This document shows, in pieces, positions 1 through 44,248 of a DNA stretch of 44,248 bases. Under the pieces are notes generated by a model. The model did no database searches. It saw only the letters and a list, made by a program, of their open reading frames with translations, and was not told where the DNA came from. The position numbers and the translations under genes were made by a program. The DNA comes from Bacteroidales bacterium (GTDB lineage: Bacteria > Bacteroidota > Bacteroidia > Bacteroidales > F082). The stretch spans positions 1 through 44,248 of the forward strand of contig JAGCPH010000054.1 of assembly GCA_017645275.1 (NCBI GenBank), read 5' to 3'. Position 1 is the first letter of the stretch; each line of letters begins with the position of its first letter.

Positions 1-1
1 C

Positions 2-673
2 ATTGAATATCAAGGCCAGAAATGCTCGGCAGCATCACGTGCATATATCCCAGCATCGATGTGGAACGAGGTAAAACAGATTGTCGGCGAAATGCTCAGC
101 ACAATCAAGATGGGCGATGTCGCAGACTTCACCAACTACGTCAATGCTGTCATCGATGAGGCTTCATTCGACAACTGCAAAGGCTACATCGACAGAGCAA
201 AAGCCAGCAAGGATGCGGAAATCGTGTTCGGCGGCACATGCGACAAGAGCGTCGGTTACTTCGTCGAGCCTACAGTCATCCTCGCCAAGGTTCCGAACTA
301 CGAGTCAATGGCTCAGGAAATCTTCGGACCAATCATCACAATCTATGTGTACGATGACAAGAAATACGAGGAAACACTGGAACTTTGCGACACAACATCA
401 CCTTACGCATTGACAGGCGCCATCTTCGCAAACGACCTCAAAGCACGTCAGCTCGCCGACCAGAAGCTCAAATATTCAGCAGGTAACTTCTACATCAACG
501 ACAAGCCAACGGGCGCTGTTGTGGGATGTCAGCCATTCGGCGGTTCACGTGCATCAGGCACCAACGACAAGGCTGGTGGCTTGTGGAACCTCATCCGCTG
601 GACCAACCCACGCGCCATCAAGGAAACATTCGTGCCGGCTACCGAGTACGGATATCCGTTCTTAGCAAAATAA
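2..673 (+). CDS. pruA: 1-pyrroline-5-carboxylate dehydrogenase, C-terminal part (5' end outside window)
   Basis: This is the last 223 codons of an aldehyde dehydrogenase. The reading frame is open from base 2, so the gene begins upstream of the window. The fragment opens with EYQGQKCSAASRAYIP, the nucleophile loop of L-glutamate-gamma-semialdehyde (P5C) dehydrogenases, with the catalytic Cys at fragment residue 8. Further on it carries the family's FGPIITIYVYDD stretch and the cofactor-side QPFGGSRASGTNDKAGG motif. The enzyme oxidises P5C/glutamate semialdehyde to glutamate with NAD+, the second step of proline (and arginine-derived) catabolism, in the cytoplasm. It is followed at once by a strong terminator. 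No proline dehydrogenase is visible, and it may lie upstream. The family call is confident; the proline role is inferred from the family. Confidence 0.93.
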   Translation: MEYQGQKCSAASRAYIPASMWNEVKQIVGEMLSTIKMGDVADFTNYVNAVIDEASFDNCKGYIDRAKASKDAEIVFGGTCDKSVGYFVEPTVILAKVPNYESMAQEIFGPIITIYVYDDKKYEETLELCDTTSPYALTGAIFANDLKARQLADQKLKYSAGNFYINDKPTGAVVGCQPFGGSRASGTNDKAGGLWNLIRWTNPRAIKETFVPATEYGYPFLAK

Positions 674-689
674 ATGCTAAATACAAATA

Positions 690-718
690 AAAAAGGCTGC
701 CGTTGGCAGCCTTTTTTA
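690..718. terminator. Bidirectional intrinsic terminator between convergent genes
   Basis: An 11-bp perfect stem (AAAAGGCTGCC / GGCAGCCTTTT) with a 3-base GTT loop has A-runs on the left and T-runs on the right, so it can terminate transcription on either strand. It lies 17 nt after the pruA stop, and its T-run overlaps the stop codon of the convergent methyltransferase gene. Confidence 0.9.
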
Positions 719-1483
719 TTTTATCACTCTATATATTAGCTCCTCTCCTGGTCGGGCGAGCCTCATGCGTTGACGCTGTTCTTCTGTTAATTCATAATAA
801 ATACGGTCAGCATCGACGGTAAAACCAGCATTTTCAAGAACTTGGGCGTAGTCACGGCCGAATTGGCGGACATGGTCATACTGTCCGAAACAGCGTTTGC
901 GTTCTTCCGGGTCAGTGATTGAAGGGTCTTCCCAAGTGTCGACGTCAGGATTGATAGGAACCATCAAAATAGCCCAACCACCTGGTTTCAAGATGCGTTT
1001 TATCTCCGAAAACGCTTTGTTCACATCGTTTACGTGCTCCAACACATGGTTACAGATAACCACATCATATTGGTCATCTGGGAGGTCGATATTGGTGACA
1101 TCAAGATGCAGGTCAGCAATCGGCGAGTCAAGGTCGGCAGTAGTGTAATCGAGATTTTTCAATGCCTTAAAACGCTTCAAAAAGGGCTGCTCAGGGGCGA
1201 AATGCAACACCTTCAGAGGGGCTTCAAAGAAGTTAGAGCGTTGCTTTAAGTAAAGCCATATAAGACGATGACGCTCAAGCGATAAACATTTAGGACACAT
1301 ACGGTTATCCATAGCCTCACCATAGCCATATGGCAGGAACTTGCGGAAGTGTTTGCCGCACACAGGACACTCTACATTGTTGCCTATATAAAACGGCCGA
1401 ATCAGGAAGCTGAACAGCGCACTGAAACGTATCAGCGTCTGACGCGGAAATATCTTCGTAAACAAAGCAATCAACTTCTTCAT
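716..1483 (-). CDS. SAM-dependent methyltransferase with N-terminal four-Cys motif
   Basis: A class I methyltransferase of 255 aa. A four-cysteine zinc-ribbon-like motif (Cys39, Cys42, Cys63, Cys66; CPVC and CPKC) precedes a Methyltransf_11-type core. VLHFAPE takes the place of the usual glycine-rich motif I, followed by DVVICNHVLEHV and LKPGGWAILMVP. This arrangement is common in small methyltransferases in bacterial surface-glycan clusters. The ATG at 1483 is chosen over a start 12 codons further upstream because it overlaps the preceding glycosyltransferase stop as ATGA, indicating translational coupling. It is the last gene of a six-gene minus-strand run. The substrate is unknown; a sugar or glycolipid is inferred from the neighbours. 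Confidence 0.85.
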   Translation of the reverse strand: MKKLIALFTKIFPRQTLIRFSALFSFLIRPFYIGNNVECPVCGKHFRKFLPYGYGEAMDNRMCPKCLSLERHRLIWLYLKQRSNFFEAPLKVLHFAPEQPFLKRFKALKNLDYTTADLDSPIADLHLDVTNIDLPDDQYDVVICNHVLEHVNDVNKAFSEIKRILKPGGWAILMVPINPDVDTWEDPSITDPEERKRCFGQYDHVRQFGRDYAQVLENAGFTVDADRIYYELTEEQRQRMRLARPGEELIYRVIK

Positions 1484-2604
1484 AGCAAATTCTTTATCGC
1501 AGCAGTCATGTTTGACCACTGATACTTCGTTTTCTCTTCTTTTACACCCTCAACAAACGTGTTATATCTCTCATTTTCATAAAAATCGACCAAAGCATCG
1601 GCTATCGATGACGGATTCGGCTCCACCACATAGCCCACTTTGCCGTTCGGGATGATTTCACCCAGCCCTCCCACATTGGTAACCAATATAGGCTTCTCGA
1701 AGTGATACGCAATCTGTGTCACACCGCTCTGAGTAGCCGATTTATAGGGCTGAACGACAATGTCAGCAGCATTAAAGTAATACTTTACTTCATCATCGAT
1801 AATATATTGATTCTTAATGATTACCAAATCACTCAAACCATGTTTTTCTATCTGTTCATGATATGGTTTCGGGTCATCATAGAACTCACCTGCAATAAGT
1901 AGCTTTACATGGTGGTTTCGGAGCCGTTCATCCGCAAAAGCATCCAGTAAAAGGTCGAGGCCTTTGTATGCGCGAACCAATCCGAAGAACAACATGTAAC
2001 GTTGGTTTTCATCCAGTCCCAAATGCTTCTCAGCCTCGTTTCTGTCAATTATCTCACCGAAGTGGTCGTATAATGGATGAGGCACAAAACATTTCGGTTT
2101 GTTTTGATTATCAAGCGATTTCACATCGTCCAAAACCGATTTTGAGAGCGTCACAAAGCCGTCCATAGCCTTTACAAAACGAGGTGCGAACATTTTGTCA
2201 AGCACCGATTTCTCATGCGGTATCATATTGTGTATCAATCCGATACACTTTGTATGACGGTTCTTTTTAACTATTTTTGCTATCTTGCTGAAACAAGGAG
2301 CGAAGAATGACATCCAATATGTGAATATCACTATGTCGGGGTTCTTTTTCCTGATCTCCTTCCCCACCATTATCCAGTTTAACGGATTGATTGAGTTGAC
2401 TTTACGTTCAACAATGAAGCCTTCAGGAGCCTTAGCGTCGGAATACTGAGTCTTGCCGGGGAACAGTAACGATGGATACTGAAGCCTGAATGTAACCACT
2501 TCAATATCAACACTTTCCTTGGCAAACTCAGTGGCAAGTCTGTCGGTGAAGGCTGCTATGCCCCCACGATATGGATGAGATGTGCCGACGATGATTATCC
2601 TCAT
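1480..2604 (-). CDS. Glycosyltransferase, GT4-like (GT-B fold)
   Basis: A 374-aa retaining glycosyltransferase of the Glycos_transf_1/4 type. The N-terminus has the glycine-rich acceptor loop (GTSHPYRGGIAAFTDRLA), as in other GT-B enzymes. The C-terminal half has the nucleotide-sugar-binding features: MLFFGLVRAYKGLDLLLDAF near residue 208, then ADIVVQPY and SGVTQIAYHFEKPILVTNVGGLGEII, which corresponds to the donor-binding E-x7-E region. It presumably adds a sugar to a lipid-linked or envelope glycan on the cytoplasmic face of the inner membrane. Four-base ATGA overlaps link it to the HMA gene upstream and the methyltransferase downstream. Neither donor nor acceptor can be read from the sequence. 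Confidence 0.88.
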   Translation of the reverse strand: MRIIIVGTSHPYRGGIAAFTDRLATEFAKESVDIEVVTFRLQYPSLLFPGKTQYSDAKAPEGFIVERKVNSINPLNWIMVGKEIRKKNPDIVIFTYWMSFFAPCFSKIAKIVKKNRHTKCIGLIHNMIPHEKSVLDKMFAPRFVKAMDGFVTLSKSVLDDVKSLDNQNKPKCFVPHPLYDHFGEIIDRNEAEKHLGLDENQRYMLFFGLVRAYKGLDLLLDAFADERLRNHHVKLLIAGEFYDDPKPYHEQIEKHGLSDLVIIKNQYIIDDEVKYYFNAADIVVQPYKSATQSGVTQIAYHFEKPILVTNVGGLGEIIPNGKVGYVVEPNPSSIADALVDFYENERYNTFVEGVKEEKTKYQWSNMTAAIKNLL

Positions 2605-2939
2605 TTCGTTTTATCATTAGACGGATTTTCCTCCGTCTCAACATTTTTCTTATCTTCAGGCACAACAACGGTAACCTTATACCCTATCTTCTGAAATGCC
2701 TTTTGCAGCTTTTCAACATCTGTTTTCTCGCTATCATATTGAACAGTAACGAGTTTCGTATTCAGATCAGGGTTTATGGCCTTCACACCTTTCTCGAAAC
2801 GGATGTTGTTCTTTATCTTGTTGACACAGCTCTCGCAATGTATATCAGGTTCAGTTTTGAACACCACTTCCTGTCTTGTCTGAGCGTTTGCCAAAACAGC
2901 CAAAAACGCTGCAAATACTAATAAAACCAGTTTTTTCAT
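2601..2939 (-). CDS. Exported heavy-metal-associated (HMA) domain protein
   Basis: A 112-aa protein with a clear signal peptide (residues 1-19, ending LANAQ) followed by one HMA ferredoxin-fold domain. The metal-binding loop is HCESC (Cys35 and Cys38). The tail after residue 95 is hydrophilic. In this family the two cysteines bind soft metals such as Cu(I) or Hg(II), and export would place it in the periplasm as a metal shuttle. It begins 4 nt after the TonB-dependent receptor stop, so the two are probably co-translated partners, a pairing recalled from other Bacteroidota. It overlaps the following glycosyltransferase start by 4 nt. The metal is not determined by sequence; copper is the best guess. 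Confidence 0.85.
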   Translation of the reverse strand: MKKLVLLVFAAFLAVLANAQTRQEVVFKTEPDIHCESCVNKIKNNIRFEKGVKAINPDLNTKLVTVQYDSEKTDVEKLQKAFQKIGYKVTVVVPEDKKNVETEENPSNDKTK

Positions 2940-2943
2940 ATTA

Positions 2944-5145
2944 TCAATATTTTATAAATCTCCATTTTAATCCGATATATCCCATGATTCCGTCGACAGG
3001 GCCCCAAATCATGGTGGCATCGAAGTCTGGACCCCATGGGTCTTCCCAGCCCAGGATAGGGTTTTTCTGCTTGAAATTAGTCAGATTTTCGCCTCCTATA
3101 TAAATGTTACCCCAACGGAACCATTTGGTTATCTGAGCGTTAAGTATCGGATAGGTGTCGAATGTGCCATACGGGTCAGGCAGACGGCCGCCACCATTGA
3201 TCTGTAATGTCAAGTCAAACTGCCATATCTCGAGCGGAGTCTTGTACGTAGCTGTCACCAAACCCTTGTATTTGCTGGTCAAAGGCTTGTCGCGGAGCAC
3301 TCCGTTAATGGTAGTCTGCACGTCATTATACCTAAACGCTCCAAGCAGAGAGAAACCCTCGAAAAACGGGTATGTCGCGTCAATTTGGAACGTCTGCGAA
3401 TATGATTTTCCGTCAAGGTTGTAGAAATGCACCTGATGCGGGTCGGTATCGAGGTCGGTGACCACCTGATTCATGAAGTTGGTGTAGAAATATTCCACAT
3501 TGATAACCAAGCACTTATCGAAGATATCAATGTCAAATGCCGCACTCGCACCGAAGTTCCATGCCTCCTCCTGTTTCAAGTTATCGTCGATGATAATATC
3601 GCGGCTGCTCGCCAGATATGTATGATAATCAAGCATCGGACGTGGCGTACGATAGCCTTTTCCTGCCGACAATCGCAATTTCATAAACTCGGCGACCATC
3701 CATTTCGCATGAGCGCGAGGAGTGAAAAACAGGCCGTATAAATCGCTGTAATCGCCACGGATACCAGCCATAAGCACGAGTTTCTCATCAAGATTATAGG
3801 TATATTGGGCATAAGCTCCTCCCACGTTCTCATCAGGCGCTTTCACAATGTCGCGCCACAGCACCCAATGCTCGTCATAGCCGTCGTGATTGTACGACAA
3901 ACCCGTTGATATGCTGTGATGTGGCGTCAATTCAGTCTCAAACATCAGCTGAGCATGGGCGGTGTTATCGTTCACGTCATAGATTCGAGCGCCATAAAGC
4001 GAGTTCATTTTGTGATATGCGCCCGACAAAACCAAAGCGATATTAGTGTTTTTGACTTCGTCAAAGATATATGCGTTTTTCACAAATCCCTCGTATCGTT
4101 CGGTGCCGATATTTATCTTATATAACGGATTATCAATGGTATTCCGCATCGAATGATGATGTGCTTCAGTAGTCTGTCCCCCATTTCTATCCTCTTTCAA
4201 CGCTTTCACCAAGGCCTGGAAAATATAATGGTCATTTTTGTAAGTCCAGCGGTTCATCACGTCGAATTGCTGCACTTTCGGCATGTCCATAAAGCCGTCG
4301 CCGTTGTCGTCGTGCTCCATCCACATATTCTCGTAATGCGCTAATAATCCAGTACTTAGTTTATCGTTGAAATGCAGATTACCTTCGGCGTTAGCCTCGA
4401 TTTTAAAATGGCTGTCTAGAAATAGATTCACATCGATTGTCTGGTCGGTCTGAGGCTTCAGATACTCCACATTGATCTGTCCGGTGATAGACTCATAGCC
4501 GTTTTTCACTGTTGCCGCGCCTTTCGACACCTGAATCGAATGCATCCATGGGCCGGGGATGTAGCCAAGCGAGAACGGGGCCGCAGCACCTCTGAAAGCA
4601 GGCACATTTTCTGTCAGCATTTGCACGTAACTGCCTGATAATCCGAGCAGTTTGATTTGCTTGGCGCCAGTAGCGGCATCGGAATAACTCACGTCGACAG
4701 ACGGGTTGTTGGAGAAGCTCTCACCGAGGTTGCAACATGCGGCACGACATAGCTCAGCAGTTCCGATAACATCAATGTTTTGGGCACCTTTGGCTTTCAT
4801 CACCATCGGACGTTGTGCCTTCACCACCACATCATCCAAGTCGATGCCTTCGCTCATGGTTATCTCAACGAAACTCCTGCCGTTCCATTGCGTGGTGTCG
4901 TTTATATAGCCCACATATGTTGTAACTATTTCATTTGTTGTAACTATTTCATTTACAGAATCTTGCGGCTTTAGTTCAAACTTGCCGTCTGCATCAGTGA
5001 TAGTGCCGTTGTTAGTGCCGCTCCATACCACGTTGGCCCCCACGAGCACATTGCCTTTGGCGTCTTTCACCACTCCACTGACCTGCGCTAATGACGCAAC
5101 CGTAATCAATGACAGCAAAACCGATATTAAAATTGCCTTTTTCAT
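2944..5145 (-). CDS. TonB-dependent outer-membrane receptor, probable metal-linked type
   Basis: A 733-aa outer-membrane receptor. It has a signal peptide (1-20), a carboxypeptidase-regulatory-like beta-sandwich (about 21-100), a plug domain (about 105-230) and a 22-strand-type barrel ending in an aromatic residue (WRFIKY). The plug contains an unusual cysteine cluster, ELCRAACCNLGE (Cys133, Cys137, Cys138), typical of a Bacteroidota receptor subfamily that travels with HMA proteins. This supports uptake of a metal or metal complex rather than of a glycan, and no SusD partner is present. The start overlaps the flippase stop as ATGA. A tandem duplication of 18 bp lies in the N-terminal domain. 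The substrate is inferred only. Confidence 0.9.
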   Translation of the reverse strand: MKKAILISVLLSLITVASLAQVSGVVKDAKGNVLVGANVVWSGTNNGTITDADGKFELKPQDSVNEIVTTNEIVTTYVGYINDTTQWNGRSFVEITMSEGIDLDDVVVKAQRPMVMKAKGAQNIDVIGTAELCRAACCNLGESFSNNPSVDVSYSDAATGAKQIKLLGLSGSYVQMLTENVPAFRGAAAPFSLGYIPGPWMHSIQVSKGAATVKNGYESITGQINVEYLKPQTDQTIDVNLFLDSHFKIEANAEGNLHFNDKLSTGLLAHYENMWMEHDDNGDGFMDMPKVQQFDVMNRWTYKNDHYIFQALVKALKEDRNGGQTTEAHHHSMRNTIDNPLYKINIGTERYEGFVKNAYIFDEVKNTNIALVLSGAYHKMNSLYGARIYDVNDNTAHAQLMFETELTPHHSISTGLSYNHDGYDEHWVLWRDIVKAPDENVGGAYAQYTYNLDEKLVLMAGIRGDYSDLYGLFFTPRAHAKWMVAEFMKLRLSAGKGYRTPRPMLDYHTYLASSRDIIIDDNLKQEEAWNFGASAAFDIDIFDKCLVINVEYFYTNFMNQVVTDLDTDPHQVHFYNLDGKSYSQTFQIDATYPFFEGFSLLGAFRYNDVQTTINGVLRDKPLTSKYKGLVTATYKTPLEIWQFDLTLQINGGGRLPDPYGTFDTYPILNAQITKWFRWGNIYIGGENLTNFKQKNPILGWEDPWGPDFDATMIWGPVDGIMGYIGLKWRFIKY
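4918..4954 (-). repeat. 18-bp tandem duplication inside the receptor gene
   Basis: Two exact adjacent copies of an 18-base unit (TGTTGTAACTATTTCATT on the plus strand) plus one further base of a third. In the protein this gives NEIVTT twice, at residues 65-70 and 71-76, in the N-terminal carboxypeptidase-regulatory-like domain. The repeat keeps the frame and probably arose by slippage. Confidence 0.95.
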
Positions 5146-6656
5146 TGCTTAAAAACCTTATTTATTATTTCATTTATCTCTTTTGAAATATTCGTATAAT
5201 ATATTATTGTCAACCCAATAATTGTAATAATGCCAGTTCTAACGACTGCCTCCACTATCTTCATCACTATACTCGCATCATTAAAGTAAATTATAGATTT
5301 TGATATATATTCAACTGCTAACCAATTTAGTACGAACATAATTATCACAACAGCAATCACCACCAGCTCTTTCCATGAAAATGGCGATATCTTGGTCTTC
5401 CATATTATCAATGAGAGCAAAAGCATATAGTAAATCGAGAATGATATGATTGACGACCAGGCCGCTCCCGTCATTCCCAATATCGGTATCAGCTTATTAT
5501 TCAATATGATAGCACTAATTGTTAGTACCGCAGTGAATATCAGCTGCAGGTAATACCATTTCGAATAACTCAATACTGTAACACTAATATTTAATGAAGA
5601 ATTCACTAGTTTGGCAAGTCCCAGGAGGAAAAACACCCATTTGCCATCAACGTATTTCTCTCCGTTTGGCAGCAACTCGAAAAAGAGATCGATGTTAATC
5701 CAAATCATGAAAAACACGAATGCTCCCGCTATCAGCTGGTGCATCGAGACGCTCTTGCACATCATCGTAGCTCGTTGAGTGTCATTATCTTTCATCGCCT
5801 GCGAGATTATCGGACGTGATATTGCCGACAGCGAACGATATGGCATCTCGACGAGGTTAGCCATATATGCCGCAATGGTGTAAATTCCAGTGATTGCCAG
5901 TCCCATCTTGGCAGAGATGAAGAAAGTGTTGATACTCGGGATGATATTGCCGACCACCGCTGCCACCGTCAGAAAGAGAGTGTAATACAGGAAATCTCGG
6001 CGTAGCCACTTAGAGATGTGTCCCGGTTCGATTTTGAAACTTATCTTCGAAAGACAGAGTAAATATATGATATTCAACAATGTAGCCACAAGATATGCCA
6101 GACAGAGCCCTATCACCATGCCATCCAGACTTATGACACCGGTGATGTACAGTATGTAGTCGCCGAGGGTGAAGAGCCTCACTCCCACCTCGCGCACCAT
6201 CTTGGGTACAACGATACGCATCAGCACGTTGGCGTTTGTCTCGAACACCGTCATGTACATCATGAAAAACGCCATCGGGATGACGAGGTACATATAGTCG
6301 ACAAACAGAGGTGACTCGTCGCTGAACTTACTGATTATGAAGTCTTTAAAGACAAAAAACAGTACTGTAAAAATGACAAAACCCACCAATGGAACAATCA
6401 GAGTCCAGCCGAAGAAGCCATGGTCGCGGCTTGCTTTGTCCTTGAAATACGGGTAGTAACGCAACGCCGAGGTGTTTGTGCCCAGCGCAGCGAGTCCGGA
6501 GAGCAGCAAGGCGGCGTCGGCCATCACACGGGTGAGGCCTATCTCCTCCTGCGTGAGATACTTGGTCATCACGAAGAAGGTGGTGACGAACCCAATGGCA
6601 ACGCCAAGGTAGTTCATCAACGTACCCTTAATGCTCTGTCGTACTACGATTCCCAT
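5142..6656 (-). CDS. Polysaccharide/oligosaccharide flippase (MOP superfamily, Wzx-like)
   Basis: A 504-aa very hydrophobic protein with about 14 predicted membrane segments, starting with the amphipathic-plus-TM opening typical of Wzx/MATE-type flippases (RQSIKGTLMNYLGVAIGFVTTFFV). A conserved middle region follows (AAYMANLVEMPYRSLSAISRPIISQAMKDND, with the P-x-R-x-L pattern seen in lipopolysaccharide biosynthesis membrane proteins). It would move lipid-linked glycan across the inner membrane, which fits the glycosyltransferase and methyltransferase in the same run. It overlaps gpsA by 1 nt (TGATG) and the receptor gene by 4 nt. No polymerase or chain-length regulator is visible, so the glycan may be short. 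Confidence 0.87.
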   Translation of the reverse strand: MGIVVRQSIKGTLMNYLGVAIGFVTTFFVMTKYLTQEEIGLTRVMADAALLLSGLAALGTNTSALRYYPYFKDKASRDHGFFGWTLIVPLVGFVIFTVLFFVFKDFIISKFSDESPLFVDYMYLVIPMAFFMMYMTVFETNANVLMRIVVPKMVREVGVRLFTLGDYILYITGVISLDGMVIGLCLAYLVATLLNIIYLLCLSKISFKIEPGHISKWLRRDFLYYTLFLTVAAVVGNIIPSINTFFISAKMGLAITGIYTIAAYMANLVEMPYRSLSAISRPIISQAMKDNDTQRATMMCKSVSMHQLIAGAFVFFMIWINIDLFFELLPNGEKYVDGKWVFFLLGLAKLVNSSLNISVTVLSYSKWYYLQLIFTAVLTISAIILNNKLIPILGMTGAAWSSIISFSIYYMLLLSLIIWKTKISPFSWKELVVIAVVIIMFVLNWLAVEYISKSIIYFNDASIVMKIVEAVVRTGIITIIGLTIIYYTNISKEINEIINKVFKQ

Positions 6657-7630
6657 CAGTTTTTCAAGATGTTTTTGATGAAGTTACGTGTAGGATAATT
6701 CGGGTCGTTAAGCACTTTGTAAAGCTCGCACATCAACGGATAATCGTTTGTATCAATCTGATTATCAATAAGTTTCTTATAGAAAATATCCACAGCTATG
6801 CGACCTTCGAGAACCACATTGTCCGACATGCAGTTGTTGAAGAATCCTTTGCCGATGAGCAGTCCAAGTGTACGGTTACGGCTCATATCGTTGAGGGCAG
6901 TCAGCGAGAAATCGCCAAATCCGCAGTAATGATACATGGTGCTGTTTTCGCCTCCAAACGTTATTGTCAGGCGGCGCATCTCATTGAGTGCCTTGGTGAT
7001 AAAAATCGAGCGGAGGTTAGCCGAGTCGAAGTTGGCGTCGACCATTCCGATGACGATGGCGTAGATATTCTTCAAAATCGAGGCATACTCCACTCCCGTG
7101 ACATCGGTGGTGAAATCGGTGCGGATGGTGGTACCGTCAAAGACATTGGTGATGATTGAATAAAGCTCCTCGTCGGTAGTTGCGGCTGTCAGACCTGTAT
7201 CCTGACGGTTGATTATCTCGCGTGCGAACGAAGGTCCTTTCAGCGTCATGAACGGATTGAAAATAAATGACTTAATACTGTCGGGGATAATCTGGTCGCC
7301 ACTTCCAAAGCCTTTTGCGAGGTTTACTAGCAAGGCAGTAGGGTTAATATAATCCTTGTTTTCCTGCAAATAGCCCACCACAGCCGTCGAAGGGATTGCG
7401 AGGAAAATCACGTTTGCCTCAAGCAACACATTCTTGTCGTTAGTGGCTTTCAGGTTCTCGTTAAGCTTGCATTTGGGGAAATATATAGTGTTGACATGCA
7501 TCTTGTTGACCATCTCAATCACTTCATCCTCAATGGATAACAGATATATCTCGTCTTTATTTTTCTGAGCGAGGACATCACCTATTGCTGTGGCGATGGC
7601 TCCGCTTCCGATGAAAACAATTTTTCGCAT
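6656..7630 (-). CDS. gpsA: NAD(P)-dependent glycerol-3-phosphate dehydrogenase
   Basis: A 324-aa cytoplasmic Rossmann enzyme that reduces dihydroxyacetone phosphate to sn-glycerol-3-phosphate for phospholipid synthesis. The N-terminal nucleotide site reads GSGAIATAI (residues 8-16), more divergent than the usual GxGxWGTA. Family hallmarks that remain are LVNLAKGFG (substrate Lys), LKGPSFAREI, the second-domain KNIYAIVIGMVDA and CGFGDFSLTALNDMSRNRTLG, matching the GLGDL...SRN segment of GpsA. It is the first gene of the minus-strand run and has its own -7 promoter element about 17 nt upstream. The divergence leaves a small chance that it is a GpsA paralogue with altered substrate use. Confidence 0.88.
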   Translation of the reverse strand: MRKIVFIGSGAIATAIGDVLAQKNKDEIYLLSIEDEVIEMVNKMHVNTIYFPKCKLNENLKATNDKNVLLEANVIFLAIPSTAVVGYLQENKDYINPTALLVNLAKGFGSGDQIIPDSIKSFIFNPFMTLKGPSFAREIINRQDTGLTAATTDEELYSIITNVFDGTTIRTDFTTDVTGVEYASILKNIYAIVIGMVDANFDSANLRSIFITKALNEMRRLTITFGGENSTMYHYCGFGDFSLTALNDMSRNRTLGLLIGKGFFNNCMSDNVVLEGRIAVDIFYKKLIDNQIDTNDYPLMCELYKVLNDPNYPTRNFIKNILKN

Positions 7631-7646
7631 TTTAAAAAAATTTTTG

Positions 7647-7654
7647 CAAAAATA
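7647..7654 (-). promoter_or_regulatory. Bacteroidota-type -7 promoter element upstream of gpsA
   Basis: Read on the minus strand this is TATTTTTG, matching the Bacteroidota -7 consensus TAnnTTTG. It lies 16 nt upstream of the gpsA ATG and would drive the six-gene run. No clear -33 TTTG was identified, because the upstream side is the 7-bp repeat tract. Confidence 0.6.
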
Positions 7655-7660
7655 CGAAAA

Positions 7661-7691
7661 AGACTTTAGACTTTAGACTTAAGACCTTAGA
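7661..7691. repeat. Short 7-bp tandem repeat tract (AGACTTT-like)
   Basis: About four imperfect copies of a 7-base unit (GACTTTA / GACTTAA / GACCTTA) fill the gap between the YihY gene stop and the gpsA promoter. The same style of heptad tract occurs at 32174-32243. Confidence 0.75.
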
Positions 7692-7696
7692 TTTTT

Positions 7697-8662
7697 TTAT
7701 TTTGATGAAAGACGGTCTTCGGAAACCTCAGGCAATGCTTTCATTTCCGCTTTGAAAATCGAGGCATCGAGCTCATAACCAATCAGAACGATGATGCAGT
7801 TAACGTAAATCCAAAGCAGGAAGATGATGATACCGCCGATGGAGCCGTATAACGCATTATACTTCGAGAAATTCGTAATATAGTAGTTGAAACCGGTGGT
7901 TCCGAGGATAAACAGCAACGCAAACATTATTGTTCCAGGAGTAAACAGTCGGAACTTCCTGTCTTTATTGGGGTTTCCGAAGTAATAAAGTACTGCTATG
8001 GCGACAAGCAGCACGAATACTGTCAGCAGCCAACGCCCTATTTCTATAAGTGTGATTACAAAGCTGTTATAGAAATGAATTTCGTTGAAAAACCAAGGCA
8101 ATACGTCATTTCCAATGATTATTAATGCAATTGAAGCTAACAACAGCACGCCCAAGATGAGAGTTGTAAGCATTCCTCCACCGTACATGCTGACCATTGA
8201 CAGTTTTCCGGTATTGTTGACGCTCATGGCAAAGCCGCGGAAGAAAGCCCTGATAGCACCAGAGCTGAAGTAAAACGCCATGATAATACCTATCGACATA
8301 AGTGTCCCATGCTGATGCGACATGATTTCGTCGATGGTGTTAATAACCTTTCCAGCTATATTTTGAGGCACCAGTTGTTCGATTGATTCGACCATCATCT
8401 CTTCCACACCTTCAAGCGGCAGATACGGTATAAATGTAAAAAGCACCATTACAGCAGGAAACAGAGCCATAAAGACGTTGTATGCCACTGCTGCGGCACG
8501 GTCGGTGAGATAGCCTTTGGTGAAGCCTTGGATGAAATAAACCAGCACATCGTAGAAAGGCTTGCCGTGAAAACCCGGGAATGTAAAGCCTTTAAGCCAT
8601 GCTATTGCTTTGTCTTTCAACGAGATAGCTTTGTTTTTATATTTTTCGATGTCGAATTTCAT
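7697..8662 (-). CDS. YihY/BrkB-family inner-membrane protein
   Basis: A 321-aa protein with six hydrophobic segments and the YihY/BrkB signature features LTDRAAAVAYNVFMALFPAVMVLFTFIPYLP, SSGAIRAFFRGFAMSVN and FNYYITNFSKYNALYGSIGGIIIFLLWIYV. The family was once called ribonuclease BN by mistake and is now regarded as an uncharacterised envelope protein; no enzymatic role should be inferred. The ATG at 8662 is preferred over an upstream TTG at 8683, because the -7 promoter element on this strand overlaps that TTG. The gene stands alone, divergent from rseC, with a hydrophilic C-terminal tail. Confidence 0.88.
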   Translation of the reverse strand: MKFDIEKYKNKAISLKDKAIAWLKGFTFPGFHGKPFYDVLVYFIQGFTKGYLTDRAAAVAYNVFMALFPAVMVLFTFIPYLPLEGVEEMMVESIEQLVPQNIAGKVINTIDEIMSHQHGTLMSIGIIMAFYFSSGAIRAFFRGFAMSVNNTGKLSMVSMYGGGMLTTLILGVLLLASIALIIIGNDVLPWFFNEIHFYNSFVITLIEIGRWLLTVFVLLVAIAVLYYFGNPNKDRKFRLFTPGTIMFALLFILGTTGFNYYITNFSKYNALYGSIGGIIIFLLWIYVNCIIVLIGYELDASIFKAEMKALPEVSEDRLSSK

Positions 8663-8680
8663 AGTTAATAAGTCAATTTG

Positions 8681-8688
8681 CAAAAATA
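8681..8688 (-). promoter_or_regulatory. -7 promoter element for the YihY gene
   Basis: TATTTTTG on the minus strand (consensus TAnnTTTG), 18 nt upstream of the chosen ATG. It decides the start, since the alternative TTG start would lie within the element. Confidence 0.55.
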
Positions 8689-8700
8689 TAAAAAATACAA

Positions 8701-8723
8701 TTCCACTTCGGTCGAAATGACAT
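8701..8723. repeat. Dispersed repeat, short copy (GTCGAAATGACAT core)
   Basis: This segment ends in CGGTCGAAATGACAT. Its 13-base core GTCGAAATGACAT recurs at 9216-9228 in the next intergenic gap, in the same orientation, so the two copies bracket rseC. I recall similar segments as dispersed intergenic repeats in Bacteroidales genomes, but could not check this. Confidence 0.6.
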
Positions 8724-8731
8724 TTTTTTAC

Positions 8732-8739
8732 TATTTTTG
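8732..8739 (+). promoter_or_regulatory. -7 promoter element for rseC
   Basis: TATTTTTG, matching TAnnTTTG, 17 nt upstream of the rseC ATG. No convincing -33 element was seen. Confidence 0.55.
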
Positions 8740-8756
8740 CATAAAATTATTTTTGT

Positions 8757-9164
8757 ATGGAAGAACATGTTTCACATCCTGGTGTGGTGGTCGGAATTGG
8801 AGAGCAAGACCTTGAAATAGAGATACTTAGCGCGAGCTCATGTGGCTCATGCGGAATAAAGTCGGCATGTGGCATGTCGGAGATGAAAGAAAAGCGCATC
8901 ACCGTGCCGAGGCCGCAAGACAATGAATTCATTGTAGGTCAGCCGGTTAGCATCATCATGAGTGCCAAGCAAGGCAATAAGGCAGCGCTCCTCGCCTACT
9001 TCATCCCGACATTGATAATCATTGTGTTAACTGTGGTTTTGAGTAATCTGATCAAAGAATGGCTGGCGGCGCTTGTCGGAATCGGGGCGCTGGCGGTTTA
9101 TTATGTGATACTGTATTTTTTCAGAGACAAGTTGAGAGACAAGTTTAAGTACGAAGTCAAATAA
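8757..9164 (+). CDS. rseC: RseC/MucC-family membrane protein
   Basis: A 135-aa protein with the RseC/MucC layout. An N-terminal cytosolic part has the cysteine cluster SSCGSCGIKSACGM (Cys29, Cys32, Cys38) and is followed by two membrane segments (about residues 75-98 and 99-118). In Escherichia coli RseC belongs to the SoxR-reducing system together with the Rnf-like Rsx complex. In anaerobes rseC genes commonly sit immediately upstream of rnf. Here it lies 180 nt before rnfB on the same strand, which supports a role with Rnf, perhaps in assembly or Fe-S handling. A second promoter in the gap suggests rseC can be expressed separately from rnf. Confidence 0.9.
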   Translation: MEEHVSHPGVVVGIGEQDLEIEILSASSCGSCGIKSACGMSEMKEKRITVPRPQDNEFIVGQPVSIIMSAKQGNKAALLAYFIPTLIIIVLTVVLSNLIKEWLAALVGIGALAVYYVILYFFRDKLRDKFKYEVK

Positions 9165-9180
9165 GTTTTTGTTTTTAGAG

Positions 9181-9229
9181 GATTTCTCCATTTCGCTCCA
9201 TTTCATTACGCTTCAGTCGAAATGACATA
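9181..9229. repeat. Dispersed intergenic repeat with inverted ends
   Basis: This segment carries a 7-bp inverted repeat, CATTTCG (9189-9195) and CGAAATG (9218-9224), around a 22-base loop, and it shares the core GTCGAAATGACAT with 8711-8723. It fills much of the rseC-rnfB gap and could act as a weak hairpin or a REP-like element. The rest of the gap (9230-9299) shows nothing beyond T-rich sequence. Confidence 0.6.
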
Positions 9230-9299
9230 ACGACGATTGTCACCTCTTTTTTTTGCAAGCTATTTATTTATAACGAGTTACATTTTTTGCAAAAATTCC

Positions 9300-9330
9300 T
9301 TGTTTAATTAATATAAAATTAGTAATTTTG
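9300..9330 (+). promoter_or_regulatory. Promoter of the rnf operon
   Basis: A -33-like TTGTTTA at 9300-9306 and a -7 TAATTTTG at 9323-9330 match the Bacteroidota pattern TTTG-N19-21-TAnnTTTG closely. Transcription would start a few bases further on, giving a very short leader before rnfB. This is the last convincing promoter seen before the nqrF terminator. Confidence 0.7.
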
Positions 9331-9356
9331 CAACCGCTAAAAATATGTTTTGTTTT

Positions 9357-10247
9357 ATGAGTAACATTTTACTATGGTCCCTAGTGATTCTGGGAGTTTT
9401 AGGAGGAGTGGCGGCGGTGATTCTGTTCTTCGTCGCGAAGAAATTCAAGGTTGAAGAGAACCCGCTCATCGACGAGGTGGAATCGGTGCTTGCCGGTGCC
9501 AACTGCGGTGGCTGTGGCTTCGCAGGATGCCGTAACTTTGCCGAGGCATGTGTCAAGGCCGCTGCTGAGAAGCAGAGTCTCGCTGGTTTGAACTGCCCGA
9601 GCTCCGACATGTCTAAAGTAGCCGGATTACTAGGACTTACCGCTACCGTGGCAGAGCCTATGATTGCAGTGGTTCGCTGCAACGGTACTTGTGAGAACGC
9701 ACCGTCGAAGGTGCATTATGAAGGAGCCGACATCTGCGGCTTCGCCAACACTTTGTATGCTGGCGAGAACGGATGTCCTAACGGCTGTCTCGGCTTGGGC
9801 GACTGCGTGAAGAAATGCCAGTTCAACGCCCTCCACATCAACAAAGAGACTGGTCTTCCTGAGGTCGACGAAGACAAATGCGTGGGCTGCGGCGCGTGCG
9901 CCAAGGCTTGTCCGCGCGGTGTCATCGAGATTCGCGCCAAGGGCAAGAACAACCGTCGCGTGTATGTGGCGTGCAACAACGTGGAGAAAGGCGCCATCGC
10001 CATGAAGAACTGCAAGGTGAGCTGCATCGGCTGCCAGAAGTGCTTCAAGACTTGTCCTTTCGAGGCCATCGAGATGCGCGGTAACCTCGCCTACATCGAC
10101 TTCACGAAGTGCAAGCAATGCCGCAAATGCGTTGAGGCTTGCCCACGCGGAAGCATACATGAGGTCAACTTCCCGCCAAGGAAACCGAAAGTCGAAGCTC
10201 CTTCAGAAGAAAAAATTGTTGAACAACCAAACGAAAGTAAAGAATAG
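9357..10247 (+). CDS. rnfB: Rnf ion-translocating oxidoreductase, iron-sulfur subunit B
   Basis: A 296-aa RnfB. It has one N-terminal membrane segment (about 5-27), then the four-Cys [4Fe-4S] domain (GANCGGCGFAGC, Cys50/53/58, and Cys80), then several ferredoxin-type clusters including CVGCGACAKACP, CIGCQKCFKTCP and CKQCRKCVEACP. RnfB takes electrons from ferredoxin and passes them into the membrane complex that couples ferredoxin:NAD+ electron transfer to Na+ or H+ movement. The ATG at 9357 places the methionine directly before the membrane segment; the ATG at 9345 is a possible alternative. A Lys/Glu-rich tail follows the last cluster. It is the first gene of rnfBCDGEA. Confidence 0.95.
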   Translation: MSNILLWSLVILGVLGGVAAVILFFVAKKFKVEENPLIDEVESVLAGANCGGCGFAGCRNFAEACVKAAAEKQSLAGLNCPSSDMSKVAGLLGLTATVAEPMIAVVRCNGTCENAPSKVHYEGADICGFANTLYAGENGCPNGCLGLGDCVKKCQFNALHINKETGLPEVDEDKCVGCGACAKACPRGVIEIRAKGKNNRRVYVACNNVEKGAIAMKNCKVSCIGCQKCFKTCPFEAIEMRGNLAYIDFTKCKQCRKCVEACPRGSIHEVNFPPRKPKVEAPSEEKIVEQPNESKE

Positions 10248-10249
10248 GT

Positions 10250-11599
10250 ATGAATCCAATTAAGACATTTCCAAAAGGTGGCGTTCATCCGGAAGAAAAC
10301 AAGCTTTCGTCGGACCAACCCATCATCACATTTGAGATACCGAAACAGGTGATCATCCCGCTCGGACAGTGCTTAGGAGCACCGGCAGAGCCTATCGTCG
10401 CTAAGGGCGACAAGGTGAAGGTTGGACAGCTTATCGCCACGGCGAAAGGCTTCATCAGCGCCAACGTGCACTCGTCAGTGAGCGGCACCGTCAACAAGAT
10501 CGACGAGGTGATGGACCACACAGGCTACCGTAAGCCTGCCATCTTCATCGACGTGGAAGGCGACGAATGGCTCGAAGGCATCGACACAAGCGACACCTTA
10601 GTAAAAGATATAACGCTATCAAGCGAAGAGATAGTGGAACGCATCAAACAGCACGGCATCGTGGGTCTCGGCGGCGCCACATTCCCGACATACGTGAAGC
10701 TGATGATACCAAAGGACAAGAAAGCCGAATACGTCATCATCAACGCAGCGGAATGCGAGCCTTACCTCACCTGCGACAACAGACTGTTGCTTGAGAAACC
10801 ATACGAGTTCCTCGTGGGCGTGAAAGTCATCATGAAGGCTGTCAACGCACCGAAAGGCGTAGTCGGCATCGAGGTCAACAAGATGGACGCGGCCAAGATG
10901 CTTGACGAAATCGTCAAGAAAGACAAGTATTTCGAGGGCATTGAGATACAGCCGTTGAAGACAAAATACCCACAAGGCGGCGAGAAACAGCTCATCAAGT
11001 CGGTGACAGGCCGCGAGGTGCCGTCAGGAAAGCTGCCTATCGAGACAGGCTGCGTGGTGGTTAACGTGGCTTCAACATTCGCCATCTACGAAGCTGTTCA
11101 GAAAAACAAACCTCTGGTTTACCGTGTTGTCACAGTGACAGGCAAATCTGTTAAGAAGCCTTCGAACTTCCTGACGAGAATAGGTACTCCTGCCAACATG
11201 CTCATCGAGGCAGCTGGCGGACTCCCGGAAGATACAGCGAACCTCATCAACGGCGGCCCTATGATGGGTAAGTCGGTGAGTGTCACCACCTTCCCTACCA
11301 TCAAGGGAACGTCAGGAATCCTGATGCTCAACGAGAAAGACGCTCAGCCACGTACGGTCAGCAACTGCATCCGTTGCGGCAAGTGCATGCAGGCCTGCCC
11401 GATGGGACTGGAGCCGTATCTCCTGAACCGTCTCGCACGTCAGAACAACTTCGAGGAGACAGAGAAACACAATATCATGGACTGCATCGAATGCGGCTCA
11501 TGCGAGTTCACATGCCCTGCCAACATCCCGTTGGCCGACTACATCCGTTACGGCAAGACGAAGACAGGACAATTAATACGTTCACGTAATCAGAAATAG
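10250..11599 (+). CDS. rnfC: Rnf complex subunit C (NADH-binding, Fe-S)
   Basis: A 449-aa RnfC, 2 nt after rnfB. It has an N-terminal barrel-sandwich domain, a central Complex1_51K-like nucleotide/flavin region (GIVGLGGATFPTYVK, then INAAECEPYLTCD near residue 165) and an SLBB segment. Two C-terminal [4Fe-4S] motifs follow: CIRCGKCMQACP from residue 373 and CIECGSCEFTCP from residue 412. RnfC is the peripheral subunit where NAD+ is reduced (or NADH oxidised) on the cytoplasmic face. It is homologous to NqrA, which is encoded about 13 kb downstream in this window. All cysteines expected for two clusters are present. Confidence 0.96.
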   Translation: MNPIKTFPKGGVHPEENKLSSDQPIITFEIPKQVIIPLGQCLGAPAEPIVAKGDKVKVGQLIATAKGFISANVHSSVSGTVNKIDEVMDHTGYRKPAIFIDVEGDEWLEGIDTSDTLVKDITLSSEEIVERIKQHGIVGLGGATFPTYVKLMIPKDKKAEYVIINAAECEPYLTCDNRLLLEKPYEFLVGVKVIMKAVNAPKGVVGIEVNKMDAAKMLDEIVKKDKYFEGIEIQPLKTKYPQGGEKQLIKSVTGREVPSGKLPIETGCVVVNVASTFAIYEAVQKNKPLVYRVVTVTGKSVKKPSNFLTRIGTPANMLIEAAGGLPEDTANLINGGPMMGKSVSVTTFPTIKGTSGILMLNEKDAQPRTVSNCIRCGKCMQACPMGLEPYLLNRLARQNNFEETEKHNIMDCIECGSCEFTCPANIPLADYIRYGKTKTGQLIRSRNQK

Positions 11600-11601
11600 C
11601 T

Positions 11602-12585
11602 ATGAATCAGTTGACAATATCAGGTTCTCCGCATGTTCACGGAGAGTTAAGCGTAAAGAAAATAATGTATTCAGTGATAATCGCACTGATACCTGCTCTG
11701 CTTGTTGCCGTTTATTATTTCGGCTGGTATGCGCTGCGTCTGACCATCGTCTCGGTGGCTGCCTGCGTGCTGACCGAATGGCTCATCCAGAAATATCTCA
11801 TCAAAGGCCCATTGACCATCAACGACGGCTCGGCCGCCCTGACAGGTCTTCTGTTGGCCTTCAACGTGCCTGCAAACCTTCCGATTTGGATGGTCATCGT
11901 GGGTAGTGTGGTTTCTATAGGCATTGCAAAGATGTCGTTCGGCGGCTTGGGCAAGAACCCGTTCAACCCGGCATTGGTGGGTCGTGTGTTCATGCTCATC
12001 TCCTTCCCTGTCGCGATGACGACATGGCCGAAGGCACAGCCGATCTTCGATGCTGGCTTCTTCGCCGACGCAGTGACAGGTCCTACACCATTGAGCCTTT
12101 TGAAGGAATCAGGTGTCGGAACACTAGCAAAATCAGGCGACATGGAGTTTTTGGACATGGTGCTCGGCAACCGTGGCGGTGCTTTCGGTGAGGTCTGCGC
12201 TATAGCATTGCTCATCGGAGCCATCTACCTCATCTGCAAGAAGATAATCGACATCTGGACACCGTTGAGCATCCTTCTCACTGTGTTCATTATGACAGGC
12301 ATCTGCTACCTCGTTGACCCGACACAGTACATCGCCCCTTGGTACCACCTTGTTTATGGAGGTCTCATCCTCGGCGCCTTCTTCATGGCAACCGATATGG
12401 TGACATCACCTATGACAACGGGCGGCAAAATCGTTTTCGGTATCGGCATCGGTGCCATCACAGTCATCATCCGTCTGTGGGGCCAGTATCCTGAGGGTGT
12501 TTCATTCGCAATCCTTATCATGAACGCCGTCGTGCCGCTTATCAACAAGGCATTCAAACCGAAACGTTTCGGTGTTGTTAAATAA
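11602..12585 (+). CDS. rnfD: Rnf complex membrane subunit D (FMN-binding)
   Basis: A 327-aa integral membrane protein with about ten hydrophobic segments. It carries the NqrB/RnfD covalent-flavin site as TGPTPLS, with the expected FMN-accepting threonine at residue 162. Other landmarks are INDGSAALTGLLLAFNVP, KNPFNPALVGR and the conserved GAFFMATDMVTSPMT near the C-terminus. It starts 2 nt after rnfC. It forms part of the ion path with RnfA, RnfE and RnfG. Confidence 0.95.
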   Translation: MNQLTISGSPHVHGELSVKKIMYSVIIALIPALLVAVYYFGWYALRLTIVSVAACVLTEWLIQKYLIKGPLTINDGSAALTGLLLAFNVPANLPIWMVIVGSVVSIGIAKMSFGGLGKNPFNPALVGRVFMLISFPVAMTTWPKAQPIFDAGFFADAVTGPTPLSLLKESGVGTLAKSGDMEFLDMVLGNRGGAFGEVCAIALLIGAIYLICKKIIDIWTPLSILLTVFIMTGICYLVDPTQYIAPWYHLVYGGLILGAFFMATDMVTSPMTTGGKIVFGIGIGAITVIIRLWGQYPEGVSFAILIMNAVVPLINKAFKPKRFGVVK

Positions 12586-12611
12586 TTGTTGAATCTTAAA
12601 TTTTGAAAATT

Positions 12612-13199
12612 ATGGCAAAGAAAGAATCAACATTAAAGAATATGCTCATCGCCCTGATGGTTATCACCATAGTGTCGGGCGGAGTACTCGGTTTTATCTA
12701 CGGCTTGACGAAACCTGCCATCGACCAGGTTGAGGCCAACAAGAACAAAGCGGCTATCGAAGAGGTTTTGAAAACCGACGTCGCTATTGCACATATCGAG
12801 ACTCAAGTCATTGAAGACTTGACCTACAACTTAGCCTTTGGCGCTGACAATCAATTCATTGGAGCAGCTATAAAGACTTATTCGAAGAACGGATTCGGCG
12901 GCAGAATCGACTTGATGGTCGGCATGCTTGCCAACGGTAATATTAATAAGGTGTCGGTTTTGTCACAGGCAGAGACACCTGGTCTGGGTGCCAACATGGT
13001 CAATGAGAAGTTCAAAGGCCAGTTCGACGGTAAGAATCCTGCCGATTTCAAGCTCAAGGTGAAGAAAGACGGCGGCGATGTCGATGCCATCACAGCAGCT
13101 ACTATCAGTTCGAGAGCTTTTTCAGAGGCCGTCGACTTGGCAGTGAGAGGCTTCGAGGCCAACAAAGACCAATTCATGAAAGGAGGAAACAATGAGTAA
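12612..13199 (+). CDS. rnfG: Rnf complex subunit G (covalent FMN, periplasmic)
   Basis: A 195-aa RnfG with one N-terminal membrane helix (about 10-33) and a periplasmic FMN_bind domain. The flavinylation motif reads DAITAATISS, with the FMN-accepting threonine at residue 164; it is a serviceable D-x-h-T-x-A-T variant. The ATG at 12612 is preferred to a TTG three codons upstream. It contains the conserved ETPGLGANM loop. The rnfE start lies inside its last codons. Confidence 0.94.
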   Translation: MAKKESTLKNMLIALMVITIVSGGVLGFIYGLTKPAIDQVEANKNKAAIEEVLKTDVAIAHIETQVIEDLTYNLAFGADNQFIGAAIKTYSKNGFGGRIDLMVGMLANGNINKVSVLSQAETPGLGANMVNEKFKGQFDGKNPADFKLKVKKDGGDVDAITAATISSRAFSEAVDLAVRGFEANKDQFMKGGNNE

Positions 13200-13782
13200 C
13201 TGGAAAACTTTCACCAAAGGACTTATCAAGGAGAACCCTATCCTCGTCCTTTTGTTAGGATGCTGTCCTACCCTCGCCACCACGACGAGCGCCATCAACG
13301 GCATGTCGATGGGACTTGCGACAACATTCGTTTTGATAATGTCGAACTTAGTAATCTCATTACTGAAGAACTTCATTCCTGACAAGGTGCGTATCCCATG
13401 CTTCATCGTGGTCATCGCCTCGTTTGTGACTGTGGTTCAGCTTGTTATGCAGGCATACGTGCCAGATATCTACGAGACATTAGGCTTGTTTATCCCTCTT
13501 ATCGTTGTGAACTGCATCGTGTTGGGACGTGCAGAGGCCTTCGCTTCGAAGAACCCAGTATGGCCTTCAATCCTCGACGGTGCCGGCATGGGCTTGGGCT
13601 TCACCTTCGCCTTGACGGTTCTCGGTTCTATCCGTGAGATCCTTGGCAGCGGCAGCATCTTCAACTACCGTTTCCTTGCTGACGACGCACAGACCATCTT
13701 AATCTTCGTGCTCGCCCCTGGAGCTTTCATCGCCTTGGGATATCTCATCGCAATAGTCAACAGATTAAAGAAAACTAAATAA
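13192..13782 (+). CDS. rnfE: Rnf complex membrane subunit E
   Basis: A 196-aa protein with six membrane segments, overlapping rnfG by 8 nt and preceded by a strong AGGAGG ribosome-binding site inside rnfG. Hallmarks are GCCPTLATTTSAINGMSMG, the inverted-topology NCIVLGRAEAFA motif and GSIREILGSGSIF. RnfE and RnfA form the pseudo-symmetric core with the intramembrane [2Fe-2S] cluster; the cysteines in GCC (first membrane segment) and NC fit this. It is a paralogue of NqrD downstream. Confidence 0.95.
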   Translation: MSNWKTFTKGLIKENPILVLLLGCCPTLATTTSAINGMSMGLATTFVLIMSNLVISLLKNFIPDKVRIPCFIVVIASFVTVVQLVMQAYVPDIYETLGLFIPLIVVNCIVLGRAEAFASKNPVWPSILDGAGMGLGFTFALTVLGSIREILGSGSIFNYRFLADDAQTILIFVLAPGAFIALGYLIAIVNRLKKTK

Positions 13783-13791
13783 TAAAGTGCC

Positions 13792-14376
13792 ATGAAAATC
13801 ATCATCATTCTTATTTCGACAATACTTGTCAACAACGTCATTTTGGCGCAGTTCCTCGGAATATGCCCATTTTTAGGCACTTCCAAGAAGACATCCACCG
13901 CTGTCGGTATGGGTGCGGCCGTCATCTTCGTGCTCGTGCTCGCCACATTGGTGACATACCTATTGAACAAATACGTCCTCGTAACGCTCAACCTGCAGTT
14001 TTTGCAGACTATAGCGTTCATCCTCGTCATCGCCGCGTTGGTTCAGATGGTGGAGATTATCTTAAAGAAGATAAGCCCGTCGTTGTACACTGCTCTCGGC
14101 GTGTTCTTACCATTGATCACTACTAACTGCTGCGTTCTCGGCGTCTCATTGAAGGTCGTCGGCGAAGGCTTCATCTACGGCAACAACGTGGGCGAGGCAG
14201 TCATCTACGCAGCCGGTATCGCCATCGGTTTCGCTTTGGCATTGATAATCTTCTCGGGCATCCGCGAGCACATCGACCTCATGGAGGCTCCAGAAGGCAC
14301 CAAAGGAACACCTATCGCATTGATTACAGCAGGCATCCTCGCCATGGCATTCATGGGATTCGGAGGTCTAGTATAG
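13792..14376 (+). CDS. rnfA: Rnf complex membrane subunit A
   Basis: A 194-aa protein with six membrane segments and the RnfA signatures NNVILAQFLGICPFLG near the start and TTNCCVLGVSL in the middle. These hold the cysteines that, with those of RnfE, bind the membrane-embedded [2Fe-2S] cluster in this family. It is the last rnf gene, and its stop is 26 nt before the first C25 protease. No terminator hairpin is visible in that gap, so read-through into the protease is likely. It is a paralogue of NqrE. Confidence 0.95.
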   Translation: MKIIIILISTILVNNVILAQFLGICPFLGTSKKTSTAVGMGAAVIFVLVLATLVTYLLNKYVLVTLNLQFLQTIAFILVIAALVQMVEIILKKISPSLYTALGVFLPLITTNCCVLGVSLKVVGEGFIYGNNVGEAVIYAAGIAIGFALALIIFSGIREHIDLMEAPEGTKGTPIALITAGILAMAFMGFGGLV

Positions 14377-14402
14377 AGTATAAACCTTTAAAATTATATC
14401 AA

Positions 14403-17400
14403 ATGAAAAAATCAAACTTACGTAGATTGCTCATCGTCGGTTTGTTGGCATTAATGGCCAATGTGACGATGGCACAGACCTACACCTATCCTGTTCAGGA
14501 AAAACAGGGCTTCTCGGTAAACCAGAAGACCCGTGACGGGATGCGTATCAACTATGAGCTTGGCAGTTTCACTCTCAGCCAGCTCAACTACCGCGGAGAA
14601 GAGATGTCGGAGATTGAGATCCAAGGCATCGTTCTTCCAAACACAGAAGGCTGTCCTAACCTGCCTACAGAGAGCCGTTTGATGGCTATTCCGCAAGGCT
14701 CAACAGCCACTTTGAATGTGGTTCATGTCGACCGTCAGGTCATCAAAAACGTAAACATTGCTCCTGCCCTTCGCATCCAGAACGAGAACGAAGAGCCGGA
14801 GATGGACTATAAGAAGGACATGAAGGTGTATAACAACAACGCCTACTATCCTGAGAATCCATTTGAGGTCAGCAGCTCGTACATCCGTGGTGTCGACGCC
14901 GTAACAGTGTCAATCACCCCATTCCAGTACAACCCTGTGACTAAAGAACTCGTGGTTTTCACTAATGTCGAGCTTTCATTGAGCTACGAAGGCGGTAACG
15001 GCCATTTCGGCGAAGACCGTCTGCGTTCACCTTACTGGGATCCTATCCTCGCTGCCGAGTTGATGAACTACGACCAGCTTCCTGTCATCGATTATGAAGC
15101 ACGTATGCAGCAGTGGCTCCGCGACGGTGCTGACGGCGCTGAATACATCATCATCACTCCTAACAACGACGCCTGGGCATCATACGCCGAACAGCTGAAA
15201 GAGTTCCGTATGAAACAAGGTATCATCACAGAGGTCTACCGTATCGATGAGATGCCAGCTACCACCACAGCCCAGATGAAGACATGGTTCCACGATGCAT
15301 ACGACAACTGGGAGATCGCTCCTGTAGCCGTGTGTCTGTTTGGCGACCATAACACCAACATGAGCCAGGGTATTCCTGCTGAGACAACAAGTCACCCATA
15401 CAGTGGCAGCTGTATCACAGATAACTTCTATTCTGACGCAGCAGGCAATGACAACCTTCCTGATATGGTGTTCTCACGCCTCGTGGCACAGAATGAAGCA
15501 GAGCTTCCGATCTTCGTAAGCAAACAGATTGATTATGAGACACAACCGAACATGGATGCAGATTTCTATCAGAGCCCTATCACGGCTTTAGGATGGCAGA
15601 CAGAGCGTTGGTTCCAGTTGTGTTCAGAGGTCTTTGGTGGCTACATGCGCAACCACGGTTACACTCCTCAACGTATCAACTGCATTTATCAGGGAACACC
15701 AGGAAACTCATGGTCGTCAGCACAGAATACAGCACAAGTTGTAAGCTATTTCGGACCAAATGGTCAGAATTACATCCCTGCCACTCCATCAGAGATGGGA
15801 GGTTGGACTGGCGGTTCACCACAACAAGTCGTTGACGCTGTCAATGCAGGTACTTTCTGGGTACAGCACCGCGATCACGGTCTCGATGAAGGCTGGGGTG
15901 AGCCTGCAGTGCGTAACAACCATGTCGACCAGATGAACAACGTGGGCAAGCTTCCATTCGTCATGTCAATCAACTGCGAGACTGGTATGTTCAACTACAC
16001 TGGATCTAACGGCAACTGCTTCACAGAGAAATGGATGCGCCGCACATACAACGGTCAGAACGCCGGCGCTGTCGGTGTCCTCTCTCCTACTGAAGTGTCA
16101 TATTCATTCGTCAACGACGCATTTGTATGGGGTGTTTATGACCTCTTTGATGGCGACTTCATGCCAACATACGGTCCATTCCAGCCTGCAGCTCCGATGA
16201 CTGGCAACTGGATGCCTGCTTTCGGTAACGTGGCGGGAAAATACTTCCTTGCTCAGAGCTCATGGCCATACAATGTTGACAGCAAAAACATCACCTACAC
16301 CATGTTCACCGCTCACTGCGACGCTTTCTTGAGAATCTTCACCCAAGTGCCTCAGACCATGCCAGTGAATCATATGGATGTGCAGCTCGCAGGTCTCGAC
16401 CAGTTTCAGATCACTGCTCCTGAGGGTGCTGAAATAGCTTTGACAAAAGGCGAAGGCGCTAACTTGGAGATCGTGGCAGTGGCACAGGCCACAGGCAGCG
16501 CACAGAACATAACGATAGTGCCACAAGTCCCTCCTACAGTGCTGCACCTCACCGTGACAGGTCAGAACTACCTCCGCTATGAGGCTGACATCGAGGTGAT
16601 CCCAGCCAGCGGACCATACATCATCATCAACGAATATGAGCTCAGCAACGCAGCTACACAGATCAACTTCGGTGAAGATGCCGGCTTTGACATCCAACTC
16701 AAGAATGTGGGTAACTCACTGGCTTCAGCAGGAACAGCAACACTCACTACAGATTCAGAATATGTGACTATCACAAACGGCACATTCAACTTCTCATCAA
16801 TAGCTTCAAATGCTACAGAAACAATCAACAACGCATTTGCATTCACAGTGTCGGATGCAGTACTGAACAGAACAAACATTGAGTTTGTTGTAACTATAAC
16901 AAGTGGTTCTGACAGCTACGAGAGCCATATCACTGTGAAGGCTTACGCTCCTATTTTTGAGATTGGCAACGTTTCTATCACCGAAATCAATGGTAATGGT
17001 AACGGTCGTCTCGACCCAGGTGAGACAGTCACACTCTCATTCCCTGTCAAGAACAAAGGTAATGCTGACTCATGGGCAACCGATGCAACCCTTGTCATCA
17101 ACAACTCGTTCATGCAGCTCACAAGCGAACCGACAGTGACAATGAACACCATTGCAGCTGATGCTACTACCAATGTGGAATACACAATCTATGTGGGTGC
17201 CGCTCCATCAGGATTTGCCGCAAATTACACATTGAACGTAGAATCAGGCGTATACACCGACACAAGAGACTTCATATCGAAGATTGGTCTCAATGTTGAA
17301 GACTTCGAATCAGGAGAACTCGATCCGTCAATGTGGGCAAATCACGCAGCATATCCATGGACATTCTGCACCGATGAGCCTTACGAAGGTAATTACTGTC

Positions 17401-19001
17401 TGAAATCTGGCTCTATTGGTAACAGTTCAGAGACTTATGTCGTGATGACATACGATGTTGCTGAAAATGACTCTATCGCATTCTACTATAAAGTGTCATC
17501 TGAATCCGGTTATGACAAGATGCATTTCTACATCGACAATCAAGAAAAAGATAACTGGTCAGGCTCTATAGGGTGGTCAAGAGCACAATACGCTGTAACT
17601 GCAGGTACTCACACCTTCAAATGGTCATATGGCAAAGACACCAGCGTGACAAGCGGCAGTGACTGCTGCTGGCTCGACTTCGTGATTCTGCCAGCCGACA
17701 GAAGCCTTGCAGTCAGTGCAGGTATCGACATGGAAATCTGCGAAGGCGAATCAGCACAACTCGCAGGCTTCGTCAACAACCAGACATCGATGGAATGGAG
17801 CACAGCTGGTGACGGAACATTCAATGATGTTACAATTCCGGATGCTATCTACACCCCTGGTACACAGGATATTGCTAACGGCGGTGTGACACTTACCATC
17901 ACAGCAAGCCAAGGCACAGAGACCATGTCAGATGATATGACAGTGTCATTCAAAGCAGCAACAACTATCGATGTGATTGTTGGCGCAACAGCCTGCATGG
18001 GCGTTATAGATTTAACATACACGTATGTAGTTACAAATGCTGATGGCGTTGAATACGAGACATCTGGTGATGGTATTTTTGACGGTGATATTTACACATT
18101 CGGCTCACAAGATATTGCAAATGGTTATGTAGCAATCACCATCACAGCAATTGGATGTGGTGAAATATCAGATCTGTTAGTGGTAAATTATACGGGCGAG
18201 GCTTCATTTAATTGTATTAATGAATACAGCACTTGTTCAATTGAACCTATTGAAATCCAATTTGCTTTTGAAAACTGCATGGTCGAATGGACATCAGATG
18301 GAACAGGAACAATTAGTTACCTAGGAGCACCAGCAGAACCCACTGTGATATACACGCCTTCCGAGGAAGATTTCAATAACGGTAGCGTAGTTCTAACTGC
18401 AGAATACACTGACTGCCAAGGAACATCATATTATCACAATGTGACAGTCATCTTCACTGAGTTTGCAACACCTTCTACCCCAGTGGGACCAACAGATGTG
18501 TATAACATGGAAGCTATGACAGAATACAGCGTCGAGGCTAACCTAATGTACGACAGCTATGAGTGGGTGCTTGAGCCGGCCACAGCAGGCACAATGACAC
18601 CTAACAGCAACACTGTCAGCATCGCTTGGAACATGGATCAGCCTGATACAGAGGTACAGCTCTACGTCATCGGTCACAGCGAGATGTGCGGTGACAGCGA
18701 GCCTTCACAGAGCCTCGTCATCAGCTTGACAGGCCACGGAGTGAACGAGATTAGCGCAGCTGAGATCAACATTCATCCTAACCCAACCAACGATATCATC
18801 AATGTGAGCATTGAGAACCTCACCGCCAACGTACAGATTACAATCTACAACAGCGTCGGTCAGGCAGTGTACACACAGAATGAATCAGTTGAGAACGGTC
18901 TCAACACTGTAATCAACCTTGGCGACCTCTCAAACGGCACCTACATCCTTCAGGTAAGAAGCGAAGAAGGCATCTGGATGAAGAGAATCATCAAGAGATA
19001 A
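14403..19001 (+). CDS. Secreted gingipain-like C25 cysteine protease 1 with T9SS sorting domain
   Basis: A 1532-aa exported protease. In order: signal peptide (1-24, ending MAQ), C25 propeptide-like region (about 30-240), peptidase C25 catalytic domain (about 245-640), Ig-like segments, a jelly-roll module (about 966-1100), three tandem repeats (about 1101-1357) and a type A T9SS sorting domain (about 1451-1532, with INIHPNPTNDIINV and a basic KRIIKR end). The catalytic His is His492 in QHRDHG and the Cys is Cys525 in SINCETGMFNY. The 33-residue spacing equals that recalled for Porphyromonas gingivalis RgpB (His211/Cys244). T9SS would move it across the outer membrane. It sits 26 nt after rnfA. 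The cleavage specificity is not evident. Confidence 0.93.
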   Translation: MKKSNLRRLLIVGLLALMANVTMAQTYTYPVQEKQGFSVNQKTRDGMRINYELGSFTLSQLNYRGEEMSEIEIQGIVLPNTEGCPNLPTESRLMAIPQGSTATLNVVHVDRQVIKNVNIAPALRIQNENEEPEMDYKKDMKVYNNNAYYPENPFEVSSSYIRGVDAVTVSITPFQYNPVTKELVVFTNVELSLSYEGGNGHFGEDRLRSPYWDPILAAELMNYDQLPVIDYEARMQQWLRDGADGAEYIIITPNNDAWASYAEQLKEFRMKQGIITEVYRIDEMPATTTAQMKTWFHDAYDNWEIAPVAVCLFGDHNTNMSQGIPAETTSHPYSGSCITDNFYSDAAGNDNLPDMVFSRLVAQNEAELPIFVSKQIDYETQPNMDADFYQSPITALGWQTERWFQLCSEVFGGYMRNHGYTPQRINCIYQGTPGNSWSSAQNTAQVVSYFGPNGQNYIPATPSEMGGWTGGSPQQVVDAVNAGTFWVQHRDHGLDEGWGEPAVRNNHVDQMNNVGKLPFVMSINCETGMFNYTGSNGNCFTEKWMRRTYNGQNAGAVGVLSPTEVSYSFVNDAFVWGVYDLFDGDFMPTYGPFQPAAPMTGNWMPAFGNVAGKYFLAQSSWPYNVDSKNITYTMFTAHCDAFLRIFTQVPQTMPVNHMDVQLAGLDQFQITAPEGAEIALTKGEGANLEIVAVAQATGSAQNITIVPQVPPTVLHLTVTGQNYLRYEADIEVIPASGPYIIINEYELSNAATQINFGEDAGFDIQLKNVGNSLASAGTATLTTDSEYVTITNGTFNFSSIASNATETINNAFAFTVSDAVLNRTNIEFVVTITSGSDSYESHITVKAYAPIFEIGNVSITEINGNGNGRLDPGETVTLSFPVKNKGNADSWATDATLVINNSFMQLTSEPTVTMNTIAADATTNVEYTIYVGAAPSGFAANYTLNVESGVYTDTRDFISKIGLNVEDFESGELDPSMWANHAAYPWTFCTDEPYEGNYCLKSGSIGNSSETYVVMTYDVAENDSIAFYYKVSSESGYDKMHFYIDNQEKDNWSGSIGWSRAQYAVTAGTHTFKWSYGKDTSVTSGSDCCWLDFVILPADRSLAVSAGIDMEICEGESAQLAGFVNNQTSMEWSTAGDGTFNDVTIPDAIYTPGTQDIANGGVTLTITASQGTETMSDDMTVSFKAATTIDVIVGATACMGVIDLTYTYVVTNADGVEYETSGDGIFDGDIYTFGSQDIANGYVAITITAIGCGEISDLLVVNYTGEASFNCINEYSTCSIEPIEIQFAFENCMVEWTSDGTGTISYLGAPAEPTVIYTPSEEDFNNGSVVLTAEYTDCQGTSYYHNVTVIFTEFATPSTPVGPTDVYNMEAMTEYSVEANLMYDSYEWVLEPATAGTMTPNSNTVSIAWNMDQPDTEVQLYVIGHSEMCGDSEPSQSLVISLTGHGVNEISAAEINIHPNPTNDIINVSIENLTANVQITIYNSVGQAVYTQNESVENGLNTVINLGDLSNGTYILQVRSEEGIWMKRIIKR
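17704..18476 (+). repeat. Three tandem Ig-like repeat modules within C25 protease 1
   Basis: Residues about 1101-1357 hold three degenerate copies of a module with the pattern W/E-T-S-x-G-x-G-T-F ... Y-T-P/G-S ... D-I-x-N-G-x-V-x-L/I-T. Copies begin near residues 1131, 1219 and 1295. Such modules are frequent in Bacteroidota cell-surface adhesins. The second and third copies are visibly more AT-rich than the surrounding gene, and protease 2 lacks the whole block. Confidence 0.75.
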
Positions 19002-19019
19002 CAAACAAACTGGCAAACA

Positions 19020-21257
19020 ATGGAAGGAGTACCGGCTTTATTCTATGATCTGGCTCTGATTCTCATCACGGCGGGCATCACCACTGTCATTTTCAAGTGG
19101 TTGAAGCAGCCGTTGGTGCTGGGCTACATCGTGGCAGGCTTCCTGATAGGACATTATTTCTCCTATTTCCCTGACATCCACGATGAGGAGAGCGTCAAGA
19201 CATGGAGCGAGATTGGTATGGTCTTTCTGTTGTTTGCCATCGGTCTTGAATTTTCGTTCAAGAAATTAAAAAAGGTAGGAGGTCCGGGCGCCATCATGGT
19301 GCTCACCGAGCTGGTCATCATGTTCACCTCGGGCTTTCTTGTCGGAAAAATGTTCGGATGGCAGAAGATGAACTGCATCTTCCTCGGCTGTATGCTTTCC
19401 ATTTCCTCTACAAGCATCATCGTCAAAGCTTTCGATGACCTGAAGTTGAAGAAAGAAAAGTTTACAGCCGATGTCATCGGGGCATTGGTTGTCGAGGACC
19501 TGGTGGCCGTCGTGCTGATGGTCATCCTCTCGACCATATCTGTCGGCAACAGTTTCGACGGCGGCGAGCTCATCCTAAGCATGGTGAAACTCGTGTTTTT
19601 CCTCATCATCTGGTTTATTTTCGGAATTTATCTCATCCCTTCTTTCCTGAGATTAATCAGAAAATTCATGACGGAGGAGACACTGGTCATCATCGCTGTG
19701 GGACTCTGTTTTGCCATGGTCATGCTTGCCAACTACGCCGGTTTCTCGTCGGCTCTCGGCGCCTTTGTGATGGGTTCTATCCTGGCCGAGACACTTGAAG
19801 CCGACATCATTCACAAACTCATAAAACCAATACAAAACCTTTTTGGAGCCATCTTCTTCGTGTCGGTCGGCATGCTCGTCAACCCGAAGGTTTTGGTGGA
19901 ATATACATGGCCTGTAGTCATCATCGCACTTACCGTGATGATTGTCAAGACGTTAAGCGCCACTTTCGGCATGCTGATTTCAGGTCGTGACATCCACACC
20001 TCGATGAAAGCTGGCTTCTGTTTCTGTCAGATCGGCGAGTTCTCGTTCATCATCGCCGGACTGGGCCTTAGTTTCAAGGTCATCGATGGATACCTCTACC
20101 CTATCATCGTAACGGTATCAATCGTCACCACATTTTTCACGCCATACATCATGCGTCTTGCCGACCCGTTGTATAACTGGCTCAACCCCAAAATACCGGA
20201 ACGTTGGAAAAAGGCCATGACGAATTACTCGGAAGGCTTCAAGGTCAGCGATGATAAGACATTGACTTTCAAGACTTTCATTATAAACCAGTTAAAAAAC
20301 ATGGTTATCTACGGCTGTATCATCTTTGCCCTCACCCTGATAGCATTTTCGGTTATCGGACCTCTCTGTTTAAGGTTTATTCACGGAATTTGGGGCGATG
20401 TGACAGCCACAATCATCACATTCTTACTCGTCTCGCCATTCATCTGGGCAATGGCGTTCAAATACAATATCTCATTGACTAACAAGCGTTTAATCAGCAA
20501 AACAGCTTTCGAAAGTCATGTCATCTGGGCAATTTTCATCCTCAGATATCTCATTGCGATAGGTCTTATCGTTATGATAATCAGGCACTATATACCGCTC
20601 AATTTCTGGGCGGCCATGGGAATAGCGGTTGCAGTATCGTTAATTCTCGCATTCTCTAATGGCATAATGAAATTTTACGACAGGATTGAGCACCGTTTCA
20701 TGGATAACCTTAACAAACGCCAGAAGCAGGCCTCATTTGTCGTTCCAGAGGTGCTACAGCAGAATTTCCATCTTGAAAAAGCGATTGTCAGCCCGTTGAG
20801 CCAAATCGTAGGAAAACAGCTGAAAGACACCGTATTCAGAAGCAAATACAAGGTCAGCGTTGTATGCATCGAAAGAGGTAACAAATGCTACGACTTACCC
20901 GATAAAGATATAATGTTCTACCCTTACGACAAGGTCACACTTGTGGGTAACGACGACAATATTAATATGGTGAAGCCGATTTTGGAGGTTGAAGACAGCG
21001 AACTCATCCGAGAGCGCGAAGACCATAACATGAGTCTGCACTCGGTGAAAATCTCTGAAAAGAGCCCTATTTGCCATGTCTCGCTGCTTAACTCCATGTT
21101 CAAGGACAAATACGATGCCATGGTCATAGCAATCCAAAGAGGCGACGAGTTTGTCTTAAGTCCTTCTGCCAAAACTGTTTTCAATAATGGAGATGTGGTT
21201 TGGTATGTAAGTTCAAAGGAAGCAGCGGCAATGATAAAACAGAAAGAAGAAATATAA
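19020..21257 (+). CDS. CPA2 cation:proton antiporter with two RCK_C domains (KefB/NapA-like)
   Basis: A 745-aa inner-membrane antiporter. Residues about 5-385 form the 12-13-helix Na_H_Exchanger domain, including GYIVAGFLIGHY, FAIGLEFSFKKL, SISSTSIIVKAFDDL, GALVVEDLVAVVLM (VVED as in CPA2 antiporters) and CFCQIGEFSFIIAGLGLSFK. An additional block of about four membrane segments (about 420-550) follows, then two C-terminal RCK_C/TrkA_C regulatory domains (about 580-660 and 665-740). No NAD-binding RCK_N domain is present. It would exchange Na+ or K+ for H+. It lies 18 nt after protease 1 and 30 nt before protease 2, between two ion-pumping redox complexes, suggesting it balances their Na+/H+ output. 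Ion choice cannot be read. Confidence 0.9.
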   Translation: MEGVPALFYDLALILITAGITTVIFKWLKQPLVLGYIVAGFLIGHYFSYFPDIHDEESVKTWSEIGMVFLLFAIGLEFSFKKLKKVGGPGAIMVLTELVIMFTSGFLVGKMFGWQKMNCIFLGCMLSISSTSIIVKAFDDLKLKKEKFTADVIGALVVEDLVAVVLMVILSTISVGNSFDGGELILSMVKLVFFLIIWFIFGIYLIPSFLRLIRKFMTEETLVIIAVGLCFAMVMLANYAGFSSALGAFVMGSILAETLEADIIHKLIKPIQNLFGAIFFVSVGMLVNPKVLVEYTWPVVIIALTVMIVKTLSATFGMLISGRDIHTSMKAGFCFCQIGEFSFIIAGLGLSFKVIDGYLYPIIVTVSIVTTFFTPYIMRLADPLYNWLNPKIPERWKKAMTNYSEGFKVSDDKTLTFKTFIINQLKNMVIYGCIIFALTLIAFSVIGPLCLRFIHGIWGDVTATIITFLLVSPFIWAMAFKYNISLTNKRLISKTAFESHVIWAIFILRYLIAIGLIVMIIRHYIPLNFWAAMGIAVAVSLILAFSNGIMKFYDRIEHRFMDNLNKRQKQASFVVPEVLQQNFHLEKAIVSPLSQIVGKQLKDTVFRSKYKVSVVCIERGNKCYDLPDKDIMFYPYDKVTLVGNDDNINMVKPILEVEDSELIREREDHNMSLHSVKISEKSPICHVSLLNSMFKDKYDAMVIAIQRGDEFVLSPSAKTVFNNGDVVWYVSSKEAAAMIKQKEEI

Positions 21258-21287
21258 TCCATATAAACAAACAAATATAAACCAACC

Positions 21288-24200
21288 ATGAAAAAACTTA
21301 ATTATCTGATAATAACATTTGTACTTATGTTATTGACAGTCAATGGCAAAGCACAAACATTCAAGGTAGAGAACAGCACCCGTTCCAACCTTGAGTTAAG
21401 CCTTACGATCGACGATTTCAGTCTACAGAGTGAAAGCCGTGGCGAGATTGAGGGCCAAACAATAGTCATGAACGGCATTTTCCTGCCAAATCAGGCCGGA
21501 ATGCCTAACCTGCCTGTCGTTTCACGTTATGTGGCAATCCCACGCGGCGCCACAGTCAACGTCAACGTGACAAACCAGGTGACAGAGACACTTCAGGATA
21601 TCGACATTATGCCATCGCCGGAGTTGCCTCTCGATGACGACAACACCCCAATGAAATACTATCGTGATGAGCAGGTCTATAGCACTAACGCCTTCTACCC
21701 TGCCCAACCCATCATCACCTCAGAGCCGATGAAGATTCGTGACGTCGACGTGGTGATCTTGAGTGTCACTCCATTCCAATACAACCCTGTCAGCAAGGAG
21801 CTCGTGGTGACACGCCAGCTCAACCTCGAGGTCAGTTTTGAGGGCGGCAACGGTGTCTTCGGCGGCGACCCGCGTTATCGCAGCACCGAATGGGAGCATA
21901 TCATCCGTGATATGGTCATCAATGAGAATACGCTGCCTCCGTTTGATTATCAACAGTTTATAAGAGAAGCCGTGGCACGTGGCGACGACGGATGCGAGTA
22001 TCTCATCATCACGCCAGATAACGAGGATTTTGTGCAGTTGGCTGACTCTATAAAGGAATTCCGCACACAGCAAGGCATACTCACCGATGTCGTGACAGTC
22101 AGTGAATGTGGTGGCAACACCGACACTGCCATACGCAACTATATCATCAACGCATACAACAACTGGGACATCCCGGTGGCGGCGGTACTCATCCTCGGCG
22201 ACCATAACACTGACGGAACCTATGGCATTGTCTCGCATACTATGAACAACCACCCTGGTGGCAACGGATATAACCCATACATCTCTGACAACCGCTATGC
22301 CGACACAGGCAACGACCATCTGCCGGATGTGGTAGTGGGACGTATCACAGGACGCGATTACGACGAGATGTACCACATGATTAACAAGGACCTGCAGTTT
22401 GAGCGCAATCCTTCGACCAATCCTGGCTTTTACGACCATCCTATCACAGCTATGGGTTATCAGCGTGAACGCTGGTTCCAGCTCTGCTCAGAGGTCGTTC
22501 ATGGCTTCTTGGAAAACGAACTTGGCAAACATCCTGTTAGAATCAACGCCATTTATGAAGGCACACCTGGGAGTCAGTGGTCAACAGCCGAATACACTAA
22601 CAGCGTGGTGAATTATTTCGGTCCCAACGGAACAGGATACATCCCACAGACCATGTCGCACCTCACCGACTGGAGCGGCACTTGTCTGGATATTAACAAC
22701 ACCATCAACTCTGGCTCATTTCTTATCCAACACCGTGATCACGGAGCTGAAGAGCGGTGGGGGGAACCAAGTTACAATATCACTAATATAAACGCTCTTA
22801 CAAATCAGGACCTCACCTTCGTGATGTCGAACAACTGCCTTACCGGACGTTTCAACTACACTGGACATGAAAACACATGCTTCGCCGAGGCTTTCCATCG
22901 CCATCAACACGGAGCATTAGGCCTTATCGCAGCGACCCAGGTGTCGTATTCGTTCCTCAACGACGTCTATGTTTGGGGTGTTTACGACAATATGTGGCCA
23001 GAATTCATGCCAGCACAAGGCACTAGTCACCACACATCGTTCGTGCTTCCGGCTTACGGCAACGTTGCAGGCAAATATTTCCTGCAACAGTCAAACTGGA
23101 TCTCATGGGGCGACGGCCGACAGATCACTTACGACCTCTTCCATCATCACGGTGACGTGTATATGAACCTGTATACCGAGATGCCGCAATACCTTGAAGT
23201 GTCAATGCTTCCGGTGATAACACAAGGCGACACACTGTTTGAACTGACGGCTACCGAAGGAGCCACCATCTGCATCACCAGCAACGGCAACATAGCAGCG
23301 TTGGCAACAGCCACAGGACAGCCGCAGACCATCGAAGTGACTCCACAAATCGTTGGTAATGAATTGCGTCTGACTGTCACCAAGCAGAATTATTACAGAT
23401 ATTCGCATTCTATCAACGTGATGCCTAACGAAGGCCCATACCTCATCATCGATAACGTTGAAGTGGTCGACAACAATAACAACAACCTGCTCGACTTCAA
23501 CGAAGAAGCCTCGCTTGATGTAGCGCTTCACAACGTTGGTTTTGTCGACATCAGCGACGTCAATGTGGTGCTGACAAGCGACTCACCATACGCGATAATC
23601 AATTCTGGCACAACGACTTATGATGCCATTGGCATGAGTCAGATTGTCAATAAAAACAATGCGTTTACAATCAAACTCACCGACGATGTCCCTGACCAGA
23701 CAAGAGTTTATTTCGACCTCTCGATGAGCAGCGGAACTTATTCATTTACAGACAGTTTCTACATCATCGCCAACGCTCCGTCGTTTGAAGTGACAAATTT
23801 CAGCATTGCTGACGCCAACGGTAATCCTACCGACAGATTATACAAAGGAGAAACATCATTGTTGACGTTTACCATTCATAATCAAGGACATAGCAACAGC
23901 AACGGCATACAACACTCTTATTTAACCAATGCTGATTTCATCAATTATCAGGATCTGACAATACAGACCGACGGCATCAACGTCAACGAGAGCATGGATG
24001 TCACCTTTACGGTAACTGTGATGAACTATGCTCCAGACGGAGCAATCCTTGAGCAGTATTACAACCTGTCGACAAACGGCTACGCTTTACAAAACAGTTC
24101 GGAGATAGCGTTAGGCAACTGCATCGAAAACTTTGAGAATGAAGAACTTAACGACTTATTTGAATGGGACAACACTAGCAGCCGTCCTTGGGTGAGAGAC

Positions 24201-24779
24201 AATAACGATCCATACGAAGGCGAGTATTGCTTCACTGCGACATCTATATCATCAGGCAAGAAATCGACGCTTTATATGGGCGCCGAGACAGAGATTGACG
24301 ACGTAATCGCATTCTATTACAAAGGTTCTGTCAATGACGATGACGAGTTCTATTTCGAGACAAATTCGGTAAAATACGAGCTTACAGGTGCTGAATGGCA
24401 GTATTTCGAATTGCCTATTCCAGCTGGCGAGAATGTGTTTAAATGGGTATTCTCGAGAAAGAGCAATGCCGATGAGGGTTCAGCCTCACTTGACCTCATC
24501 AAACTGCCGCCGATGCACATCCAGTTTGACGCTGTTGAAGAGACAACAGCCATCAGCAATAGCGTCGCAATTTATCCTAATCCAGGTAAAAACGTGTTGA
24601 ACGTCGTTACTTCGGATGACAACACCGCTAAATTGCAAGTATTTGATTTCCAAGGAAGAATAATATTAGAAAAAGATATTACTAACGGCATGACGACCAT
24701 CAGCACTGAGACATGGCCGTCGGGATTATATTTCTGGAAAGTAGGCAACGAGGCAGGAAAATGGATAAAATCAGAATAA
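21288..24779 (+). CDS. Secreted gingipain-like C25 cysteine protease 2 with T9SS sorting domain
   Basis: A 1163-aa paralogue of protease 1. It has a signal peptide (1-22, ending GKAQ), a C25 propeptide-like region, a peptidase C25 domain from about residue 234, Ig-like segments, a jelly-roll module (about 944-1080) and a type A sorting domain (about 1085-1163, with VAIYPNPGKNVLNVV). The catalytic pair is His485 (QHRDHG) and Cys517 (SNNCLTGRFNY). Long stretches match protease 1, for example SVTPFQYNPVSKELVV and VYVWGVYDN. It lacks the three Ig-like repeats of protease 1, accounting for most of the 369-residue difference. Its last 19 nt overlap the nqrA start, so it is physically tied to the nqr genes. 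Specificity is unknown. Confidence 0.93.
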   Translation: MKKLNYLIITFVLMLLTVNGKAQTFKVENSTRSNLELSLTIDDFSLQSESRGEIEGQTIVMNGIFLPNQAGMPNLPVVSRYVAIPRGATVNVNVTNQVTETLQDIDIMPSPELPLDDDNTPMKYYRDEQVYSTNAFYPAQPIITSEPMKIRDVDVVILSVTPFQYNPVSKELVVTRQLNLEVSFEGGNGVFGGDPRYRSTEWEHIIRDMVINENTLPPFDYQQFIREAVARGDDGCEYLIITPDNEDFVQLADSIKEFRTQQGILTDVVTVSECGGNTDTAIRNYIINAYNNWDIPVAAVLILGDHNTDGTYGIVSHTMNNHPGGNGYNPYISDNRYADTGNDHLPDVVVGRITGRDYDEMYHMINKDLQFERNPSTNPGFYDHPITAMGYQRERWFQLCSEVVHGFLENELGKHPVRINAIYEGTPGSQWSTAEYTNSVVNYFGPNGTGYIPQTMSHLTDWSGTCLDINNTINSGSFLIQHRDHGAEERWGEPSYNITNINALTNQDLTFVMSNNCLTGRFNYTGHENTCFAEAFHRHQHGALGLIAATQVSYSFLNDVYVWGVYDNMWPEFMPAQGTSHHTSFVLPAYGNVAGKYFLQQSNWISWGDGRQITYDLFHHHGDVYMNLYTEMPQYLEVSMLPVITQGDTLFELTATEGATICITSNGNIAALATATGQPQTIEVTPQIVGNELRLTVTKQNYYRYSHSINVMPNEGPYLIIDNVEVVDNNNNNLLDFNEEASLDVALHNVGFVDISDVNVVLTSDSPYAIINSGTTTYDAIGMSQIVNKNNAFTIKLTDDVPDQTRVYFDLSMSSGTYSFTDSFYIIANAPSFEVTNFSIADANGNPTDRLYKGETSLLTFTIHNQGHSNSNGIQHSYLTNADFINYQDLTIQTDGINVNESMDVTFTVTVMNYAPDGAILEQYYNLSTNGYALQNSSEIALGNCIENFENEELNDLFEWDNTSSRPWVRDNNDPYEGEYCFTATSISSGKKSTLYMGAETEIDDVIAFYYKGSVNDDDEFYFETNSVKYELTGAEWQYFELPIPAGENVFKWVFSRKSNADEGSASLDLIKLPPMHIQFDAVEETTAISNSVAIYPNPGKNVLNVVTSDDNTAKLQVFDFQGRIILEKDITNGMTTISTETWPSGLYFWKVGNEAGKWIKSE

Positions 24780-26026
24780 GAAAAGGACTTGACATACATA
24801 TAAAAGGCGAGGCGGCTAAACGTCTGGAGGTTTTCGAGCCAACGTATTGTGCCATCAAACCTACCGATTTCATTGGTGTTTTGCCCAAGATGCACGTCGA
24901 AGAAGGCGACGACGTAAAGGTTGGTACTGTGCTTTTCCACGACAAGAACAACGAGAAAATCGTGTTCACCTCCCCTGTCTCGGGCAAGGTGAAAGCCATC
25001 GTGCGCGGCGAGAAACGTGCGATACAGCAAGTCGTGATTGAAAACGACGGCAAAAACGAGGCAATAGATTTTAGCGACATTGACATTCCTATCGAAAAGA
25101 TGTTACAAAGCGGCGTCTGGCCGATGCTACGTCAGCGTCCGTTTGCAACCATCGCCAATCCTGACGACAAGCCGAAACATATCTTCGTCTCTATGTTCGA
25201 CACCGCACCGCTGGCACCAGATTATGATTTTATCATTGAAAACCAATTGGATGCATTGACAAAAGGAGTTGAGGTGCTGGCGAAATTGACGGAGGGGAAT
25301 GTGTATATGAATATTCGTAAAGACGCACGGCCGTGCGTCTCAACATGGCCTCAAAATGTTATCGTTACCGAATTTGAAGGTCCACATCCTGCGGGCAATG
25401 TCGGCACCCAGATAAATGCCATATCACCAATAAATAAAGGCGAAGTCGTGTGGTACTGCTATCCTCAAGATGTCATCACAATGGGGAGATTGTTCCTCAC
25501 AGGAAAGTATGACAGCTCACGAATCGTAGCAACTACAGGTTCGGCGGTGGACGAACCACATTATTATAAAACACGTATTGGGGCTGATTTAACGCATATT
25601 TTGAGTGCTGAGGATAATGCCCGCATCATCAGCGGCAACGTGCTGACGGGCACCAATATTACGCAAAACGACGGTTTTCTGTGTTTTTACGACAGTCAGG
25701 TTACGGCCATACCCGAAGGCAACCATTACAAGCTTTTCGGCTGGCTGATGCCTGTTTTCAAGCGTTACACCGACACCAACACCAACGGCGACACACGTCC
25801 GTACATCATGACTGGGCAGTTTGAGCAGGTGTTTCCGTTCGACATCTACCCCATGCAGCTCATCAAGGCGTGTCTGATAAAAGACATCGACCAGATGGAA
25901 GAGCTCGGCATCTATGAGGTTGACGCTGAAGATTTTGCGTTATGTGAGGTAATCGACCCTTCGAAGACGCCGATACAACAGATCATACGCGAAGGACTTG
26001 AATTTATCAGAAAGGAGACGATGTGA
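24761..26026 (+). CDS. nqrA: Na+-translocating NADH:quinone reductase subunit A
   Basis: A 421-aa NqrA, the cytoplasmic-side quinone-associated subunit of Na+-NQR. It has the N-terminal barrel-sandwich domain (IRIRKGLDIHIKG, then KIVFTSPVSGKVKAIVRGEKR) and the conserved FEGPHPAGNVGTQIN segment. The ATG at 24761 aligns with known NqrA N-termini and lies inside the last codons of protease 2. An upstream in-frame start would lengthen it unnaturally. A perfect 20-bp palindrome occurs in its middle. The C-terminal half (KRYTDTNTNGD region) looks shorter than in Bacteroides NqrA from memory. NqrB begins on its stop codon (TGATG). Confidence 0.95.
   Translation: MDKIRIRKGLDIHIKGEAAKRLEVFEPTYCAIKPTDFIGVLPKMHVEEGDDVKVGTVLFHDKNNEKIVFTSPVSGKVKAIVRGEKRAIQQVVIENDGKNEAIDFSDIDIPIEKMLQSGVWPMLRQRPFATIANPDDKPKHIFVSMFDTAPLAPDYDFIIENQLDALTKGVEVLAKLTEGNVYMNIRKDARPCVSTWPQNVIVTEFEGPHPAGNVGTQINAISPINKGEVVWYCYPQDVITMGRLFLTGKYDSSRIVATTGSAVDEPHYYKTRIGADLTHILSAEDNARIISGNVLTGTNITQNDGFLCFYDSQVTAIPEGNHYKLFGWLMPVFKRYTDTNTNGDTRPYIMTGQFEQVFPFDIYPMQLIKACLIKDIDQMEELGIYEVDAEDFALCEVIDPSKTPIQQIIREGLEFIRKETM
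25321..25340. repeat. Perfect 20-bp palindrome inside nqrA
   Basis: AGACGCACGG followed directly by CCGTGCGTCT, with no mismatch and no loop. It encodes KDARPCVS in frame within NqrA. I recall the same palindrome as a dispersed intergenic repeat in Bacteroidota and other phyla. Confidence 0.9.
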
Positions 26027-27180
26027 TGGGACTGAGAAACTATATCGATAAAATCAAGCCAAACTTCGAGCAAGGCGGCAAATTTGCCAAATTTCACTCG
26101 ACTTTTGAGGCGTTTGAGACATTCCTATACACGCCAAACCGTGTGACAAGCAGAGGTGTACATATCCGTCACTATGCCGACATGAAACGTAACATGATTT
26201 ATGTGCTCATCGCCTTGATTCCATGCTTCCTGTTCGGGACGTGGAACATCGGATACCAGCATTATCTGTCACTTGGCGAAGATGTAACATTCTGGCACAC
26301 ATTCGGTTACGGACTTTTGAAGATAATTCCGCTATACCTTGTAAGCTATATCGTCGGCCTGACCATCGAGTTCACTTTTGCGGAGATACGTCACGAAGAA
26401 GTGAACGAAGGCTATTTCGTGACCGGCTTCCTGATTCCGCTTATCATGCCTGTGGAAGTGCCGCTCTGGATGCTTGCCTTGGCGGTGGCTTTTGCAGTAA
26501 TCATTGGCAAAGAGGTGTTTGGCGGCAGCGGGATGAACGTAGTGAATCCCGCGTTGCTTGCGAGAGCGTTCCTGTTCTTCGCCTACCCTTCCAAGATGAC
26601 GGGCGACAGCGTGTGGATTGCTGAAAAAGCTGACGCTTACAGCGGTGCCACCCCACTCGGAACCATCTTCAACGGAGGCACCGTCAACGACCTGCCAAGT
26701 CTGACAGAGATGTTTGTTGGGACGATACCTGGAAGCATTGGAGAAACATCTAAAATCGCAATTTTAATTGGAGCTATATTCTTGATACTCAATGGAATAG
26801 TTAGTTTAAGAATCATAGCTGCGACATTCTTGGGAGCTGTGTCTATGGGATTGTTTTTCAATGCCTTAGGCACAACGCCAGCCATGGAAGTCCCATATTA
26901 CTATCATCTCTGGATGGGAGGATTTTTGTTCGGCACCTTCTTCATGGCTACCGACCCTGTGACGGCAGCACAGACCAACATCGGAAAATGGATTTACGGC
27001 TTTCTGGTGGGAGCCATCGCGATACTGATTCGTGTGGCAAATCCTGGCTATCCCGAAGGAATGATGCTCTCTATACTGCTGATGAACGTCTTCGCCCCTC
27101 TCATCGACTGGTGCGTGGTAGCTATCAATATCCGCAAACGCAAGAAACGCTGGGCGGCAGCAGAAAGGAGGACAAAATGA
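26026..27180 (+). CDS. nqrB: Na+-NQR membrane subunit B
   Basis: A 384-aa membrane protein with about ten hydrophobic segments and the covalent FMN site SGATPLG, threonine 209. Other landmarks are the N-terminal cytosolic stretch ending RDMK-like (HIRHYADMKRNM), EVNEGYFVTGFLIPLIMP, GMNVVNPALLARAFLFFAYP and FFMATDPVTAAQTNIGKW. The ATG overlaps the nqrA stop by one base; a GTG one codon upstream is less likely. It is homologous to RnfD upstream. It carries the riboflavin/FMN part of the Na+ pathway. Confidence 0.95.
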   Translation: MGLRNYIDKIKPNFEQGGKFAKFHSTFEAFETFLYTPNRVTSRGVHIRHYADMKRNMIYVLIALIPCFLFGTWNIGYQHYLSLGEDVTFWHTFGYGLLKIIPLYLVSYIVGLTIEFTFAEIRHEEVNEGYFVTGFLIPLIMPVEVPLWMLALAVAFAVIIGKEVFGGSGMNVVNPALLARAFLFFAYPSKMTGDSVWIAEKADAYSGATPLGTIFNGGTVNDLPSLTEMFVGTIPGSIGETSKIAILIGAIFLILNGIVSLRIIAATFLGAVSMGLFFNALGTTPAMEVPYYYHLWMGGFLFGTFFMATDPVTAAQTNIGKWIYGFLVGAIAILIRVANPGYPEGMMLSILLMNVFAPLIDWCVVAINIRKRKKRWAAAERRTK

Positions 27181-27734
27181 GCGACAGATATATCTTCCGT
27201 TACATCATCATCCTGGTGCTGATAGTGTCGGTGCTCCTCTCGGGCGCGGCCTTACTGCTGAAGCCTTATCAGGACATGAACAAGAAGAATGAGCAGCGTA
27301 TCAACATCTTGAAAGCGGCAGGAATTACTGGCGTTGACAACAAAAATGCCGAGCAGCTTTACAAGCAGCACTGCACTGCCGAGCACGACAGCGACCTACC
27401 TTATTATATAATAGACGGCAAAATCACAGTCATCCCGATGCAAGGAAACGGCTTGTGGGGCCCAATATGGGGCTATATCGGGCTTTCGGAAGACTATCAG
27501 ACGGTGATAGGTGCTGTTTTCGACCACAAATCAGAGACACCAGGATTGGGTGCCGAGATAACTTCTGAGCATTTCCAGAGCCAGTTTTCAGGTCGAAAAA
27601 TGCAAAAAAGCGGAGATGACTACTCTGTCGAAGTCGATGCGATAGCAGGTGCGACACGCACGTCGGATGGAGTTAAGAATATGATTACTAACACTTTAGA
27701 GGCTTACAAGCCAGTTTTTAAAGGCAATGAGTAA
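27177..27734 (+). CDS. nqrC: Na+-NQR subunit C (covalent FMN, periplasmic)
   Basis: A 185-aa NqrC with an N-terminal membrane helix (about 8-28) and a periplasmic FMN_bind domain. The flavinylation motif is [10 protein letters not shown], with the acceptor threonine at residue 160, and the conserved ETPGLGAEI loop is present. The ATG overlaps the nqrB stop as ATGA and follows an AGGAGG ribosome-binding site. It is shorter than proteobacterial NqrC (about 255 aa), lacking part of the region before the flavin domain. It is a homologue of RnfG. Confidence 0.94.
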
Positions 27735-28332
27735 GAATTTGAACTTGATAACGGCTCCTTTGCGCAAGGCCAACCCGATCACGGTGCTGATTCTGGGCAT
27801 CTGCTCCTCGCTGGCGGTCACGGCGAAGCTGAAGCCCGCTATAGTGATGGCTCTGTCGGTGACGGTGGTGACAGCCCTGTCAAACCTCGTTATCTCATTG
27901 TTACGCAAGGGAATACCGTCGAAGATACGTATCATAGTGCAGCTCATAGTAGTCGCCACTTTGGTGATTTTGGTAGACCAGTTTTTGAAGGCTTTCATGT
28001 ACGACGTGAGCAAACAACTCTCTGTGTTTGTTGGACTTATCATCACCAACTGCATCGTAATGGGACGTCTGGAGGCATACGCGATGTCGCACTCGCCATG
28101 GGAGTCGTTCCTTGACGGCATAGGCAACGGCTTGGGTTACGGCATGATTCTCGTCATTGTGGCGTTTTTCCGTGAGCTGTTGGGCTCCGGCACATTGTTT
28201 GGCTACCAAGTTATCCCGCAAGGACTTTACGATTTTGGATATATGAACAACGGCTTGATGATTTTACCACCTATGGCATTGATAATCATTGGAATAATCA
28301 TCTGGCTACAAAAACCTGAGGAGGAGAAATGA
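27727..28332 (+). CDS. nqrD: Na+-NQR membrane subunit D
   Basis: A 201-aa protein with six membrane segments, overlapping nqrC by 8 nt, the same arrangement as rnfE over rnfG upstream. Signatures are [28 protein letters not shown] and [16 protein letters not shown]. NqrD and NqrE form the pseudo-symmetric core that holds the intramembrane iron-sulfur centre; the cysteines in the GIC and NC motifs are kept. Confidence 0.95.
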
Positions 28333-28946
28333 TGGACACGCTAGGACTTTTCTTCCGTTCGATTTTCATCGACAACATGGTTTTCGCATATTTCCTCGGG
28401 ATGTGCTCATTCCTTGCCGTCTCGAAAAACGTGAAGACCTCATTCGGACTCGGCGTGGCTGTCACCTTCGTGCTAATCGTCACAGTACCAGTAAATTACC
28501 TTCTCGACAGATATGTCTTGTCGGAAGGCGCGTTAGCCTGGCTGAGTCCAAAATTTGCCGATGTATCATTAGATTTCTTGAGTTTCATCCTCTTCATCGC
28601 CATCATCGCCGCCATAGTGCAGATTTTGGAGATGGTGATTGAGAAATACAGCCCATCATTATACAATTCGTTGGGCATTTTCCTCCCTTTGATAGCCGTC
28701 AACTGCGCGATTTTAGGCGCGAGCCTTTTTATGCAGGAGAAACACTTCACCTCTGTGGGTCAATCACTTGCATACGGATTCGGTTCAGGAATTGGCTGGC
28801 TCATCGCGATAGTAGGCATCGCTGCCATCAGGGAAAAGATCAGGTATTCGAAGATACCAAAACGCTTGCAAGGCACTGGTATCGCATTCATTATCACAGG
28901 TTTAATGGGAATTGCCTTCATGGCGTTCCTTGGAATTAGTTTTTAA
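28329..28946 (+). CDS. nqrE: Na+-NQR membrane subunit E
   Basis: A 205-aa protein with six membrane segments and the signatures [18 protein letters not shown] near the start and [13 protein letters not shown] in the middle, each with the core cysteine. Two adjacent ATGs (28329 and 28332) are possible. The first overlaps the nqrD stop and follows a good GAGGAG site. It is homologous to RnfA. Confidence 0.95.
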
Positions 28947-28948
28947 AA

Positions 28949-30193
28949 ATGAGCACGACATCAATCATCATAACATCCGTCATCGTTTTCTTAGTCACAG
29001 TGCTGATTCCTGTGATTTTGCTCGTTTTTGTAAGAAAAAAGCTTACGCCCAAGGGCAATGTCAGGATAAACATCAACGAGGAGCGCGATTTGGAGGTGAA
29101 ACCAGGCAATTCGTTGTTGCAGACCCTCGCAGAAGAGCAGATTTTCCTGCCGTCGGCATGTGGTGGCAAAGGCAACTGCGGGATGTGCAAATGTCAGGTC
29201 TTTGAAGGCGGAGGCAGCATCTTACCCACCGAAAAAGGCTTTTTCAGCCGCAGAGAGCAGCTTGACCATTGGAGGCTAGGCTGTCAGGTGAAAGTGCGCG
29301 AAGACCTTAAAGTAGGCATCAATCCGGCGATTTTCGGCATCAAGAAATACGAATGCACGGTGGTGAGCAACAGAAATGTAGCCACATTCATCAAGGAATT
29401 CGTGGTGAAGCTGCCGGAAGGTGAGCATCTCGACTTTCTGTCGGGCGGTTACATCCAGATTGATGTGCCGCAGTGCAACGTGAGATATTCAGATTTTGCT
29501 ATAGAAGACGAGTATCGCAACGACTGGGAGAAGTTCCACATGTTCGACCTCGTGATGAAGAATCTTGAGCCTCAGTTCAGGGCATATTCGATGGCCAACC
29601 ATCCTGCCGAGAACAACATCATCATGCTCAATGTGCGTATCGCCACGCCGCCTTTTGACAGGAAACACGGCGGGTTTATGAAAGTCAATCCGGGCGTTTG
29701 CTCATCATATATATATTCGCTCAAACCAGGCGACAAGGTCACCATCAGCGGGCCTTACGGCGAGTTCCACATCAAAGACACCGACAAAGAGATTATCTTC
29801 ATCGGCGGCGGCGCTGGAATGGCTCCTATGCGCTCGCATATCCTCGACCTGTTCCTCACCAAGCACACACAGCGCAAAGTCTCGTTCTGGTACGGTGGAC
29901 GCTCGCTACGTGAGCTGTTTTATATCGACGATTTCAAGAAGATTGAAGCCGACAACCCGAACTTTAAATTCAACATAGCGCTGTCGTCGCCGTTGCCAGA
30001 AGACAACTGGAACGGCTACGTCGGCAATATCCACGAGGTGCTGTTGGAGAATTACCTCAAGAATCACAAAGAGCCTGAGGAGATAGAGTATTATCTCTGC
30101 GGTCCGCTTATGATGACGCAGGCTGTGCTCTCGATGCTTGACAGTCTCGGTGTGCCGAAGGAAAACATACTTTTCGACGATTTTGGTGCCTAA
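28949..30193 (+). CDS. nqrF: Na+-NQR subunit F (NADH-oxidising flavoprotein)
   Basis: A 414-aa NqrF and the electron entry point of the pump. It has one N-terminal membrane helix (about 5-28), then a [2Fe-2S] ferredoxin domain with Cys71, Cys77, Cys80 and Cys112, almost the same positions as in Vibrio cholerae. An FAD domain (RAYSMANHP from residue 211) and an NADH-binding domain (FIGGGAGMAPMRSHILDLF, YYLCGPLMMTQAV) follow. All catalytic motifs are intact, so the downstream end of the long cluster is functional. A hairpin terminator lies directly after the stop. Confidence 0.96.
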   Translation: MSTTSIIITSVIVFLVTVLIPVILLVFVRKKLTPKGNVRININEERDLEVKPGNSLLQTLAEEQIFLPSACGGKGNCGMCKCQVFEGGGSILPTEKGFFSRREQLDHWRLGCQVKVREDLKVGINPAIFGIKKYECTVVSNRNVATFIKEFVVKLPEGEHLDFLSGGYIQIDVPQCNVRYSDFAIEDEYRNDWEKFHMFDLVMKNLEPQFRAYSMANHPAENNIIMLNVRIATPPFDRKHGGFMKVNPGVCSSYIYSLKPGDKVTISGPYGEFHIKDTDKEIIFIGGGAGMAPMRSHILDLFLTKHTQRKVSFWYGGRSLRELFYIDDFKKIEADNPNFKFNIALSSPLPEDNWNGYVGNIHEVLLENYLKNHKEPEEIEYYLCGPLMMTQAVLSMLDSLGVPKENILFDDFGA

Positions 30194-30194
30194 A

Positions 30195-30219
30195 TTTCAC
30201 CCCTAGGGGCGAAATTTTT
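30195..30219 (+). terminator. Terminator after nqrF
   Basis: TTTC-A-CCCC TA GGGG-C-GAAA forms an almost perfect stem with one A/C mismatch, followed by TTTTT. It starts one base after the nqrF stop and probably ends the rnf-protease-nqr transcript. Confidence 0.75.
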
Positions 30220-30340
30220 ACCCCTAAAAACGGCACTTTCACCCCAAAACTGGGTGTAAAAAATTTTCATTCACCCCTAAAAACGGCATATTCACCCCTA
30301 AATAGGCATTTTTATCCCAAATTTCACCCCACTCACCCCA
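30195..30340. repeat. Array of degenerate CACCCC-containing repeats
   Basis: About eight copies of a (T)TTCACCCC(TAAA) core lie in 146 bases. ACCCCTAAAAACGGCA occurs exactly twice, at 30220-30235 and 30273-30288. The first copy is part of the terminator hairpin. A second hairpin, CACCC/GGGTG, lies at 30240-30256. Spacing is irregular (roughly 8-32 bases), so this is not a CRISPR. Confidence 0.8.
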
Positions 30341-30367
30341 AAAAATTTTATGGGTTAAAATACTACG

Positions 30368-30375
30368 TATTTTTG
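30368..30375 (+). promoter_or_regulatory. -7 promoter element for the acyl-CoA ligase gene
   Basis: TATTTTTG, matching TAnnTTTG, 22 nt upstream of the ligase ATG. It sits just downstream of the CACCCC repeat array. No clear -33 element was seen. Confidence 0.55.
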
Positions 30376-30397
30376 CACCGTTTTTAAAGCAGTAAAG

Positions 30398-32170
30398 ATG
30401 GAAGAGAAACGCATTTTTGACATTCTGACGACTTATTTACAGAAACATCCTGACCAGCAGGTGGCTCTCGCCAAGAAAGACAACGGCGAATGGAAGAAAT
30501 ACAGCATCCAGGAATATGTGGAGACGACCAACATCATAAGCTATGCGCTTATCAAGTTAGGCATACAGAAAGATGACAAGGTGGCTATCATCAGCAGCAA
30601 CCGTCCAGAGTGGAACATTTTGGACATGGCTATCCAGCAGGTGGGCGCCGTCACAGTGCCGATCTACCCTACTATCAGCAAGGAAGACTACTGCGTTGTC
30701 ATCAACAACAGCGAGGCTAAGTTCGTGATGGTCGAGGGGTTATGCGTTTTGAACAAAATCGAGGATATCATCAACGACATCCCGTCGCTGAAGATGATTT
30801 ACACCTTCGTGAAACGCGGTGACTACCCTATCTGGGCCGACTTGCTTCAGATGGGTCGCGACAACCAAGATCCTGAGGAACTTGAGCGCAGAAAAGCAGC
30901 CGTCAAGCCAACAGATTGTGCCACAATACTTTACACCTCAGGCACCACAGGCACTCCGAAGGGCGTGATGCTGTCGCATTACAACATCTTGAGCCAGATC
31001 GAGAACCTGCGTCAGACGCCGTCGCCGACTTCGACACGCGCGTTGAGCTTCCTCCCTATCTGCCACGCTTACGAGAGAACGTTGACTTATCTGTATCAAT
31101 ACCTTGGCATGTCAGTGTATTACGCTGAGAGCGTCGCCACCATCGCCAACGACATGAAAGAGATTCATCCTACGATGATGACATGCGTGCCTCGTTTGCT
31201 GGAAAAGATTTATCTGAAGGTAAGACAGTCTGGACAGAGCCAGAAAGGCTTGGCAAAGGCTATATTCTACTGGGCAATGAACCTTGCCGAGCAATACACC
31301 GTCGACGGACGCAGCTGGTTCTACAACCAGAAGCTGAAAATCGCTGATGCGTTGGTTTACAAGAAGATACGAGACAAACTCGGTGCTGACTGCTTCGACA
31401 TCATAGTGTCGGGAGCTGCAAGTATACAACGACAGATCAGTGCATTTTTCTCAGCCATCAAGATGCCAGTGTATGAAGGCTACGGCATGACAGAATGCTC
31501 ACCTGTCATCTGCACCAGCTCCAACGTGCCACATGGTCGCGAAGCCGGATATGTAGGTCCTGCATTGCCAGGCGTAGAGGTGAAAATCGCTGAAAACGGC
31601 GAGATTATCTGCCGCGGACACAACGTGATGATGGGCTATTACAAACAGCCGGAGCTGACAGCTGAAGTCATCGACAAAGACGGCTGGTTCCACACCGGCG
31701 ACCTCGGAGAGTTCAACCAATACGGCAGTTTGAAGATCACTGGCCGCATGAAGAACCTCTTCAAGACCTCTTTAGGAAAATATATCAACCCAGATATAAT
31801 CGAAAACAAATTCACCGAGTCAGGATTCTTCGAAAACGTGGTGGTGCTTGGCGAAAACGAGAAATTCGCCGCCGCTTTGATAGTGCCGGACTTCGGATTT
31901 TTGAAAGACTGGTGCACAAAACACGAGATCAAATACACCACCAACGAGGAGATGCTCAACATGAAAGAGGTGAAAGACCGTTTGACAAAGGAAGTTCAGA
32001 AAATCAACGCTTTCTTCGGCGACACCGAAAAAGTCAAGCGATTCAAATTCATCGCTGATGAGTGGTCAACGGCAAACGGCATCCTCACTCCTACTCTTAA
32101 GGTGAAACGCTCTGTTATTCTTGACAGATACAAAGATGTGATTACAAGAATGTATCAGGGAGGGGATTGA
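30398..32170 (+). CDS. fadD: Long-chain fatty acid-CoA ligase (AMP-forming)
   Basis: A 590-aa cytoplasmic or membrane-peripheral enzyme that activates fatty acids through an acyl-adenylate to acyl-CoA. The AMP-binding P-loop motif ILYTSGTTGTPKGVMLSH lies near residues 177-194. The linker motif YEGYGMTECSPV, the DKDGWFHTGDLGEF motif and the TGRMKNLFKTSLGKYI segment with the catalytic-lysine region follow in order. Length and the FLPICHAYERT stretch fit the FAA1/long-chain group common in Bacteroidota. It stands alone between the repeat array and a convergent terminator. The gene symbol indicates function rather than proven orthology to the Escherichia coli gene. Confidence 0.9.
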   Translation: MEEKRIFDILTTYLQKHPDQQVALAKKDNGEWKKYSIQEYVETTNIISYALIKLGIQKDDKVAIISSNRPEWNILDMAIQQVGAVTVPIYPTISKEDYCVVINNSEAKFVMVEGLCVLNKIEDIINDIPSLKMIYTFVKRGDYPIWADLLQMGRDNQDPEELERRKAAVKPTDCATILYTSGTTGTPKGVMLSHYNILSQIENLRQTPSPTSTRALSFLPICHAYERTLTYLYQYLGMSVYYAESVATIANDMKEIHPTMMTCVPRLLEKIYLKVRQSGQSQKGLAKAIFYWAMNLAEQYTVDGRSWFYNQKLKIADALVYKKIRDKLGADCFDIIVSGAASIQRQISAFFSAIKMPVYEGYGMTECSPVICTSSNVPHGREAGYVGPALPGVEVKIAENGEIICRGHNVMMGYYKQPELTAEVIDKDGWFHTGDLGEFNQYGSLKITGRMKNLFKTSLGKYINPDIIENKFTESGFFENVVVLGENEKFAAALIVPDFGFLKDWCTKHEIKYTTNEEMLNMKEVKDRLTKEVQKINAFFGDTEKVKRFKFIADEWSTANGILTPTLKVKRSVILDRYKDVITRMYQGGD

Positions 32171-32173
32171 TTA

Positions 32174-32243
32174 GTTTAGAGTTTAGAGTTTAGAGTTGAG
32201 AGTGTAGAGTTGAGAGTAGTTTTAAAGTTGAGAGTTTAAAGTT
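32174..32243. repeat. Heptad tandem repeat tract (GTTTAGA-like)
   Basis: About ten imperfect 7-base units (GTTTAGA, GTTGAGA, GTGTAGA, GTTTAAA) run from the ligase stop to the shared terminator. They are similar in style to the tract at 7661-7691. Confidence 0.85.
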
Positions 32244-32274
32244 GAGACGGTTTGGTGACCGTCTCATTTTTATT
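32244..32274. terminator. Bidirectional terminator between ligase and histidine kinase genes
   Basis: An 8-bp perfect stem, GAGACGGT / ACCGTCTC, with a 6-base loop and a T-rich tail (ATTTTTATTT) that overlaps the histidine kinase stop codon. It serves the plus-strand ligase well; the minus-strand side has fewer Ts. Confidence 0.85.
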
Positions 32275-33127
32275 TAAAGATAATTGCAAATTTTGTCATA
32301 GAGCTGTCGCTTTGGACGAGGGTAAGGTTTCCGTTGTGTTTTGTCATTATTTGGCGGGAAACGCTGAGTCCGATGCCGGAGCCGGTTTGTTTGGTAGTGT
32401 AGAACGGCACGAATATCTCGTCTATTTGCCTTAGCGGGATTGGTTTTCCGTTGTTTGTTACGTAAATCACAGTCTGGTCGTCTTTGTTGAGCGCCGCGCT
32501 GATGCGGATGGAATTAGCTTCAGCCTGAATAGCGTTTTTGATGAGGTTGTTGAACACCTGAATTATCTGGCCTTCATCAGCATAAACCAGCAAATCATCA
32601 GTTTTTGCAGTGTAAGTGAGTGTTACTCCTTGTGCGGCGCAGTTGGCTTCATTGAGACGCAGCACTCTATCGATCAACTCATTGACCATCACAGCCTTAC
32701 GGACAGGCTGAGCCACTTTGGTGAAGCTGCGGTACGACTCCACGAAACGAATGAGATCCTTGGATGAAGCTGAGATTGTCTCGAGACCAGCTTTCACGTC
32801 GAGGTTTTCGTCTTTTGAGAGGGCGTCGCTCAGCGAGGCGATAGGCGCGACGGTGTTCATGATTTCGTGCGTCATCACGCGGAACAGCTTGCTCCACGAT
32901 GCCTCTTCGTTGATGGCACGGCGACGCTCGAAGACGCTGCGAACACGGTTCAAGGTGCGGTTCAGCTTGGTGTTTTCACGAAAACGGAAGTTCAGCACAT
33001 CGTCGTCAATTGAATCGATAATATATGCTATTTTGCGGTTGTCGTGCCTTTTGACGAGCCATGCTGTGACGAGGACGCTGATGACGGTAGCAGCCACGAT
33101 TATCAAGATCCAAATCCAGGTGCTCAT
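32270..33127 (-). CDS. Membrane-anchored sensor histidine kinase, minimal NtrY/NtrB-like
   Basis: A 285-aa kinase with a single N-terminal membrane helix (about 4-25) and almost no periplasmic part, then a coiled linker. The phosphoacceptor His87 lies in RVMTHEIMNTVAPI. A HATPase domain follows, with an N-box (NNLIKNAIQAEAN, Asn194/Asn198) and G-box (TGSGIGLSVSRQIM). No PAS, HAMP or sensor domain is visible, so it probably senses at the membrane or through a partner. Its start overlaps the response-regulator stop by 4 nt (ATGA), marking the two as cognate. In Bacteroidota this kinase type is typically paired with sigma-54 activators. Confidence 0.9.
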   Translation of the reverse strand: MSTWIWILIIVAATVISVLVTAWLVKRHDNRKIAYIIDSIDDDVLNFRFRENTKLNRTLNRVRSVFERRRAINEEASWSKLFRVMTHEIMNTVAPIASLSDALSKDENLDVKAGLETISASSKDLIRFVESYRSFTKVAQPVRKAVMVNELIDRVLRLNEANCAAQGVTLTYTAKTDDLLVYADEGQIIQVFNNLIKNAIQAEANSIRISAALNKDDQTVIYVTNNGKPIPLRQIDEIFVPFYTTKQTGSGIGLSVSRQIMTKHNGNLTLVQSDSSMTKFAIIFK

Positions 33128-34467
33128 ATTCCGTATTTTTTGAGGCGGTTGTACAATGTAGGACGACTGATTTTCAATGCTTTAGCCACGAGTGAGAGGT
33201 TGCCGTTGTATTTCTTCATCGCATCGCGGATAACCTGCTCCTCTGCATCTTCCAGAGAGACGTTTTGGCGCAAGTTCATCACGCCAAGTAATTCATTATC
33301 AGCAATTTGGAAGTCAGAAGGAAGTAAAGTCTCGTTATCCGACATGATTACAGCTTTCTCGATGCGGCTCTGCAACTCGCGGATGTTGCCTTTCCATTGG
33401 CAGTTTTGCAATAATTCATGTGCGTCATCCGAGATATTTTTCGCCTGACGGTGATATTTCTCTGCAAAACTTTTGACAAAAAGCATTGATAATGAAGCGA
33501 TTTCGTCGGTACGCTCGCGCAACGGCGGCAGATGCAGCGTCATCGTGTTGATGCGATAGTAGAGGTCTTCGCGGAAGCGGCCTTCTTTGACCATCTCGGC
33601 GAGATCCATGTTGGTGGCGCAAATCAGACGTATGTCGACAGGGATTGACTTGGTGTCCCCCACCCTTGTGATTGTGCGGTTTTGCAGCACCCTCAGCAGT
33701 TTTGCCTGCTGACTAAGCGGAATGTTGCCAATCTCATCAAGGAATAGTGTGGTGCCGTTGGCTTGCTCGAACTTACCGACATGGTCGGAATGCGCATCGG
33801 TGAAGGCACCTTTGACGTGGCCGAACATCTCGCTTTCGAAGAGTGTCTCGGTGATTGCGCCTATGTCGACGCTGACCATTTTCTTTGCGGAACGCGTTGA
33901 TAATCTGTGGATTTCATTAGCCAGCACATCTTTTCCCGTGCCGTTTTCGCCAGTAATGAGCACGGTGGCTTCGGTCGGAGCGATCCTCTCGACCATGCGA
34001 TGCAGCTCGACCATCTTTTCGCTGCTGCCCCATTGCATAAACTGCCTGACAGGTTCCTCATCTGCGGAAGCGATGTGACGGTGTTTCTTCGCCGCTTTCT
34101 CAAGAGTGTCAATGAGTTTGGCGTTGTCCCAAGGCTTCACGATGAAGTCGAACGCGCCACGTTTCATGCCTTCGACGGCCAGCGCAATGTCGGCATAAGC
34201 GGTGAAAAGCACCACCTCGACATCTGAAAAGCGTTTTTTAATCTCCGAAAGCCAAAACAGTCCTTCGTTGCCGGTGTTGATGTCGGTGTCGAAGTTCATG
34301 TCGAGCAGCAGCACGTCGGGCTTGAACGTCTGCATGGTGCTGACGAGGCTTTTCGGCGATTCTATCAGCTGGACGTCGGAGAAGCGTATCGGCAGCAGTA
34401 TCTTTAGCGCGGAGCGGATGCCGGCGTTGTCGTCGAGGACTAGGATTTTCGCTTTAATGAGAGACAT
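33124..34467 (-). CDS. Sigma-54-dependent response regulator, NtrC family
   Basis: A 447-aa regulator. The receiver domain (about 5-125) has Asp12/Asp13, phospho-acceptor Asp56 and Lys111. The AAA+ domain (about 145-380) has Walker A GENGTGKD at 173-180 and Walker B TTLFLDE near 239. The loop that contacts sigma-54 reads GAFTDA (220-225) instead of the canonical GAFTGA, keeping the key Phe and Thr. A Fis-type helix-turn-helix closes the protein (SLVAKALKISRPTLYNRLKKYGI). It starts 3 nt after the hipA stop and overlaps the kinase downstream. Targets are unknown; the ABC permease genes nearby are plausible. Confidence 0.93.
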   Translation of the reverse strand: MSLIKAKILVLDDNAGIRSALKILLPIRFSDVQLIESPKSLVSTMQTFKPDVLLLDMNFDTDINTGNEGLFWLSEIKKRFSDVEVVLFTAYADIALAVEGMKRGAFDFIVKPWDNAKLIDTLEKAAKKHRHIASADEEPVRQFMQWGSSEKMVELHRMVERIAPTEATVLITGENGTGKDVLANEIHRLSTRSAKKMVSVDIGAITETLFESEMFGHVKGAFTDAHSDHVGKFEQANGTTLFLDEIGNIPLSQQAKLLRVLQNRTITRVGDTKSIPVDIRLICATNMDLAEMVKEGRFREDLYYRINTMTLHLPPLRERTDEIASLSMLFVKSFAEKYHRQAKNISDDAHELLQNCQWKGNIRELQSRIEKAVIMSDNETLLPSDFQIADNELLGVMNLRQNVSLEDAEEQVIRDAMKKYNGNLSLVAKALKISRPTLYNRLKKYGI

Positions 34468-34470
34468 AAC

Positions 34471-35553
34471 TTATAAGTTTTTTACTTTTTCTTTGATTTC
34501 TTCAAAAATGTTTTCAGCCTCGTCTTTGGGGAGGCCGAATTTTATGGCGAGGTTGACAGCATCGGCTTTGCCTGGATCTTTGTAGTTGCCGTTCACAGAT
34601 AGGCTATGGAAGCCGCCAAGTCCTTCGCAGGGCAGCACATCGTAAGCTGGAGCCAGTTGCCACAAATCGTTGCGGCGGATAAAAGCGAAGTTTTTCACAT
34701 GGTCGTCGTGGTTGCCAATGATGAGGTTGAACGCCATCAAGCGAAACACCTTCCAAAGCTCTTTGACGGAATGCGTGAGCTGGCTGCAAGCCCAGAACAG
34801 ATGACCGTAGTCGGCATTTGGCAGATGGTAGTCGAGGTTCATCAGGGCGGAAAGGCTGATGACATGCAACTTCCCTCCGTCGGCGGTGCGGTCAAAACGC
34901 TTAGTTCCGAAATATTTTTCGTCGAAAAGACGGGTCTCGGCCATCTCGATGCCACATTCGCGGGCAATAAGCGAGGTCTCGTATTCGATTTTGCCCACCT
35001 CGGGCGGGTCGATGCGGTCGCGGAACTTCACCAGCCACTCGGCGCCGTCATAATGCACAAACACTTTGGGGCGTGTGCCGCCGGATGAGCCTCCACGTCG
35101 CCAAGCTTCATCCAAATCTTCGGAATAGTCAGTGTTTAAAACCTTTTGCGACTCCTCTGACATGCGGTCGAGGTCGATGATATCTTGTTCTTCGACAGTG
35201 CTGAGGTCGGGATGATATTCCAAAGCGCCGCGTCCACGAGTGCCCACAAACATCAGCTGTTCCAAAAGGTTCAAGGAAGCCAACGACTTGCCTTGCGACC
35301 TAAGATAACGGTCAAGGACCAAGGCACTCCAGCCATCCGGAAGGCTGTCGTCGAACACTCCGAAGTTACCGTCGAAAGGCTTAGTGTCGGCGGTGAACAG
35401 CTTTGACTCCAATGGCAGATGAAACGGCGAGATAGAGAATCCGTTGCGAACCCAGTCAGAATCGTATTCAAACAAGGCACGTCCCTCCCGGTCCAGAGCC
35501 AATCTCCCGACTTTTCGGGCACCAAGCGTCACATCAACTACCTTCTCACTCAT
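34471..35553 (-). CDS. hipA: HipA-like serine/threonine kinase toxin
   Basis: A 360-aa HipA-fold kinase. It has the N-terminal couple_hipA domain (about 1-110) and the Gly/Ser loop GGSSGGTRPK (about 154-163), with the serines that are autophosphorylated in this family. Also present are Lys176, catalytic NHDDHVKNFAF (Asp284) and the metal-binding PAYDVLP (Asp305). All residues needed for activity appear present. HipA of Escherichia coli phosphorylates glutamyl-tRNA synthetase and induces dormancy; the target here is unknown. The ATG at 35553 is chosen because it overlaps the hipB end by 8 nt and begins the conserved domain. Unusually, the response-regulator gene follows after only 3 nt. Confidence 0.9.
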   Translation of the reverse strand: MSEKVVDVTLGARKVGRLALDREGRALFEYDSDWVRNGFSISPFHLPLESKLFTADTKPFDGNFGVFDDSLPDGWSALVLDRYLRSQGKSLASLNLLEQLMFVGTRGRGALEYHPDLSTVEEQDIIDLDRMSEESQKVLNTDYSEDLDEAWRRGGSSGGTRPKVFVHYDGAEWLVKFRDRIDPPEVGKIEYETSLIARECGIEMAETRLFDEKYFGTKRFDRTADGGKLHVISLSALMNLDYHLPNADYGHLFWACSQLTHSVKELWKVFRLMAFNLIIGNHDDHVKNFAFIRRNDLWQLAPAYDVLPCEGLGGFHSLSVNGNYKDPGKADAVNLAIKFGLPKDEAENIFEEIKEKVKNL

Positions 35554-35872
35554 TGCGTTTACCTCTCTTTCTGTTATTATTGCCAGCCTCAAGGGCTTCG
35601 TCCAAGGTGGAGTATTTATGCGACTCAAACAAGCGGTCGAAGTCGTTCAGGGCGTCCAAGGCGTAAGCGATTTTCAGCAGTCCGTCCAAAGAAATCTTGC
35701 CCGTACGCTCGAAGCGGCGGTATGTCGCCAGAGGCAGTCCCGAGCGAGCAGAAAGCCCTTCCTGCGTGAGGTTCATCTCCAGGCGACGAGTTTTTATACG
35801 TTCCGCCAAAGCTTTCGCTTTGCCTTCGGGTGATATTGTATCAAATGATAATATATTATCAATTACAGCCAT
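35546..35872 (-). CDS. hipB: HipB-like XRE-family antitoxin/repressor
   Basis: A 108-aa protein. An N-terminal extension (about 1-20) precedes a helix-turn-helix of the HTH_3/XRE type (ERIKTRRLEMNLTQEGLSARSGLPLATYRRFERTGKISLDGLLKIAYAL, about 24-72). A short charged tail ends in GNNNRKRGKRNE. In HipBA modules the antitoxin sequesters HipA and represses its own promoter. TGATA/TATCA inverted repeats overlap its first codons, candidate operators. It is the first gene of a hipB-hipA-regulator-kinase run with its own promoter. Confidence 0.87.
   Translation of the reverse strand: MAVIDNILSFDTISPEGKAKALAERIKTRRLEMNLTQEGLSARSGLPLATYRRFERTGKISLDGLLKIAYALDALNDFDRLFESHKYSTLDEALEAGNNNRKRGKRNE
35831..35861. 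promoter_or_regulatory. Candidate HipB operators within the start of hipB
   Basis: Two adjacent inverted repeats share the half-site TGATA/TATCA: TGATA-N3-TATCA at 35831-35843 and the perfect 16-bp palindrome TGATAATATATTATCA at 35846-35861. They overlap codons 4-14 of hipB. A further TGATA lies upstream at 35925-35929. Autorepression is inferred from HipB biology; the half-site differs from the E. coli TATCC/GGATA. Confidence 0.5.
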
Positions 35873-35906
35873 TTTAAAACACTAAATGATTAAATATTAG
35901 CATTTG

Positions 35907-35940
35907 CAAAGATAATAATTATTTTGATACCTGCGGCAAA
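35907..35940 (-). promoter_or_regulatory. Promoter of the hipBA-regulator-kinase run
   Basis: On the minus strand TTTG (35940-35937) and TATCTTTG (35914-35907) are separated by 22 bases, close to the Bacteroidota TTTG-N19-21-TAnnTTTG pattern. The spacer contains the palindrome AATAATTATT. The promoter lies in the 71-base gap after the upstream ABC permease gene. Confidence 0.6.
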
Positions 35941-35943
35941 AAA

Positions 35944-38295
35944 CTAATTATTTTTCAGCGACTTCACTGGATTCATTCTTGCTATTCTATTGCTGCTCAA
36001 CACGACTACCACAGTCACGACAAGCAAGACTGCCACTGCGCCGATAATGAAGTAATGTGGCGAGAGAGCGACTTTTTCGGCGAACTGCTCGAGCCATTTG
36101 TCGGCAACGAAATAGGTGAAGATGCAAGCTAACACTGACATTATCAGCGAGAGTCGCAGCACGTCCCAGGCAAAGATGCGAAGCACGTCGGAGGCTGTGG
36201 CGCCGTTGATTTTGCGGATTGCCATCTCCTTGCTGCGGCGGTTCGACTCGTCCCGGACGAAGCCAATGAGGCCGATGATCGCTATCAGCAGGGCGAAGAC
36301 TGAGCCAATGAGGACGGTGTTGCGCATTTTGAGGCTGCCGTCGTAAGCTTTGCGCATCGACTCTTTCCACGAGAATATCTCCACCTCTTTCCCGTTGAGG
36401 GCATCGGAGACAGCACTCGTGAGCTTCTGCATTGTGGCATCGTTGATCTTCTCGTTGGTACGGAAAATCAGGAACGGCAGATACGACTCGTCGTCATCAA
36501 GGGTGCCGTAGAACAGCACGCTCGGCCTCTCATCAATATAGACGAGGTCTCCGATGCGGATGTCGCGGTACACGCCAGAGATAGTAAAACTTCTCAGTTC
36601 CATTATCTTATTCGCGTCTTCATGACCGGTGATGTTCACAATCTTGCCGACAGCGCCGTCGCTCCAGTCGGCGAACTCGTTCATTCGTTTCACAAAGAGT
36701 TCAGAGACAACGACTTCCGACAAATCAGTAGGTTCATGGCCTTCGATAAACTCGATGCCAAGCAGGTCAAAATAGCCAGGAGTGACCTCGTAGCCGTCAG
36801 CCACGTTGAAAAGCTGGCGGTCGTCACCAGGAAGCATGATATTGTCGCCACCAAAGCCGATGAAAGGCAGCGAGTTGCTTGCTTCCACGCCTTCAACCCC
36901 CTGGAATTGCATAAGTGTCTGAGCCACAATCTTTTCTGTGCCTTTATTACCATTATAAAAACTCATATAATAAAGGTTTTCAGGCTCGTAGCCAGGGTTG
37001 GAATTGTTCATTTTACGATATTGCATAGCAACGACGATGACCATCACGGCGATAAAGACGTTGATGAACACCTGCACGCCGAGCAGACCTATCTTCCAAC
37101 GGCGAGAGTTCTCGGTATAGTTGCGGAACGCCACCGAGACTGGGATTCGCATGTAAAGCTGAGCCGGTACGAAGACCGACACGAGCAACACGAATATCAG
37201 CACCAGACTGATGACGAAGACGCTTCGTGGGATGAGCAAGGTTTCGAACGGCACATCCAATAGGTTAATTATCAATCCTTTAGACGCAAAGATAATACCG
37301 GCAGCCAACGCCAATGACAGTATCAGATGCAGGAATGCCTCGCGAGCCAGCAGCCAGTGGATGTCGAACGAATTGGCGCCATAGCATTTGCGCACGCCTA
37401 TCTCCTTCGCGCGGCGCACCATCGACGATATCACGACGAGGATGTAGTTTAGTAGGCTGATGGTTATCAGCAAGGCGGCGGTGATTGTCAGCAGAATCAC
37501 CATTGAGCGCACATACGATTCGGAGGTGTGAACATCGCTGAAAGGCTCGAGATAATACCACAGCACCGTGCCGTTTTTCTCAAGCTCCTCCATAGGCTGA
37601 TGCGCTTCCTGCATTCTACGGATAGCCTCGCCAAGTGATTTATAATCAACGCCCTGCTGAAGCTTTACAAAGCCGAAATAACGGTCATTGCCGAACCAGT
37701 TTTCAGTGCTCCACGAGGGGAGCGTCACCAACGAGCCCAGGATGCTGAAGTGGAACTCGCCGTTATCGGGAAAGTCTTTGAACACGCCCTCGACGGTGAA
37801 CTTGCGGTTAGGGTCGTCCTCATTGGAGATGTATTTTCCGATGCATTCTTCCACACCGCCGAGTTTCTTGGCGAAAGTCTCCGACACCACTACACAGAGC
37901 GGTTTGGAGAGAGCTTTTGCCGGGTCGCCAGCCAATATTGGGCGGTCGAACACCTTGAAGAAACAGGAGTCGGCAAGTATCATGCGGCCTGAGATGACGT
38001 TGTTGTCTTCATCGACGAAACGCTCGCTGCTATAATAAAAGGTATAGCGTGTCGCCTCTTCCACGCCAGGCACTTCGGCTTTGAAGCCAGGGGCGATGGC
38101 GCCGCTTGTTTGGGAGAAATCGTGTTTCTCGCCTTGCTGTTCATAATGAGTATCAATAAGATAGATGCGGTCCACATCTTTGTAGAAGCTCTCGTACGAC
38201 AGCTCGAAGCACACCTTGGCGATGAGGACTATGCCGATGGCGAGGCCGATGCCAAGGGAGAGAATTTTAATTAGGGTGTCTTTAAATCTGGTCAT
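35944..38295 (-). CDS. MacB/FtsX-type ABC transporter permease 1
   Basis: A 783-aa inner-membrane permease in the fused double-FtsX layout. It has an N-terminal helix (about 10-32), a periplasmic MacB_PCD domain, three FtsX helices (about 265-420, with RRAKEIGVRKCYGANSFDIHWLLAREA), a further helix, a second periplasmic domain and a last three-helix FtsX unit. The second unit contains NRRSKEMAIRKINGATASDVLRIFAWDVLRLSL and ends MNPVKSLKNN. This family exports peptides or drugs, or transmits envelope stress, with a separate ATPase. The ATG at 38295 is chosen because it lies 4 nt after the permease 2 stop and directly before the first helix. Confidence 0.9.
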   Translation of the reverse strand: MTRFKDTLIKILSLGIGLAIGIVLIAKVCFELSYESFYKDVDRIYLIDTHYEQQGEKHDFSQTSGAIAPGFKAEVPGVEEATRYTFYYSSERFVDEDNNVISGRMILADSCFFKVFDRPILAGDPAKALSKPLCVVVSETFAKKLGGVEECIGKYISNEDDPNRKFTVEGVFKDFPDNGEFHFSILGSLVTLPSWSTENWFGNDRYFGFVKLQQGVDYKSLGEAIRRMQEAHQPMEELEKNGTVLWYYLEPFSDVHTSESYVRSMVILLTITAALLITISLLNYILVVISSMVRRAKEIGVRKCYGANSFDIHWLLAREAFLHLILSLALAAGIIFASKGLIINLLDVPFETLLIPRSVFVISLVLIFVLLVSVFVPAQLYMRIPVSVAFRNYTENSRRWKIGLLGVQVFINVFIAVMVIVVAMQYRKMNNSNPGYEPENLYYMSFYNGNKGTEKIVAQTLMQFQGVEGVEASNSLPFIGFGGDNIMLPGDDRQLFNVADGYEVTPGYFDLLGIEFIEGHEPTDLSEVVVSELFVKRMNEFADWSDGAVGKIVNITGHEDANKIMELRSFTISGVYRDIRIGDLVYIDERPSVLFYGTLDDDESYLPFLIFRTNEKINDATMQKLTSAVSDALNGKEVEIFSWKESMRKAYDGSLKMRNTVLIGSVFALLIAIIGLIGFVRDESNRRSKEMAIRKINGATASDVLRIFAWDVLRLSLIMSVLACIFTYFVADKWLEQFAEKVALSPHYFIIGAVAVLLVVTVVVVLSSNRIARMNPVKSLKNN

Positions 38296-38299
38296 AATA

Positions 38300-40621
38300 T
38301 TATTCTTTTTGCAAAACATCAACTGGATTTGTCTTTGCGGCGCGAAGGGTTTGCCAGAGGACGGAGCCAAAGGCCATCAACAATGAGATGAGTACGGCAA
38401 CGACAAAAATCCAATTGTAATTTTCGAGTTTGACGATGAAGCCTTCGATGTAATGTTGGGCTGCCCAGACAGCTATCGGGACACCGATGACGCAAGCCAC
38501 CGCGACCAAAACCATGTATTCCTTGACGGTGCGCCAAGTCTCGCTGCTGACAGTGCCGCCAAACACCTTACGCACGGCAATGCCCTTGGCGTTTTCTCCT
38601 GCGTAATAGGTGCTCATCGCGATAAGTCCTAAGAGCGAAATCAGTACGGCGAGAAGCATGAAGATTTCCATAAGACGCATATTGTTTTTGGCGGGCTTCA
38701 GTGCATCGCGATAAAAATCATCAATGAAACCGTCAGCGACTTGTTGCAACAATTCACCGTCACGCCATTCATCAACCACCTCATGAATGGCTTTCTTGGC
38801 TTCGGAATGGTTGCCTTCGATTTCCATCACGAATCCTCCATATCTGATGTCCTCCGCCTTCATGATGCTGACAATCTGGTACTCTTCCTCCCCCATATTG
38901 CTTGATGCGACGGGAAAATCGCGAATCACACCGGCCACCTGCTCGCAATTGTTTGTCCTTTCTCTTAAAACAGGGATGTCGTGATCCTCCTCGGTCAGCC
39001 CAGTGGCGGCAAAGGCACGCTCGCCGAACCACACCGTATTATAAAGCGGAGTCTGGTAATCTTTAATTATTTCAAAGTCAAACATTTTGAAAGCTACGGT
39101 ATCCATCTGTAGATGGTGATATCCGATATTCTGTCCATCGCGAGTCAAACTGTATTGTCCACCAAATAAGCATCCTGGAACGTATCTGCTTCGGCCCATC
39201 TTTTTCACGCAAGGCAATTTCTCAAGTCTTTCATACAAGTCGGACTGTGGCGAAGAGCCAAATACGGATAGATAATACAAGTCTTTTGTGTTGCAGTGCA
39301 TCGGGCGGTTCAATGAGGTGCGATACTGCGCCTCCATCACGATGGACATAGCGATGAGGAAGACCGCCAAGGCACTTTGGATGACGATAAACACCTTGTT
39401 GAACACCATTTTTGTATTGCGTCGGAAAGTGCCTTTCACCACATCGATAGGCTCCACACGGCTGGCAAAGAAGGCCGGAATGATGCCGTTCAAAACACCA
39501 ACCACCACAATAACAGCCAGATAAGCCAAAATATAAGATGGTTTCATCTGCACTTGAATCGGGATATCCGGATTATTGAGCAAGTCATTGACCGAAGGCG
39601 CAAACAGATAGGCCAACAACAATCCAAGGCCAAAACAAACCAACGTAAACACCAATGATTCAGCGATATACTTCCAAACAATCTCACACTTCTGCGCTCC
39701 CAGCAAGCGGCGCGTGGCCATCTCCTTGGCGCGTTTTCCCGTGAGGGCAAACGAAAGATTGATGTAATTGAACACCGCAGAGAGTAACAGCAACAGTCCC
39801 ACGATGGCCAACATTTTCAGCGTTTTCAGGTCGCCATGCTTCAATTGCTTATTAGCCCCACCAAAGTCCTTAAAAAACAATTGGTCGAAGCGGGTCATGT
39901 CCAAACGTTCGAAAAAGGCCTGACCGTACATGTCGGGATAAATCTCCTTGCAGACCTGCTCCACCTTGTCGTAAATCACTTGCGGATCGATGCCTTCGGC
40001 AAACTTGATGAAAGGAATGGTCGTGCCGTAGCGGTCGTATGGCATGTCCCACGCGACCTTGTTGATGCGGTCATGCTCATTGACAATCACATCCACAGGA
40101 GGAAACACCGTGTTGGTGAAATCCTCAATGGTGCCGATGATTACATATTTGTCAAGAATCAAGTCGATAGTTTGACCGATCTTCAAATCATATTTTCTTG
40201 CAAAACTCTCGCTCACAATGATATTCGAAGGCACTTCAATGCCTTCCGGCCTTCCTTCGACAAATTTGAAGTAAGGAAACATCGTGAAAAATTCTTTGCT
40301 GACGGCGGCGTATGAAACTTCAACCTCTTCGCCATTGACCAGCATCGTGGGTGGATTGGCCTCGTTGCAATACCGAACGGCAAGTTCCACCTCGGGCACA
40401 CGGTCGGTCACCTCATCCACGAAAGCGTAGGTCAAGCCGAGATAGCCCGGCATTCCAAAAACATAAATGTTTTTGCGGTCGGGGCTTTCGCGCGTGATGC
40501 TGTACTGCTGCCACGCATAGCTGCCGATGATGATGACGAAAGCAAGGCTCACGGCCAAGCCCACCGCTTCGATGGCGGTATAAAGCTTGTTTCGGGATAA
40601 AAATTTGATGTAGCTGTTCAT
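38300..40621 (-). CDS. MacB/FtsX-type ABC transporter permease 2
   Basis: A 773-aa permease with the same double-FtsX layout as permease 1. Its closest relative here is permease 3. Both share LTGKRAKEMA-type coupling motifs followed by RRL-x-GAQ, the PIDVVKGTF linker and an ending of the form NPVDVLQKE/NPVMALKKE. An identical 25-base stretch occurs at 39718-39742 and 43513-43537, supporting duplication. It starts in the 40-base gap opposite the DUF5674 gene, so it must use a promoter there rather than read-through from the ATPase gene, which is separated from it by oppositely oriented genes. Confidence 0.9.
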   Translation of the reverse strand: MNSYIKFLSRNKLYTAIEAVGLAVSLAFVIIIGSYAWQQYSITRESPDRKNIYVFGMPGYLGLTYAFVDEVTDRVPEVELAVRYCNEANPPTMLVNGEEVEVSYAAVSKEFFTMFPYFKFVEGRPEGIEVPSNIIVSESFARKYDLKIGQTIDLILDKYVIIGTIEDFTNTVFPPVDVIVNEHDRINKVAWDMPYDRYGTTIPFIKFAEGIDPQVIYDKVEQVCKEIYPDMYGQAFFERLDMTRFDQLFFKDFGGANKQLKHGDLKTLKMLAIVGLLLLLSAVFNYINLSFALTGKRAKEMATRRLLGAQKCEIVWKYIAESLVFTLVCFGLGLLLAYLFAPSVNDLLNNPDIPIQVQMKPSYILAYLAVIVVVGVLNGIIPAFFASRVEPIDVVKGTFRRNTKMVFNKVFIVIQSALAVFLIAMSIVMEAQYRTSLNRPMHCNTKDLYYLSVFGSSPQSDLYERLEKLPCVKKMGRSRYVPGCLFGGQYSLTRDGQNIGYHHLQMDTVAFKMFDFEIIKDYQTPLYNTVWFGERAFAATGLTEEDHDIPVLRERTNNCEQVAGVIRDFPVASSNMGEEEYQIVSIMKAEDIRYGGFVMEIEGNHSEAKKAIHEVVDEWRDGELLQQVADGFIDDFYRDALKPAKNNMRLMEIFMLLAVLISLLGLIAMSTYYAGENAKGIAVRKVFGGTVSSETWRTVKEYMVLVAVACVIGVPIAVWAAQHYIEGFIVKLENYNWIFVVAVLISLLMAFGSVLWQTLRAAKTNPVDVLQKE

Positions 40622-40638
40622 ATATTAACTATCTTTAT

Positions 40639-40646
40639 TATTTTTG
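40639..40646 (+). promoter_or_regulatory. -7 promoter element for the DUF5674 cassette
   Basis: TATTTTTG, matching TAnnTTTG, 15 nt upstream of the DUF5674 ATG. It sits in the short gap shared with the divergent permease 2 gene, so expression of the two could be mutually affected. Confidence 0.55.
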
Positions 40647-40661
40647 CAAAAAAATTGGCTT

Positions 40662-41000
40662 ATGCAGATTCTTACTGAAAAAATATCAAGGGAACAACTT
40701 AAAGCGTTGGCTGCCAATACTTTTGTTGACATGATAAAATGTGTTGCCGATGTCGAGAAAGGACTCCTCGCTGTCGATGCCGAACTCCATGCCGACTTGG
40801 AATCAATGTTGCTTGAGAACGGTTCAGAGCAGGATAACCTCTGGGGATTCAACCTGTATCCTGAAGAGACGGGAGACGATTTCATTGAATATGACTCCTT
40901 GATTAACATCCGTGCCTGGCAGGGAAATCGCAGCCGTGATGTTGAGAATCCGGAAGTTAGAGAAAGAATAAAAGACATCGTTTCACAATTTGTTGAATAA
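40662..41000 (+). CDS. DUF5674 family protein
   Basis: A 112-aa protein recognised as DUF5674 from ISREQLKALAANTF, VDAELHADLESMLLENGSEQDNLWGFNLYP and the closing DSLINIRAWQGNRSRDVENPEVRERI. Its charged and aromatic residues are strongly conserved in the family as I recall it, suggesting an enzyme or ligand-binding role, but no function is known to me. No signal peptide or membrane segment is present, so it is cytoplasmic. The ATG at 40662 is preferred to a TTG at 40644, which overlaps the promoter element. Its stop overlaps the next start by 1 nt (TAATG). Confidence 0.85.
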   Translation: MQILTEKISREQLKALAANTFVDMIKCVADVEKGLLAVDAELHADLESMLLENGSEQDNLWGFNLYPEETGDDFIEYDSLINIRAWQGNRSRDVENPEVRERIKDIVSQFVE

Positions 41001-41323
41001 TGCAGCACGAAACCCTCAGTAACGGAGCATGGTCTGATATGCCACTTGCCAAACAGATGGCCAACATCGGAAGCGAGACTTATCGCGCCACCAAATGGCT
41101 CGCCAAAGGCCGTCGCGACAACGCCGAAAAAGCCTTTGAACGGATGCAGGAGCTCGTTGACCTCACCATCGCCTATGGCAGACACGGCTCTCCAAACCGC
41201 AAAGCCCTTTTGAGGGAGCTCTGCCGGTTCAGAGAGCTTTACTGCGGTGCTTTCCTCTCTAACGACATGGAAACGCTCAACGCCCTTAACCATTATTTGG
41301 ATTGTTTTGCACATATCAATTAG
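41000..41323 (+). CDS. Small all-helical protein, partner of DUF5674
   Basis: A 107-aa soluble, probably all-alpha protein of unknown function. It contains MPLAKQMANIGSETYRATKWL, AEKAFERMQELVDLTIAY and LLRELCRFRELYCGAF. The SNIGSE-like motif and the LREL-R-RE-hC pattern recall a widespread family of small uncharacterised proteins found next to unrelated genes in Firmicutes, Spirochaetes and Bacteroidota. Translation is coupled to DUF5674 by TAATG. It ends 19 nt before the convergent ATPase gene with no visible terminator. Compact size and coupling allow a toxin-antitoxin-like or regulator pair, but nothing in the sequence proves it. Confidence 0.8.
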   Translation: MQHETLSNGAWSDMPLAKQMANIGSETYRATKWLAKGRRDNAEKAFERMQELVDLTIAYGRHGSPNRKALLRELCRFRELYCGAFLSNDMETLNALNHYLDCFAHIN

Positions 41324-41342
41324 TTTCGTTTTCAAGCCCTAA

Positions 41343-42023
41343 CTACAGTTGTGCCAGCACGTCCTCAACAACCTTGCCGTCGAAGAGGTTGATGATGCGG
41401 TCGGCGTAGCCGGCGTCGCGCTGCGAGTGGGTCACCATCACGATGGTGGTGCCTTCCTTGTGGAGGTCGGTAAGGAGGTCCATCACCTCGCGGCCGTTCT
41501 TTGAGTCGAGGTTACCGGTAGGCTCGTCGGCTAGAATGAGCTTCGGGTTGGCGACGACGGCGCGAGCTATGGCGACACGCTGCTGCTGACCGCCCGACAG
41601 CTGCTGCGGGAAGTGCTCGGCACGATGTTTGATAGCCATGCGCTCCATGATCTTCGTTACGCGTTCTTTACGCTCGGCGGCAGGGATGTTCATGTAACGC
41701 AGCGGCAGCTCGATGTTCTCATACACGTTGAGTTCGTCGATGAGGTTGAAGCTCTGGAACACGAAGCCGATGTTACCTTTACGGAACTTGGTGCGGTCCT
41801 TCTCCTTGAGGTCGCCGACCTGCTGTCCGAGGAGCTCGTAGTTGCCTTCCGAAGGGTTGTCGAGCAGTCCGAGGATGTTGAGCAATGTTGACTTGCCGCA
41901 GCCCGAAGGGCCCATGATGGCGACGAACTCGCCGTCGTTGATTTCGAACGAAACGCCGTTCAATGCGAGGGTTTCAATGTCTTCCGTACGGAAGATCTTC
42001 ACTAAGTTTTCTACTTTAATCAT
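41343..42023 (-). CDS. ABC transporter ATPase, LolD/MacB type
   Basis: A 226-aa ATPase with Walker [10 protein letters not shown] (about 38-46), Q-loop FVFQSFNLI, signature [14 protein letters not shown] (about 141-154), Walker [13 protein letters not shown] and the switch histidine in [16 protein letters not shown]. It is the only ATPase in the window for three FtsX-type permeases, so it presumably energises all or most of them. It follows permease 3 after 38 nt in the same direction. Such ATPases power mechanotransmission-type export of peptides, lipoproteins or drugs; substrate unknown. Confidence 0.93.
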
Positions 42024-42061
42024 AATTTTAAATATTTAAATTGTTTAACGATATTTTAATT

Positions 42062-44248
42062 TCATTCTTTTTTCAATGCCATGACAGGATTCACTTTTGC
42101 CACTGACACTATTTGCCAGAGAACCGAGCCGATTGCGATGATGAACGACAGCACTGCTGCGATGGCGAATATCCACCAGTACGTCGGGATGCGGTAGGCG
42201 AAGTCCTCGAGGTAGCGCCCACAGAGCCACACTGCGATAGGTATTGCTAACGCATTGGCTATCAGCATCATAATGATGTATTCCTTGAGGTTACGGCGAA
42301 TCTCGCTCTGCATGGTGCCGCCAAACACCTTGCGGATGGCGATGCCCTTCTCGCGCTCGGAGGCGAAATGGGTGCTCATAGCGACTAAGCCAAGCAATGC
42401 CAGCATCACCGAGATGCCCATTATCAACTCGATAAGGCGCATCTGGCGTCGAGTCTTGTCGTATTTCTTGGCAATGACATTCTTCACAAAATCGTTATTG
42501 TAAGGCTCCACATAGGCACCAAAGACGGTTTTGCAATGCTTCTCATACACTGCATCGATGGCACGTTTTGCCTCGTCGTGATTACCAACAATATCCAACA
42601 GGAAATGAAACGGTTGGGGAAATAACCAATGACCGTTTGCAAAGACGATGGAATAATCTTCATCGGTGGCATGGAGCGCGTCAAGCATATTGAAATCCTT
42701 GATGACACCACAGATATCTTTGACTCCCTTACCATTTGCCCACGACATAATCTCATCGAAGTTGTAATCGCCGTAAGGCAATCCTGTCATACCTACAACG
42801 GTGCTTTCCGTTATCCAGCCGCTACCTTCCTCGGGCTCATGGAACTTTTCCACCACCTGAAAGCCCAACATCCTGAATGCCGCAGTGTCGCATGTGAAGA
42901 AATTGACATTTGTTGTATTAACCGACTCTCCTTTCTTGGCCATGAGTACTGTAAAAGATGTAAAAGTCGGAATACTGTTTGTTTTTGCCAATTCCTTAAC
43001 ACACGGCAAAGCTCGAAGGTCGTCGGCAAAGGCTTCACTTTGTCTGGAAACGTCCAATTTCGAACTGATGAAATAAAGGTTGTCGGTATGTAGTCCGATG
43101 GGTCGCTCCACCATGTGACGCATCTGAAGTTCCATAGTAATGACCAACGCAATCAGAATAATCACAATCACATTCTGCAAAACTATGAAAACCTTCGACA
43201 AGGTCTTTTTCGAATGATATTGGAAGGTGCCTTTCACCACGTCGATGGGACGGATTTTGGCGATAATAGCTGCAGGCATAAATCCAGCCAACAGCGAAAC
43301 AGTTATTGTTATAAGCAGATAAGCGACGACATAACTTATTGAGAATGGCACCTTTACAGGGATATCGGCTGCCAACAGACGGTTGATTCCAGGCGACATG
43401 GCATGAGCTATTGCCAAACCGACCACAAAACAGCACAAGGTAAATGCGAACGACTCGCAGAGAAATTTCCAGATAATATCGGACCTCTGCGCTCCCACAA
43501 GCCGCCTTGAAGCCATCTCCTTGGCGCGTTTTCCCGTAAGGGCGACGTTAAGATTCACATAGTTGATGAGAGCCGATATCAGCAGCAAAAGCCCTATCAC
43601 AATCATTGTTCGAAGCATTGACCTGTCACCTTGTTGCAAGTGAATTTTTGTTCCGCTGAAAAACAGTTCATCCATACGGAACATGGAAACACACTTTTCC
43701 TTGAAGAAAACAGTAAACTGTCCGCCGTATGTCTCCTTGCAGATTGCAGTGATTTTATCATTCAGCAGCTCGCGGTCGGCATTAGGACTTACCTTCAGGA
43801 AAGTATGGATATAAGTCATATTATATATCGGATACTCTCTGAATGGTTTCACATTCTTGCAGGTCGCGATATTAGCGATTAAATCGGCATCCAGCAACAG
43901 TGAGCTGCCCAAGGTGGAAAAAACGCCCGCCACATTCAGGGTGTCTCCCCCTGCAATCAGCTGACGGCCAATGATTTCGTCTTCTATTTTTGAAGCTAAT
44001 TTCTCTGAGATGAAGGCAATGTTGGATTTGGTAAAGTTGTCGGCATCGCCTTCCTTAAATTTTACAGGGAAGAAATCGAAAAATTCGCGGTCGCAGTACA
44101 AATAATCACTTACATACAACTCGTCTCCAATTTTGATAGACTGTTCTTTTGAGAATGAGAAATGTGTCACGCTTTCCACTTCGGGCAGCTTGTCGGCGAT
44201 AAGCTCCTTCATACCGTAGCCGTTGGTCATTTGATCGGCACCAACTGC
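42062..44248 (-). CDS. MacB/FtsX-type ABC transporter permease 3 (5' end outside window)
   Basis: The open frame continues to the window edge without a stop; six more codons precede the first visible methionine. By comparison with permease 2, about 60 N-terminal residues, including the first membrane helix, lie beyond the window. What remains is a MacB_PCD periplasmic domain, an FtsX unit (LTGKRAKEMASRRLVGAQRSDIIWKF), the PIDVVKGTFQYHSKK linker, a second periplasmic domain and a closing FtsX unit (SEREKGIAIRKVFGGTMQSEI). It is a paralogue of permease 2 and the gene directly upstream of the ATPase gene, with which it probably forms one transcript. Confidence 0.9.
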   Translation of the reverse strand, partial: AVGADQMTNGYGMKELIADKLPEVESVTHFSFSKEQSIKIGDELYVSDYLYCDREFFDFFPVKFKEGDADNFTKSNIAFISEKLASKIEDEIIGRQLIAGGDTLNVAGVFSTLGSSLLLDADLIANIATCKNVKPFREYPIYNMTYIHTFLKVSPNADRELLNDKITAICKETYGGQFTVFFKEKCVSMFRMDELFFSGTKIHLQQGDRSMLRTMIVIGLLLLISALINYVNLNVALTGKRAKEMASRRLVGAQRSDIIWKFLCESFAFTLCCFVVGLAIAHAMSPGINRLLAADIPVKVPFSISYVVAYLLITITVSLLAGFMPAAIIAKIRPIDVVKGTFQYHSKKTLSKVFIVLQNVIVIILIALVITMELQMRHMVERPIGLHTDNLYFISSKLDVSRQSEAFADDLRALPCVKELAKTNSIPTFTSFTVLMAKKGESVNTTNVNFFTCDTAAFRMLGFQVVEKFHEPEEGSGWITESTVVGMTGLPYGDYNFDEIMSWANGKGVKDICGVIKDFNMLDALHATDEDYSIVFANGHWLFPQPFHFLLDIVGNHDEAKRAIDAVYEKHCKTVFGAYVEPYNNDFVKNVIAKKYDKTRRQMRLIELIMGISVMLALLGLVAMSTHFASEREKGIAIRKVFGGTMQSEIRRNLKEYIIMMLIANALAIPIAVWLCGRYLEDFAYRIPTYWWIFAIAAVLSFIIAIGSVLWQIVSVAKVNPVMALKKE

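Follow-up and report, generated by a model that had tools for sequence, protein, structure and literature searches.

In Chlorobi and Bacteroidetes, the Rnf complex is encoded by an rnfBCDGEA operon that ends after rnfA, and B, C, D, G, E, A is described as the Bacteroidota gene order (PMC4014512). The window, as we call the whole 44,248-nt stretch of Bacteroidales DNA analysed here, shares gene order and subunit families with this operon, and rseC lies upstream of rnf as in many other families fetched, but its rnfA is followed within 26 nt by the gene of a secreted C25 protease. Its nqr genes agree with the known nqrABCDEF operon in order and subunits, whereas in the window clade they are without a recognisable promoter of their own and start inside the preceding protease gene. 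Both proteases share the C25 prodomain, the His/Cys catalytic domain and the type A sorting domain with gingipains and other C25 proteases of the T9SS, but their similarity to gingipains is modest and they are encoded within an apparent bioenergetic operon. The antiporter gene between them encodes the PF00999 exchanger of the CPA2 proteins Kef, YbaL and NapA, from which it differs by a Glu-Asp ion site and by carrying two TrkA_C domains but no TrkA_N match. The literature searched showed no evident case of Rnf and Nqr sharing a transcription unit with secreted proteases and an antiporter. Judged from its sequence, the unit is real, a fusion of known systems that is specific to one lineage, with the following features.

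9300..9330, + strand: putative Bacteroidota-type promoter 5' of rnfB, TTG at 9300-9302 and TAATTTTG at 9323-9330 (from sequence, motif position and relatives)
9357..10247, + strand: rnfB (TIGR01944, 89.9 bits, cut-off 68.7; first ATG in the ORF list at 9345)
10250..11599, + strand: rnfC (TIGR01945, 2.3e-164)
11602..12585, + strand: rnfD (TIGR01946)
12612..13199, + strand: rnfG (TIGR01947; start set from relatives)
13192..13782, + strand: rnfE (TIGR01948)
13792..14376, + strand: rnfA (TIGR01943)
14403..19001, + strand: C25a, gingipain-family protease with prodomain, HRDHG and NC.TG.F motifs and T9SS type A C-terminal domain
19020..21257, + strand: CPA2 monovalent cation:proton antiporter with two TrkA_C domains and Glu-Asp ion-site motif
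21288..24779, + strand: C25b, second gingipain-family protease with prodomain and T9SS type A C-terminal domain
24761..24779, + strand: 19-nt overlap of C25b end and nqrA start
24761..26026, + strand: nqrA (TIGR01936, 3.1e-128)
26026..27180, + strand: nqrB (TIGR01937)
27177..27734, + strand: nqrC (TIGR01938, 6.2e-41; 140.7 bits against a cut-off of 144, an over-long ORF having been scanned)
27727..28332, + strand: nqrD (TIGR01939)
28329..28946, + strand: nqrE (TIGR01940)
28949..30193, + strand: nqrF (TIGR01941, 1.3e-187)
30195..30219, + strand: possible intrinsic terminator hairpin (-14 kcal/mol, z -2.55 against shuffles)
30368..30375, + strand: TATTTTTG box, conserved, belonging to the separate promoter of fadD, downstream limit of the unit

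All 15 genes were identified by HMM at these places, those of rnf and nqr via NCBIfam models. The original prediction had put Rnf, two C25 proteases, an antiporter and Nqr on one strand with gaps of at most about 30 nt or overlaps, and coordinates and HMM identities agree with it: rnfBCDGEA, C25a, the CPA2 antiporter, C25b and nqrABCDEF lie on the + strand (9357-30193), neighbours overlapping or standing no more than 30 nt apart (successively, from rnfB to nqrF, 2, 2, 26, -8, 9, 26, 18, 30, -19, -1, -4, -8, -4 and 2 nt). The likely starts of rnfB (9357), rnfG (12612), nqrA (24761, not 24713), nqrB (26026) and nqrC (27177) are ATG codons in open frame that match profile starts and relatives. 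The six Rnf subunits are complete in the Bacteroidota order and the six Na+-NQR subunits, nqrA-F, are likewise present in order; from family membership, the former would constitute an ion-pumping ferredoxin:NAD+ oxidoreductase and the latter a Na+-pumping NADH:quinone oxidoreductase. Within 8600-30600, no Rfam family scored at or above its gathering threshold.

The site at 9300-9330, a Bacteroidota-type promoter by its consensus, keeps its 8-mer and upstream TTG in all 16 relatives displayed, and the good promoter predicted here is borne out as a site of this type. On its own, the TAnnTTTG 8-mer is about as frequent in the window as chance predicts (25 copies, 24.2 expected). A sigma-70 promoter scan did not list the site; it addresses the wrong promoter type for the phylum and was discarded. 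We consider rseC unlikely to be the first gene of the unit because L101, with four large genes between rseC and rnfB, keeps the rnfB promoter. At the other end, the hairpin predicted as a terminator at 30195-30219 is plausible in that it folds better than shuffles, but it is poorly conserved, its full stem being kept in two of seven relatives folded (L062 and L082). In 17 of 17 loci examined, window included, the following gene, fadD (30398), is preceded at about 30 nt by a TAnnTTTG box of its own, which sets nqrF as the end of the unit.

A search for the gene order in other genomes found it complete in 17 of 22 other loci, carried by uncultured gut Bacteroidales of many species, many from ruminants, and its presence in 17 other assemblies excludes a single-assembly artefact. 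That rnf and nqr normally occupy separate loci, as had been assumed, agrees with the neighbour counts: rnfC and nqrA are neighbours in six of 45 relatives having both (window genome included; all six belong to the window clade) and in none of ten genomes of a phylum sample without the window genome, short contigs possibly hiding some neighbours. Antisense ORFs of 238-347 aa over rnfG/rnfE, which masked rnfG, rnfE or rnfA in some relatives, are a product of longest-ORF picking and were not accepted as genes. Since the tree of RnfC, D, E and A was poorly resolved and rnfD has been replaced in L071 and L082, no species branching order was drawn.

Within these loci the overlap of C25b and nqrA measures 19 nt in 17 of 18 cases and 16 nt in L066. 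The unit is not indivisible. L077 and L078 have nqr deleted, and a scar of the nqrF end remains after C25b, which indicates that nqr formerly belonged to the unit there too. L063, L064 and L065 (three of 20 window-clade loci) have the C25a/CPA2 junction occupied by a strong hairpin with a T-run together with a TATCTTTG box; the two would divide the unit there, and the outgroup L080 has a hairpin and box at this junction as well; a promoter box also lies within rnfA in L065 and L078. Given a terminator-like hairpin and promoter box inside the unit in three species, a single transcript is not obligatory.

Both proteases contain Propeptide_C25 and Peptidase_C25 above curated cut-offs and the T9SS type A sorting domain (TIGR04183, PF18962). 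PDB sequence matches to prodomain and catalytic domain were RgpB and Kgp, and the catalytic His and Cys residues, in the motifs HRDHG and NC.TG.F, were assigned following the alignments to these; the window proteins keep both motifs, and each of the 43 C25a and C25b copies in 22 loci (L061-L082) has them intact. Structure models of the catalytic domains (mean pLDDT 57.0 and 43.1) were too poor to map the S1 pocket, whose residues would mark an Arg- or Lys-specific gingipain. The C25a prodomain occurs as two alleles in the same slot, 42-50% identical (15 of 20 window-clade copies compared), one being 69-86% like the rnf-linked C25a of L089, L112, L117 and L118 and the other 69-77% like the CPA2-linked C25a of L079 and L080. 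The C25a catalytic-domain tree had a weak base with unsettled bootstrap. Between the window and L061, synonymous divergence of C25b (1.33) and C25a (0.64) exceeds that of rnf (0.24-0.36), CPA2 (0.39) and nqr (0.31-0.54). The proteases appear to have been swapped in place via recombination, with the junctions retained. Allele sharing and excess divergence favour an alternative that we take seriously while leaning against it, namely a real operon without special physiology, in which secreted-protease genes behind the rnf promoter serve as a landing site prone to recombination, C25-C25 recombination joined two loci and co-transcription was tolerated. Abundant T9SS cargo genome-wide, the loss of nqr in two species and the interruption in three fit it too, but many species have kept the overlap, and gaps that are mostly short, although proteases are exchanged, and the antiporter between the proteases is left unexplained.

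Quite improbable is a division into several transcripts by internal promoters of an unrecognised kind separating rnf, the protease-antiporter block and nqr, which would suit the three relatives interrupted at C25a/CPA2 and the promoter box before nqrA in two of three outgroup loci, but sits badly with an nqrA that begins inside C25b and with a window free of TAnnTTTG in the 150 nt before C25a, CPA2, C25b or nqrA. In 17 of 20 window-clade loci, the gaps at all four of these junctions were free of promoter boxes; internal promoters or terminators, named beforehand as counter-evidence, are suggested in the three species by the hairpin and box at C25a/CPA2.

The reading we prefer, to which we give an even chance, is that the 15 genes form one lineage-specific operon running from the 9300-9330 promoter to an end before fadD, with a stepwise origin and a shared energy logic. 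Outgroup states suggest how it formed. C25b is followed by nqr in three outgroups (L079, L080 and L081). In L079 and L080, roughly 200 nt between C25b and nqrA hold a hairpin and a TAATTTTG box, the L079 hairpin having been folded with its T-run; in L081 this interval is about 30 nt, with no promoter box or strong hairpin, so the separate nqr promoter would have been lost earlier, or its loss is not unique to the window clade. Among more distant congeners, a T9SS-domain protein follows rnfA on the same strand within 10 kb in 14 of 15 usable loci, the secreted protein behind rnf being the C25a orthologue in six, versus one of 15 usable loci in other families of the order, where 12 of the 15 genomes have at least 20 T9SS-domain matches. 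The linkage of rnf to T9SS cargo could be inertia by shared descent, because such cargo is very common, with at least 74 T9SS-domain matches in the window genome. The unit probably arose by stepwise fusion within one Bacteroidales genus (Ca. Limimorpha or close kin), in which an rnf locus with C25a among the T9SS-secreted proteins encoded behind it would have been joined by a C25-CPA2-C25 cassette adjoining nqr, nqr losing its own promoter during the fusion. Antiporters in the rest of the genus often stand as two tandem copies, in some beside a fadD-like gene, and this tandem locus may be the ancestral antiporter site.

The antiporter matches PF00999 (Na_H_Exchanger, 1e-57) over the cut-off and the CPA2 model TIGR00932 at 1.2e-48, but its 166 bits stay below that model's cut-off of 238.3. 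Electrogenic Na+/H+ CPA2 antiporters (NapA type) have Asp-Asp where the ion binds; the window protein and all 21 relatives having the region carry Glu-Asp instead. Beyond the general CPA2 model, its closest NCBIfam matches include YbaL and Kef K+ systems, and the proteins of solved structure closest to it in sequence are KefC and a NapA-type Na+/H+ antiporter. Because of the Glu-Asp site and the YbaL/Kef matches, K+/H+ exchange is at least as likely as Na+/H+, which weakens the original prediction that the antiporter resets Na+/H+.

The same genome encodes sprA of the T9SS, four POR-domain (2-oxoacid:ferredoxin oxidoreductase family) matches and rotor genes of both V/A-type and F-type ATPases. 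T9SS secretion and gliding are reported to depend on proton motive force, Flavobacterium gliding drawing on its pH component (PMC8986121). From the common promoter, both redox pumps would be produced jointly with the antiporter and the secreted protease pair, and the likely physiological logic is that energy supply and energy demand are shared: the proteases would release peptides and amino acids whose oxidation via ferredoxin and NADH would feed Rnf and Nqr, and the antiporter would trade the cation gradient so formed for the pH gradient that the T9SS requires for exporting the proteases. Functional coupling, as "digest and energise" or as Na+ pumps and antiporter supplying the T9SS pH gradient, is plausible. 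We hold it unlikely that the unit is a self-powering secretion module, in which two Na+-exporting redox pumps and the antiporter make the pH gradient of the T9SS motor, co-expressed with the exported proteases, and one promoter sets protease export, peptide income and membrane energisation.

Protein breakdown in the ruminant gut is a cause of feed-nitrogen loss. If the coupling is true, one switch would link extracellular protein breakdown in the gut to energy conservation. The series of relatives also lets one read how a large operon is put together and cut back, the stages being separately promoted units, a start codon shifted into the preceding gene, a block lost with a scar, and new terminator-promoter inserts that re-split the unit.

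The rnf, gingipain-family (C25) protease, antiporter (CPA2) and nqr genes of the window, which lies in a genome of 2.0 Mb (54 contigs, completeness 82%), follow one another as listed below.

8757-9164, + strand: rseC, 192 nt ahead of rnfB
9300-9330: rnfB promoter, TTG, 20 nt, TAATTTTG
+ strand, after rseC: rnfB, rnfC, rnfD, rnfG, rnfE, rnfA, C25a, CPA2, C25b, nqrA to nqrF
+ strand, 3' of rnfA: C25a, C25 protease, 1532 aa
+ strand, between C25a and C25b: CPA2 antiporter, 745 aa
+ strand, ending at 24779: C25b, C25 protease, 1163 aa
+ strand, starting at 24761: nqrA, before the end of C25b

The tight same-strand order of the original prediction was borne out, with gaps of at most 30 nt and several overlapping genes. 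Both proteases, which by sequence match the solved structures of RgpB and Kgp at modest scores, combine a C25 prodomain and a catalytic domain (motifs HRDHG and NC.TG.F) with a C-terminal sorting domain of T9SS type A; the genome has 10 C25 matches in total. The available excerpt of PMC4014512 already describes the rnfBCDGEA order of the phylum and proposes that nqr descends from a duplicated rnf operon, and in that of PMC6560451 the Nqr and Rnf accessions of Prevotella bryantii form separate runs, which suggests separate loci. A literature search of titles and abstract starts yielded no report of rnf, C25 proteases, antiporter and nqr combined; as far as this search goes, the arrangement is new and its parts are known.

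Using the antiporter protein as query against genome_contigs (84,980 species genomes per the tool description), we obtained 22 loci, a single-protein scan that reaches close relatives only. The complete order rnf-C25a-CPA2-C25b-nqr was present in 17 of them (L061-L076 and L082; L065 starts within rnfE) and is thus not peculiar to one assembly. A ruminant source is stated for seven of these (L062, L067-L072), four more have RUG in their names, which we take to mean rumen, and six have no source given. The unit lacks nqr in L077 and L078, and among the outgroups L079 (Ca. Limimorpha caballi) and L080 (horse faeces) have C25a-CPA2-C25b-nqr without rnf upstream; L081 starts within CPA2, its upstream part lying beyond the locus edge. 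In a second search, of 36 genus members and 24 other families, 45 genomes held both rnfC and nqrA; the two genes lay side by side in six, all from the clade of the window. Seven genomes are common to both searches (L062=G010, L063=G025, L064=G016, L072=G031, L074=G014, L078=G034, L080=G024), so for these the searches are not independent. Among 178 genomes sampled across the phylum, ten besides that of the window, all from outside the order, held both genes at E 1e-60, and the two were adjacent in none of the ten, in agreement with the prediction that Rnf and Nqr lie apart elsewhere.

The predicted promoter at 9300-9330 is of Bacteroidota type by the consensus of the phylum, and the 16 relatives displayed retain it. 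For internal signals, TAnnTTTG was sought in the 150 nt 5' of each internal gene, and longer gaps were folded, in the 20 loci of the window clade (the window, L061-L078 and L082). Such a box, which as an internal promoter would divide the unit, was found at none of the four junctions of the window; in L063, L064 and L065, however, the 86-120-nt C25a/CPA2 gap holds a box plus a strong hairpin and T-run, and these three units are likely to form two transcripts each. In the remaining 17 loci the box was absent from every gap, and in L065 and L078 one lies within the rnfA coding sequence. Co-transcription of the unit is likely in the window species, judged from these sequence signals. In each of the 17 loci examined, the window among them, the next gene downstream, fadD, is preceded by a separate box, so the unit ends at nqrF. 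The terminator predicted at 30195-30219 is plausible: the hairpin folds with a z of -2.55, but its full stem is retained in only two of seven folded relatives.

The nqrF-fadD interval (30194-30340) also contains eight ACCCC-like units with spacings of 21, 21, 32, 21, 21, 11 and 9 nt, close to whole helical turns, and the repeats recur in this interval of the relatives displayed. A three-unit pattern of period 21 matched three times in the window genome (reversed control: once), once in this interval and twice in a tandem repeat of contig C41 that is unrelated to it; the units are perhaps a binding array through which fadD is regulated. Further on (34471-35628, - strand), a HipA-like kinase gene is located 5' of genes for a histidine kinase and a sigma-54-type response regulator that share its strand.

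C25b and nqrA overlap by 19 nt in 17 of 18 loci (16 nt in L066), and the window clade lacks the hairpin and box seen in outgroups. There, gaps of about 200 nt contain a hairpin plus eight consecutive T (L079) or a like hairpin with a shorter T stretch (L080), each followed by a TAATTTTG box; the gap of about 30 nt in L081 has neither box nor strong hairpin, so a separate nqr promoter is not common to all outgroups. In L077 and L078 the last nqrF codons are matched directly after the C25b stop, with the ordinary intergenic sequence and fadD coming next, which indicates that nqr was excised once already joined. The genome of L078 has another nqr on a different contig (NqrA 53% identical). This distinct set of a species whose operon lost nqr (L093, G034 contig C120) is about as distant from that of the window as are the nqr sets found elsewhere in the genus (L094, L095). 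In L081 (41-5437) a single 1798-aa frame covers CPA2 and C25b with no stop between, either a real fusion or a sequencing indel.

Proteins with a T9SS domain lie within 10 kb 3' of rnfA on the same strand in 14 of 15 rest-of-genus loci and follow rnfA in 1 of 15 from other families, a contrast in which the genus loci are related by common descent and for which T9SS-domain density may partly account: matches are in general more numerous in the genus (most genomes at or near 78 among the best 78 candidates scored), and 12 of the 15 other-family genomes have at least 20. The sole exception in the genus (L084) is from the same genome as L080. Usable loci had a recognised rnfA and at least 4 kb downstream; ten rest-of-genus loci (L083, L086, L087, L104, L105, L107, L110, L111, L115, L119; short contig or rnfA unrecognised) and five other-family loci (L121, L122, L133, L136, L138) were dropped, and four congeners with rnfC missing or partial (G002, G003, G006, G027) and four more other-family genomes without clear rnfC were left out. 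Six genus loci have a C25a orthologue (57-70% identical) among these proteins and others have PKD/Ig adhesin-like proteins. Elsewhere in the genus, rseC and rnfB of L101 (G010) are separated by four large genes (614-693 aa) that run opposite to rnfB, and genes partly similar to rnfB and rnfC (36-39%) precede nqrA in L092 (G026) and L091 (G008), in L092 behind two C25 proteases, another protease and redox neighbourhood. In L071 and L082 rnfD, 69-70% identical to that of the window (other five rnf genes 81-99%), was probably swapped inside the operon as a single subunit gene.

The C25a prodomain (residues 20-200, compared in 15 of the 20 clade copies) occurs in two forms, 42-50% identical to each other and separated in the prodomain tree with supports of 100/98 and 99/98. 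Form 1 (window, L061, L062, L064, L066, L070) is 69-86% like the rnf-linked C25a of L089, L112, L117 and L118, and form 2 (L063, L067, L069, L073-L076, L078, L082) is 69-77% like the C25a of L079 and L080. Compared with L061, the nearest relative in this set, the window shows synonymous divergences of 0.24-0.36 (rnf), 0.39 (CPA2) and 0.31-0.54 (nqr), raised to 0.64 in C25a and 1.33 in C25b. The two forms and the raised divergence make it probable that the protease genes were replaced in place, which fits a fusion in which recombination between related C25a genes would have joined the rnf locus to the CPA2 locus.

In these families, ion export accompanies electron transfer in both pumps, between ferredoxin and NAD+ in Rnf and from NADH to quinone in Nqr, and C25 proteases with such a C-terminal domain are exported through the T9SS. 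The window genome has sprA and four POR-domain matches. According to the available excerpt of PMC8986121, T9SS secretion and gliding require the proton motive force, and Flavobacterium gliding draws on its pH component. Rotor subunits of V/A type and of F type are both encoded in the window genome. The former has a motif that we take to be of Na+ type and the latter lacks it, and Na+ and H+ are therefore probably both in use. The ion site of the antiporter is Glu-Asp, in place of the Asp-Asp of NapA, and the protein may thus exchange K+ for H+. The antiporter would connect the Na+ and H+ circuits, and we consider the chances about even that pumps, antiporter and proteases are functionally coupled in this organism.
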